Of a DNA stretch of 64,000 nucleotides, positions 1-64,000 are shown one piece after another. Under the pieces are notes generated by a model. That model was not told the DNA's origin and ran no database searches. It saw nothing but the letters and a program-made list of their open reading frames with translations. Origin of the DNA: Halichondria panicea (lineage: Eukaryota; Porifera; Demospongiae; Suberitida; Halichondriidae); the NCBI RefSeq assembly GCF_963675165.1, contig NC_087380.1:2595803-2659802 (forward strand), given 5' to 3'. The first letter of the stretch is position 1. Every line of letters begins with the position of its first letter. Made by a program: the position numbers and the translations under genes.

Positions 1-5356
<5,356 letters not shown>

Positions 5357-5638
5357 GCTGTTTTCATGCATGCATGTTCCAAAAATAGTTGGCTTATGGA
5401 CTTTAATCTTATACTGATGACAACAGGAAGTCTGAGTTGTGAACAGTCATCCACACATCAAAAGTGTACATGCACCCACATACAGAATAAATATGCAAAT
5501 AAATCGATTGCTAGATACTCCTACACATACACATACAATACTGTACAGCTGCTAGTTCAGTTACTAACGGCCCCCTGTCCACAAGGAATGTAGGGTATCT
5601 AAGCACAAACAAATTAACTACTCTTCTCTTTAACTTAC

Positions 5639-5758
5639 ATGATGTCGATGGCGTGTGTGTGACAAGGCATGGTTGAGGACTCCTCCATATTACTCTTGGG
5701 TCGAACCAAGAAGGTCCCGTTGAGTTTACCAGTGAGCATGTCTCAAGAACCATCTCTC
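5639..5758 (-). pseudogene. SH2-like exon of unknown parent gene
   Basis: Read on the minus strand, one frame gives MLTGKLNGTFLVRPKS and later HTHAIDIM. GTFLVRP matches the SH2 phosphotyrosine-pocket strand (FLVRES in Src), and HAIDI matches the following strand. An AG acceptor lies just upstream (CTCCTCAG) and a GT donor (GTAAGT) just after. With that acceptor the SH2 frame meets TGA before the Met, so the exon is either a relic or uses another acceptor nearby. No convincing partner exons were found between 5.36 and 7.0 kb. It may be a leftover of an SH2 adaptor or cytoplasmic kinase gene lying between the two phosphatase genes. Confidence 0.4.
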
Positions 5759-5759
5759 C

Positions 5760-6977
5760 TGAGGAGAGGGTGAGAGGAAGACATTACAAAGTATACATTA
5801 TTGTACCTATTCCGGAGGAACATTTTATGTACATTCATGTCCTAAGACATTTAATACCAGCTCATTTAATTCATAGGCTTTCAAATAGAGTTTTAAGATC
5901 ACTTTGGTACACTACTCTGCATACATACACATGGCTATATACTTTTGTTTGAGATAGCCCCACTGTACACAGTAAACAATTGACTAATGGAAAGGCAACA
6001 TGCACCATTTGCTAGAGTTCCTAAACTATCACAGCCCTAGGCTATTAAACGTGCACAAACATTGCCTCAGGACAACACAACAAGCAATGCTCACAATAAA
6101 CAATGAAGCACTCTATCAGATTGAAAGCAATCACACACCCACTCTAAGCAACCATGGGCTATAATTACGTACCCAACGCTTAAAAGGATAATGGATTATT
6201 GTGTACCCAGCTACATGTATATAAGTGCATGGAATAGCATGCAAATAGGCTACTCTGGACATGCAGGAAACCATTGCTAGGGAAAAGGCTATACCTTTAT
6301 GAAAGCAAGTGTGCACATAATGGATGCAAATTATTGAATATTGTAGCTGATGATTAGCTGTTGAGACTGCAGGCAGGGAGGCAGACGGTATTACATGTGC
6401 GTAGCAATCTTAATACCATGTCATTCATACAAATGTAGAACAGTATGAGCACATGAGGAAAGTATTTGCCACAAGGCAATGTCAGCATGTATTTCAGTTT
6501 AATGGTATTCTTTTGAACAATGAACACACTGCATGGTTGAGATTTAGTAATCTATCAACTTTTTTACTGCACATACACATAAATATAAACACCCTCATCT
6601 GTGCAAAGAAAACACACAACATCTGCTCGTGCAATTTCATTAAGCTACGTAATTATATCTATGTTAGTATATAACATTGTAAGTTAAGTACTCACGATAA
6701 CTGAATGCAGTATGATGATAGACATTAATCATTATATTAGAGAATCAAGAGGTCCCAAGCGATTCGTAACCAACTTCACCAGTTCACATTCGAATTCATT
6801 GCTAAGCAACAATATCTTAGATGCAAAACACACTTCTCAGAATAAGAATGATTGGCCCTACCACAAGTATATAATTATAATATGCAAATTTAAATTGTCT
6901 AAATCATAGCTTTAGTATAACCAGATCGACATATACAGGTACACAGTACCCAGCCCGTCCTCCCCCACTCACTCATT
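5760..6977. other. No gene recognised
   Basis: AT-rich sequence between the SH2-like exon and the next exon candidate. Open frames are short and lack family motifs. It could be intron. Confidence 0.6.
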
Positions 6978-7086
6978 GGGATAGGTGTGTAGCATGGCGT
7001 AGGTGGCGTAGAGTCCCTTGTCCTCCTCCACTCCACTAGAGTCAGCCTCAATATGCTCAATATGAGCATTGATCTCATCGTTGTGT
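6978..7086 (-). pseudogene. Doubtful exon, acidic peptide ending LYATYAMLHTYPN
   Basis: A minus-strand frame reads AHIEHIEADSSGVEEDKGLY then ATYAMLHTYPNE. It has codon-like base use, a strong GTGAGT donor at its end, and an in-frame stop just upstream, so it needs an AG acceptor inside. It lies 240 bases after the RPTP-B stop. It could be an exon of the gene that owned the SH2-like exon, or an alternative RPTP-B 3' exon. No family is recognised. Confidence 0.25.
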
Positions 7087-7333
7087 CAACCACACTGCTG
7101 GAGGTGAGGAGAATTGGTAACAATGAATAACACATTAGGGTTGGTATATAACATCCATACTGAGTTTCTCACCCCAGCAAGTGCAATAATTCAGTTATGT
7201 ATCATAAAAGTCAATGGTAAACACATTCACAGTTTTGCTATTGGTATAATCTGAGTCTGTACAATAATCTAAAAACTATAAAAAGCAGCAGTAAAATCTA
7301 AAATCAAACGTTTGTGCGAGTTACTGTTATTAT

Positions 7334-10300
7334 TTAAACCAGTTCTTTGAAGTTGGCATAAGTTTCAAAACTGTCCACATAGTCAGCCAGTGCCTCGTGA
7401 CAGAAAGCATACATCTCCTACACAGTGGGTGGATGTAGGATAATACAAAGTAAATGAATGTACAAAGCTCACACGTACTTTTAGTTTACTTTCAAAATAA
7501 ACAGAGTAGCTAAACATTGGATCTATACAGCATATAGAATGGAGAAGAGAACAGTAGAATGTAGCTTCCAATGGACTTGTGTAATAGACTTGTAAACTTA
7601 CAGGACTGCTAACGAGCCCCTCCCTCTGTTTGCGAGCAAACTTGATGAACTGGAACACATCGACCACACCCTCAATCTTGAGTCGCTCCAGTTGAGCATG
7701 CAGGGTGATGAACACTCCAGTGCGACCAATCCCATTGCTGTGTGGGTAAGGGGGGAGGTAGTAAGGGATTCAGATATGTTTACTTTAATGCATAAGTAGT
7801 GCATATACCACACACACACACACACACACATGCACACTCACTTGCACATGACCACAATGGGCTTATTGCCTGAGGCCATCTGAACAGCATTCACCTCCTG
7901 CACAATGTCCAGTACAGCGGCAGGGCTCTGTGGGGGGTCCTTCTCGGTCCAGCGGGTGAAGTGAAATTGTGTAACCACAGAGGGGGGCTCATTGGAGGCT
8001 GCCATGGCAACGGATAGTTTCCTGACAACGTAGTTACCATAAGCGTCGAATGTCTGCTGAGTGACAGTGAAGTCACCGTAAGTGCCTGCTTCTCCTTGGA
8101 ACTTTGGCCAGTAGCGATGGCACACCTCCTGTTGAAGAAGATATTCCAATAGTGAAGATACAGTAAGTGTACAATATAAGCTATAGAAGGCTAGGAGATG
8201 TATACTGTATTCACTTTAAACAGCAATGCTAAAAGGTTTTGTGTTGGTTGCGTTCATTCTTAAGTGTGTAGTTCATATCGCTCTCTCTACATAAACATTT
8301 CGACAGCAACTAAAGGTACACACAACACAGTGTGTTACCTGCTCCTCCTCCCTGAGGGTACAGAGCATGACGATACAGCTGCACTCATTCTCCACCACCA
8401 TCCTCCACAAGTCTCCAGTGGTGTGCTCCAGGGGACCTTGAGTGGCTATGTACCCTCGCCTCTGTTGGTAGCCCTGGACAAGAGAGAATTAAAAAACTTC
8501 CCTCCTTGAAAAATCATATGAACAGTCATAGAGAAAAACATAGTGTATATATATGGGTACTGTATCCTCACATGAATGTAGCTGGCATTGATGTAGTTAG
8601 AACCAGAAGGTGAGAACTGAAGCTGGACTCGATGCATCTCATCTACAAATGGAAAATAAAATCTTAAAGCTAAAAACATGCAAGTTTGACTACAAGCTGG
8701 ATATGTTTGCAGCACGCCATGTGGAGTTGATTTTAACTTACTTGGCAGAATCTGAGAGTATCTGTTCTTATCTTCATTCTCCTCATTCTGAGAGCTGTAG
8801 TAGTCCTCTGTCCCGTCAAGCCCAGAACACTCACTCAAAATCTGAGTAATATTAACATTTACCAGCATTCTAAGTCGACTTCCCCAATAATGTATGTGCA
8901 ACAATTAATTAGCCATGCAGTTATAAAATACACAGACTTGACCATAGCAATAATACACCAAATGATATCTCAAGAATGAGGTAACAATGATAAGTACATT
9001 GTGGCTAGAACAACGAATGAATAGCCTACTTTGAACTGTCGCTGGAAGCCAGTGGGTGTGTCCTCCTCTACCCAAGACTGAGCCATGTCTCTCTCCTCAT
9101 CAGCAGCAGCTGGTTCTTTGAGCTGGTTGACGGTTGTCATGAGAACATGTGCTGGTATCTCTGTCTCCCCACACACTATGAGCTCCTTGAGGGCATCATG
9201 CAGGAAGATGTACTGGGACTAAGGAAGGGTGGATGCTTATATTGACTGACTAGTCACAGAATATTTATCACATTGGGCAATAAATATTGTGATTAACCAT
9301 GCAGTACTAACATAACATTGCTTCTTTACGCTGTATAAGCATACATATCATGCAACAGCATGTATGTACATAGCCTCTACTCAGAGGAAGTGTGGCCTGG
9401 GATTGAGGCACACACATGCACAGAGTTAAAGCATACCAGAGTCTGTACGAGGAGCACCCTCTGTTTCCGAATATGAGTAACACAATCGTAGATATGTATC
9501 ATCCCGTCCTGCTCCATACGATCCAACATCGTATCCAAGACGATGAACGTTCCTGTTCGTCCGACACCAGCACTGCAGTGTACGAGGAGTGGGCAGGGAT
9601 CATCCTGGGGGTGTGTCTTACGAACAGCTCGGGTGAAGTAGATGAGGGACATGCCACTGGAGGGGACACCGTGGTCTGGCCAGGAGGTGTAGTGGAACAG
9701 GGTCACCTCAAACACAGCGAACGAGCCGAGGATGGGCTATAGGGGGTGGAGTTTACAATATTTATCAATAGTTGTTTGGAACCCTGTATAACAGTGGTAC
9801 ATGCATAATGCTTGCAATATTATTATGCTTTCTACTTCAACATTGTTATCAACAGTTAAAGGCTTCACTTCACTGCATAATGCTTGCAATATTATTATGC
9901 TTTCTACTTCAACATTGTTATCAACAGTTAAAGGCTTCACTTCACTAAGTGCGTGGGCGTTTGTGTACAAAGTACATTCCAAACTGTAAACACACTGACT
10001 TGATTGACTTTCATTCTCCTGACAGTGAAGTCGGGGAAGGCCACCATACTGGTCAGAGAGACTACAATACCACAGCCCATCTCAAGAGGTTGGTCGTCCT
10101 TCAGGGGCCAGTAACACTCACACTTTTTCTACAATGATAAGTTGTGGTAACAAGATTAGAAGGAAAACTTCCACAATGATAGCAATGGTTGGATGGTGTA
10201 GTAGCTCACCCTCTCCTCAAAACATTTGGTGAGCATGACGATTGTTCGCAGTTTGTTCTCCATAATCATCTTCCAGAAATCTTCCAGCGTATTGGGCAGA

Positions 10301-13300
10301 GGACCTGAGTTTTGGGGCAATGATACACTGTGAATGTGCATGAGTGATGCATTGCTTACCTTGAGCAGCAATGTACTTGGTGTTGGTCATATAGCCCTGC
10401 AAATATAAATGCAGTGCATGTCATGAAAAATGAGTGATGCTGAATGATAATTGACTCACATTGACATAGCTGGCATTGATGTAATCTGATCCTCTGATGT
10501 CTTTCACAGGCTTCAACTTAACACGGTTGAAATCATCTGTATACAGAATAAGCACAAGGTGACATTAATTTGTGTACTCACAAGGGAAGACATTTCCGAA
10601 TCTGTTCTTGGTTGTATTGTGAGGCAGTTTTGACTCGTTGTTGGGAGAGTGGGGCTCCTTGCTGATGGACTGAGATGAACAAATTAGGAAGTTACCACAA
10701 TATTAATTATGAACAGATTGTTCGACCCTGCACACATACTCACCGTGTACTCAGCCTCGAAGAGCTTGTCTGTGTCCTCGTGCATTGTGTCCACATGAGC
10801 AGGGAAGTCAGTCGTGTAAAATGAACTGTTTGTACCAAGTGCAGATCCTGTGAAATGTAAAACATAAATTGTAAGAAGCAGTTGTTACTGGTATAGTGGT
10901 TATACTGGTATAGACCCACGGGGATATCTATTGTCTAAAATTTACCAAATTTACCCCGTCCATAATTTGGATCTGAGATACGTACATCGAGTGATAGCCA
11001 CCCTTTCCACTAGTCATAATGCATCCTTTATTTGTGGTATTGTGATGGCATTTTTAGTGGATACCTTGTGTATTATCTCCGCCTCCTTCCTTACTGAAGG
11101 AGGTGGTCACGCCCACATACGTATTTGCATCAGGGGTCAAGGTGTCAATGTGGTTGTCCAAGGGTATGTCTAATCGGGTCAGTGGGTCAACTTTTACAGT
11201 GAAGAGAGATTTACGCGTGACCCTCCCTCCACCAGATTTAAGGCCTGAGAAAGTGTGCTTACCAGATCTTCGAACCCTAAAAGGATCACGGTAAGTACAT
11301 TGTATATCAGTGCAGCTCTGAGTATTGTACATTGAGAAAGATAGTTTTTATGAAACAACCAATGTCCTTGACTTATTACCTGACAAAAATGACCATAACT
11401 GTTCCAATGATCAGTAGAGCAACCACCAAAATGACAATCGTCGCAACTATTCCTACAACCATGACACTGCCACTGGCAGTTGGTTCTGTGAGCAGATGAT
11501 TACTGTGATCTTATAGTAGGAAAATACAAAAACGGTGGTCTCACCTATACAAGATGGGGTTGTGCCACTAAATGTTCCCTGTTCAGTCTCACATGTTCTA
11601 GTTGAGGGACTATCAAGACTAAAACCAGGGGAACAGGAAAAGGTGGCCACAGTTCCGTACACGTAACTGTCATTTTCCACTGGACTAGAGTATGAGACCG
11701 TCCCATTAGTGGGAGCCATCACCGAGTCAGAGGGACATCGAATGGTGTTAGCTGTTACATAAAACAGTTATATGAATAGTACTGATATTAAACTCACCTG
11801 TAAGATTAGCACAAACAGTCACTACATCACCATGGCCATCAGGTATTCTACAGCAGTAGGTTCCTAGTGGAAACTGCAAATCACCTTCACGATAGAGTTT
11901 GACAACTTGATGGTATCTAATCCAATAAAACCTACTACCAGTGACACTGTTCTCGGTGATCATTGTTCCATTAGGAAACAGCCACTCTCCTGAACCTCCT
12001 TGTGGATTATCCCTATCCCTGCAACAGGTGGTTGAGTTGGTGTGACAGATCAAGGCAGAGTCATTTGTGGTTCCAATTCTGGTCACTAGAATGTTACTTT
12101 TGTTGGTAGAGTACGATACCCCTTGAAGTGACAGAAAGAGTGGTTGACCTGAATGATTTAGGTATATGAGCCATGCATGGCTTATTTTGGTGCAATACAT
12201 ACCTGCACAAACGGGAGCAGTTCCATTCCACACCCCCATAGTGCTATGACCATCACCAGTACAAGTCCTTAAATCATTTACTCCTCTTTCCTCCATACCA
12301 CCAGGACAAGATATCATCAAGTATCGTGCTTGTGTTCCAAAGGGGTAAAGTGGTCCAGGAGAAAAGTGGAGTACCGAGCCATGGGGATGAGTAAGAGGTG
12401 GACACGTGATAGCTGAAATTAAAAATGAAATTTGATTGTGCGTATAATCATTATTGCAGACTTTGGCAAATGACGTCTTCTCCACTCCATGTCTTGTCAG
12501 GCTGACAAGTTCTTGTTCTCACGCTAGGAGACAGTCCGTACCCCTCATCACAGCTGTGTATAGCCACACCTCCCTCCAGTCTGGGGGTAGTAGATGGACT
12601 ATAGCTGATCACTCCATCGGTGAGGGTGAGACTATCACAGACTGCTGCATAATTGGAAATGAATAAGTACATATAATTATTAAAAGGGAATGGAGATTGA
12701 TATTTGCAAGTTTTCATACCTCTACAACTTGGGATTGATTCAGTCCATTCTCCACCCATTCCACTTGTACCGTCCACGCAGGTCGTAGTGTTTACACCAG
12801 ACAGCTGGTAACCAGACACACACGAGTACACAGCAGTGGTCCCTTCTGCTCTCGGTGTGGTGTCAGGATTGAAAATGATGTCACCATTCACAATTTGGTT
12901 GAGGTCTTTGCATATGGCTGAGCATTGTATAAGTATATCAAGTAGTAGTAATTAGGCCACTATTCACCTGAGCAAGTTGGTCTTGTGCTCCAACTCCCAC
13001 TAGCCTCACAAGTCACAGTGGCTGATCCTGATATGTGATATTTATCGATACATGTGTAAGACACTGTCTCTCCAAATGTTGTTCTGGTTAGTGATCCAGG
13101 AGTTCCATTAAGAATGGTGGGAGGTGCACCACAGTCCACAACTGTACGTATTAGATACAATTATGAAGTAAGAAACTTCATTGAACCATACTTGTACAAG
13201 TTGGTAGAGGCTCCCAGATTCCATTAGTCATACAGGTAGCCATTGCTGTGGTGACTCCTGGAGAGATCCAGTATCCGGTTTCACAGGTGTAAGTCACTGT

Positions 13301-16300
13301 CTCTTGGTACAATGTGTTAGGATTGGTTGTTCCAGGAGATGCATTGTTGCCAGATGGAGGATCACTACAAGTGACACCTGCATATATTTATCATGCATCG
13401 TACTGTACATAAAGTGTGGAGAAGCAGATCAGTATTAGTTGTGATTAGATTTACGTTGACAAGTTGGTAGAGGCTCCCACATCCCACTAGCCATACAAGT
13501 AGCCGTTGCTGTGGTGACTTCATCGGAGACCTCATATCCACTGACACAGGTGTAGGTCACTATCCCTTGGTAGGTTGTTCTGTTGGGTGTTCCAGGAGAT
13601 GCATTGACAATGGTGGTAGGGGAGCCACAATCCACAACTTAGTGGGTGAGAACATGCAGTTAATGCAGCATAATTATAGTCTGGGAGCAATTTCACATAC
13701 GCTGACAAGTTGGTAGAGGTCCCCAGGTCTTGTTAGCCATACAGGTAGTCGTTGCTGTGGTGACTCCATTGGAGACCTCATACCCATGGTAGCAGGTGTA
13801 GGTCACTGCTCCTTGGTACAATGTGTCAGGGTTGGGTGTTTCAGGAGATGCATTGGTTCCAGAGGGAGGGTCACCACAAGTGACACCTGCATAGATTTAT
13901 CATGTAGCTACTGGAGAGGCAAAACAATACTATTTGCTATTACATTGACAAGTTGGTACAGTCTCCCACATCCCACTAGACATACAGGTAGCCGTTGCTG
14001 TGGTGACTCCAGTGGAGACCTCATACCCACTGTCACAGGTGTAGGTCACTGTCCTTAGGTAGGTTGTGTTGGTGGGTTTTCCAGGAGATGCATTGCCAAT
14101 GGTGGATGGGGAGCCACAATCCACAACTGCATCCATTTACTGTACTTATTAATCAGAAAAGCAACTTCACATACGTGAACAAGTTGGTAGAGGCCCCCAG
14201 GTCCTGTCAGCCATACAGCTAGCAAATCCTGAGAAGGATCCTTGAGAGATCCAATATCCAGTGACACAAGTGTAGGTCACTGCTCCTTGGTACAATGTGT
14301 TGGTTGGTATTCCAGGAGATGCATTGTTGCCAGAGGGAGGGTCACCACATGAGACAGCTGTATATAGATTAATCATGCACCGTAATGTATTACGTAGTAT
14401 GTGAAGAAGTAGAGGTATTTGATACATACGTGAACAAGTTGGTAGAGTCTCCCACATCCTATTAGCCATACAGGTAGCCATTGCTGTGGTGACTCCAGTG
14501 GAGACCTCATACCCACTGACACAGGTGTAGGTCACCTTTCCTCCGAGAGTTGTGCCAGGAGTGGATATGCCAGGAGAGCCATTTCTAATGGTGGTAGGGG
14601 AGCCACAATCCACAGCTGAGTGGGTGAGAACACAACAGTCAATGCAGTAGCTATTATCAGTGACAGTATCAACTTCACATACGTTGACAAATTGGTAGAG
14701 GTCCCCACGTCCCACTAGCCGTACAGGTAGCCATTGCTGTGGTGACTCTAGTGGAGACTTCATACCCACTGACACAGGTGTAGATTACTGTCCCTTGGTA
14801 GGTTGTTCTGGATGGTGCTCCAGGTGAGCCATTGAGAATAGATACAGTGAGAGGATAACCACAATCCACAACTGAGTGGATGAGAGCAATTTAAACACAT
14901 CATTATTACAATCACATGCATACGTGAACAAGTTGGTAGAGGTCCCCAGGTCTTATTAGCCATACAGGTAGCCGTTGCTGTGGTGTCTCCATTGGAGATC
15001 CAATACCCACTGACACAGATATAGGTCACTTTGCCTTGGTAGGTTGTGTCAGGAGTGGGCCCTCCAATATTTGCATTCATCATGATGGGAGGAGAGCCAC
15101 AAGAAATAGCTATTAAACATAATCGTAATTATAGCGTATCGTATAGCGGGTTACTTCGCATGGTGGACATTTTCGGGTTTTTTGTATTTAGAGTATTAAT
15201 ACAAAAATTAAAACTACAATTGTGCGCAATAGTCACTATTCTGATAATAATTATTTAGATTACAAAATCTTGTAACTGGGTATTTCATATGAACATTTTC
15301 CACGAACGAAAATTACCCACTATATACGGTATCCATGCAATGCACAGTGCCCAGACCACTATACCTGAACAGGTAGGTATGGTTCCATTCCAAATTCCTT
15401 CCAAAGTTAAAGTAGATTCAGTACATGTCCTCTCACTGTCTCCACTGGTTACTTCATACCCAGTGTTACACTCATACACAGATGTTGTCCCATAGTCATA
15501 AGGCTCAGTTGTGTTACTAGAGTAGACAATCACCCCATTCTCAATAAGAGGAAGAGCAGAGCAGGTGATTGCTATGAGAATTTTAATGAAAGTAATGCAA
15601 TTTAATATAGCACATCACTTCATACCAGAACATGATGCTCCGTCACTGTACAGCACATATCCTGCCTCACATCCACAGATGAACGATCCCTCAGTGTTGA
15701 TACACACTTGAGTGCAGTTGTTTGGTCCAGCACACTCATCAATATCACCTGTATAACGAGTGCATGGTGCAAGCTGCGCTTTGCTAATAACATGTTTTGC
15801 GTTTGCTCAAGAGTGTTATAGAAGAGGTAATTAGTGTATGATGTTATGTTATTGCAATTGTTGCCATGAATGCACACAGTTGTTACAAAAGAGTGGAAAC
15901 AGAAGTCTATCTGGTAGCTTGATGAAATTATCTTCAAGGATAGCATAGATTGCATTTAAATGATTAAGAAAGTGGTGGATCAACGATGCTTTCAGCATGC
16001 ATCAATGCCTATACACCCAGTGTGTGTAGTTGTATATACAATTATAGCTGTGGGAAAAACACTCTCAGAGACTGCCGCAATTAACAATAAATACGTAAAA
16101 GTAGATTCATTGGTAATAGACGGAGGTGTGCTACGTCCAAGCTGTGTGTGTACAATATCATGACACAGTACGTTGTTCAACAATACAATTCATGGTGCAT
16201 TGCTAACCTGCACAGATGGGAATAGTCCCAGTCCACACCCCCACAGTACTACGTCCATCACCCATACAAATCCTCACATCATCTCCTCCACTCCTCTCCT

Positions 16301-16830
16301 GTCCAGGAGGGCATGGAACAGTGTACGTTGCTTGTGTTCCAAATAAGTATGGGGAAGTGTTTGGAGAGTAAGATATTGGGCCATAAGGAGAGTCAGCAAG
16401 AGGTGGACAGATGATGGCTATAAGGAAAGAATTTGAAAAGATTACAAGTTCTTACCCACCAATTCACCCTTGCAAGTAATAATGTCTCCACTCCACGTTC
16501 TGTTCGACTGACATATTCTCTGAGATCCACCAGAGAGAACACTATTCCCATTACAGTTGTGAGTGGCTGTAGTTCTTTCCAGTCTTGGATAAGAGGTTGG
16601 ATCATAGGTCACCCATCCATTGGTGAGGGTGATGTTTTCACAGAGAGCTAGTAAATGATATGACAGCACATTTATTATAATCAGTACATGCATACCAGAA
16701 CATGATGTTCTGTCAGTGTCCAGCACATATCCTGCCTCACATTCACAACATCCACAGGTGAATGATCCCTCAGTGTTGGTACACACTTGAGTGCAGTTGT
16801 TTGGTTCAGCACAATCATCAATATCATCAC
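7334..16830 (-). CDS. Receptor-type protein tyrosine phosphatase B: EGF, 16 sushi, Ig-like, TM, tandem PTP (5' end not seen)
   Basis: Exons in order: a Ca-type EGF (16830-16694, [15 protein letters not shown]), two sushi exons, a second EGF (15749-15626, [15 protein letters not shown]), sushi exons from 15572 to 12203, an Ig-like domain (12150-11798, ending GTYCCRIP), one more sushi exon (11752-11547), and a membrane exon (11483-11390, [20 protein letters not shown]). The cytoplasmic part starts near 11290. D1 has [26 protein letters not shown] (about 9670) and the catalytic loop [11 protein letters not shown] (about 9550-9585). D2 has NRYSQILPS and SNYINASYI, but reads WTEKDPP where WPD is expected. 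Its loop, split by an intron, is MCNNGIGRTG: Cys and Arg are kept and the usual His is Met. The stop is TAA at 7336-7334 after FKELV. D1 should dephosphorylate phosphotyrosine; D2 is probably weak or regulatory. A signal-peptide exon is missing; it may lie beyond the inverted repeat at 17.15 kb. Confidence 0.88.
9803..9946. repeat. Tandem duplication, 72 bp x 2
   Basis: Two apparently identical 72-bp units (9803-9874, 9875-9946), beginning GCATAATGCTTGC, lie in an intron of the RPTP-B phosphatase region. Identity of the units implies a recent event. Confidence 0.95.
12967..15113 (-). repeat. Tandemly amplified sushi exons of RPTP-B
   Basis: Nine successive sushi exons begin near 15113, 14872, 14616, 14358, 14128, 13888, 13638, 13378 and 13141, a spacing of about 230-260 bases. 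They share blocks such as TATMAT-type runs and TW(G/E)(P/T)LPTC. Those checked are phase 1-1, so gain or loss keeps the frame. Two subtypes recur: [13 protein letters not shown] with GYWIS, and CGSPTTI with [10 protein letters not shown]. The pattern points to recent exon duplication in blocks. Confidence 0.85.
15137..15331. mobile_element. Palindromic MITE, copy 2 (intron of RPTP-B)
   Basis: It starts TATCGTATAGCGGGT and ends ACCCACTATATACGGTA, in the same family as 2961-3148. The middle is diverged. It lies between two sushi exons. Confidence 0.65.
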
Positions 16831-17150
16831 CTGCATGTATAAGCAGAAAATAGAGCTAATTAATAATGGCCCTAACTCTAGCACACAGGTTTATAACCTC
16901 ACTTGGGGTCTATCATAGCAACTGGGTGGGGTTTATCTACCATAAACTCCGCATTCCGCATAAAAGTCCCTTGCTTTGAGGGCGTACTGATTTTATACTA
17001 GATCAAAACTAAAAAACATTTGCAATGTGAACGTTGCTAGGATTGCCAGGAAAAGAAAAGCGCGAAAAAGCGAAGAAACAAGAAATTCGGCGAGTGCATA
17101 ACTCCAATCCGTTACAACTTCATTCACATGTACTGTTTTAAGCAAGATTG
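16831..17150. other. No gene recognised (intron or 5' flank of RPTP-B)
   Basis: The minus-strand AG acceptor of the first visible RPTP-B exon (ATACATGCAG) lies here, so the sequence upstream of the exon must be intron. No signal-peptide exon is visible before the inverted repeat begins. Confidence 0.6.
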
Positions 17151-17280
17151 GGCTATACCTTGGTATAAAAAGTCACAATTCATGAATATAATTAAACCTC
17201 TATAATGAGGGTATAGGCATCAATATTATGGTTACATTCCATTCCAATAAGTGTACGTACGCATGGAGTGTAACATATAA

Positions 17281-19140
17281 TTATGTCACTACTGTAACAA
17301 CTGTAACACCAGTCACCACTGTAACAACTGTAACACATGTCACCACTGTAACAACTGTAACATCTGTCAACATTGTAACAACTGTAACAATTGTAACAAC
17401 TGTAACAACTGTAACACTTGTCACCACTGTAACGCTAGTCACCACTGTAACAAGTGTAACATCTGTCAACACTGTAACAACTGTAACACATGTCACCAAT
17501 GCAACACATGTCACCACTGTAACGCTAGTCACCACTGTAACAACTGTAACATCTGTCAACACTGTAACAACTGTAACACATGTCACCAATGCAACACATG
17601 TCACCACTGTAACAACTGTAACACTAGTCACCACTGTAACAACTGTAACACCAGTCACCACTGTAACAACTGTAACACTTGTCACCACTGTAACACATGT
17701 CACCACTGTAACGCTAGTCACCACTGTAACAACTGTAACACTAGTCACAACTGTAACAACTGTAACACTTGTCACCACTGTAACAACTGTAACACATGTC
17801 ACCAATGCAACACATGTCACCACTGTAACGCTAGTCACCACTGTAACAACTGTAACACATGTCACCACTGTAACAACTGTAACATCTGTCAGCACTGTAA
17901 CAATTGTAACAACTGTAACAACTGTAACACCAGTCACCACTGTAACAACTGTAACGCTAGTCACCACTGTAACAACTGTAACACTTGTCACCACTGTAAC
18001 ACTAGTAACAACTGTAACAACTGTAACACCAGTCACCACTGTAACAACTGTAACGCTAGTCACCACTGTAACAACTGTAACACCAGTCACCACTGTAACA
18101 ACTGTAACACTTGTCACCACTGTAACACTAGTCACAACTGTAACAACTGTAACACTTGTCACCACTGTAACAACTGTAACACTTGTCACCACTATAACAA
18201 CTGTAACACATGTCACCAATGCAACACATGTCACCACTGTAACGCTAGTCACCAATGCAACACACGTCACCACTGTAACAACTGTAACACCAGCCACCAC
18301 TGTAACACCAGTCACAACTGTAACAACTGTAGCACTTGTAACACTAGTCACAAATGTAACAACTGTCAACTGTAACACATGTCACCAATGCAACACATGT
18401 CACCACTGTAACAACTGTAACGCTAGTCACCACTGTAACAACTGTAACACTTGTCACCACTGTAACACTAGTAACAACTGTAACAACTGTAACACCAGTC
18501 ACCACTGTAACAACTGTAACACTTGTCACCACTGTAACAACTGTAACACCAGTCACCACTGTAACAACTGTAACACCAGTCACCACTGTAACAACTGTAA
18601 CACTTGTCACCACTGTAACACTAGTCACAACTGTAACAACTGTAACACTTGTCACCACTGTAACACTAGTCACAAGTGTAACAACTGTAACACTTGTCAC
18701 CACTGTAACAACTGTAACACCAGTCACCACTGTAACAACTGTAACACCAGTCACCACTGTAACAACTGTAACACTTGTCACCACTGTAACACTAGTCACA
18801 ACTGTAACAACTGTAACACTTGTCACCACTGTAACAACTGTAACACTTGTCACCACTGTAACAACTGTAACACATGTCACCACTGTAACGCTAGTCACCA
18901 ATGCAACACACGTCACCACTGTAACAACTGTAACACCAGCCACCACTGTAACACCAGTCACAACTGTAACAACTGTAGCACTTGTAACACTAGTCACAAA
19001 TGTAACAACTGTCAACTGTAACACATGTCACCACTGTAACAACTGTAACACTAGTCACCACTGTAACAACTGTAACATCTGTCACCACTGTAACAACTGT
19101 AACACATGTCACCAATGCAACACACGTCACTACTGTAACA
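17281..19140. repeat. 9-bp-based minisatellite, left half
   Basis: Built from nonamers such as CACTGTAAC, AACTGTAAC and ACTAGTCAC, usually in 18- or 27-bp groups. A higher-order block of at least 150 bp near 18200-18375 recurs about 646 bp later (near 18850-19021). The 9-bp period keeps several frames open on both strands, so the long Thr-Val and Cys-Asn-rich frames are not evidence of protein. Confidence 0.95.
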
Positions 19141-19190
19141 CTTTAGTCTGGCACCACTATAGACTATAAGTACTATAAGAACTAGTGTTA
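19141..19190. other. Spacer at the centre of the inverted repeat
   Basis: About 50 bp of non-minisatellite sequence (CTATAGACTATAAGTACTAT and neighbours) sit where the repeat orientation flips. The segment contains short self-complementary words. Confidence 0.7.
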
Positions 19191-21756
19191 CAGTTGTTGC
19201 ATGTGTTACAGTGGTGACAAGTGTTACAGTTGTGACTAGCGTTACAGATGTTACAGTGGTGGCATGTTGTTACAGTTGTGACTAGTGTTACAGTTGTTAC
19301 AGTGGTGACTGGTGTTACAGTTGTTACAGTTGTGACTAGTGCTACAGTTGTTAGAGTGGTGACTAGCGTTACAGTTGTTACAGTTGTGACAAGTGTTACA
19401 GTTGTTACAGTGGTGACTAGCGTTACAGTTGTTACAGTTGTGACTAGTGTTACAGTTGTTAGAGTGGTGACTAGCGTTACAGTTGTTACAGTTGTGACAA
19501 GTGTTACAGTTGTTAGAGTGGTGACTAGCGTTACAGTTGTTACAGTTGTGACTAGTGTTACAGTTGTTACAGTGGTGACAAGTGTTACAATTGTTACAGT
19601 GGTGACTAGTGTTACAGTTGTGACTAGCGTTACAGTTGTTACAGTTGTGACTAGTGTTACAGTTGTTACAGTGGTGACAAGTGTTACAATTGTTACAGTG
19701 GTGACTAGTGTTACAGTTGTGACTAGTGTTACAGTTGTTGCATGTGTTACAGTGGTGACAAGTGTTACAGTTGTGACTAGCGTTACAGATGTTACAGTGG
19801 TGGCATGTTGTTACAGTTGTGACTAGTGTTACACTTGTTACAGTGGTGACTGGTGTTACAGTTGTTACAGTTGTGACTAGTGCTACAGTTGTTAGAGTGG
19901 TGACTAGCGTTACAGTTGTTACAGTTGTGACAAGTGTTACAGTTGTTACAGTGGTGACTAGCGTTACAGTTGTTACAGTTGTGACTAGTGTTACAGTTGT
20001 TAGAGTGGTGACTAGCGTTACAGTTGTTACAGTTATGACAAGTGTTACAGTTGTTAGAGTGGTGACTAGCGTTACAGTTGTTACAGTTGTGACTAGTGTT
20101 ACAGTTGTTACAGTGGTGACAAGTGTTACAATTGTTACAGTGGTGACTAGTGTTACAGTTGTGACTAGTGTTACAGTTGTTACAGTGGTGACAAGTGTTA
20201 CAATTGTTACAGTGGTGACTAGTGTTACAGTGGTGACAAGTGTTACAGTTGTTACAGTTGTGACTAGTGTTACAGTTGTTAGAGTGGTGACTAGCGTTAC
20301 AGTTGTTACAGTTGTGACAAGTGTTACAGTTGTTAGAGTGGTGACTAGCGTTACAGTTGTTACAGTTGTGACTAGTGTTACAGTTGTTACAGTGGTGACA
20401 AGTGTTACAATTGTTACAGTGGTGACTAGTGTTACAGTTGTGACTAGTGTTACAGTTGTTACAGTGGTGACTAGCGTTACAGTTGTTACAGTTGTGACTA
20501 GTGTTACAGTTGTTACAGTGGTGACAAGTGTTACAATTGTTACAGTGGTGACTAGTGTTACAGTGGTGACAAGTGTTACAGTTGTTACAGTGGTGACAAG
20601 TGTTACAGTTGTTACAGTGGTGACTAGCGTTACAGTTGTTACAGTGGTGACTAGTGTTACAGTTGTTAGAGTGGTGACTAGCGTTACAGTTGTTACAGTT
20701 GTGACTAGTGTTACAGTTGTTAGAGTGGTGACTAGCGTTACAGTTGTTACAGTTGTGACAAGTGTTACAGTTGTTAGAGTGGTGACTAGCGTTACAGTTG
20801 TTACAGTTGTGACTAGTGTTACAGTTGTTACAGTGGTGACAAGTGTTACAATTGTTACAGTGGTGACTAGTGTTACAGTTGTGACTAGTGTTACAGTTGT
20901 TACAGTGGTGACTAGCGTTACAGTTGTTACAGTTGTGACTAGTGTTACAGTTGTTACAGTGGTGACAAGTGTTACAATTGTTACAGTGGTGACTAGTGTT
21001 ATAGTGGTGACAAGTGTTACAGTTGTTACAGTGGTGACAAGTGTTACAGTTGTTACAGTGGTGACTAGCGTTACAGTTGTTACAGTGGTGACTAGTGTTA
21101 CAGTTGTTACAGTTGTGACAAGTGTTACAGTCGTTACAGTGGTGACATGTGTTACAGTTGTGACTAGTGTTACAGTTGTTACAGTGGTGACAAGTGTTAC
21201 AATTGTTACAGTGGTGACTAGTGTTACAGTGGTGACAAGTGTTACAGTTGTTACAGTTGTGACTAGTGTTACAGTTGTTAGAGTGGTGACAAGTGTTACA
21301 GTTGTTACAGTGGTGACTAGCGTTACAGTTGTTACAGTTGTGACAAGTGTTACAGTTGTTACAGTAGTCAAGTGTTACAGTTGTTACAGTTGTGACTAGT
21401 GTTACAGTTGTTACAGTGGTGACTAGCGTTACAGTTGTTACAGTTGTTATAGTGGTGACAAGTGTTACAGTCGTTACAGTTGTGACTAGTGTTACAGTTG
21501 TTACTGTGGTGACAAGTGTTACAGTTGTTACAGTGGTGACAGTGGTGACAAGTGTTACCAGTTGTTACAGTGGTGACTAGCGTTACAGTGGTGACAAGTG
21601 TTACAGTTGTTACAGTTGTTACAGTGGTGACTAGCGTTACAGTTGTTACAGTTGTTACAGTGGTGAGTTGTGACTAGCGTTACAGTGGTGACTGGTGTTA
21701 CAGTTGTTGCAGTTGTTACAGTGGTGGTTGATGTTACATTGGTTACAGTAGTGACA
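19191..21756. repeat. 9-bp-based minisatellite, right half (opposite orientation)
   Basis: Nonamers GTTACAGTT, GTTACAGTG and GTGACTAGC/T occur in 18/27-bp groups, the reverse complement of the left half. A block at about 19195-19280 recurs 541 bp later. The right half is about 700 bp longer than the left, so the halves have changed length separately. Confidence 0.95.
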
Positions 21757-21889
21757 TAATTATATGTTACACTTAATTATGTGGAATGGAATGTAACCAT
21801 AATATTGATGTCATTATAGAGGCTTAATTATATTCATGAATTGTGACTTTTTATACCAAGGTATAGCCAATTTATGAGGGTCAATGAGG

Positions 21890-22110
21890 GCAAAGTGGCA
21901 CATCTGACAGATAGAGAAAAAAACTGAGGAAAAACTCTTGACATGATTGTACAAACTAATTAGGCCTAGCATACACATGTAAACATTTTAGTGCAAGTGA
22001 TGCAAGTGGTCGGTCATTCATCAATTTACACTCTGCAGACCACCTCCACCCCTTTTGCATGCATGACAGGAAATGATTGTGTAGATTGCATTCCACATCT
22101 ACTAACTTCA
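21890..22110 (+). promoter_or_regulatory. Array upstream block of R1, with relic of a preceding tail exon
   Basis: The first part (GGGCAAAGTGGCACATCTGA, then ACTGAGGAAAAACTCTTGAC) is a decayed copy of the last codons of the kinase-less tail exon. It is followed by ACCACCTCCACCCC, TTTTGCATGCATGACAGG, AAATGATTG and GCATTCCACATCTA, which also stand upstream of R3, R5 and R6. The TATAAA seen in those copies is lost here (CTACTAAC). It implies that another receptor once lay to the left of R1. Confidence 0.6.
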
Positions 22111-22180
22111 TACATGTGTAAAGTCATAGTACACTCTAAAGCAAACTGATCTGCAAGTATTTACAAGATAGATCTACAAG

Positions 22181-24342
22181 ATGAGATGCAAACTTTCTAT
22201 AATTTCATGTAATATTTGTAAGTGCATTGTGTATGTGTAGACTGTCAAGTCAGGATTTAGCTAATACAGATGATTTATTCCTATGCAGTGTTGGTGCTCC
22301 AGCAGCTGGTGTCTGGACAGCAGTGTGGTACAGTCGGTCGTGTGGGCAGTACAAGGACTGGTGCAATGGAGAATAGAGCAAGAAACGAGTTCTACATTGA
22401 TCGTGGTAATCGTGCTGGATGTGCTGGGATGATCACCTCACTCTCTTACTGTTTCCATCGACCACCATTGACTGTTCCAGTTGCTAACGAGTACCTGACT
22501 CAGTTGCGGTGTACAGACCAGCGAGCACCAACACAAATGAGAATGTATTTACTGTTGTTTCTTCACCGATCACAATACAAAAACCATTTGTAGAGCTTCT
22601 AACTGAATTAAACGCTGCTACTGATACGAACTTTTCCTGCTCTGTATTTAACCTACCACAACCAGTAGCCATGGAGACTGGTGATGTTCTTGGAGCGTGT
22701 GTGTTTGACCCTGATGATACTACAAGTGGTGTCACTACCTACCGTCTTGACATAGTCAGCAGAGCTGCTTTAGGAAGTGAAGACCTTGTGAGAACAAACA
22801 CAGATCCCAGTAGCCCACCTGCTGGCTGCAGTGCTACTACTGTGCCAGGTTCTTTTGATAGAGGCGCATCTGGTACTGGCTCTAGATCTAGTACTTCAAG
22901 GTCCCTTCACCTCTGGGCAAACATAGGTAAGTTGAACGTTTATTTCAATTACTGTTATTACATTGAACGTATAAGCACATAAACCGTTTGTCATAGAAGT
23001 GGCTACAACTGAAGCACCTACAATGGTAAAAACTACTACTACTATGGAAGTGACTACAATTGGAGCGACTACATCTGAACCGACTGAGGACACCACGACT
23101 ATCATGGAAGTGACTACCATGGAAGCGACTACTATGGAAGCGACTACAATGGAAGTGACTACATCTTCCACAACTACATCTGAACCGACTGAGGACACCA
23201 CCACTCCCGAAGACGTCACAACAGACATGACCACAGCAGGTGGTCCACTGATTACTGATGGGGACTCTACTACTTCCACCACAAACCAAGGGACAACGAG
23301 CAACCCTGATGCCAACACTGCACAACCCATTGGTGGTGAGGGAGGTGGTTCTAACGTAGCAACTGTTGCCATTGCTGTGGTAGTTGCACTCATTATTGTG
23401 ATTGCTTTAGTTGCCATACTAATACTTGTGTTGTTAAGGCGACGATCGAAAGCATTGCACTCAATAAGTAAGTTAATTTTGAAATTGAAAACAATGTTAC
23501 AATTAACTGCATGGATTCTTTGTTGCACACAGAAAACAGTGAAGTACCTGACAAATCTGGGAGGGAAACTGCTGTTGACTTGAAGTCCAACGAAACTTAC
23601 GGTATTCATGGTGAGCCTCGAGACACTCCCACAGACTATGAGAATCCTTTTGGTGAATGCTCGCCTAGTCAGCAATCTGTAGAAGTAGCCATAGATCTGT
23701 GCATGATCTTTACAAATGGATTCACTGTTTGTGAAAGGGTTTAAAAAAAGCATTGTTCACATGTACGTTCATTGCTTAATTGTATACACAAAATTAGCCT
23801 TCATTCTATCGGTTTAAATTCCAACGAGGCTTATGGTGAAACTCGAGACACTCCCACAGACTACTACGATCATGTTCTTAAAGAATTCAAAGTAGAAGAT
23901 GACGCTAATACTAGATAGACTAAGTATGTGCAATTCCTTTGTTATTGCAGGACAACCATCAACAACTCAACAACCCAATGATGTGACATATGAGGAAGTA
24001 CCAGGACCTATACATTACAACGATCCCTGTCAGCCGATACCTTTAGAAAACAATGAAGCTTATGGTGTCCACAAATCTGCACAAATGGCTGAAACATGCT
24101 CACAAGAAGTTGACCTAAAGTCCAACGAGGCGTATGGTGTGAGAGGGGAGGTGCAAGTTGCTGCCATTAATGGGACAACAACTGACGCAGTGTGCTATAG
24201 TGTCATTGACTCACCTGGTCAGCAATATGCAGAGATAGTAAGTGGAATTGAAATTCGGATGGACAGCAATGAAGCATATGGCACATCTGAGAGAGATAGA
24301 GAAACTGAGGAAACACTTGACTATGATTATGCTTTTCTGTAA
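22181..24342 (+). pseudogene. Receptor R1: six-Cys ectodomain, stalk, TM, ITIM-like tail (frameshifted)
   Basis: Exons: 22181-22217 (signal peptide MRCKLSIISC), 22289-22926 (ectodomain), 22997-23467 (short T/M/E stalk, glycine-rich turn and membrane segment TVAIAVVVALIIVIALVAIL), 23533-23610, and 23951-24342. The tail has NETYGIHG, the ITIM-like DVTYEEVPG, NEAYGVHKS, NEAYGVRGE, the ITIM-like AVCYSVIDS, NEAYGTSER and ends DYDYAFL. There is no kinase. Compared with R3-R6, one base is missing near 22499 (after NEYLT), which shifts the ectodomain into another frame and an early stop. All later exons are open, so this is a recent pseudogene or an assembly error. If intact it would be a surface receptor that recruits SH2 proteins through its tyrosines. 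Confidence 0.7.
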
Positions 24343-24429
24343 ACTAAATCATGCACTGCCGCGGAACCAACTATCAATGAATACAAATATGGTTTGATTT
24401 TAAAATATTGTCTGTAATAATCTTTACAT

Positions 24430-24638
24430 GCCGTATACATGTAGCGGGGAATTTTCGTGGGGGTAAAAATTTCGTTTACCTTCAATGAGGAGATTTTTGT
24501 AAGTACAAAGTTCGTTCGACTTCATGGCCTGCACTGAATTCCATGCGTTCCGATAAACTGCGCCTACGTTTTCATGGAGGTCAGCTTTGTCACGAAAATA
24601 ACGAATTTTACGCCATGGAAATTACTCGCTACACGGTA
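24430..24638. mobile_element. Palindromic MITE, copy 3
   Basis: It shares TTTTCGTGGGG, the GCGTTCCGATAAA-type middle and inverted ends (GCCGTATAC / TACACGGTATA) with 2961-3148. It lies just 3' of R1. Confidence 0.6.
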
Positions 24639-24888
24639 TACATTCACTGATTGTGAAAGCATTGCAATTGCATATTATATAATTATATCTGATTTAAATA
24701 AGCAGCATGTACATAAATTCATTGTTTGTATGCAAAGCGTGCAAGAAGCCCTCACTTTATCAGTCATGAAATTGACATTTAATGGAATACTTGCCTGCTC
24801 ACTTATCAAATAATCTTGACATGAAAAATTGTTCTGTAGTAAGGCATGCATGCTTTGTTGTTACAACACTTCATATGGCATTGATTTA

Positions 24889-25325
24889 AACCCTGATGTC
24901 ACTTATGAGGAAGTAACAGGACCTACACACTACAATGATCCCTGCATGCATGCATGTCAGCCGATAATTATCTTTGGGGCTTTCAATGTCCACAAATCTG
25001 GAAATGAAAGAACTATAGAAATGCCGGGTGAAACATACTGGCAAGAAGTTAACTTGAAGTCCAACGAGGCGTATTGTGTGAGAGGAGATCGGAGATGCAA
25101 GTTTGCAGATACGAACAATGACTTAACACCGACATCCAGTGCTCTCTCCTTCCTGGAATTGTAGCAGCTGTGGTGGTGTTTTTATTCCTGAGGCTCGTGG
25201 CAATGGTGATTTTGGTATAGTCAGTGTTTCGTTCTGGTAAGGAGAAGACGTTCCCAGAAGGAGCCTATAACAGAGGCCAATCTTGATGGGAACACTAATA
25301 TTGGAGTCAACAATGGGATGGGTAA
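24889..25325 (+). pseudogene. Relic of receptor tail exon followed by a membrane-segment fragment
   Basis: 24889-25164 reads PDVTYEEVTGPTHYNDPC, later VNLKSNEAYCVRG, then goes out of register and stops. From about 25160, VAAVVVFLFLRLVAMVIL and then RRRSQKEPITEANLDG resemble the membrane and juxtamembrane part of a different receptor. It has no start and no ectodomain. Confidence 0.55.
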
Positions 25326-25554
25326 GGTGTTTGTTTTATTTCTCCATATTATTATACGGGGGTACATTACAAGAAGTGGACCAATTAATTCTGTTGCATG
25401 CATGCATGATATATGTGTGTTTGGACAATTAAAGGCATCGCAATTCTATAGATAAGATTTCAGTCTGAAGTGAATTTAAAGTCATCCACAGTTCATGTGA
25501 ATTCATTGTTTGCATGTATGCACAATAAGAAGCCCAATAAAAGCCCTCATGCAC

Positions 25555-26035
25555 TCTATCGGTCTGAAATCTAACAAGCTATATAGGCTTGTGGTGTTCA
25601 CTGCGAGACTCAAGACACTCCCACAGACTACTACGATAATGTTCTGAAAGAATCAAACGTATATAGAGGAAGGTAATACAGACAGAGGAGCCTCCTTATT
25701 CCAGAATCTGGAGAGTTATGTGGCAGAAAGATGAAACTTTAGGTATGATGTTCACATATTTATACGTACATGTTTTTCATTCTGCCACATTTCTACGCAG
25801 GAATTAATATTTGCCTGCTCACTATCTAAAGCCTGACCCGTGAAGCAATCACGTATTGTTGTTCTGTAAACAGTTGTATGCATGCAATTGCTTTTATGGC
25901 ATTGTTGCTATTGTAGGACAATTCAGTCTATCAGTAATTGAATCATGTGACTTATGAGGAATTACCAGCTGGAACTACTCACACAACGTTCCTTGTCAGC
26001 CGATATCTTGGGAAATGGATTAAAGCAGACAGATA
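25555..26035 (+). pseudogene. Scattered receptor-tail relics
   Basis: 25605-25665 carries the decayed RDTPTDYYDNV segment. 25916-26020 carries GACTTATGAGGAATTACCAG and TTGTCAGCCGATA, the remnant of the VTYEEVPGP...PCQPI exon, with its acceptor-like GTAGGACAA. None of it is open for long. Confidence 0.5.
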
Positions 26036-26050
26036 CAAGTATATAACAAG

Positions 26051-27521
26051 ATGAGATGCAGCTCACTTTCCATAATTTCATGTGCTTGTAAGTGGCTGCT
26101 ATGTTGATAGATTAACTATGTAATTGTAGACTACACTGTAAAAATGAAGTGTGCTCACTACGCTTAGATGAGCAAACTCTTATTAATAGCTAATGCATGT
26201 AGTCTATCCTTATGCACTATGCCAGCATATAGTGTCTGGACAGCAGTGTGGTACAGTCGGTCGTGTGGGCAGTACAAGGCCTGGTGTTAATAGAGCAGAA
26301 AATGAGTTCTTCATTGATCGTGGTAATCGTGCTGGATGTGCTGGGATGATCACCTCACTCTCTTACTGTTTCCATCAACCACCATTGGCACCTACGACAG
26401 GAGCTACTACTATGGAAGCAACTACTGTAACCATGGAATCAACTACAATAGAAGTAACTACACCTTCCACAATTACAACTGAACCAACTGAGGACACCAC
26501 CTCCGTCGAAGACTTCACGACAGACATAACCACAGCAGGTGGTTCACTGATTACTGATGGGGACTCTGCTACAGCAACCACAAACCGAAGGACAACGAGC
26601 AACTCTGATGCCACCACTGCACAACCCATTGGTGGTGGGGGAGGTGGTTCTAATGTAGCAACCATTGCTGTGGTAGTTGTGTTCATTGTTGTGATCATTG
26701 CTTTATAGTCGCCATGCATACTAATACTTGTGTTGTTAAGGAGACGATCGAAAGCATTGCACTCAATAAGTAAGTCAATTTTTTAAATTGAAAACAATGT
26801 TACAATTAACTGCGTGGATTCTTTGTTGTGCACAGACAACAATGAAGTACATGACACATCTGGGAAAGAAACTGCTGTTGACTTGAAGTCCAACGAAGCT
26901 TACGGTATTCATGGTGAGCCTCGAGACACTCCCACAGACTATGACAATGTTTTTGATGAATGCATTGTTGACTCGCCTAGTCAGCAATTCCAAATTTTTT
27001 AGCAACCCAATATAGATGTCTGCCATCTGTAATGCTTTTATTTCTGAAACTCAATTAATTCTTACGTTGTTTGTGTACGCACCAAAACAACCTCGCTCTA
27101 TTAATCTAAAGTCCAATGAGGCTTACGGTGTTCACGGCAAGACTCGAGACACTCCCACAAACTACTACGATATTGTTCTTGACGAATCAAAAGTAGAAGA
27201 TGCAAAGGAGCCTCTTCATGATAATGTCACAGAAGCTTCTCAACAACCCATTGATGTGACTTATGACGAAGTACCAGGACCTATATACACTACAATGATC
27301 CCAGTCAGCCAATACCTTTGGAAAACAAAGAAGCTTACAATGTCCACGTCCACAAATCTGAAACTACAGAAATGTTGGGTGAAACATGCTCGCAACAAGT
27401 TGACTTGAAGTCCAATGAGGCGTATGGTGTGAGAGGGGAGGTGCAAGTTGCTACCATTAATGGGACCACTGATGCAGTGTACTATAGTGTCATTGACTCG
27501 CCTGGTCAGCAATCTGTATAG
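26051..27521 (+). pseudogene. Receptor R2: deleted copy of the kinase-less receptor
   Basis: Signal exon 26051-26087 (MRCSSLSIISC). The ectodomain keeps only its first 65 or so residues (QQCGTVGRVGSTRPG to LSYCFHQPP) and then jumps straight into the stalk (GATTMEATT); the rest of the ectodomain and an intron are deleted. The membrane segment (SNVATIAVVVVFIVVII) is cut by TAG at about 26706. Downstream exons persist: NNEVHDTSGKETAVDLKSNE, RDTPTNYYDIVLDESKVEDA, VTYDEVPGP (followed by a 2-base insertion), then VDLKSNEAYGVRGEV and AVYYSVIDS to the stop at 27521. It preserves a longer tail exon joining the RDTP segment to VTYDEV, useful for reading alternative splicing in the intact copies. Confidence 0.75.
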
Positions 27522-27611
27522 AGACAACCAGTGGAGCTGAAATTCAAAAGGCAGCAAAGAGGAATGCAGAGGCATAATTATTATGGAAACTGTTGATATT
27601 ACTATTCCTTG

Positions 27612-27642
27612 AATCACTGTATACATTGTGTATACAGTGATT
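27612..27642. repeat. Perfect 13-bp hairpin 3' of the R2 tail
   Basis: AATCACTGTATAC, loop ATTGT, then GTATACAGTGATT. The same hairpin follows the tail exon of R4 at 40989-41019. It could be transposon ends or an RNA structure. Confidence 0.8.
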
Positions 27643-27719
27643 GCCTGATATTTTAGTGCAACTAGTCATTATTGTGGTTTGTTTGAGCTGTAGGAGACCA
27701 ACATAAAAAATGAACAAAT

Positions 27720-28287
27720 GAAAGCACCGCAGGTGCTGATGCCTCGGTGGAGGTGCCAAAGCTACATAACATAAAACTACTACTTTTATACACACATTGA
27801 TTATTAATATCATGATGAACATCTTTTATTTTGCTGCATGCAATCAACCGAATAGTGGGTAATGATCGACCATGATTGTTGTTAAAAACGATCGATGCCA
27901 AAAGTTCAAGTCTAAAATTAATGGCTGCAAGTCAGCAGAGCCTTGCAGCTCTCTGCTCACTCTTGCAGCTACCAATAGCTAACGTTCTAGTGCAGAGCTA
28001 ACTACTAAGTAGAGTAGTAACACTCAGTGAACAAGTTTTGCTACGGACTCTTCTGAAAAGGCTGCAATGGCATTCCAAGTAAGCAAAACTAGGCATAACT
28101 CGAGAACGAAGCATTATTTTACAAATCCACGAATTCAAATCCAAGTAAACATGACTAGAAGCCTATAGAAACTCTTACTTGCACTTGATTCATCCTTGAG
28201 CAGCTGTAGCGGTCTACACAGACACACAGACACACAAACACACTACCGTATACCTCGCTTGCGCATGCACACCGAGGGATAATTATT
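27720..28287 (-). repeat. Interspersed repeat (GCACCGCAGGTGCTGATGCC end)
   Basis: One end carries GCACCGCAGGTGCTGATGCC and the other the CCTCGCTTGCGCATGCACAC motif beside CACA-rich DNA. The same two end motifs, in the opposite order, bound 60689-61020. No reading frame is supported. Confidence 0.45.
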
Positions 28288-28849
28288 ATAGCTATATATT
28301 TCAGACACAGTCTACTAGACTGAGGCAACTTTAGTTTTTATGTAAACTGACTGATACAAGTAGGATGAGATGCAGCACACTGTTTCAATGATATATCTAC
28401 ATTGGGCTTATAAGTGTCTGCTATACGTATGTTGATTCTGCAGGAGCTTTTAAGGAACATTTTGAAGTACACCTAGAATACGATTATTTTTCTATATCTA
28501 GTTTACTCCTTGGTTGACAGCAGCTCTAAGTGTTCATCTCCAGCATACTCTACAGTAGCACTCTGATCTAGATTATGAAACTTAAAATCACTGCATTGTA
28601 TCATGATTCTTACAGCAAGATGTCCGACTCTGTTTGTTACACAAACTGCATGAGGTAATTTTATTTAACAGGAAATTTTGCATGGTCAGTTTCTGTTATA
28701 AATGTGACGTACTTGGAGCTTGTGTCAATATTAGCCATTTCTTTCCTGCATGGATGGTGTTTATAACGATTATATGTACGTATTTATTAACTGCTTTACT
28801 GCATGTTTCCATGCAGAAAAATGTAAGCAATTAGTCTTATTCCAGGCCA

Positions 28850-29465
28850 GGCCTTAAGAGTACTGGAAGCTGGTAAAAGACTCTCTCCACCTCCTGGCTG
28901 TTCGAAGATGATTTACGAGCTCATGACCTTCAGTCATGAGCGTATGGTGTGAGAGGGGAGGTGCAAGTTGCTGCCATTAATGGGACCACTGATGCAGTGT
29001 GCTATAGTGTCATTGACTTGGCCTAGTGAGCAATCTGGAGAAGCAACCATGAAAATTGAAACGTATACAACAATTAGGGCAAAGTGGCAACAATAGTCAA
29101 ACGGAGGAATGTACTCTTGACTATGATTTTATTAGGCCTATAATAACATTATTTTAGTGGAGTGGTGCAAGTGGCCGGTGCAAGTACATATACAAGTCTT
29201 GTCGATTGCTTTAGTTGCCAACTAATACTTGCATGTATTGTTAAGGTGACGATCAAAAGCATTGCACTCATAAGTTTATTTTGAATTGAAAACAATGTGT
29301 TACAATTAACTGCGTGGATTCTTTGTTATGCACAGAAAACAATAAAGTACATGACAGATCTAAGAAAGAAACTGCTGTTGACTTAAAGTTCAACGAAGTT
29401 TACGGTATTCATGGTGAGCCTCGAGACACTCCCAATGACTATATGACAAAAAAATGTACAAAAAT
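28850..29465 (+). pseudogene. Mosaic relic: kinase exon fragment joined to tail and TM fragments
   Basis: 28865-28925 encodes EAGKRLSPPPGCSKMIYELM, matching kinase exon 11 of R3 (SGQRLPPPPGCPNMIYELM). It runs directly into GAGCGTATGGTGTGAGAGGG of the kinase-less tail exon (28936-29030). A decayed membrane fragment (29205-29280) and tail exon 4 (NNKVHDRSKKETAVDLKFNE, 29338-29450) follow. A second copy of this mosaic lies at 41580-42780. Confidence 0.6.
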
Positions 29466-29824
29466 TTAGAGCTATAGGCCCTAATAAATTATTATGCTCG
29501 TTTAATTATAGGTGTCTAAAGAAAATTGGGCATCAATGTCCATTTTTGGTAAAGACATTAACATAAAGCTCTGCATAACAACGTTCTCATGGTAAAATGT
29601 CTGAAGGTGATATTATGGATCACTTCAAATCAGCAAGATAAAACTCTTGTTTTTCAGTTGTGTATACTGTGTTTATGTCTACGTCTATAATCATTGTCAG
29701 GGGATTTTTTATACGCGAATAGTCTAATGGGTGAAAAAAGTTATTATCACATTTGAGACAGATATAGAGAAAACAAACAGAGGAAACACTCTTGACATGA
29801 CTGTAAACTAAATTATATCATTGT

Positions 29825-29975
29825 GAATTTACACTCTTAGACCACCTCCACCCCCTTTTGCATGCATGGCAGGAAATGATTGTGCAGAGTTGCATTCCAC
29901 ATCTATAAAGAGAATTGAACAAGTAGATTATAGTAAACTGACTGATCTGCAAGTACTACAAGATAGATCTACAAG
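29825..29975 (+). promoter_or_regulatory. Conserved core promoter of R3
   Basis: CCACCTCCACCCCC, TTTTGCATGCATGGCAGG, AAATGATTG, GCATTCCAC (TEAD-like CATTCC) and TATAAA at 29904-29909, 66 bases before the ATG. The same order occurs before R5 and R6. Binding factors are an inference. Confidence 0.6.
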
Positions 29976-32900
29976 ATGAGATGCACACTTTCTATAATTT
30001 CATGTATTTGTAAGTGTCAGATTACCATTGTGTATGTGTAGTGTATAGTCTAGTCAGGATTTAGCTATATACCGGAACAAACTCTATATATACAGATGAT
30101 GTATTTCTATGCAGTGTTGGTGCTTCAGCAGCTGGTGTCTGGACAGCAGTGTACAGTCGGTCGTGTGGGCAGTACAAGGACTGGTACAATGAGGAATAGA
30201 GCAGAAAATGAGTTCTACATTGATCGTGGTAATCGTGCTGGATGTGCTGGGATGATCACCTCACTCTCTTACTGTTTCCATCGACCACCAGGAAATGTTC
30301 CAGTTGCTAACGAGTACCTGACTACAGTTGCTGTGTACAGACCAGCGAGTACAAATGCAAATGAGAATGTATTTACTGTTGTTTCTTCACCAATCACAAT
30401 ACACAAGTCAGCTGTAGAGTTTCAAACTGAATTAAACGCTGCTACTGATACAAACTTTGCCTTTGCCTGCTCTGTATTTATCCTACCACAACCAGTACCC
30501 ATGGCGACTGGTGATGTTCTTGGAGCGTGTGTGTTTGACCCTGATGACATTACAAGTGGTGTCACTACCTACCGTCTTGATATAGTCAGTAGAGCTCGTG
30601 GCGGTACTGAAGACCTTGTGAGAACAAACACAGATCCCAGTAGCCCACCTGCTGGCTGCAGTGCCACTACTGTGCCAGGTTCTTTTGATAGAGGTGCACC
30701 TGGTACTGGTAATAGAGGTAGTGCTGACAGATCTCTTCATCTCTCAGCAAACATAGGTAAGTTGAAGCAAATTATTATTATTATTACTGTTATTATACAC
30801 TGAACATGAGGACATAAACCGTATGTTATACAGAAGTGGTTACAACTGAAGCACCTACAATGGGAGCAACTACGATGGAAGCGACTACGATTGAAGTGAC
30901 TACTATGGAACCGACTATCATGGAAACGACTACCATGGAAGCGACTACCATGGAAGCGACTACCATGGAAGCGACCACCATGGAAGCGACTACCATGGAA
31001 GCAACTACGATGGAAGCGACTACCATGGAAGCGACTACCATGGAAGTGACTATCATGGAAGCGACTACCATGGAAGCAACTACAATGGAAGCGACTACAC
31101 CTTCTATAACTACATCTGAACCGACTGCAAACACCATCACTCCTGAAGACGTCACGACAGACGTGACCTCAGCGGGTGGTCCACTGATTACTGATGGAAA
31201 CTCTACTACAGTAACCATAAACCGAGGGATAACGAGCAACCCTGATGCCACCACTGCACAATCCATTGGTGGTGGGGGAGGTGGTTCTAATGTAGCAACT
31301 ATTGCCATTGCTTTGGTAGTTGTACTCATTGTTGTGGTCAGCCTAGCTGCCATCATGGTGATAGTCATCATTCTTGTGTCAAAGAGATTGAAAAAGGTCA
31401 AGAAATCATACGCAATGACCACCAACTCAGGTAAGTGTTAAGCCAGCTTGTAAAAAGAGTACCTGTATTGTTAAGCCCTCAAATATAATGTGTTAGTTTC
31501 AACATCATTATTCTCCAGAAACTTCGATATCTTTAATTCAATTAGAAAACCAGTTGTACTCGGCAGTGGCTGGTGCTAAAAGCTTGGAGAGAGCTAAACG
31601 GGAACAACCACAGCCACAGCAGCAAGGCAGTCAGTGGCCCACACAGTCCCAGGAGCATGTGTATGAGGTGTTCAGTCTTAACCAGTCAATGGAGTCCACC
31701 TACGCTGAAGTTGGGCCCTTTGGTGCACTGGTGAGGGAAAAAAGCTATGCACTTATGTTTTCTGTACATCGTTGTCTTAGGGTACCTCTGTGTGTGTGCT
31801 GAGTTGTGTAAACCACTCAACACAATGTGTACACTGTTGTCATTATTAGCTTGCCCAAGTGTGTGGGGATGCCATTATACAATTGCCCTTACAGGAGAGT
31901 CTAGTGTTGTAGCGCTTCTAATGAATTCCTTTAACTTGATCACATGAATGTATATACCATAATAAGAAGCCAGTTTGTTATGCTATCCACATATACAATT
32001 CATATAGAATGGTTATGAGGTTGTCTATGAGTCTCCACTGGATGCCCCGGCTATCAGCTACCATCAACTGTTTGAAAAGGTACGACTTTCGTGTGTACAT
32101 TGTATGGCTATATTTAATAATGAATATTGAAAAGTACGTGTACTATTTCTGAATACAGAACAAGGAAGAGGACATTTATGTCAGAGAAAATCCGTACGAA
32201 ACACCAGCATCTATAGAGAACGATATCTATGCTCAGTTGCAGACCTGGAGGGTGACACAATTGAACAGAGAAGACATTAAGTAAGTCATTTAAAAATATT
32301 GACTTGAACAGAAGACGTTAAGTAAGTCATTGAAAATATTGACGCCAAAACTACATGCAGGATTGCTGGTCATCTTGGGTCTGGTCAGTTTGGCAGTGTG
32401 GAGCAAGGAGTGTGGAAGAGACAGGGAACTCAACCAGTGGACGTGGCACTCAAGAGTCTCACCAAAACATCAGAGGAGGACAAAGTCAAGTTCCTCCAAG
32501 AAGCCGCCATCATGGCTCAGTTCAGACACCTTAACGTTATCATGCTCCATGGAGTAGTCACCAGTGGAGACCCTGTGAGTGCATGGCAGCTAGCTCAAAT
32601 GGCCTCTGCTAGATAAGTTTGTTTGTCCAACAAATTAGGACACAAGAAACAGAATGCACAGTCATTGGTTACTGCTTGCTTCTTGGCAACATTTGAACTA
32701 TGTATACAATAATGCAATAATGATGCAATTCGTGTGCCTGCAGATGATGCTTGTGGTGGAAATGGCGAAGAAAGGTGATTTACGACAATTTCTCCTATCT
32801 CTTCGACCTGAGTAAGAATTTCTATAGTTAAATATACCACCTCACCCCCACCCCCATGCATAGCCCAGGGCAGTTAATGCCGAGCAACACATTGTCAATG

Positions 32901-33707
32901 TTACTGAAGTTCTCTCAACAAGTTGCTCTTGGGATGCAGTACCTTTCAGCTAAAGGATTTGTGCACAGAGACATGGCTGCTAGGAATGTACTAGTGACAA
33001 CAAATGACATATGCAAGGTGGTTTATCAATTTTTAGCTATAAAAAACACTCAATTTAATTATTTTATACACATAGGTTGCTGATTTCGGAATGTCCCGAG
33101 ATCTTGCTGATGAGAACTACTATGTCTCACAAGGAAGAGACAAGATCCCCGTCAAGTGGACAGCCCCTGAGGCCATTCACTACAAGAAGTACTCGACTGC
33201 CAGTGATGTATGGGCCTACGGGTGTCTGCTCTATGAGATATGGAGTATTGGGCACAAGCCGTTTGAAGGAATATCTAATCAAGAGGTATTATAATTATAC
33301 CGCCTAAATCACAACTTCATTGATGTTTTTTGCACATGTGCAGGCTATTCGACTCATTGATTCTGGTCAGCGTCTTCCTCCACCTCCTGGCTGCCCTAAC
33401 ATGATCTACGAGCTCATGATACTATGTTGGTAAGATGCATTAATTATACAAATTTAGAAATGTGTGCACCATTTGCACCAAACTACACACATTCTAATAC
33501 AAGTCTGTCTTTTCATGCAGGCATCCTGAGAGCTCCCAACGTCTTGTGTTTCGTGATGTCGTGCTCACTCTTGTTGGCAGTGAGAAGATGGTCCTGAGCA
33601 TTCCCGAGGAGGACTCCTCCACTAACCCACTGGCTGGAGTATTGGGAGCTCCACTGGAGGCCGGGGAGAATATGTACTCGAAGCTGCAAAGGAGATATAT
33701 ACATTGA
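29976..33707 (+). CDS. Receptor R3: receptor tyrosine kinase, apparently intact (865 aa)
   Basis: Twelve exons: 29976-30009, 30115-30756, 30834-31430, 31519-31730, 32008-32079, 32159-32280, 32361-32574, 32744-32811, 32864-33017, 33076-33285, 33344-33429, 33521-33707; all phases agree. Signal peptide MRCTLSIISC, then the six-Cys ectodomain (QQCTVGRVGS, GCAGMITSLSYCF, GDVLGACVFDP). The stalk has about 17 TTMEA repeats, then a membrane segment (TIAIALVVVLIVVVSLAAIM) followed by basic KRLKKVKK. Juxtamembrane tyrosines: NQLYSAV, HVYEV, STYAEV (ITIM-like), YEVVYESP, EDIYVRENPYETP, DIYAQL. Kinase: GSGQFGSV, VALKSL, HRDMAARN, DFGMSRD with activation-loop ENYYVSQG, WTAPEA, SDVWAYG. It ends LQRRYIH. 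All catalytic residues are present, so it should be an active membrane tyrosine kinase; the ligand is unknown. Confidence 0.9.
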
Positions 33708-34315
33708 TTGTTTCCATGGAGGTGCAGCTGCTAAAACTGTTTCGATATTGAAGTGTCCCATTAAATATGCCATGCACAAATTGTTTTTTCCCTTTTTTGT
33801 GATGTCATAATTTTATCCTTGTCACTATAATAATTATAATTATATAAACAAATGATTGTTGTATTTCAAAGCTAGCTCAATACAATAATTAGTGTTGAGC
33901 TGAGCTCAGCATTGTTTAGGAAAGCGTGCATGCATTATATTGGAACCAGGAATCGTTAAAATCATAGTGTTCATAGTCATCAAATTGAATTTTACTATCA
34001 TTATGTGATTCTGCACATTTATTTAAAATAATCCTTTTGTTTCTGAACGGATCGAATGTTCATTGCAAAAGCTCGAATTTCATCAAAATGGGGTTGAACT
34101 CTTATGACGGAACCTACTCCAAAAGTCTGGTTGGTACGCGAGTTACCATAGTTATTTTTGTAGCGGATATAAATGATCGGGTGACAGCTAGCTATATATA
34201 GGGGATAGATTTATCGTAGTGTAGCAATGACGCATGATATGGTAGAGATAGACAAACTGAAGAAACCCTATTCTGTAAACTAAAATGTTTGCCTCATAAT
34301 CTTTAGTGCAAGTTG

Positions 34316-34800
34316 TCACTGTTGTGGTACAGTCGATCGTGTAGGCAGTATGCGATGATAGAAATAGGGACAACTGAATGTGCTGGGATGATTACCTCAC
34401 TCTCTTACTGTTTCCATCGACCACCACTATATATAGCCAATTGATTGCTTTTAATGTTTAATGTTGTTAATGAGACAATTATCAACGACTACCATGTGCA
34501 CTCAAAAACCCAATGACGTGAATTACAAGGAAGTATCTATACACACTACAATGATCCTTGTCAGCCGATACCATTGAAAAACAATTTTAATGAAGCTAGC
34601 TTACAGTGTACACAAATCTGGAAATGAAAGAAGTACATGCAGGAGAATCATGCTCACAAGAAGTTGATCTAAAGTCCAACGATGTGTATGGTGTGAAAGG
34701 GGAGGTGAAAAAATCCAGATGAAGCTAATTAATACCGAAGGGGCTCTTTATGATGTCATAGAAACTAAATCAGAAATTCTGAAGAGGGAAAAGATGTGAC
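34316..34800 (+). pseudogene. Relic of a kinase-less receptor downstream of R3
   Basis: 34330-34430 is a decayed ectodomain start (GTACAGTCGATCGTGTAGGC, later GGATGATTACCTCACTCTCT). 34480-34750 holds decayed tail exons (AACCCAATGACGTG, TTGTCAGCCGATACC, AAGTCCAACGATGTGTATGG). It is copied, with R3, at 51290-51780. Confidence 0.65.
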
Positions 34801-34833
34801 AGAATCACACATCAATAAACAGTTTTCTCAAAA

Positions 34834-35335
34834 TTAATGCCTGACCAATTCAAACACAACATCGTCAACTTTGAGGAGAGGACAGTTTTCGCTGATGTGT
34901 AGAGGTGTGTCAGGGTATGAGGGAAACGTTTTCTTCGAAAATGTCATGTAACAGCACTTAGAGGGGTTTAGCTTTATAATGGACCATGGGGTACGGAATC
35001 GAATGCTTTGCTTATAAATCAAAGTAGACAGCACATATTTCTTTACCCTCATCCAATGATTTGAGACAGTGGTGTGTTAATGAGAGTAGTTCAGATGTGA
35101 TGGACTTTTTGGCAGTGAAGCCCCATTGATGAGTGGATAGTGGAGTGTGCTCTGCTAAGTATATAGTCATCGCTTTGAATACATGTCGTTCGAGGACTTT
35201 GCTGACGATTGGGAGAAGTGATATAGGTCTATAATTCGCAGGATTGTCTTTTTTACCTGATTTAGGCACAATCACAACTCTAGTGACCTTCCAGTTCTTT
35301 GGAAACTTTCCTTTAGTTAGTTAGTAATAGAGTTT
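34834..35335 (-). pseudogene. Reverse transcriptase fragment of a non-LTR element
   Basis: The minus-strand frame 35275-35012 reads VPKSGKKDNPANYRPISLLP, VSKVLERHVF and CAVYFDL. One base out of frame it continues SKAFDSVPHGPL, then NPSKCCYMTFSKK. These are RT fingers and palm motifs, but the YADD part is missing. It is internally deleted and dead. The 51800-52290 copy shares the same deletion, so it inserted before the locus was duplicated. Confidence 0.75.
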
Positions 35336-35639
35336 TAAGGCTGGGCGCTATAGCGTTTGCAGTGTGTTTGAAGAGATATTTTCAGCTCCTGCAACCTTCT
35401 TCATATCTAAGGCTCTCAGATACAGTTCAATTTCTTCATTTGAACAAAGTAGCTCATCTGAAGTCTTTTCCAAGACTGGCTATCTCAACAGTTGGTATAT
35501 GTAAGCTCAGCTTAAAATTTGCTTTCCTTTTCGCATTTGAGTGACCAGCTCTGGAGTATAATTGTACTTCAGTGTCAAATGCTTTCACTACAGAGAAAAA
35601 TGCCAATCTTCTTACGGGCATTAACTTTGCTATTGCATC

Positions 35640-36360
35640 ATATTTACTGAGTGGAGTTGTTGGCTGGTGATATGATCAGTGCTTGTATTTATGACCCTCC
35701 TGATAGTGGATTGGATGGACGTAAGTTAGATGTGGTTGGACGAAATGCTGGGCCTGATCTTACGATCTTGCTGACGAAAGCTATACTATGTATTTCAAGG
35801 TGGTGTAATCCCCGTCAAGTGGACAACCCCTTATATAGGCCATTCACTACAATTAAGAAGTACTCGACTATACCAGTGATGTGTGGGCCTACGGGTGTCT
35901 GCTCTATGACGTTTCAATTGCTAAAAAACATTCAGGTAAGTTTCCATAGTGATGTACACGTAGATAATCACTATAATTATACTGATATTCATTAATTTTC
36001 TTAGAAGCTGGTAAAAGACTCTCTCCACCTCCTGGCTGTCTAGATATGTTTTATGAGCTCATGACCTTCAGTAATTGGTATATGCAAGCTTAGCTTTAAA
36101 ATTTGCTTTCCTTTTCGCATTTGAGTGATCAGCCAAAATTATAGATCAGCTCTGGAATATAATTATACTTCAGTGCATGTCAAATGCTTTCACTACAGAG
36201 AGAAATGCCAATCTTCCTACTGGCATTAACATTGCTGTTGATATTCAGGCTGGTCATGTGATGGTGCTTGTACTTATGACCCTCCTGAAGTGGATGGATG
36301 TACAGCACAGTTGGATGTGATTGGACGAAATGCTGGGCCTGATCACTTCAGCGTTTATCT
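35640..36360 (+). pseudogene. Relic of a diverged receptor kinase
   Basis: AGDMISACIYDPPDSGLDGR, then LDVVGRNAGPD, parallels the GDVLGACVFDP...YRLDIVSR part of the R ectodomain. Next come decayed kinase exon 10 (CCCGTCAAGTGGACAAC to TGTGGGCCTACGGGTGTCTG) and exon 11 (AGKRLSPPPGCLDMFYELM). A second ectodomain fragment (AACATTGCTGTTGATATTCA, DVIGRNAGPDHF) ends near 36355. It shows that a related but distinct ectodomain once sat on a kinase here. Confidence 0.6.
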
Positions 36361-36483
36361 ATAATATATATATAATTATGCCGACATAAGTAAGTAACAA
36401 TCATCTTATAGATCTTTCTTGCATGCTGATTTTGTCGTACATGCAGCTCCCCTGTCAACAACTGGACCTCAAACCAATCCCAT

Positions 36484-37122
36484 GCAGTGGCGTAGCCAGG
36501 GGGTGGCAAAGGGGGCAAATGCCCCTTTTTCTGGATCTCTACTACTCTGCTCAAGTTATTGTATCTGATTATCTTGCTGAGCACTCCCTTTCTTCGGAAT
36601 CTTGCTGCAGTTATTATTATTATTATTATTATTATTAAGACTTTACAGCCTGCAACGTGAATGATATAAAAACAAGTGATTGTTGTAGCAAAGACTATAG
36701 CTGACAGACTGTGCCGCATTGAGCGACACAGCTGGATAATTTAATGATTACATGTGAAGCTAGCTATAATTACGTGTGTAGCATCTGTTGCATGGGCACA
36801 TTAAGTGGTAGGTACATGGGATGTCAGAGACAAAGTTTTGTTTGAAGTGCTCCCAGAAGTAATGGTGGAGTGTATTCTTTGTTTTGCTAGCAGGCAAGCA
36901 AAACGATTTAGTCTCTAAACTGTGAGCTATTCTGGTCTAAATCTATAGACAGTTCTTGTTCTTTGCTAAACTAGCTTCTTCTAAAACATCAGGCCACACC
37001 CAACTAAAGAGAGAAGTCAATGTGACGTCATAATTAAGAGGCGTGGCTTCTGGTCAAAATTTTGGCGCTGTGCGGCTGATAGGTTTTGCCCCCTCTTCCA
37101 AAAAATCCTGGCTACGCTCCTG
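36484..37122. mobile_element. Non-autonomous DNA transposon (hAT-like ends)
   Basis: It starts CAGTGGCGTAGCCAGGGGG and ends CCTGGCTACGCTCCTG, imperfect terminal inverted repeats of the type seen in hAT-like MITEs. The copied locus near 53480 lacks this segment (ACCCCATGCATGCATG), giving an empty site. A short CCATG may be the target duplication. There is no transposase. A TTA microsatellite lies at about 36612-36638. Confidence 0.65.
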
Positions 37123-37152
37123 CCATGCATGCATGCATGCATGTCTATGTAT

Positions 37153-37222
37153 GGATAGCCTTGATTCCAGGTCGTGAAGAGAGAGGTGCTATTCTCTTCG
37201 TGGCCTGGAATCGAGGCTAGAC
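37153..37222. repeat. Small foldback element, first copy
   Basis: TAGCCTTGATTCCAGG and CCTGGAATCGAGGCTA are inverted arms around an AGAGAG..CTCTT core. The copy at 53508-53574 has perfect arms. Confidence 0.7.
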
Positions 37223-37619
37223 AGTGGGCACGTGACAACATAGCACAACTATACTGTTGACAAGCACAGTAGGATTAACTCTATCCTATGAAGCGCTAAC
37301 AAACTCCTTCACAATTACCAGACAACGATTCAACAACTACAATGATCCCTGGAGTGACAACTAATCGAACTGAAAACTGTACAACAATTAGGGCTATAGG
37401 GTATGAAAATAATGTATAATTAGGTGTCTAAAGAAAATTGGGCATAGTGTCCATTTTTGGTAAAGATCATTAACATTAAGTACTACTGACGTTCTCATGG
37501 CAAAATGGCTGAAGGTGATATTAGGATCACTTCAAATCAGCAAGATAACTTGTTTGTGTGCTGTGTTTATGTCTACGTCTATAATCATTGTCATGGGAAT
37601 AATGGGTAATCACATCAGG

Positions 37620-37845
37620 CCCTATTACAGTATAGGGCAAAGTGGCACATCTGAGAGATAGAGAAAACAAACTGAGGAAAAACTCTTGACATGATTGTAC
37701 TACTCTGTAAACTAATACACATGTAAACATTTTGCAAGTGGTGCATGTGGTCAGATCATTCATCGGAATTTACACTCCAGACCACCTCCACCCCCTTTTG
37801 CAGCATGACAGGAAATGATTGCATTCCACATATAAAGTGTTTATA
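37620..37845 (+). promoter_or_regulatory. Orphan array upstream block
   Basis: Same series as the R1 upstream block: tail-exon relic (GCACATCTGAGAGATAGAG), ACCACCTCCACCCCC, CATGACAGGAAATGATTG, GCATTCCACATATAAAG. No receptor start follows; the next receptor ATG is at 39420. It is a leftover of a lost array member. Confidence 0.55.
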
Positions 37846-37899
37846 CACGTTTGTTGCATGACAGAAAATAATTTTTTAGAGTACAAGAATCCAATTTAG

Positions 37900-39270
37900 A
37901 ATATGAAGCTAATAGAGTTACGATGTCATAGAAACTGAATCAGAAGAGGGAGAAGATGTGACAGAATCACACATTAAAAGTTCGGTATAAATTTGACTGT
38001 GTACAGTTTCAGTCAGTTTCTCAAATGCCTGACCAATTCATTGCACGCACATGTCTTAAATTTAGTTGGGAGACATGCACATGCGTTATTATTAATGCTT
38101 ATCAAGAATTTCAACAACCCAATGATGCAGTGTCTATAGTGTTATTGACTCGCCTCTTCAGCAATCTACAGAGACAGCCAGTGAAACTGAAATTCGAACG
38201 GACAGCAATGAGGTGTATATGGCACATCTGAGAGAGATAGACAAACTGAGGACACACTCAACAACCCAATGATGTGACTATGAGGAAGTACCAGGACCTA
38301 CACACTACAATGATCCTTGTCAGCTGATACCTTTGGAAAACAATGAAGCTTATGGTGTACACAACTCTGGAAATGAAGAAATTTCGAGTGAAACATACTC
38401 GCATAAAGTGGACCTGAAGTAGAGGCGCATGGAGTGAGAGGGGAGGTGCAAGTTGCTGCCATTAATGGGACCACTGATGCAGTGTGTTATAATAGTGTCA
38501 TTGACTCGCCTGGTCAGCAATCTGGAGAAGCAACCAGTGGAACTGAAATTTGGCATATTGCACATACATCTGAGAGAGATAGACAAACTGAGGAAACACG
38601 TGATCTATGATTATGTATAAACTAATAGTGAAAGTGATGTATGTCATAATTATGTTGTTTACCTTTTTGTTGGCAGGATTTAATTAGATCTTTATAGAGT
38701 ACAAGAATCTATGCAATTTAGAAGATGAAGCTATTAGAGTTATGATGCCATAGAAGAGGGAAAAGATGTGACAGAATCATACATCAATGAACAGTTCGGT
38801 ATAAAATAAAATTGATTGTGTACAGTTTCAGTCTGTCACATTCAGTTTCTCAAATGCCTGACCAATTCATTGCACGCACATCACATGTTTTTTTTAGATG
38901 CGAGACATTACATGCGTTATTAATGCTTATCAACTTAAAGATTTCAACAACCCAATAATGTGACTTATGAGGAAGTACCAGACCTGCACGCTACAATGAT
39001 CCCTGTAAGCCGATACCTTTAAGTGTACTGGAAATGAAACAAGTAAATGTCGAGTAAAACATATTTGCAAGATATAGTTGTGACCTGAAGTCCAACGAGG
39101 CGTATGGAGTGAGAGGGGAGGTGCAAGTTGCTGCCATTAATGGGACCACTGATGCAGTGTGCTATAGTGTCATTAACTCACCTGGTCAGCAATCTGGAGA
39201 AGCAACCAGTGCATGGATCGAGCTGAAGTTCAAATGGAGGCATAATTATAGCATAAACAAACAGAGGAAA
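37900..39270 (+). pseudogene. Three or more decayed receptor-tail copies
   Basis: 38120-38260, 38255-38620 and 38940-39270 each hold parts of the kinase-less tail exon (ACCCAATGATGTGAC, AGCCGATACC, GAGGTGCAAGTTGCTGCC, GTGTCATTGACTCGCC), with frameshifts and lost Tyr codons. The last has an open piece, VAAINGTTDAVCYSVINSPG. They mark former array members between R3 and R4. Confidence 0.6.
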
Positions 39271-39419
39271 CTCTCAGAAGTAATCATTATTGTTGTAGAT
39301 CTACACCCCCTTTTATGCCAGAAAATCATTGCTAATTGCATTCCACAGTCATTGGCTTGCAGCAGAAAAAACCAGACCAGACCAGCGGAAAACAATATCA
39401 TACTGAAGCAAGGGACAAG

Positions 39420-40965
39420 ATGAGAAGCAGCACACTGTCTATATTATGTTCTTGTAAGTGTCTGCTATGTAGAATAGCTATGTAGATTGCATGGTCTTGA
39501 GCAAACTCTAGCTAGCTAGATCTAGATCTAGTTTATTCCTATGCAGTGTTGGTGCTCCAGCAGCTGGTGTCTGGACAGCAGTGTGGTACAGTCGGTCGTG
39601 TGGGCAGTAATAGGACTGATGATAGGAATAGAGCACGGGATCAGTTCTTCATTGATCGTGGTAATTGTGCTGGATGTGCTGGGATGATCACCTCACTCTC
39701 TTACTGTTTCTACCGACCACCATTGACTGATCCAGTTGCTAACGAATACCTGACTACAGTTGCTGTGTACAGACCAGCAAGTACCAATGCAAATGAGAAT
39801 GTATTTACTGTTGTTTCTTCACCGATCACAATACTAAAGTTCGCAACAGACCTTGAAGAGTTAAACATTGCTTCTGATACCGAAATCGCCTGCTCTGTAT
39901 TTAACCTACCACAACCAGTACCCATGGAGACTGGTGATGTTCTTGGAGCGTGTGTGTTTGACCCTGATGACACTACAAGTGGTGTCATTACCTACCGTCT
40001 TGATATAGTCAGTAGAGCTACTGACGGTACTGAAGACATTGTAAGAAACAACGAGCAACCCTGATGCCACCACTGCACAACCCATTGGTGGTGGGGAAGG
40101 TGGTTCTAACGTAGCAACCAGTGCCATTGCTGTGGTAGTTGTACTCATTGTTGTGATCATTGCTTTAGTCACCATACTAGTGATAGTACTTGTGCTGTTA
40201 AGGAAACGATCGAAAGCATTGCACTCAGTCAACTCCATAGGTAAGTTTATGTTAATTTTGGATAATTATTCACTAATTTGTGAAAGCATTGCAATCGCTT
40301 CTGATGTAACTAAGCATTTACAAGATGTATAATTATTTATTGTTGGTATAATTATATGCACAGCAAGAAACCGTATCACTCTAAAGTCCAACGAGGCTTA
40401 TGGTGTTCATGATGAGACTCAAGACCCTGCCGGTAAAGATATTATAGGTATGAGGTCAACATGTGCACACATTTCATTCCACCACATTGTACGTAAATAT
40501 TATGGGAATACTTGATTGTTTGTTCACTATCATTATATTAAATCCCTGTATGAAGCATTCATCACGTATTGTGCAAAGAGTTGTAGTGCAATTGCTTTTA
40601 AGGCATGTTATTATATTGCAGGACAATTATTAACTTCCACTCAACAACCCAATGATGTGACTTATGAGGAAGTACCAGGACCTACACACTACAATGATCC
40701 CTGTCAGCCGATACCTTTGGAAAACAATGAAGCTTACGCTGTCCACAAATCTGAAACTACAGAAATGTTGCGTGAAACACGCTCGCAACAAGTTGACCTG
40801 AAGTCGAATGAGGCGTATGGAGTGAGAGGGGAGGTGCAAGTTGCTGCCATTAATGGGACCACTGATGCAGTGTGCTATAGTGTCATTAACTCGCCTGGTC
40901 AACAATCTGTAGAGACAACCAGTGGAGCAATGAGGAATGCGGAGGCATATATTGGAAACTGTTGA
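39420..40965 (+). pseudogene. Receptor R4: stalk-deleted copy; may encode a soluble ectodomain
   Basis: Exon 39420-39453 (MRSSTLSILC) joins 39547 onward, an open ectodomain (QQCGTVGRVGSNRTDDRNR to YRLDIVSRATDG). At about 40040-40050 the sequence jumps from EDIVR into the end of the stalk, deleting the Thr repeat and an intron, and the new frame stops at 40064 (NNEQP). The product would be a signal peptide plus about 170 ectodomain residues and no anchor. Downstream exons remain clean: membrane segment to 40240, 40364-40447 (ITLKSNEAYGVHDETQDPAG), and 40622-40965 (VTYEEVPGP, VCYSVINSP, ending YIGNC). It is either a pseudogene or a decoy with an unused tail. Expression would decide. Confidence 0.65.
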
Positions 40966-40988
40966 TATTATTATTATGCTATTCTTTG

Positions 40989-41019
40989 AATCACTGTATA
41001 CATTGTGTATACAGTGATT
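40989..41019. repeat. Perfect 13-bp hairpin 3' of the R4 tail
   Basis: Identical arms and loop to 27612-27642. It starts 23 bases after the R4 stop codon. Confidence 0.8.
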
Positions 41020-41089
41020 ACCTGATATTTTAGTGCAACTAGTCATTATTGTGGTTTGTTTGAGCTGTAGGAGACCAACATAAAAAATG

Positions 41090-42780
41090 AACAAATTATT
41101 GCTAGATTATAGCTATAGATTTCAGACACAGTCTACTATAGACTGAGGCAACTTTAGTTTTTATGTAAACTGACTAATACAAGTACGATGAGATGAAGCA
41201 CACTGTTTCAATGATATACATTGGGCTTATAAGTGTCTGCTACGTATGTTGATTCTGCAGGAGCTTTTAAGGAACATTTTGAAGTACACCTAGAATACGA
41301 TTATTTTTTTATTATCTAGTTTACTCCTTGGTTGACAGCAGCTCTAAGTGTTCATCTCCAGCATACTCTATATCTACAGTAGCACTCTGATCTAGATTAT
41401 GAAACTTAAAATCACTGCATTGTACCTAATGATTCTTACAGCAAGATGTCCGACTCTGTGGTGTTTATAACAATTATTTACGTATTTATTAACTGCTTTA
41501 CTGCATGTTTCCATGCAGAAAAATGTAGATCTATAATTATATAAGCACTATTTTTAAGCAATTAGTCTTATTCCAGGCCAGGCCTTAAGAGTACTGGAAG
41601 CTGGTAAAAGACTCTCTCCACCTCCTGGCTGTCCGAAGATGCTTTACGAGCTCATGACCTTCAGTCATGAGCGTATGGTGTGAGAGGGGAGGTGCAAGTT
41701 GCTGCCATTAATGGGACCACTGATGCAGTGTGCTATATAGTGTCATTGACTTGGCCTAGTCAGCAATCTGGAGAAGCAACCATGAAAATTGAAATGTATA
41801 CAACAATTAGGGCAAAGTGGCAACAATAGACAAACGGAGGAATGTACTCTTCACTATGATTTTATTAGGCCTATGATAACATTATTTTAGTGGAGTGGTG
41901 CAAGTACATATACAAGTATTGTTGAGCTGCTGCAAACCACCACCATGCACCCCCCATGACATGCAGGTGTAGATTGCACCTCTAAAAATCTAGCTGAATA
42001 GACAAGGTGAATGTGAACAACACAAGTAGACTCTAAAGCAGACTGATCTGCAAGCAATAAGATCTATAAAGTGTCTCAAAAGGGAAATTATGATCTTAAT
42101 ATTAAGGTCGGTATCATTGAGTAGACTGTCTATAGACAGGATTTAGCTATGAACAAACTCTACTAGGACTGGTGATATGGACAATAGAGCAGTAAATGCG
42201 TTCTACATTGATCGTCGTAATCGTGCTCAGCTGGATGTGCTGGGATGATCACCTCACTCTCTTACTGTTACCATTGCATGACTGCTCCAGTTGCTAACGA
42301 GTACCTGACTACAGTTGCCGTGTACAGACCAAAGAGCACCGATGCAAATGAGAATGTATTTACTGTTGTTTCTTCACCGATCACAATACAAAGGTCAGCA
42401 ACAGAGCTTCAAACTTAATTAAACGCTGCTGCTGATACTGATTTTGTCTGCTCTGTATTTAACATACCATTGCCATTGCTGTGGTATAGTTGTTGTACTC
42501 GATTGCTTTAGTTGCCAACTAATACTTGCATGTGTTGTTAAGGCGACGATCGAAAGCATTGCACTCAATAAGTAAGTTTATTTTGAATTGAAAACAATGT
42601 GTTACAATTAACTGCATGGGTTCTTTGTTATGCACAGAAAACAATAAAGTACATGACAAGTCTAAGAAAGAAACTGCTGTTGACTTAAAGTTCAACGAAG
42701 TTTATGGTATTCATGGTGAGCCTCGAGACACTCCCAATGACTATGACAAAAAATGTACAAAAATTAGGGCTATAGGCCCT
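41090..42780 (+). pseudogene. Second mosaic relic: kinase exon, tail, ectodomain and TM pieces
   Basis: 41090-41880 repeats 28280-29150, including the kinase exon 11 remnant (GKRLSPPPGCPKMLYELM) fused to tail sequence. 42140-42480 is a broken ectodomain (GGATGATCACCTCACTCTCT, AGCACCGATGCAAATGAGAA) with an in-frame TAA. 42485-42570 holds membrane-segment remnants. 42616-42760 is tail exon 4 (NNKVHDKSKKETAVDLKFNE). None is functional. Confidence 0.6.
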
Positions 42781-43149
42781 AATAAATTATACTCCGTTTA
42801 ATTAGGTCTAAAGAAAATTGGGCATCAATGTCCATTTTTGGTAAAGATCATTAACATAAAGTTTTGCATAACATGGTAAAATGTCTGAAGGTGATATTAT
42901 GGATCACTTCAAATCAGCAAGATAAAACACTTGTTTTTCAGTTGTGTATACTGTGTTTATGTCTACATCTATAATCATTATCAGGGGATTTTTTATACGC
43001 GAATAGTCCAATGAGTGAAAAATTTATTATCACATTTGAGACAGATAGAGAAAACAAACAGAGGAAAAACTCTTGACATGACTGTAAACTAAATTATAAA
43101 CATTTTAGTGCAAGTGGTGCATGTGGTCATAATTATCCTTCATTGTGAA

Positions 43150-43307
43150 TACACTCTAGACCACCTCCACCCCCTTTTGCATGCATGACAGGAAATGATT
43201 GTTTAGATTGCATTCCACATCTATAAAGAGAGAGATAGGTGAATTTTCGAACAAGTAGACTATAGTAAACTGACTGATCTGCAAATGTTACAAGATAGAT
43301 CTACAAG
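43150..43307 (+). promoter_or_regulatory. Conserved core promoter of R5
   Basis: ACCACCTCCACCCCC, CATGCATGACAGGAAATGAT, TTAGATTGCATTCCAC and TATAAA at 43222-43227, 86 bases before the ATG. It is almost identical to the R6 block, and the shared region extends upstream to about 42770. Confidence 0.6.
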
Positions 43308-45636
43308 ATGAGATGCACACTTTCTATAATTTCATGTATTTGTAAGTGTTAGATTACCATTGTGTATGTGTAGTGTATAGTCTAGTACTAATACCGGAAC
43401 AAACTCTATATATACAGATGATGTATTCCTATGCATGCAGTGTTGGTGCTCCAGCAGCTGGTATCTGGACAGCAGTGTACAGTCGGTCGTGTGGGCAGTA
43501 CAAGGACTGGTACAATGGGGAATAGAGCAGCAAACGAGTTCTACATTGATCGTGGTAATCGTGCTGGATGTGCTGGGATGATCACCTCACTCTCTTACTG
43601 TTTCCATCGACCTCCAGGAAATCTTCCAGCTGCTAACGAGTACTTGACTACAGTTGCTGTGTACAGACCAGCGAGTACCAATGCAAATGAGAATGTTTTT
43701 ACTGCTGTTTCTTCACCTATCACAATACAAAAGCCAGTTGTAGAGTTTCAAACTGAATTAAATACTGCTACTGATACAAACTTTGCCTGCTCTGTATTTA
43801 ATCTACCGCAACCAGTACCCATGGCGACTGGTGATGTTCTTGGGGCATGTGTGTTTGACTCCCCTGACACTACAAGTGGTGTTACTACTTACCGGCTTGA
43901 TATAGTCAGTAGAGCTGCTTCCGATAGTGAAGATCTTGTGAGAACAAACACAGATCCCAGTAGCCCTGTTGGCTGCAGTGCCACTACTGTGCCAAGTTCC
44001 TTTGATGGAGGCGCATCTGGTACTGGTTCTAGCAGTTCAAGGTCCCTTCACCTCTGGGCAAACATAGGTAAGTTGAAGCAATTATTATTTAATTCTGTTA
44101 TTATACACTGAACATGAGGACATGTACCGTATGTTATACAGAAGTGGTTACAACTGAAGCACCTACAATGGGAGCAACTACCATGGAAGCGACTACTATG
44201 GAAGCGACTACCATGGAAGCGACTACCATGGAAGCGACTACTATGGAAACTACTACCATGGAAGCGACTACCATGGAAGCGACTACCATGGAAGTGACTA
44301 CGATGGAAACGACTACCATGGAAGCGACTACCATGGAAGTGACTACGATGGAAGCGACTACCATGGAAGCGACTACCATGGAAGCGACTACCATGGAAAC
44401 GACTACCATGGAAGCGACCATGGAAGCAACTACAATGGAAGCGACTAAACCTTCTACAACTACGCCTGAACAGACTGCAAACACCAACACTCCTGAAGAC
44501 GGCACAACTGACATGACCACAGCGGGTGGTCCACTGATGACTGAGGGAGACTCTACTACTGCAACCACAAACCGAGGAACAACGAGCAACCCTGATGCCA
44601 CCACTGCACAACCCATTGGTGGTGGGGGAGGTGGTTCTAACGTAGCAACCATTGCCATTGCTGTGGTAGTTGTACTCATTGTTGTGATTGCTTTAGTTGC
44701 CATACTAATACTTGTGTTGTTAAGGCGACGATCGAAAGCATTGCACTCAATAAGTAAGTTAATTTTGAAATTGAAAACAATGTTACAATTAACTGCGTGG
44801 ATTCTTTGTTGTGCACAGAAAACAATGAAGTACATGACAAATCTGGGAAAGAAACTGCTGTTGACTTGAAGTCCAATGAAGCTTACGGTATTCATGGTGA
44901 GCCTCGAGACACTCCCACAGACTACTATGACTATTCTTTGGTGAATGCATTGTTGACTCGTCTAGTCAGCAATCTGTAGAAGTATAGCCGTGCACGATCT
45001 TTACAAATGGATTCACTGTTTGTGAAAGGTTTAAGCATTGCATCTGAAGTGAAAAAAGCGTTGTTCACATGACATACGTTCATTGCTTAATTGTTATGCA
45101 TATAAATTCCAACGAGGATTATGATGAGACTCGAGACACTCCCATGCACAGACTACTATACGATAATGTTCTTCGAAGTAGAAGAAGCTAATACTAGATA
45201 GACTAAGTATGTGCAATTCCTTTTAAGGAATGATATTATTATTGCAGGACAATCATCAACAACTCAACAACCCAATGATGTGACTTATGAGGAAGTGCCA
45301 GGACCTATACACTACAACGATCCTTGTCAGCCGATACCTTTGGAAAACATTGAAGCTTACAGAGTACACAAATCTGCACAAATGGCTGAAACATGCTCAC
45401 AAGAAGTTGACCTGAAGTCCAACGAGGCGTATGGTGTGAGAGGAGAGGTGCAAGTTGCTGCCATTAATGGGACCACTGATGCAGTGTACTATAGTGTCAT
45501 TGACTCGCCTGGTCAGCAATCTGGAGAAGCAGCCAGGAGAACTAAAATTCAAATGGACAGCAATGAAGCATATGGAACATCTGAGAGAGATAGACAAACA
45601 GAGGAAACTCTTGACTATGATTACGCTATCCTGTAA
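43308..45636 (+). CDS. Receptor R5: kinase-less paired receptor, apparently intact (579 aa)
   Basis: Exons 43308-43341, 43441-44067, 44142-44753, 44819-44896 and 45248-45636 join in frame. Signal peptide MRCTLSIISCILLVLQQLVS, ectodomain with six Cys (QQC, GCAG, SYCF, FACS, GACVF, GCSAT), a stalk of about 20 TTMEA-type repeats, a GGGGGG turn, and a membrane segment ending ALVAILILVLLRRRSK. The tail has NEAYGIHG, DVTYEEVPG, NIEAYRVHK, NEAYGVRGE, AVYYSVIDS, NEAYGTSER, DYDYAIL. VTYEEV and VYYSVI fit the ITIM consensus. There is no kinase or other enzyme, so signalling would depend on partner kinases and SH2 proteins. The donor after GIHG (CATG/GTGAGC) was chosen because it joins in frame; the following GEPRDTPTDYYD is also conserved and may be used in another isoform. 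Confidence 0.85.
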
Positions 45637-46089
45637 ATAATTTTTTGCAATTAAGTAGTGCGAAGTGGTCATTGATAATTGGTCGAGCACCTTCACCCCT
45701 GTGCTATAGGCTCTAATAAATTATGCTCCGTTTAGTGTCTAAAGATAATTGGGCATCAATGTCCATTTTTGGTAAAGATCGTTAACATTAAGTTTTGCAT
45801 AACAACGTTCTCATGGTAAAAAGTCTGAAGGTGATATGATGCATCACTTCAAATCAGCAAGATAAAACACTTGTTTTTCAGTTGTGTATACTGTGTTTAT
45901 GTCTACGTCTATAATCATTGTCAGGGGACTTTTTATACGCGAATAGTCCAATGGGTGAAAAAGGTTATTATCACATTTGAGACAGATAGAGAAAACAAAC
46001 AGAGGAAAAACTCTTGACATGACTGTAAACTAAATTATAAACATTTTAGTGCAAGTGGTGCATGTGGTCATAATTATCCTTCATTGTGA

Positions 46090-46248
46090 ATACACTCTAG
46101 ACCACCTCCACCCCCTTTTGCATGCATGACAGGAAATGATTGTTTAGATTGCATTCCACATCTATAAAGAGAGAGATAGGTGAATTTTCGAACAAGTAGA
46201 TTATAGTAAACTGACTGATCTGCAAGTGTTACAAGATAGATCTACAAG
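46090..46248 (+). promoter_or_regulatory. Conserved core promoter of R6
   Basis: The same ordered motifs as R5: CCACCTCCACCCCC, CAGGAAATGATTG, GCATTCCACATCTATAAA, with TATAAA at 46163-46168, 86 bases before the ATG. The block is essentially a copy of 43150-43307, offset 2941 bases. Confidence 0.6.
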
Positions 46249-49200
46249 ATGAGATGCACACTTTCTATAATTTCATGTATTTGTAAGTGTTAGATTACCA
46301 TTGTGTATGTGTAGTGTATAGTCTAGTACTAATACCGGAACAAACTCTATATATACAGATGATGTATTCCTATGCATGCAGTGTTGGTGCTCCAGCAGCT
46401 GGTATCTGGACAGCAGTGTACAGTCGGTCGTGTGGGCAGTACAAGGACTGGTACAATGGCGAATAGAGCAGTAAACGAGTTCTACATTGATCGTGGTAAT
46501 CGTGCTGGATGTGCTGGGATGATCACCTCACTCTCTTACTGTTTCCATCGACCACCAGGAAATGTTCCAGTCGCTAACGAGTACCTGACTACAGTTGCTG
46601 TGTACAGACCAGCGAGTACCAATGCAAATGAGAATGTTTTTACTGCTGTTTCTTCACCTATCACAATACAAAAGCCAGTTGTAGAGTTTCAAACTGAATT
46701 AAATGCTGCTACTGATACAAACTTTGCCTGCTCTGTATTTAATCTACCGCAACCAGTACCCATGGCGACTGGTGATGTTCTTGGGGCGTGTGTGTTTGAC
46801 TCCCCTGACACTACAAGTGGTGTCACTACTTACCGGCTTGATATAGTCAGTAGAGCTGCTTCCGGTAGTGAAGATCTTGTGAGAACAAACACAGATCCCA
46901 GTAGCCCTGTTGGCTGCAGTGCCACTACTGTGCCAAGTTCCTTTGATGGAGGCGCATCTGGTACTGGTTCTAGCAGTTCAAGGTCCCTTCACCTCTGGGC
47001 AAACATAGGTAAGTTGAAGCAATTATTATTTAATTCTGTTATTATACACTGAACATGAGGACATGTACCGTATGTTATACAGAAGTGGTTACAACTGAAG
47101 CACCTACAATGGGAGCAACTACCATGGAAGCGACTACTATGGAAGCGACCACCATGGAAGCGACTACCATGGAAGCGACTACTATGGAAACTACTACCAT
47201 GGAAGCGACTACCATGGAAGTGACTACGATAGAAGCGACTACCATGGAAGCGACTACCATGGAAGCGACTACCATGGAAGCGACCATGGAAGCAACTACA
47301 ATGGAAGCGACTAAACCTTCTACAACTACGCCTGAACCGACTGCAAACACCAACACTCCTGAAGACGGCACAACTGACATGACCACAGCGGGTGGTCCAC
47401 TGATGACTGAGGGAGACTCTACTACTGCAACCACAAACCGAGGGACAACGAGCAACCTTGATGCCACCACTGCACAATCCATTGGTGGTGGGGGAGGTGG
47501 TTCTAACGTAGCAACCATTGCTATTGCTTTGGTAGTTGTACTCATGGTTGTGGTCAGCCTAGCTGCCGTCATGGTGATAGTCATTATTCTTGTGTCAAAG
47601 AGGCTGAAAAAGGTCAAGAAATCATATGCAATGACCAACAACTCAGTAGGTGAGTGTTAAGCCAGAGGGTACCTGTATTGTTAAGCCCTCAAATATAATG
47701 TGTTATATAGCTTCAATATCATTATTCTCCAGATACTTCGATATCTTTAATGTTACTTTCAATTACAGACAACCAGTTGTACTCGGCAGTGGCTGATGCT
47801 GAAAGCTTAAAGAGAGCTAAATGGGAACAACCACAGCCACAGCAGCAAGGCAGTCAGTGGCCCACACAGTCCCAGGAGCATGTGTATGAGTTTGAGGGGG
47901 CGTTCAGTCCTACCCGGTCAATGGAGTCCACCTATGCTGAAGTTGGGCCCTTTGGTGCACTGGTGAGGGAAAAAAGCTTTGCACTTATGTTTTCTGTACA
48001 TCATTGTCTTAGGGTACCTCTGTGTGTGTGCTGAATTGTGTAAACCACTCAACACAATGTGTACACTGTTTGTCATTATTAGCTTGCCCAAGTGTGTGGG
48101 GATGCCATTATGAATTCTATTACAAATGCCCTTACAAAGGAGTCTAGTGTTGTGGCACTTCTCATGAATCCTTTAACTTGATCACATGAATGTATTATGT
48201 TATAGTTACAACACAGGCACGAAGGATATATGCCATGCATGCATCCTGAGTGCACGTGTTATAACTAGTTTATATCCCGAGGGCATAGCAACATAACACT
48301 GTCTTAGTAATAACCTGCACAAATAGATGACAGAGACAACTCTAGACACAGCTTCATCTCTTCTCTCTTCTAGACGCCAGTATCTGCAGCGTATAAGATT
48401 GGCATGACCGACGAATGGCTTGACATAAAATTGTTGGAGTTCCAACGCTGAAACCAGTACACTGCAAAACAGCCCCACCCCACTTCTGATGCTGCAAAAC
48501 AGCCACCCCACTACTGCTGCAAAGAAACAGCCCTACCCCACTACTCAGTGTAACTGCTGCTCGAACAGCCCTCCACAGTGGTCTATCCTCGGCATCACAA
48601 CCAAGCCAAAGAAGCTCGCCTCTACACTGCTGCAAAACAGCTCAAGCCCCCAGCAAAAAGAGCCGCTTCTAGTGCTATGGTGAAACAGAATTAAAATGCA
48701 TCACAAGGTCGAGGACTAGGTCTAGAAACACAGAATCTTCCACAAAATGAACCTTGGACAATTTAAAAACCTGCATGGTTGCAAAGAAGAAACTCCAGCA
48801 GTGCTTAACATTCCTGCATGGCTGGACTTACTTTGATACTTGTTATTTCTCATGATATTATTGTCTGTCTAATGCCAGAGGGGCGTTTTGTGGTTAGTGC
48901 ATTATGACTTTTCGGTTAGTGCATTATGACTTTAAGCAGTGCATTATGCTGCATATTGCACTTGGCAGCAACGTAGCAATAGGATATAAACTATAATAAG
49001 AAGCCAGTTTGTTATATATGCCATCCACATATACAGAATGGTTATGAGGTTGTCTATGAGTCTCCACTGGATGCCCCGGCTATTAGCTACCATCAACTAT
49101 TGGAAAAGGTACAACTTTTGTGTGTACATTGTATGGCTATATTTAGTTTGAAATGCAAGATTCTTCTAAATACAGAACAAGGAAGAGGACATTTATGTCG

Positions 49201-50708
49201 GAGAAAATCCGTATGAAACACCAGCATCTAGAGAGAACGATATCTATGCTCAGTTGCAGACCTGGAGGGTGACACACTTGAACAGAGAAGACATTAAGTA
49301 AGTCATTAAAAATATTGACTTGAACAGAAGACGTTAAGTAAGTCATTGAAAATATTGATGACAAAACTACATGCAGGATTGCTGGTCACCTTGGGTCTGG
49401 TCAGTTTGGCAGTGTGGAGCAAGGAGTGTGGAAGAGACAGGGAACTCAACCAGTGGACGTGGCACTCAAGAGTCTCACCAAAACATCGGAGGAGGACAAA
49501 GTCAAGTTCCTCCAAGAAGCCGCCATCATGGCTCAGTTCAGACACCCTAACGTTATCATGCTGCATGGAGTAGTCACCAGTGGAGACCCTGTGAGTGTAT
49601 GGTATTAGCTCAAGTGACCTCTGCGGCTAACAAATTGGGACACAAGAAACAGAATGCACAATCATTGGTTACAGCTTGCTTCTTGGCAACATTTGAACTG
49701 TATGTATGCAATAATGCAATAATGATGCAATTCGTGTGCCTGCAGATGATGCTTGTGGTGGAAATGGCGAAGAAAGGTGATTTACGACAATTTCTCCTAT
49801 CTCTTCGACCTGAGTAAGAATTTCTATAGTTAAATATACCACCTCACACACCCCCCCATAGCCCAGGGCAGTTAATGCCGAGCAACACATTGTCAATGTT
49901 ACTGAAGTTCTCTCAACAAGTTGCTCTTGGGATGCAGTACCTCTCAGCTAAAGGATTTGTGCACAGAGACATGGCTGCTAGGAATGTGCTAGTGACAAGA
50001 AATGACATATGCAAGGTGGTTTATCAATTTTTAGCTATAAAAAAACACTCAATTTAATTATTTTTATACACATAGGTTGCTGATTTTGGAATGTCCCGAG
50101 ATCTTGCTGATGAGAACTACTATGTCTCACAAGGAAGAGACAAGATCCCTGTCAAGTGGACAGCCCCTGAGGCCATTCACTACAAGAAGTACTCGACTGC
50201 CAGTGATGTGTGGGCCTACGGGTGTCTGCTCTATGAGATATGGAGTATTGGGCACAAGCCGTTTGAAGGAATATCTAATCAAGAGGTATTATAATTATAC
50301 CGCCTAAATCACAACTTCATTGATGTTCTTTGCACATGTGCAGGCTATTCGACTCATTGATTCTGGTCAGCGTCTTCCTCCACCTCCTGGCTGCCCTAAC
50401 ATGATCTACGAGCTCATGATACTATGTTGGTAAGATGCATTAATTATTACAAATTTAGAAATGTGTGCACCATTTGCACCAAACTACACACATTCTAATA
50501 CAAGTCTGTCTTTTCATGCAGGCATCCCGAGAGCTCCCAACGTCTTGTGTTCCGTGATGTCGTGCTCACTCTTGTTGGCAGTGAGAAGATGGTCCTGAGC
50601 ATTCCCAAGGAGGACTCCTCCACTAACCCACTGGCTGGAGTATTGGGAGCTCCACTGGAGGCCGGAGAGAACATGTACTCTCAGCTGCAAAGGAGATATA
50701 TACATTGA
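46249..50708 (+). CDS. Receptor R6: receptor tyrosine kinase, apparently intact (856 aa)
   Basis: Exons 46249-46282, 46382-47008, 47083-47649, 47733-47962, 49037-49108, 49176-49297, 49377-49590, 49746-49813, 49862-50015, 50076-50285, 50344-50429 and 50522-50708 join in frame. The ectodomain is nearly identical to that of R5, the stalk has about 14 TTMEA repeats, and the membrane segment (VVVLMVVVSLAAVMVIVIIL, then KRLKKVKK) matches R3. Juxtamembrane: NQLYSAV, HVYEFEGAF, STYAEV, YEVVYESP, EDIYVGENPYETP, DIYAQL. Kinase: GSGQFGSV, VALKSL, HRDMAARN, DFGMSRD, ENYYVSQG, WTAPEA. It ends LQRRYIH. It should be an active transmembrane tyrosine kinase. It is mosaic: the 5' half is shared with R5 and the 3' half with R3, with the switch at the membrane segment. 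Intron 4 carries an 0.8-kb insert. Confidence 0.9.
48198..48985. mobile_element. Insertion in intron 4 of R6
   Basis: R3 and R6 introns align on both sides (TTGATCACATGAATGTAT on the left, ATAATAAGAAGCCAGTTTG on the right), but about 790 bases occur only in R6. The ends hold GTTATAGTTAC and ATATAAACTATAAT. There are no coding motifs. The family is not recognised. Confidence 0.55.
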
Positions 50709-51289
50709 TTGTTTCCATGGAGGTGCAGCTGCTGAAACTGTTTCGATATTGAAGTGTCTCATTAAATATGCCATGCACAAATTGTTTTTTCACTTTTTTG
50801 TGATGTCATAATTATTTTTATCTCTGTCACTATAATAATTTTATAAACAAATGATTGTTGTATTTCAAAGCTAGCTCAATACAATAATTAGTGTTGAGCG
50901 AGCTCAGCATTGTTTTGGAAAGCATGTATGCATTATATGGAACCAGGAATCGTTAAAATCATATAGTGATCATAGTCATCAAATTGAATTTTACTATCAT
51001 TATCTGATTCCGTACATTTATGTTTAAAATACTCCTTTTGTTTCTGAACGGATCGAATGTTCATTGCTAAAGCTCGAATTTCATCAAAATGGGATTGAAC
51101 TGTTATGACGGAACCTACTCCAAAAGTCTGGTTGGTACGTGAGTTACCATAGTTATTTTTGTAGCGGATATAAATGATCGGGTGACAGCTAGGGGATAGA
51201 TTTATCATAGTGTAGCAATGAGGCATGATATGGTAGAGATAGACAAACTGAAGAAACCCTATTCTGTAAACTAAATTGTTTGCCTCATA

Positions 51290-51780
51290 ATCTTTAGTGC
51301 AAGTTGTCACTGTTGTTGTACAGTCGGTCGTGTAGGCAGTATGCGATGATAGAAATAGGGACAACTGGATGTGCTGGGATGATCACCTCACTCTCTTACT
51401 GTTTCCATCGACCATCGCCAATTGCTTAATGTTGTTAATGCGACAATTATCAACGACTACCATGTGCACTCAAAAACCCAATGACGTGAATTACAAGGAA
51501 GTATCTACACACTACAATGATCCTTGTCAGCCGATACCATTGAAAAACAATTTAATGAAGCTAGCTTACAGTGTACACAAATCTGGAATTGAAAAAAGTA
51601 CATGCCGGGTGAAACATACTCGCAAGAAGTTGATCTAAAGTCCAACGAGGCGTATGGTGTGAAAGGGGAGGTGAAAGAATCCAGATGAAGCTAATTAATA
51701 CCGAAGGGGCTCTTTATGATGTCATAGAAACTAAATCAGAAATTCTGAAGAGGGAAAAGATGTGACAGAATCACACATCA
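51290..51780 (+). pseudogene. Relic of a kinase-less receptor downstream of R6
   Basis: Copy of 34316-34800: ectodomain start (TACAGTCGGTCGTGTAGGC, GATGATCACCTCACTCTC) and tail pieces (AACCCAATGACGTG, TCCAACGAGGCGTATGGTG). Here the NEAYG codons are better preserved than in the other copy. Confidence 0.65.
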
Positions 51781-51799
51781 ATGAACAGTTTTCTCAAAT

Positions 51800-52290
51800 T
51801 AATGCCTGACCAATTCAAACACAACATCGTCAACTTTGAGGAGAGGACAGTTTTCGCTGATGTGTAGAGGTGTGTCAGGGTATGAGGGAAACTTTTTCTT
51901 CGAAAATGTCATGTAACAGCACTTAAAGGGGTTTAGCTTTATAACGGACCATGGGGTACGGAATCGAATGCTTTGCTTATAAATCAAATTAAGTAGACAG
52001 CACATATTTTTTTACCCTCATCCAATGATTTGAGGCAGTGGTGTGTGAATGAGAGTAGGGCCGATGTGGTTGACTTTTTGGCAGTAAAGCCCCATTGATA
52101 GTGGATAGAGGAGTATGCTCCGCTAAGTATATAGTGATTGCTGTGAATACATGTCATTCTCGAGGACTTTGCTGACGATTGGGAGATGTGATATGGTCTA
52201 TAATTGGCAGGATTGTCTTTTTTACCTGATTTAGGCACAATCACAACTCTAGCGACCTTCCAGTTCTTCGGAAACTTTCCTTTAGTTAGT
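51800..52290 (-). pseudogene. Reverse transcriptase fragment, second copy
   Basis: VPKSGKKDNPANYRPY, then LSFTHHCLKSLDEGKKICAV and NPFKCCYMTFSKKKF. It is the duplicate of 34834-35335, with further frameshifts. Confidence 0.7.
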
Positions 52291-52609
52291 AATAGAGTTT
52301 AAGGCTGGGCGCTATAGCGTTTGCAGTGTGTTTGAGCATCAGCGCAGAGATATCGTCAGCTCCTGCAACCTTCTTCGTATCTAAGGCTCTCAGATACAGT
52401 TCAATTTCTTCATTTGAACAAAGAAGCTCATCTGAAGTCTTTTCCAAGACTGGCTATCTCAACAGTTGGTATATGCAAGCTCAGCTTAAAATTTGCTTTC
52501 CTTTTTGCATTTGAGTGACCAGCTCTGGAGTATAATTATACTTCAGTGTCAAATGCTTTCACTACAGAGAGAAATGCCAATCTTCTTACTGGCATTAACT
52601 TTGCTATTG

Positions 52610-53400
52610 CATCATATTTACTGAGTGGAGTTGTTGGCTGGTGATATGATCAGTGCTTGTATATTTATGACCCTCCTGATAGTGGATTGGATGGACATAC
52701 AGTTGAATGTGGTTGGACGAAATGCTGGGCCTGATCTTGCGATCTTGCTGACGAAAGCTATACTATGTATTTCAAGGTGGTGTATTCCCGTCAAGTGGAC
52801 AACCCATTATATAGGCCATTCACTACAATTATGAAGTACTCGACTATACCAGTGATGTGTGGGCCTACGGGTGTCTGCTCTATGACGTTTCAATTGCTAA
52901 AAAAACATTCAGGTAAGTTCCCATAGTGATGTACATGCACGTAGATAATCACTATAATTATACTGATATTCATTAATTTTCTTAGAAGCTGGTAAAAGAC
53001 TCTCTCCACCTCCTGGCTGTCTGGATATGTTTTATGAGCTCATGACCTTCAGTTGGTAGACTATATGCAAGCTTAGCTTTAAAATTTGCTTTCCTTTTCG
53101 CATTTGAGTGATCAGCCAAAACTATAGATATTATAGATCAGCTCTGGAATATAATTATACTTCAGTGCATGTCAAATGCTTTCACTACAGAGAGAAATGC
53201 CAATCTTCCTACTGGCATTAACATTGCATGTTGATATTCAGGCTGGTCATGTGATCGGTGCTTGTACTTATGACCCTCCTGAAGTGGATGGATGTACAGC
53301 ACAGTTGGATGTGATTGGACGAAATGCTGGGCCTGATCACTTCAGCGTTTATCTATATATATATATATATAAAATTATGCCGACATAAGTAAGTAACAAT
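52610..53400 (+). pseudogene. Relic of a diverged receptor kinase, second copy
   Basis: Duplicate of 35640-36360. The fragment at 53230-53345 is better kept here: VDIQAGHVIGACTYDPPEVD, then DVIGRNAGPDHF. Kinase exon 10 and 11 remnants lie at 52780-52900 and 52985-53045. Confidence 0.6.
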
Positions 53401-53507
53401 CATCTTATAGATCTTTCTTGCATGCTGATTTTGTTGTACATGCAGCTCCCCTGTCAACAACTGGACCTCAAACCAACCCCATGCATGCATGCATGACTAT
53501 ACATGGA

Positions 53508-53574
53508 TAGCCTCGATTCCAGGCCGCGAAGAGAGAAGTGCTATTCTCTTTGTGGCCTGGAATCGAGGCTAGAC
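53508..53574. repeat. Small foldback element, second copy
   Basis: TAGCCTCGATTCCAGGCC and GGCCTGGAATCGAGGCTA are perfect 18-bp inverted arms. The first codons of the downstream LINE open frame are read through this palindrome and the flank after it; they are not LINE sequence. Confidence 0.8.
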
Positions 53575-56500
53575 AGTGGGCACAACATAGCACAACTATA
53601 CTGTTGACAAGCACAGTAGGCCATGGAGGAGTGGCCATCCTCTACAAAAAATCCCTGCAGAGTCTTGTCTCAAAGTTAGACACCTCCCTGTCACATCGTA
53701 TAGTAGGGTTGAAAGTACACACCCAACCTCTCTCTATTTGCTTCCTAGGAGTCTATCTCCCCTCTAGGTCAGGCTGCACAGATGACTTTAAGGAATGCCT
53801 GGACTATCTAGACTCGCTTATAAATACTCTAGGGTTTGACAATGAGGTCATTATCTTGGGGGATATAAACGCAGACCCTGGAGTCTATGGACCTCCTAAT
53901 GAACAAGGCAAGATTCTCCGCCGCTACCTTGCCCGCTGGAATTTTGTTTCTGTGCACCTGAAACTCAGCTCCCCCCTAAACTCTCACACATACGTAAGTG
54001 AGGCCCACAGCTCTATATCTACCATAGACCATATCCTCTGCCACAATCGCTTCCTGGACGCGTTCCTCTCTGCCAAGGTCCTGGAGGATTCGCCTCTGAA
54101 CACTTCTGACCACCTCCCCCTCTCAGCTAGGGTTAAAGTCACCTTAGCAGCACTGCCCATCGTAAATCCACCCACTGCTGATGGCTCTGTTGTTCGGGCT
54201 AACTGGTCCAAGCTGTCCCCCTCTGAGTCCATCTCCAACCTGATAATCCTAATGAAAAAAACATCAAGCAAAGGGCTTCCAGCCAGAAAATATGCCAAAC
54301 ACATTCTCCCTGGCTGGTCTGATGCTCTTAAGTCAGCTCACTCTGACTCTAAACTGGCTTTCTGCCGCTGGAAATCTGCTGGCAAGCCTCAGTCCCCAGA
54401 GAACCCCCTTAGGGCCTACTACAAATCAAAGAAGTGCTCCTTTAGAAGTTTGCTCCGGAGACATCGCCAATCTCTCAAAGAAGATTATCTCCTCAATTTG
54501 GATTGTGCCAACAAAGACTCCAAAAAGCTTTTTAGAGAGATCAAAAGGTTCTATGGCTCATCTCCATCTCCTAGCCCTGGCAGGATTGTATTTAGGGGCA
54601 CCTCATACTCGGGTGATACCCTCCTGGATGGTTGGGCTAACTACTTTGAATCACTTGGCACCCCGGGGCACAGCCCGCTGTTTGATACTCGCAACTATGA
54701 TAGTGTGAGGGGTAATTTCCGTGCCCTACTTGAATCCTCCCATGGTGGTGACATTGTGTTCACACCACAGGACATAGCTAGGGCAATAAAGTCACTGAAG
54801 AGAGACAAGGCCCCAGGCCCTGATGACATTGATCCTGAACATCTATGTTTTACTGGTCCCATTGCCCAACTAGAGCTCTGCAAGATTTTTAATGCGATCC
54901 TCGCCTGCTGCTATACTCCGGAGATGTTCACCCTGGGATTAATCACGGCGATCCCAAAAGGGGCAGACAAGGACCTTAGGAACCCATCGAACTATAGAGG
55001 AATCTCTCTCTTATCCAACGTCGGGAAACTATTAGAAAAACTAATATTAGACAAGTTGTCAGCAGATGGCATTTCCCTCAACCACCTCCAGGGGGGCTTC
55101 AGAGTAGGGTATAGCTCGATACACACTGCATTTGTGCTCCAAGAATCTGTCCAATCTCTCTGTGACCTAGGGAAAAAGGCGTTTGTGGCTTTCCTAGATG
55201 TCAAGAAGGCCTTCGATACTGTCTGGCATGAGGGCCTGTTTGTCAAACTACATGAAAAGAACATTCATCCGAGAATCTGGCACCTTCTGGTCGACTGGTA
55301 CTCTCGCTCCTCCTCCTGCTTCCTTTTGAAGGGTAAAAGGTCTCGTGTCTTTAGTATTAAACAGGGTGTCCGCCAAGGTGCAATCCTGTCCCCACTGCTC
55401 TACTCGGTTTACGTGGATGCACTTCTGGTCCAACTAGATGAATGCTGCCTTGGTGCTATGGTCGGCTCTGTTCACTGCCCATCCCCCATGTACGCAGACG
55501 ATCTTTCTCTCATTGCGGATACTCCTGTCAAGCTGCAATCTCTACTTGACATCGTTTCAGACTATGCTAGTGCCTGGCGTTATGAAATCAATTCTTCAAA
55601 ATCTGCAGTTTTAATCTTTGGGGAGTCGTCAAAATCCCGCTCGTCTGGCCGTCTCTCCCGCTCCTTTTTTGTATGCCGTGAAACTATACAAGAGGCAGAC
55701 AGCTACTCTCACCTAGGAATCTTGCGCCTGGTAACTACATCTGGCCTGGCAAAAATTTCCAATCGTTGCTCTGCAGGGAGGAGTGCCTTCTTTGCCTTGA
55801 ACTCGATTGGAGCAAGATTTGGCTGCCTCCACCCCATCACATCCCACAAATTATACTCTTCTCTCTGCCTCCCAGTTACTTTATACGGGTCAGAGCTTTG
55901 GTCACTCACAAAAACTGAACTAACAATGCTGGAAAGATCCCACAGAAAAATACTGCGTACGATTCAGGGTCTCCCGACCAGATGTCCCTCACTTGCACTG
56001 TCGAGCCTTATTGGATCAATGGGGATATCCCCCATGGTAGACTGCAGGCAGCTCTGCTTTATTAACTCTATAGCTTGTATGTCAACAGAAGACCTCCCCA
56101 AAAAAGTCCTGATGGAAAGACTGCTTCTAAACACTCTCACTGGGGTACTCAAGACATGGGCGTCTCTAGCTTCTACTCACTCATACCCTCCAATTTCGAA
56201 CATGGTTCTGAATGGAAAAAACAAAGACTCCTTCAGAGCAGCTGCGAAAAAGTCAATGCTCATCAAACAGCATGTAAATCTGGTAGACTCCTGCTCACAC
56301 CTCAATATTTCATCCCTGCCTGCCCATCTTGGGAAGCCCTCCCAGCTGTGGTCATGCTCCCTGAAAGACAGATCTCTGCACGGCCCCTCTAACTTCAGAA
56401 TCAGGCTTCTCACCGGCTGTGATGGCCTAGAATTTGACGCCTCAAGATTTAGGTACAGATCAACCAACGCTACACCGGGAGATGCAACCTGCAAACTTTG

Positions 56501-56717
56501 CAATCTAGGTGTAGAATCACCCTCGCACTTCTTGCTGACCTGCCCAGCTCTTTCCTCACTCAGGGAGGCTCTCATAGCCGCTGCCCCAGCCAGCATAAAG
56601 GACCACAGCTCTGGGGACCTCTGCGGCCTTCTGCTTGGTCAAATCTGGCCATCTGATGCCCATGCGCAAGACTGGATCTTACACTTTTCTCCACAATCTG
56701 CGGCAAACCCGCAGTGA
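53538..56717 (+). CDS. LINE ORF2-like protein: endonuclease and reverse transcriptase
   Basis: The frame has 1059 codons without a stop. The first 28 or so come from flanking DNA, so true element coding starts near GGVAILYKKSL; the endonuclease N-terminus is lost. Endonuclease motifs: FLGVYLPSR, LGDINADPG (residue about 105), STIDHILCHNRF and TSDHLPLSARV (about 190). RT motifs: AIPKGADKDLRNPSNYRGIS (about 470), FLDVKKAFDTVWHEG (about 550), KQGVRQGAILSPLLY, and YADDLSLI (about 650), the catalytic Asp pair. The C-terminal CKLCNLGVESPSHFLLTC (about 980) is a zinc-finger-like cluster. In the family this protein nicks target DNA and copies its RNA there. The long intact frame means a recent insertion, but the missing 5' part makes it unlikely to move on its own. 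Confidence 0.88.
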   Translation: MLFSLWPGIEARQWAQHSTTILLTSTVGHGGVAILYKKSLQSLVSKLDTSLSHRIVGLKVHTQPLSICFLGVYLPSRSGCTDDFKECLDYLDSLINTLGFDNEVIILGDINADPGVYGPPNEQGKILRRYLARWNFVSVHLKLSSPLNSHTYVSEAHSSISTIDHILCHNRFLDAFLSAKVLEDSPLNTSDHLPLSARVKVTLAALPIVNPPTADGSVVRANWSKLSPSESISNLIILMKKTSSKGLPARKYAKHILPGWSDALKSAHSDSKLAFCRWKSAGKPQSPENPLRAYYKSKKCSFRSLLRRHRQSLKEDYLLNLDCANKDSKKLFREIKRFYGSSPSPSPGRIVFRGTSYSGDTLLDGWANYFESLGTPGHSPLFDTRNYDSVRGNFRALLESSHGGDIVFTPQDIARAIKSLKRDKAPGPDDIDPEHLCFTGPIAQLELCKIFNAILACCYTPEMFTLGLITAIPKGADKDLRNPSNYRGISLLSNVGKLLEKLILDKLSADGISLNHLQGGFRVGYSSIHTAFVLQESVQSLCDLGKKAFVAFLDVKKAFDTVWHEGLFVKLHEKNIHPRIWHLLVDWYSRSSSCFLLKGKRSRVFSIKQGVRQGAILSPLLYSVYVDALLVQLDECCLGAMVGSVHCPSPMYADDLSLIADTPVKLQSLLDIVSDYASAWRYEINSSKSAVLIFGESSKSRSSGRLSRSFFVCRETIQEADSYSHLGILRLVTTSGLAKISNRCSAGRSAFFALNSIGARFGCLHPITSHKLYSSLCLPVTLYGSELWSLTKTELTMLERSHRKILRTIQGLPTRCPSLALSSLIGSMGISPMVDCRQLCFINSIACMSTEDLPKKVLMERLLLNTLTGVLKTWASLASTHSYPPISNMVLNGKNKDSFRAAAKKSMLIKQHVNLVDSCSHLNISSLPAHLGKPSQLWSCSLKDRSLHGPSNFRIRLLTGCDGLEFDASRFRYRSTNATPGDATCKLCNLGVESPSHFLLTCPALSSLREALIAAAPASIKDHSSGDLCGLLLGQIWPSDAHAQDWILHFSPQSAANPQ

Positions 56718-56835
56718 CATTCTAACTTTAAACTCCACCTGAGGGTGGAGCTGTACCTTCTCATCATGTGATCTGCCCTCGTGGGCTACTCTCCAAAACT
56801 GGAGGCGAAAAAGAAGAAGAAGAAGAAGAAGGTGA
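53623..56835 (+). mobile_element. Non-LTR retrotransposon, 5' truncated
   Basis: The left edge is set by comparison with 37270: both loci share CAAGCACAGTAG and diverge at the next base (about 53622/53623). The right end is a GAA/AAG-rich tail (GAAGAAGAAGAAGAAGAAGG) after a short 3' UTR. It has APE-type endonuclease, RT and a Cys/His cluster; the clade (jockey/CR1-like) is uncertain. Confidence 0.8.
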
Positions 56836-56981
56836 GGCCGGATCCACACTAATTGATCGACCTAAAGACGCTCCTGTTCCAGATTTCACGAATGGCAAGG
56901 AAAGGGTTATACCTATGGCACGCCGTTTGTAACAAAATTCAGCCGGTCTAATTACACGAAGGAAGTAAATGAAGACGTCAC

Positions 56982-57000
56982 GGGGGGGGGGGGGGGGGGG
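56982..57000. repeat. Run of 19 G
   Basis: A homopolymer 25 bases before the first ATG of the integrase-like gene. Length is unreliable in assemblies; it may form four-stranded structures. Confidence 0.9.
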
Positions 57001-57024
57001 CATGTCAAACGGGCTGTGTGACCT

Positions 57025-59258
57025 TTGACCTTATGTACTGTCGATTACACATCCATATCATATCCACATGTTCAAAAGACAATAATTATGGAAGTCAGCC
57101 GTGAAGAAGAAGATGATGATGTAGTTGTGGACATATCTAGCTGGTGTGACTTCTTCTCAGAAGTTTCTAGGTTTGTGGACATGCTTGAGAGGCAGTACGG
57201 CTTGGCAAACGTGGCCTTCACTGAGTATGCTGTTTTGAGGATCTCAACAACTATCAGAAGCCTGCAGAGTATAGAAGAAGCATTGATCGCTCATGAAAAC
57301 TCCGATGATTTAGAGGAAATAATTGGTTATGTAAACGAGCTTTCTGACATTTTAATGGTGCTACAATCTGTTTGGAGTAGTTATGAGGAGGCCATGAAGA
57401 ATACCTCGGTGGTACAACGAGTACCACCTACTGTTGGTAATGGTAGAGGAAGGCCACGGTTTGACATAACACAGGAACAAATTGAATATCTTCGCTATCT
57501 ATCATTTAGCTGGAGTTCAATTTCCTCGTTGTTAGGAGTATCAAGAATGACACTTTACCGGAGAAAAAAACAATTTGGCATTTCTTCAACAAATTCGTCT
57601 CTGACTGATTCTGAGTTGGACGAGCGTATTCGTGAGATCCGTAGAGAGCTACCATACAGTGGTGAAACAATTGTTATGGGAAGATTAAGAAGTATTCAGT
57701 GCTGTATTCCGTGTAAGCGTGTCAGGGAAAGTATCCGACGAATTGACCCACTGAACACTCCTTTACGATGGGGAAGGAATCGACACTCAAGAAGACCATA
57801 TTCTGTTCCGGGTCCTAACTGCTTGTGGCATTTAGGTAAATAAGTTATAGTATGAGTGTTTATATCCTATGACAGTCACAATATGCCATGGTTCACTTTC
57901 AAAGTAGTACCGTGGATGCAGTATATGTAATACTTTTTAACAAGCTAGACAAAATTAATTATCTGCAAGATTTTGTGCCAAACTTGTCTAGTCTAGGGAT
58001 CACAAATACCGCAGTTGGCAGCCAGGGGAGGTTGAAAGGAAGTTGAGATCGTGCTCAATTAAAGCTATAAATGTGCTGAGTTGGCGCTATTATTATTGTG
58101 TCTAGTCAGCCTTTTAGTTATACTTATTAAGATATCAAGAGCTAGAGATGAGGAGTAGAAGAGCACCTACACGCCAGACTCCTGTCCAGGAAGAGAAGTC
58201 TCATCTCCGTAGATCTAGTACTTTAGCTAGGAGAAACCTTAGTTGAGATTTTTAAATCAGAAGCAGGTGCAGTGATCAATGTTGTACAGCTTGGGGTGAG
58301 AAAAAAGTCAGACCGCTCATTTTCTTGATGTCCAGTAGTTATCTATGAAACTGTTGACCAGACACAAAAATAGCGCTGATTCAGCACATTTATAGCGATA
58401 TTTTTTGCATGTGACTTAACTTCCTTCCAACCTCCTCGTTAATCGGTTGGCAGCACCTGCATGAAAGTAGGATGTATTTATTCATAACCATAACAAGGCA
58501 TTATGTATATTATTTCCTTTCCAGATGGTCATCACAAGCTGATAAGATGGCGTCTAGTGACCCATGGAGGCATTGACGGTTACTCCCGCCTGATTGTCTA
58601 CCTCCACTGCAGCTCAAACAACAAGGCATCAACGGTTTATAAGTATTTTTTGTCAGCAGTTGAGGAGAACGGTCTCCCATCACGTGTGCGTACAGATTGT
58701 GGATTGGAGAATTTTGAAGTCGCTCGTCACATGCTACAACATCGTGGTCTTAACAGAGGTAGCATAATCACTGGTAGTTCCACGCATAATCAGCGAATTG
58801 AGCGGCTATGGCGTGATGTTCACGGTGCTGTCACGAAATTGTATTACGAACTGTTTTACCACTTGGAGGAGTGTGGACTCTTAGACCCTCTAAATGACAT
58901 GCACCTCTTCTGTCTTCATTATGTGTACCTACCACGCATAAATAGGGCCCTGGGTATTTTCAAGCGTGCTTGGAACAATCATGGAGTACGCACGATGCAC
59001 AATGCCACACCTCAACAGCTATTCACGGAAGGTGCCCTTCGTATGCACATTTCTGGATTGAACCCAGTTGAGTATCCCAACAGTGAGTATTCTGAGTACG
59101 GTGTTGAAGAACTTCATGCCGATGAAAGTGATGATAACTCTGACTTGGAAGGTGTTCATGTCCCTCAAATGGATGCTAACAATCAATATTCTCATCTTAT
59201 CGAATTTGTGAGCAATCAAGTCAATCCACTTGCTGAAAGTGACAGTCTTGCTAATTGA
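57025..59258 (+). CDS. Integrase-core (DDE) protein, two exons (514 aa from the first ATG)
   Basis: Exon 1 57025-57835 and exon 2 58525-59258 join in frame as [15 protein letters not shown] 57088 ([11 protein letters not shown]) is an alternative start and may be the better one. The N-terminal half is helical and acidic. Then [20 protein letters not shown] and [20 protein letters not shown] form a helix-turn-helix. [20 protein letters not shown] precedes the catalytic core. The core has the first Asp in [27 protein letters not shown], the second Asp in [12 protein letters not shown] and the Glu in [11 protein letters not shown], then [12 protein letters not shown] and TPQQLF. This is the retroviral-integrase-like family widespread in fish, cnidarians and sponges, either transposon-borne or domesticated. 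The core is intact, so DNA cutting and joining is possible. No terminal repeats of a host transposon were identified. Confidence 0.8.
58010..58465. mobile_element. Palindromic MITE in the intron of the integrase-like gene
   Basis: Inverted pairs: GCAGTTGGCAGCCAGGGGAG with TCGGTTGGCAGCACCTGC (loosely), GGTTGAAAGGAAGTTGAG with TTAACTTCCTTCCAACC, GCTATAAATGTGCTGA with TCAGCACATTTATAGC, and TTGTGTCTAGTCAG with CTGACCAGACACAA (imperfect). No frame. Confidence 0.7.
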
Positions 59259-60136
59259 TATTTACCAGCGTGTGCTGCGAACAATTGAACAATCTATTAA
59301 CAATATAACCTAGCTGACTTTGTTCATATATATATACTCACATATAGACATCACTTGTTTGTCAGTTTGTATTATTGTGCATGTGATTGATCCTTCAAGA
59401 TGGGAGGCTATAGTGATCGCATTATGTATAATTGAAAGCAGGTGCTGATGCATCAATCAATTATTTCCAACGCATGTAAAATATCAACCGCGAACGCTTG
59501 ACGTAGCAGCTAAGAATTTTTGTTTAGCTTGCTCCAAGAACGTTGTTAAAAGAACAAGAAAAAGGTTGCACAGCACTAGTGCAGTCAACTCAACTTACTC
59601 TAGCTCCTTGTCTGGCTAACAGTAGCCACAGTTAGGCTGACTAGCGCTAGCTATAAATGCGTCCTACTGTAAAGAACACATACGCTTCTTGTCATTCTTT
59701 AATTCCTTTAATTTAGTCAATCTTTGATCTCCGCTAAAAAAGTTCAGACTAAAGTGCTCAGACGGTGTCTCTACGACAGCGGCTGATTCATGAGACTACA
59801 ATGGCTGGGGCTATATAATTTTGGTGTATGTGTATAATGGGTTGATTTATACTATGTATAAAGTGACTATAGCTAGCTGTAGAAATTAACATCTCTTCGC
59901 ACAATACTCAAGGAAAAGAGAGCTGCATGCTGTACTGTCCTCAGAGGAAAAGTAATTACATTTCGTTTCCCCAATGGAGCCACAACTGTTGAAAGATTCA
60001 GCCTGTCATGACAGACCGTATAAAGGCAAGATTTTTTATAATTATTACCACCTTCATTATAATTATATAGGATTTGTACGAGCATGTGTTCTGCTCCAGT
60101 CAATTGCAAGATACACCCTGCTTTGGCTTGTTCACT
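59259..60136. other. No gene recognised
   Basis: 3' flank of the integrase-like gene. A segment from 59440 begins GCAGGTGCTGATGCATC, resembling the end of the repeat at 27720. Otherwise AT-rich, with no supported frame. Confidence 0.6.
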
Positions 60137-62257
60137 ACTTATCCAAGGCAATGCATGGATCCACTCTGTCAGTCTGAAATTGACCTTCCATCCGCTATTG
60201 CTGTTGAGCTAGAATCAAAGGATCTCAATTTTCCGAACCCCTTAGACTATCTTCATGACGAGGCAAGGTTTAGTATAAATTTCAAAATTCAATAATTGCA
60301 GCGCTTTGGTATAGTAGATAAGATCTGGATATAACATTATTGGAGAATCAATCTCTCCGAACTCTGCTTTCTCTTTTAAGAGTAACAAAGTACGCTTCAC
60401 CCTTACCCCTAGTGTCGTTGGCTTTAGGTACAGCCTAGCTAGCTAAAGTCTATTTGAGTTGAGTTCAACCCCGGAAATTATGTGGTCAATTATGGCTTCG
60501 TTTATGCTTTATATGTGTGGTGGAGTATGCCTGGGACTTTTACATGGTACCCTTACTATAATGACCTGATATGTCCTTCGAACCACACAATGTTTATTGT
60601 AATATTTATTTTTAGGGTGACTTACCAGCTCTGAATGTGAAAGAAGATGCTAAGGTGTTACGTAAAGGTATGTATATAATAGTAATTATGCCTCGAGGTG
60701 TAGCCACACGAGGGATACGGTAAAGCTGACTGTGTATCTGCATGTGTGTCTTTTCCAGCTTTAACTGCTCAACGGTTGCAATGCGACGAAAACTAACAGC
60801 TTCTATGCTTTGAGCCACGTTGTTTTGGATTTTGCTTTGTGGATAAAGTGCGTCCAACCTCCTCTGAGTTTGCATAGGGTCTATGTTGTGCTTTGGAGGA
60901 ATGATGTGAGAATAGGCGATTTGATAGGCTGTTACTTGTGCTTGAGAATAAAAGAATAGCATAATAGGAAATTATCTTGAGCATAACAACCCCTACCATT
61001 ACAGCATCAGCACCTGCGGTGCTTTTTTACACAGCAAGTAGCATGTTACAAACAAGAAAATGTTGTGGCTATATAGAGTCGAGGCAATAATTATTGTTTC
61101 CGCGAACGTATGTATAGTTGTGTCTACTCGTTAATTTTGTTCCTGTTAATACATGTGTACACTATAAACGTTGAATCCCTTTTTATTAGCGGATAGTGCC
61201 CGTCAGCAGTTTATGGAGTCACTGGCTCTCAGAAGCAGTCTTCCTTTCATCATCACTCGCCAGCATGTGTTTGAAGAAATAATACTTCTCTACCGCAACC
61301 ACGAGCAAGATGTCCTGCAAGTGTATCCGTTAGAGTTAAGTTTGCTGATGAGCGAGCAATGAGTTACGAGGGATCTCTTTTCTGCGTTCTTTGAAGAAGC
61401 GTATAAGAAGCTGTTCGATGGATCCTCACTTCTCTGCCCCATTGTTCATCCTGGAATGGATGTGTCCAACCTCAAGACAGTGGGCTTAATCATTTCTCAT
61501 GCATACTTATTAACCGGACTGTTGCCTACTCGGGTTTCATTTCCATGTCTAACACAATCTGTATTAGGTATTGATGTTGTTATATCCTGAGGGGGTGCTC
61601 TTAGATTGTTTTGTGGACACCATTAGTAATCATGAAAGAGATATCATCAAGCAGGCAATTCAGTATGGTGCAGACTCGAGCTCATTCACACCTTCCCTCC
61701 AATCAAATTTAATAAACATCCTCAGTCGCTTTAACATCCGTGAAATCCCAACCCCCCTGAATCTTCGGCAAATGCTAATTAACATATCCAAGTACGAATT
61801 TCTAGCCAAACCTGTGCATGGCTGCTCTTGTTTTGATGAATTTAGGTGCACCAGCTCAACATAAGCCTTTTTGGAAAACTGTCGACGTAAACAAATTGCT
61901 ATCTATTTATCGTGCACAGAGTGTTTCCACATCTATGACTCTCAAAATGTTTGAGAATGCCGAGGGCGCAAATGAAATTCAAACACGCATTTTGCTGTAC
62001 CTCAGACAGTATATTGGGAATATGTCGAACGATGAATTCGTACATTTTTGAGATTTGTAACTGGGGCTGCAACCTGTTCATCCCTGCAAGTTTCGGTGCT
62101 TTTCAACAACACAGACGGATTTTCGAGACGACCTATCGCTCACACTTGCTCACCCTCAATTGAACTATCTACAAGCTACCGCACATACAAGGAATTTGTG
62201 GATGAATTTAAGGCTTGTCTTAATTCATCATACGCATGGCTAATGGATTCTGTCTGA
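60137..62257 (+). pseudogene. HECT-type E3 ubiquitin ligase, decayed
   Basis: Clear HECT pieces lie in order but in changing frames. 61192-61330: ARQQFMESLALRSSLPFIIT. About 61330-61365: VRVKFADERAM. 61362-61567: VTRDLFSAFFEEAYKKLFDG, then VGLIISHAYLLTGLLP. 61590-61800: GVLLDCFVDTISNHERD and LRQMLINISKYEFLAKPV. 61818-62050: AALVLMNLGAPAQHKPFW. 62050-62257: LRFVTGAATCSSLQ and RPIAHTCSPSIELSTSY, with the catalytic Cys in HTC, then a normal stop. At least five frame breaks occur (near 61325, 61365, 61590, 61820, 62050). Possible upstream exons are near 60150-60290 (SEIDLPSAIAVELESKDLNF) and 60616-60670 (GDLPALNVKEDAKVL). In life it would pass ubiquitin from the Cys to substrates; here it is most likely dead. 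Confidence 0.7.
60689..61020 (+). repeat. Interspersed repeat inside the HECT relic
   Basis: It begins ATTATGCCTCGAGGTGTAGC, has CACACGAGGGATACGGTA, and ends CATCAGCACCTGCGGTGC. The two end motifs match those of 27720-28287 in inverted orientation, so it is a second member of that family. It probably lies in an intron. Confidence 0.45.
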
Positions 62258-64000
62258 CTCAATAGATATACATATAATATGTCGTGCCTCACTATAATAG
62301 TATACATGTATGCATGCATGGCATGGGCCGCATGCATGGCTAAATTATCTGACTCAATAGTATAGATATTATATAATTATGTCATTGTGCCACACAATTT
62401 GTGCTGATGTATTTCGTTTATATGAATACAACTTCCAGAAATGACTTGACTGTGCTTATGTATAGGGAGTGACAATTAACCATTAATAACTGAAATTGAG
62501 GTTCTTAATTATAGTAATTGTCAATAATTAAGAAACTCGATGGTGCTCAAATACACATTAATACCAAAGTCACTACTTTCAGCCATTGGGTTTAGTAATT
62601 CTGACAATCATGTTCTGATGAATTTGAAGGAACATTATATACACGCACTGTATATAATCACTCTGCTCTAGTGCATGTGCCATCTTTTGCTTCATATGTT
62701 CGTCCACTCATTCAAATGCCATCAATACTTCTTTGAAATCATATAGTGCACCTGACACGAACACTTGATGAGGCGAGAGATTGTGCTCTGTCCTAACAAC
62801 AGCATGGTCATCTCACCCATCTCAAAACTCAGCTATTGAATTGGTAAATGAACATAGTGGAGGGCAAATCGATGAATATTATTGCTTGGGTCTAGGAAGC
62901 CACTATGCTCGAGATAATAGAAAAGTCTGTAGTACAACAACTGCCTACAGTCATGCAACGGTGTAAATCTCTCCAAAAACGCTCAATGCGTTGATTATGC
63001 ACCGAACTGCCTGTATTCATACTATACAAACTTAATTTTTAGTAATAAATTACCTGATTGCGTACAACAATTTAATTGATTCTCGACCTATATGTACCTA
63101 TTATGCGAATGCATGGTGATGCCGATGGAACATCGGGACAGACACATGCAACTACAAGCAGTTAAGCTATTTATTTCAGCTGTATGTTTCACGTAAAAAA
63201 GGTATGTATGGCAGCTGTATACCTATTTCCTAATAGTACCAGCAGCATGCACCTACACAACTGCATGCATGCATGTGTACACATGCACACTCTTGAGTAA
63301 TTAAAAGTGTGACAGGCATAATTCAACTGCTCAACCTAGCTTGCTTCTATAAGCCATTGCATAACACCGTATTGCTGGTTACAGGAATTTCAGTAAGTAA
63401 GCAGCCGTCAGGTGAACATAATCATAATAATAATTATACTGAGTGGTATAAGACATCTTTTAATATAGTTGCACATAATTGTACACTTGTGGACACAACA
63501 AAGATCATGCAGAGTTATTGGAAATGGTTATATTGATGTACTATGATAATAGCTGTCCATCCAATATAATAGTGGTGAGGAAAATAAGTTATAGCTTTAA
63601 GTGGTGAGGAATAAAGTTATTATGTAGCTAGCTAAAGCAACAAAGTCCAAGCCAAAGTTCAGACTGATCTTTGACAATGTATGTATATAATTATACACAA
63701 GTACAAATTCAACCATCACTTCACTTGTCTCCTAGAACTATGCGCATGGGTCCAAAGGTCAAGAATGCAATACGCAATAATTTTCTAGTGTCATTATCCT
63801 TGACCTTTTGACCCTGTCGAACCTCCTCTGGCACCTACCTAACACTTTTTCTAGTCCTCCACTGAATTTCCCCAGTATATACATAGGAGAGCCAATGGGC
63901 ACTAAAACTATAAAACTCTCCTATATTACTTCAGGGAATAATTAATGCTCGGTACTAAATCTCTCCTATAATAACGTACAGCTTTCATTGGGTGATGAAA
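62258..64000. other. No gene recognised
   Basis: AT-rich sequence with CATGCATG runs. Frames are short (longest 75 codons) and show no family motif. Inverted words occur at about 62505-62535 (TTAATTATAGTAATTGTC, AATAATTAAGAA). It may be intergenic or intron of a gene beyond the window. Confidence 0.6.

Follow-up and report, generated by a model that had tools for sequence, protein, structure and literature searches.

The question raised by this locus is whether a sponge carries paired receptors, in which one type of ectodomain is borne by both kinase and kinase-less receptors. The DNA analysed is a stretch of 64,000 nucleotides from Halichondria panicea (assembly GCF_963675165.1, NC_087380.1, positions 2,595,803-2,659,802, + strand), hereafter the window, whose positions are preceded by w. 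It lies inside a single array of ~195 kb with 33 ectodomain units, all on the same strand. An ending could be assigned to 30 array genes, 17 coding for a tyrosine kinase (K) and 13 for a kinase-less NEAYG tail (N); members other than R1-R6 bear seven-digit names (e.g. 2750090). The array is real, larger than an earlier sequence-only reading had it, and was partly misread there. It was covered apart from 2,550,001-2,556,000, 2,580,001-2,595,802 and 198 bp at 2,659,803. Gene models were obtained by spliced alignment with R5/R6-like queries; models of B2 genes and of 2562644 and 2566696 begin after the first exon.

The general plan is a six-Cys β-rich ectodomain, a Thr-rich stalk and a single transmembrane (TM) segment, followed by the K or N ending. 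Five Cys are invariant and the sixth nearly so in an alignment of 19 rows, and the ectodomain has no Pfam match. It occurs as subfamilies A and B1, ~30% identical, both of which are found with N and K endings; ectodomains of A-N and B1-N genes share 26-33% identity (84 pairs). NEAYG-type DNA sites with at most one mismatch number 20 within the window against 0.25 expected, and the longer pattern NEAYGV..G has 21 exact matches genome-wide, all on the + strand and inside the array, while its backward control has none in the whole genome. The features of the window are listed in Table 1.

Table 1. Receptor genes, relics and shared tract in the window (window positions).
Feature	Position	Strand	Basis or remark
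R1, kinase-less receptor, subfamily A, disrupted	22181..24342	+	spliced alignment; RefSeq match
R1 exons	22181-22217, 22289-22926, 22997-23467, 23533-23610, 23951-24342	+	spliced alignment
R2, kinase-less pseudogene	26051..27521	+	ectodomain largely deleted, TM with a stop, tail frameshifted
R3, intact receptor tyrosine kinase, subfamily A	29976..33707	+	ectodomain 30144-30755; 12 exons
Relics: ectodomain and tail fragments, decayed kinase sequence behind	34331..36081	+	
R4, kinase-less, disrupted	39420..40965	+	truncated ectodomain, not in frame with TM
Degenerate kinase-less fragment with ectodomain, TM and the first tail exon	42159..42747	+	
R5, intact kinase-less receptor, 579 aa	43308..45636	+	translation without internal stop
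R5 exons	43308-43341, 43441-44067 (ectodomain 43470-44066), 44142-44753 (stalk and TM), 44819-44896 and 45248-45636 (tail)	+	
R6, intact receptor tyrosine kinase, 844 aa	46249..50708	+	spliced model without lesion; ectodomain 46411-47007
R6 exons 1-6	46249-46282, 46382-47008, 47083-47649, 47769-47962, 49037-49108, 49176-49297	+	
R6 exons 7-12	49377-49590, 49746-49813, 49862-50015, 50076-50285, 50344-50429, 50522-50708	+	
R5 tract common to R6	42769..44683; R6 side w45703 to about w47550	+	ungapped comparison, 60-base windows
Relic kinase-less fragment (51316-51676), then decayed kinase fragments (52815-53056)	51316..53056	+	

R3 and R6 had been said to end in complete tyrosine kinases, and both indeed give full spliced models with zero lesions. 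Their translations contain GSGQFG, VALK, HRDMAARN, DFG and APEA, which we take to be kinase motifs; signal peptides and TM segments were called by eye. One R3 exon, paralogous to R6, matches the Pfam family PK_Tyr_Ser-Thr (E 3.7e-16), and the best PDB matches are EGFR/Eph. R3, R6 and the other K genes have the predicted build of receptor tyrosine kinases, namely a signal peptide, one TM segment and a cytoplasmic kinase. Across the array 13/17 K models are free of frameshifts and in-frame stops. The activating partner in vertebrate pairs uses a charged TM residue and an ITAM adaptor, whereas R6 has no charge in its TM segment (AIALVVVLMVVVSLAAVMVIVIIL) and brings a kinase of its own.

The kinase-less side is less well preserved. 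The claim that R1, R2, R4 and R5 all share a signal peptide and six-Cys ectodomain holds for R5, the one intact kinase-less gene among the four of the window, and fails for the other three, which are disrupted. R5 encodes a split signal peptide, the six-Cys ectodomain, a Thr-rich stalk, one TM segment and a kinase-less tail. The R1 ectodomain is frameshifted at about w22500 (a 1-bp loss, seen by eye); R2 shows the lesions given in Table 1; R4 lacks the sixth Cys, and its last tail exon is open with a different end. Lesion-free models amount to 5/13 for N genes across the array. Two of these five are otherwise faulty, 2737978 having no ATG and 2574092 no clear tail end, which leaves R5, 2679576 and 2750090 as fault-free (the starts of K genes were not all checked likewise). 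Many N copies may therefore be dead or decaying. The lesions flagged on 2698254 and 2665548 resemble introns left unspliced or artefacts at exon edges. The last exon of 2679576 is duplicated. AATAAA or ATTAAA within 400 bp past the end is found in 2/11 N and 8/14 K genes.

In two cases a neighbouring N and K gene are nearly identical in their outsides. R5 (N) and R6 (K) are ~98% identical over the 5' flank, both signal-peptide exons, the ectodomain and the stalk, up to codons in the middle of the TM segment, past which they are unrelated, at background level. Ungapped windows in this tract have 55-60 of 60 identical bases, and the number of stalk repeats differs. A second pair, of subfamily B1, is formed by 2750090 (N) and 2753636 (K), ~99% identical over ~1 kb with zero blastn homology upstream of the tract. 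The switch point lies in the middle of the TM segment in A and after the TM exon in B1. Grouping of N genes in a single ectodomain clade is rejected in both subfamilies (p-AU 6.2e-7 for A, 14 rows with R2 left out; 1.2e-5 for B1, 8 rows), and Mantel tests of ectodomain distance against ending give r 0.01, p 0.41 (A) and r -0.22, p 0.79 (B1). By these tests ectodomain relatedness is independent of the ending. We conclude from the tracts, whose ends are sharp, that neighbouring N and K genes have recently been re-homogenised in their outside and proximal 5' flank by recombination or gene conversion, leaving the insides different; either conversion or unequal crossing-over may have made the tracts. 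Tandem duplicates can exchange sequence in this way even when no selection favours common ligands.

The N tail carries 7 to 13 tyrosines, with three or four NxxY sites (mostly NEAY; shuffle p 0.01 in R5) and usually two ITIM-like tyrosines. Tails of A-N and B1-N genes are 81% identical (30 pairs), and 10 of 11 modelled tails finish at a common DYDY-type end. Median omega values of 0.25-0.42 indicate that N tails are under purifying selection. Among 11 copies 7/9 tyrosine columns are invariant versus 60/115 of the rest, their mean conservation being hardly higher (0.93 versus 0.91). Tail pieces are found again in other assemblies, and two central tyrosines are kept in 21/21 database pieces, one of which equals R1. 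Both ITIM-like motifs are present in 9/11 N tails. Since the R6 juxtamembrane region has as many of them as the R5 tail (two each; shuffle p 0.04 and 0.05, respectively), they do not mark N receptors as inhibitory. The genome has 71 SH2 matches and, on C3, an SH2-SH2-PTP row corresponding to a tandem-SH2 phosphatase.

Are the two endings products of separate genes? As far as sequence tells, kinase-less tails are more than alternative exons of kinase genes. The tails of R5 and R1 each terminate in their own stop, and RefSeq isoforms X3 and X6 of LOC135335114, kinase-less products, match R1 (searches scored the best 7,994-7,996 candidates). In three B1-N genes kinase sequence lies 314-341 bp behind the tail and is decayed, with many stops, so that in these genes no working kinase is left of which the tail could be an alternative exon. 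Some B1 N genes probably descend from K genes in which newly gained tail exons brought a stop and the kinase exons then decayed. A single compound locus, in which read-through and alternative splicing supply one ectodomain with either ending, would account for RefSeq kinase isoform X2 (P0005), which joins the front of 2665548 (97% in the ectodomain) to a back identical letter for letter to the 2683069 kinase model, across kinase-less 2673368 and 2679576. We consider it very improbable: P0005 could result from reads mapped to the wrong paralogue, kinase sequence is dead behind those three B1-N genes, and R5 has its own start exon, its stop, an AATAAA 81 bp past the last codon and a gap of about 600 bp to R6. 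It is also quite unlikely that the N copies are a by-product of array turnover, chimeras of unequal crossing-over and K genes on the way to pseudogenes with no pairing function. The many fragments, the kinase relics and the 10/13 N genes with a lesion, incomplete tail or missing start would suit such a history, but tail exons are mostly open and apparently selected in front of kinase sequence full of stops, one tail sits on two ectodomain types with differing switch points, and fragments of it turn up in other assemblies.

As to structure, the paired-receptor reading is strongly supported and generalises to two subfamilies and two N/K neighbour pairs. We give an even chance to the account as a whole, in whose functional half N and K would bind one ligand and co-cluster, N tails would be phosphorylated in trans by the K kinase, and SH2 or PTB proteins, possibly the tandem-SH2 phosphatase, would be drawn to the phosphorylated tail and tune or oppose K output. 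N receptors acting instead as ligand sinks or blockers, which bind the same ligand or hetero-dimerise and lower output for want of a kinase, the tail being minor, seem unlikely; the shared ectodomains and R1 isoform X6, which has no TM segment and would be soluble, agree with this role, but the tail is conserved beyond the needs of a decoy in its omega, its invariant columns and its core. Positive co-receptors, ErbB3-like docking arms without catalysis that amplify K through adaptors, are a somewhat doubtful possibility to which the wealth of tail tyrosines, NxxY sites and genomic SH2 matches lends itself; identical motifs fit an inhibitory role, however, and a candidate adaptor is lacking. 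The array might, quite tentatively, be a recognition locus that weighs activating against restraining signals, from self/non-self or microbes, through K/N pairs with shared variable ectodomains, based on receptor tyrosine kinases and independent of Ig receptors. Relatives in other assemblies are diverse, since 42/55 ectodomain- or stalk-bearing database pieces (tails set apart) are <90% identical to every array copy compared. The array is a tangible candidate for a sponge recognition locus, and R5 and R6 form a pair suited as it stands to studies of binding and trans-phosphorylation.

In vertebrates, paired receptors whose ectodomains evolve in concert are found at immune loci, and a tunicate and a hydroid offer partial parallels. 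If a sponge follows the same genetic logic, with a receptor kinase as one arm and a tyrosine-tail receptor as the other, Ig domains and ITAM adaptors would be dispensable to it. Like vertebrate paired receptors, the array combines clustering, highly similar ectodomains and differing cytoplasmic parts with homogenisation of partner ectodomains, seen in the two N/K tracts. ErbB3 and FGFRL1 also have a kinase-family ectodomain without an (active) kinase, but they are single genes, whereas the sponge N genes belong to a repeatedly re-homogenised array. Sponge receptor kinases comparable to the K genes are the Geodia cydonium RTK (referenced in PMC12018476) and kinase-bearing cytokine-like receptors of H. 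panicea, possibly a Porifera-specific receptor superfamily (PMC8242945); the parts of these accounts available to us describe no kinase-less partner, array or exchange. The Hydractinia Alr complex (41 genes) is likewise a clustered non-bilaterian family with tyrosine-motif tails (ITIM/ITAM); its ectodomains are of the Ig superfamily, and receptor kinases are unmentioned in the portions consulted (PMC12065747, PMC11999971). The invertebrate FF/FcoR genes of the Botryllus fuhc locus are also clustered, in gene pairs of a family in the tens, and their tails bear ITIM, hemITAM and core tyrosine motifs; they have Ig and sushi ectodomains and pairs made of two related, different proteins, and the term 'tyrosine kinase' is absent from the text of that source (PMC12065747). 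In primate CD300A/CD300C, Ig domains are coupled to an ITIM or to a charged TM segment with an adaptor, in place of the sponge six-Cys ectodomain without Pfam match coupled to a kinase or a tyrosine tail, and the likeness is one of gene structure. The exchange seen in the array resembles the primate case, where near-identical ectodomains with different outputs are kept alike by gene conversion over differing insides, and one partner is often pseudogenised (PMC12447643).

Around the window (C4:2,595,803-2,659,802), contig C4 (NC_087380.1) carries a row of receptor genes in which shared ectodomains are joined to two kinds of inside, a tyrosine kinase (kinase genes) or a tail with NEAYG-type tyrosines (kinase-less genes), with repeated exchange between genes and a conserved tail. 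The R6 ectodomain has 36 matches in the 131-Mb genome, 35 of them in this array, every one on the + strand. Frameshifts divide two array genes into two matches each, giving at least 33 ectodomain units, as unit counts from this search are lower bounds; tblastn added a weak 34th, 2566696 (array genes beyond the window are named by C4 position). Most of the array sequence was read in stretches. Endings were assigned by a purpose-written spliced protein-to-DNA aligner to 30 genes, namely 29 of the 33 units and 2566696; the four other units are fragments or heavily decayed. Seventeen genes end in a kinase, 2558861, 2562644 and 2566696 included, and 13 are kinase-less, among them R2 and R4. Ectodomain subfamily A (~70-100% identity to R6) has 8 kinase and 7 kinase-less endings. 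B1 and B2 are more distant (~30-37%): B1 has 2 kinase and 6 kinase-less endings, while the four B2 genes and three further genes have kinase endings only.

Coordinates of features on contigs C4 and C3 (w, window positions)
Feature	Position	Strand
Array, ectodomain matches	C4:2,558,861-2,754,022	+
Ectodomain match outside the array	C4:1,653,196	
Tyrosine-phosphatase exons between first A gene and window receptors	C4:2,583,145-2,605,514, including ~w7838-9712	-
Long short-repeat stretch directly before R1, open in several frames (TVT.. / NTCHHC.. readings)	w17192-21673	
Relic, kinase exon running directly into tail sequence	C4:2,624,653-2,624,819	
Relic, kinase exon running directly into tail sequence	C4:2,637,422-2,637,598	
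LINE-type ORF with endonuclease and reverse transcriptase, soon after R6	w53511-56717	
ORF with weak HTH match and integrase-core (rva_4) ORF, after R6	w57022-59258	
Last tail exon of 2679576, present twice	C4:2,680,987-2,681,842	
Recent tandem duplication, three-gene block (B2 kinase, B1 kinase-less, A kinase); frameshift at identical offset in both B1 copies	C4:2,692,103-2,714,528	
Further dense phosphatase arrays	C4, near 0.33-0.77, 1.27-1.38, 2.09-2.33 Mb	
SH2-SH2-PTP row	C3:8,404,573-8,406,287	

Frameshifts and in-frame stops are absent from 13 of 17 kinase models, versus 5 of 13 kinase-less models. Among these five, 2737978 is missing its ATG and 2574092 has no clear tail end; no fault is seen in R5, 2679576 and 2750090. 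One frameshift each is found in R1, 2695441, 2705630 and 2722362. The sequence-only reading had R3 and R6 as kinase receptors and R1, R2, R4 and R5 as kinase-less ones, all with a common signal peptide and six-Cys ectodomain. This stands for R3 and R6, both intact, and for the intact R5; R1, R2 and R4 are each broken, in differing ways. The locus as a whole is stronger than that reading reported. The R6 (844 aa, 12 exons) and R5 (579 aa, 5 exons) models are full and without internal stops. The signal peptide is split between exon 1 and the beginning of exon 2; exon 2 also codes for the ectodomain, and exon 3 for the stalk and transmembrane segment (TM). In R6 a tyrosine-rich juxtamembrane region follows, then a kinase with all catalytic motifs; among solved structures, EGFR and Eph kinases match its sequence best (best 60 of 916 considered). 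R5 continues with two tail exons and its own stop, with AATAAA 81 bp downstream.

An 850-bp stretch around the gene starts is 96% identical between R5 and R6, and ungapped windows through ectodomain and stalk match at 55-60 of 60 bases; their stalk-repeat number differs, and blastn gives 93% over 1,529 columns including those gaps. Identity falls to background at ~w44683, within the TM codons. The R6 kinase is nearest to that of R3 (98% DNA), whereas its ectodomain is nearest to R5 (98.2%, versus 91.8% to R3). The R5 tail has no single nearest partner (~90% to each of 2750090, 2673368 and R1). In the B1 pair 2750090 (kinase-less) and 2753636 (kinase), a tract of ~1 kb is 99% identical overall, windows matching at 56-60 of 60 bases, and blastn shows no homology upstream of it. 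Beyond the tract identity is ~82% as far as the TM exon reaches and then drops to background. The switch point lies in the TM for A and after the TM exon for B1, indicating that the tail was joined to two ectodomain types at two distinct points.

Kinase-less genes do not form one clade in the ectodomain DNA trees of A (14 rows, R2 being omitted because little of its ectodomain remains; 5 changes of ending, p-AU 6.2e-7) or B1 (8 rows; 2 changes, p-AU 1.2e-5). Mantel tests showed no association of ending with ectodomain distance (A, r 0.01, p 0.41; B1, r -0.22, p 0.79). Among the A genes, 6 of 14 have their nearest ectodomain relative in a gene with the opposite ending; among the B1 genes, 5 of 8 do.

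The tail itself is conserved as a module. Between the A and B1 types, tails average 81% identity (30 pairs) although the ectodomains reach 26-33% (84 pairs, misframed 2734380 excluded). Median omega of tails is 0.42 (A-A), 0.34 (A-B1) and 0.25 (B1-B1); in A, ectodomains have ~0.5 and kinases 0.18. Lesioned copies are included, shifted bases being skipped. In 11 copies of the last tail exon, 60 of 115 columns and 7 of 9 tyrosine columns are invariant, but mean conservation is similar for tyrosine columns (0.93) and for all columns (0.91). All 34 tail matches in the genome lie inside the array. A profile search (best 7,996 candidates scored) found at least 77 related proteins, including 21 tail pieces. 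In all 21 the two central motifs, NEAYGVRG-type and VCYSV-type, retain their tyrosines, though several pieces are short or without other motifs; P0068, one of the 21, is identical to R1. Of 76 relatives aligned over at least 100 aa, 60 are below 90% identity to every array copy compared (42 of 55 ectodomain- or stalk-bearing pieces, 18 of 21 tails), and some of these may come from other species.

Kinase-less tails could be mere alternative exons of kinase genes. Decayed kinase sequence lies downstream of the tails of 2734380 (341 bp), 2737978 (314 bp) and 2750090 (324 bp), in one piece behind 2737978 and in several ordered pieces with many stops behind the other two. Among 12 flanking stretches, kinase pieces occur in five, namely those three, the R3-R4 interval and the stretch following R6. 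For R1, R2, R4, 2673368, 2679576, 2695441 and the kinase gene 2665548 no such piece is listed, though downstream of both R2 and R4 there are relics with a kinase exon continuing into tail sequence. RefSeq LOC135335114 products X3 and X6 match R1 and contain the tail without a kinase, X6 also lacking the TM; their listing as isoforms suggests that they may have RNA support. Judged from these relics and products, the tails do not appear to be alternative exons of live kinases. The RefSeq product P0005 looks chimeric between 2665548 and 2683069, either through genuine read-through splicing or as an artefact.

We favour the reading of the locus as putative paired receptors built on receptor tyrosine kinases. 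Kinase and kinase-less partners would bind a common ligand and co-cluster, and the kinase partner could trans-phosphorylate the kinase-less tail, recruiting SH2 or PTB proteins. The 5' flank common to R5 and R6 would predict their co-expression. R5 has two ITIM-like (shuffle p 0.05) and three NxxY motifs (p 0.01), and the R6 juxtamembrane part two ITIM-like motifs (p 0.04). Genome-wide there are 71 SH2 matches, together with a single SH2-SH2-PTP row, which is the layout of SHP phosphatases. Kinase and phosphatase arrays adjoin on C4. AlphaFold2 models the ectodomain as a beta-rich domain (19 sequences, pLDDT 76, pTM 0.79); no confident match to the ectodomain was found, and hence no pointer to a class of ligand.

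In the literature searched, arrays of kinase and kinase-less receptors that have exchanged ectodomains were not found to be reported. The accessible part of an H. panicea immune transcriptome describes many kinase-bearing cytokine-like receptors and does not mention pairs (PMC8242945); that of a holozoan tyrosine-kinome study covers ectodomain shuffling and shows no kinase-less partners (PMC8662651). Invertebrate parallels with tyrosine-motif tails are the Botryllus FF/FcoR pairs and the Hydractinia Alr complex of 41 genes (PMC12065747, PMC11999971). The concerted ectodomain pattern of the sponge array is the same as that described for CD300A/CD300C, where one partner is recurrently lost (PMC12447643).
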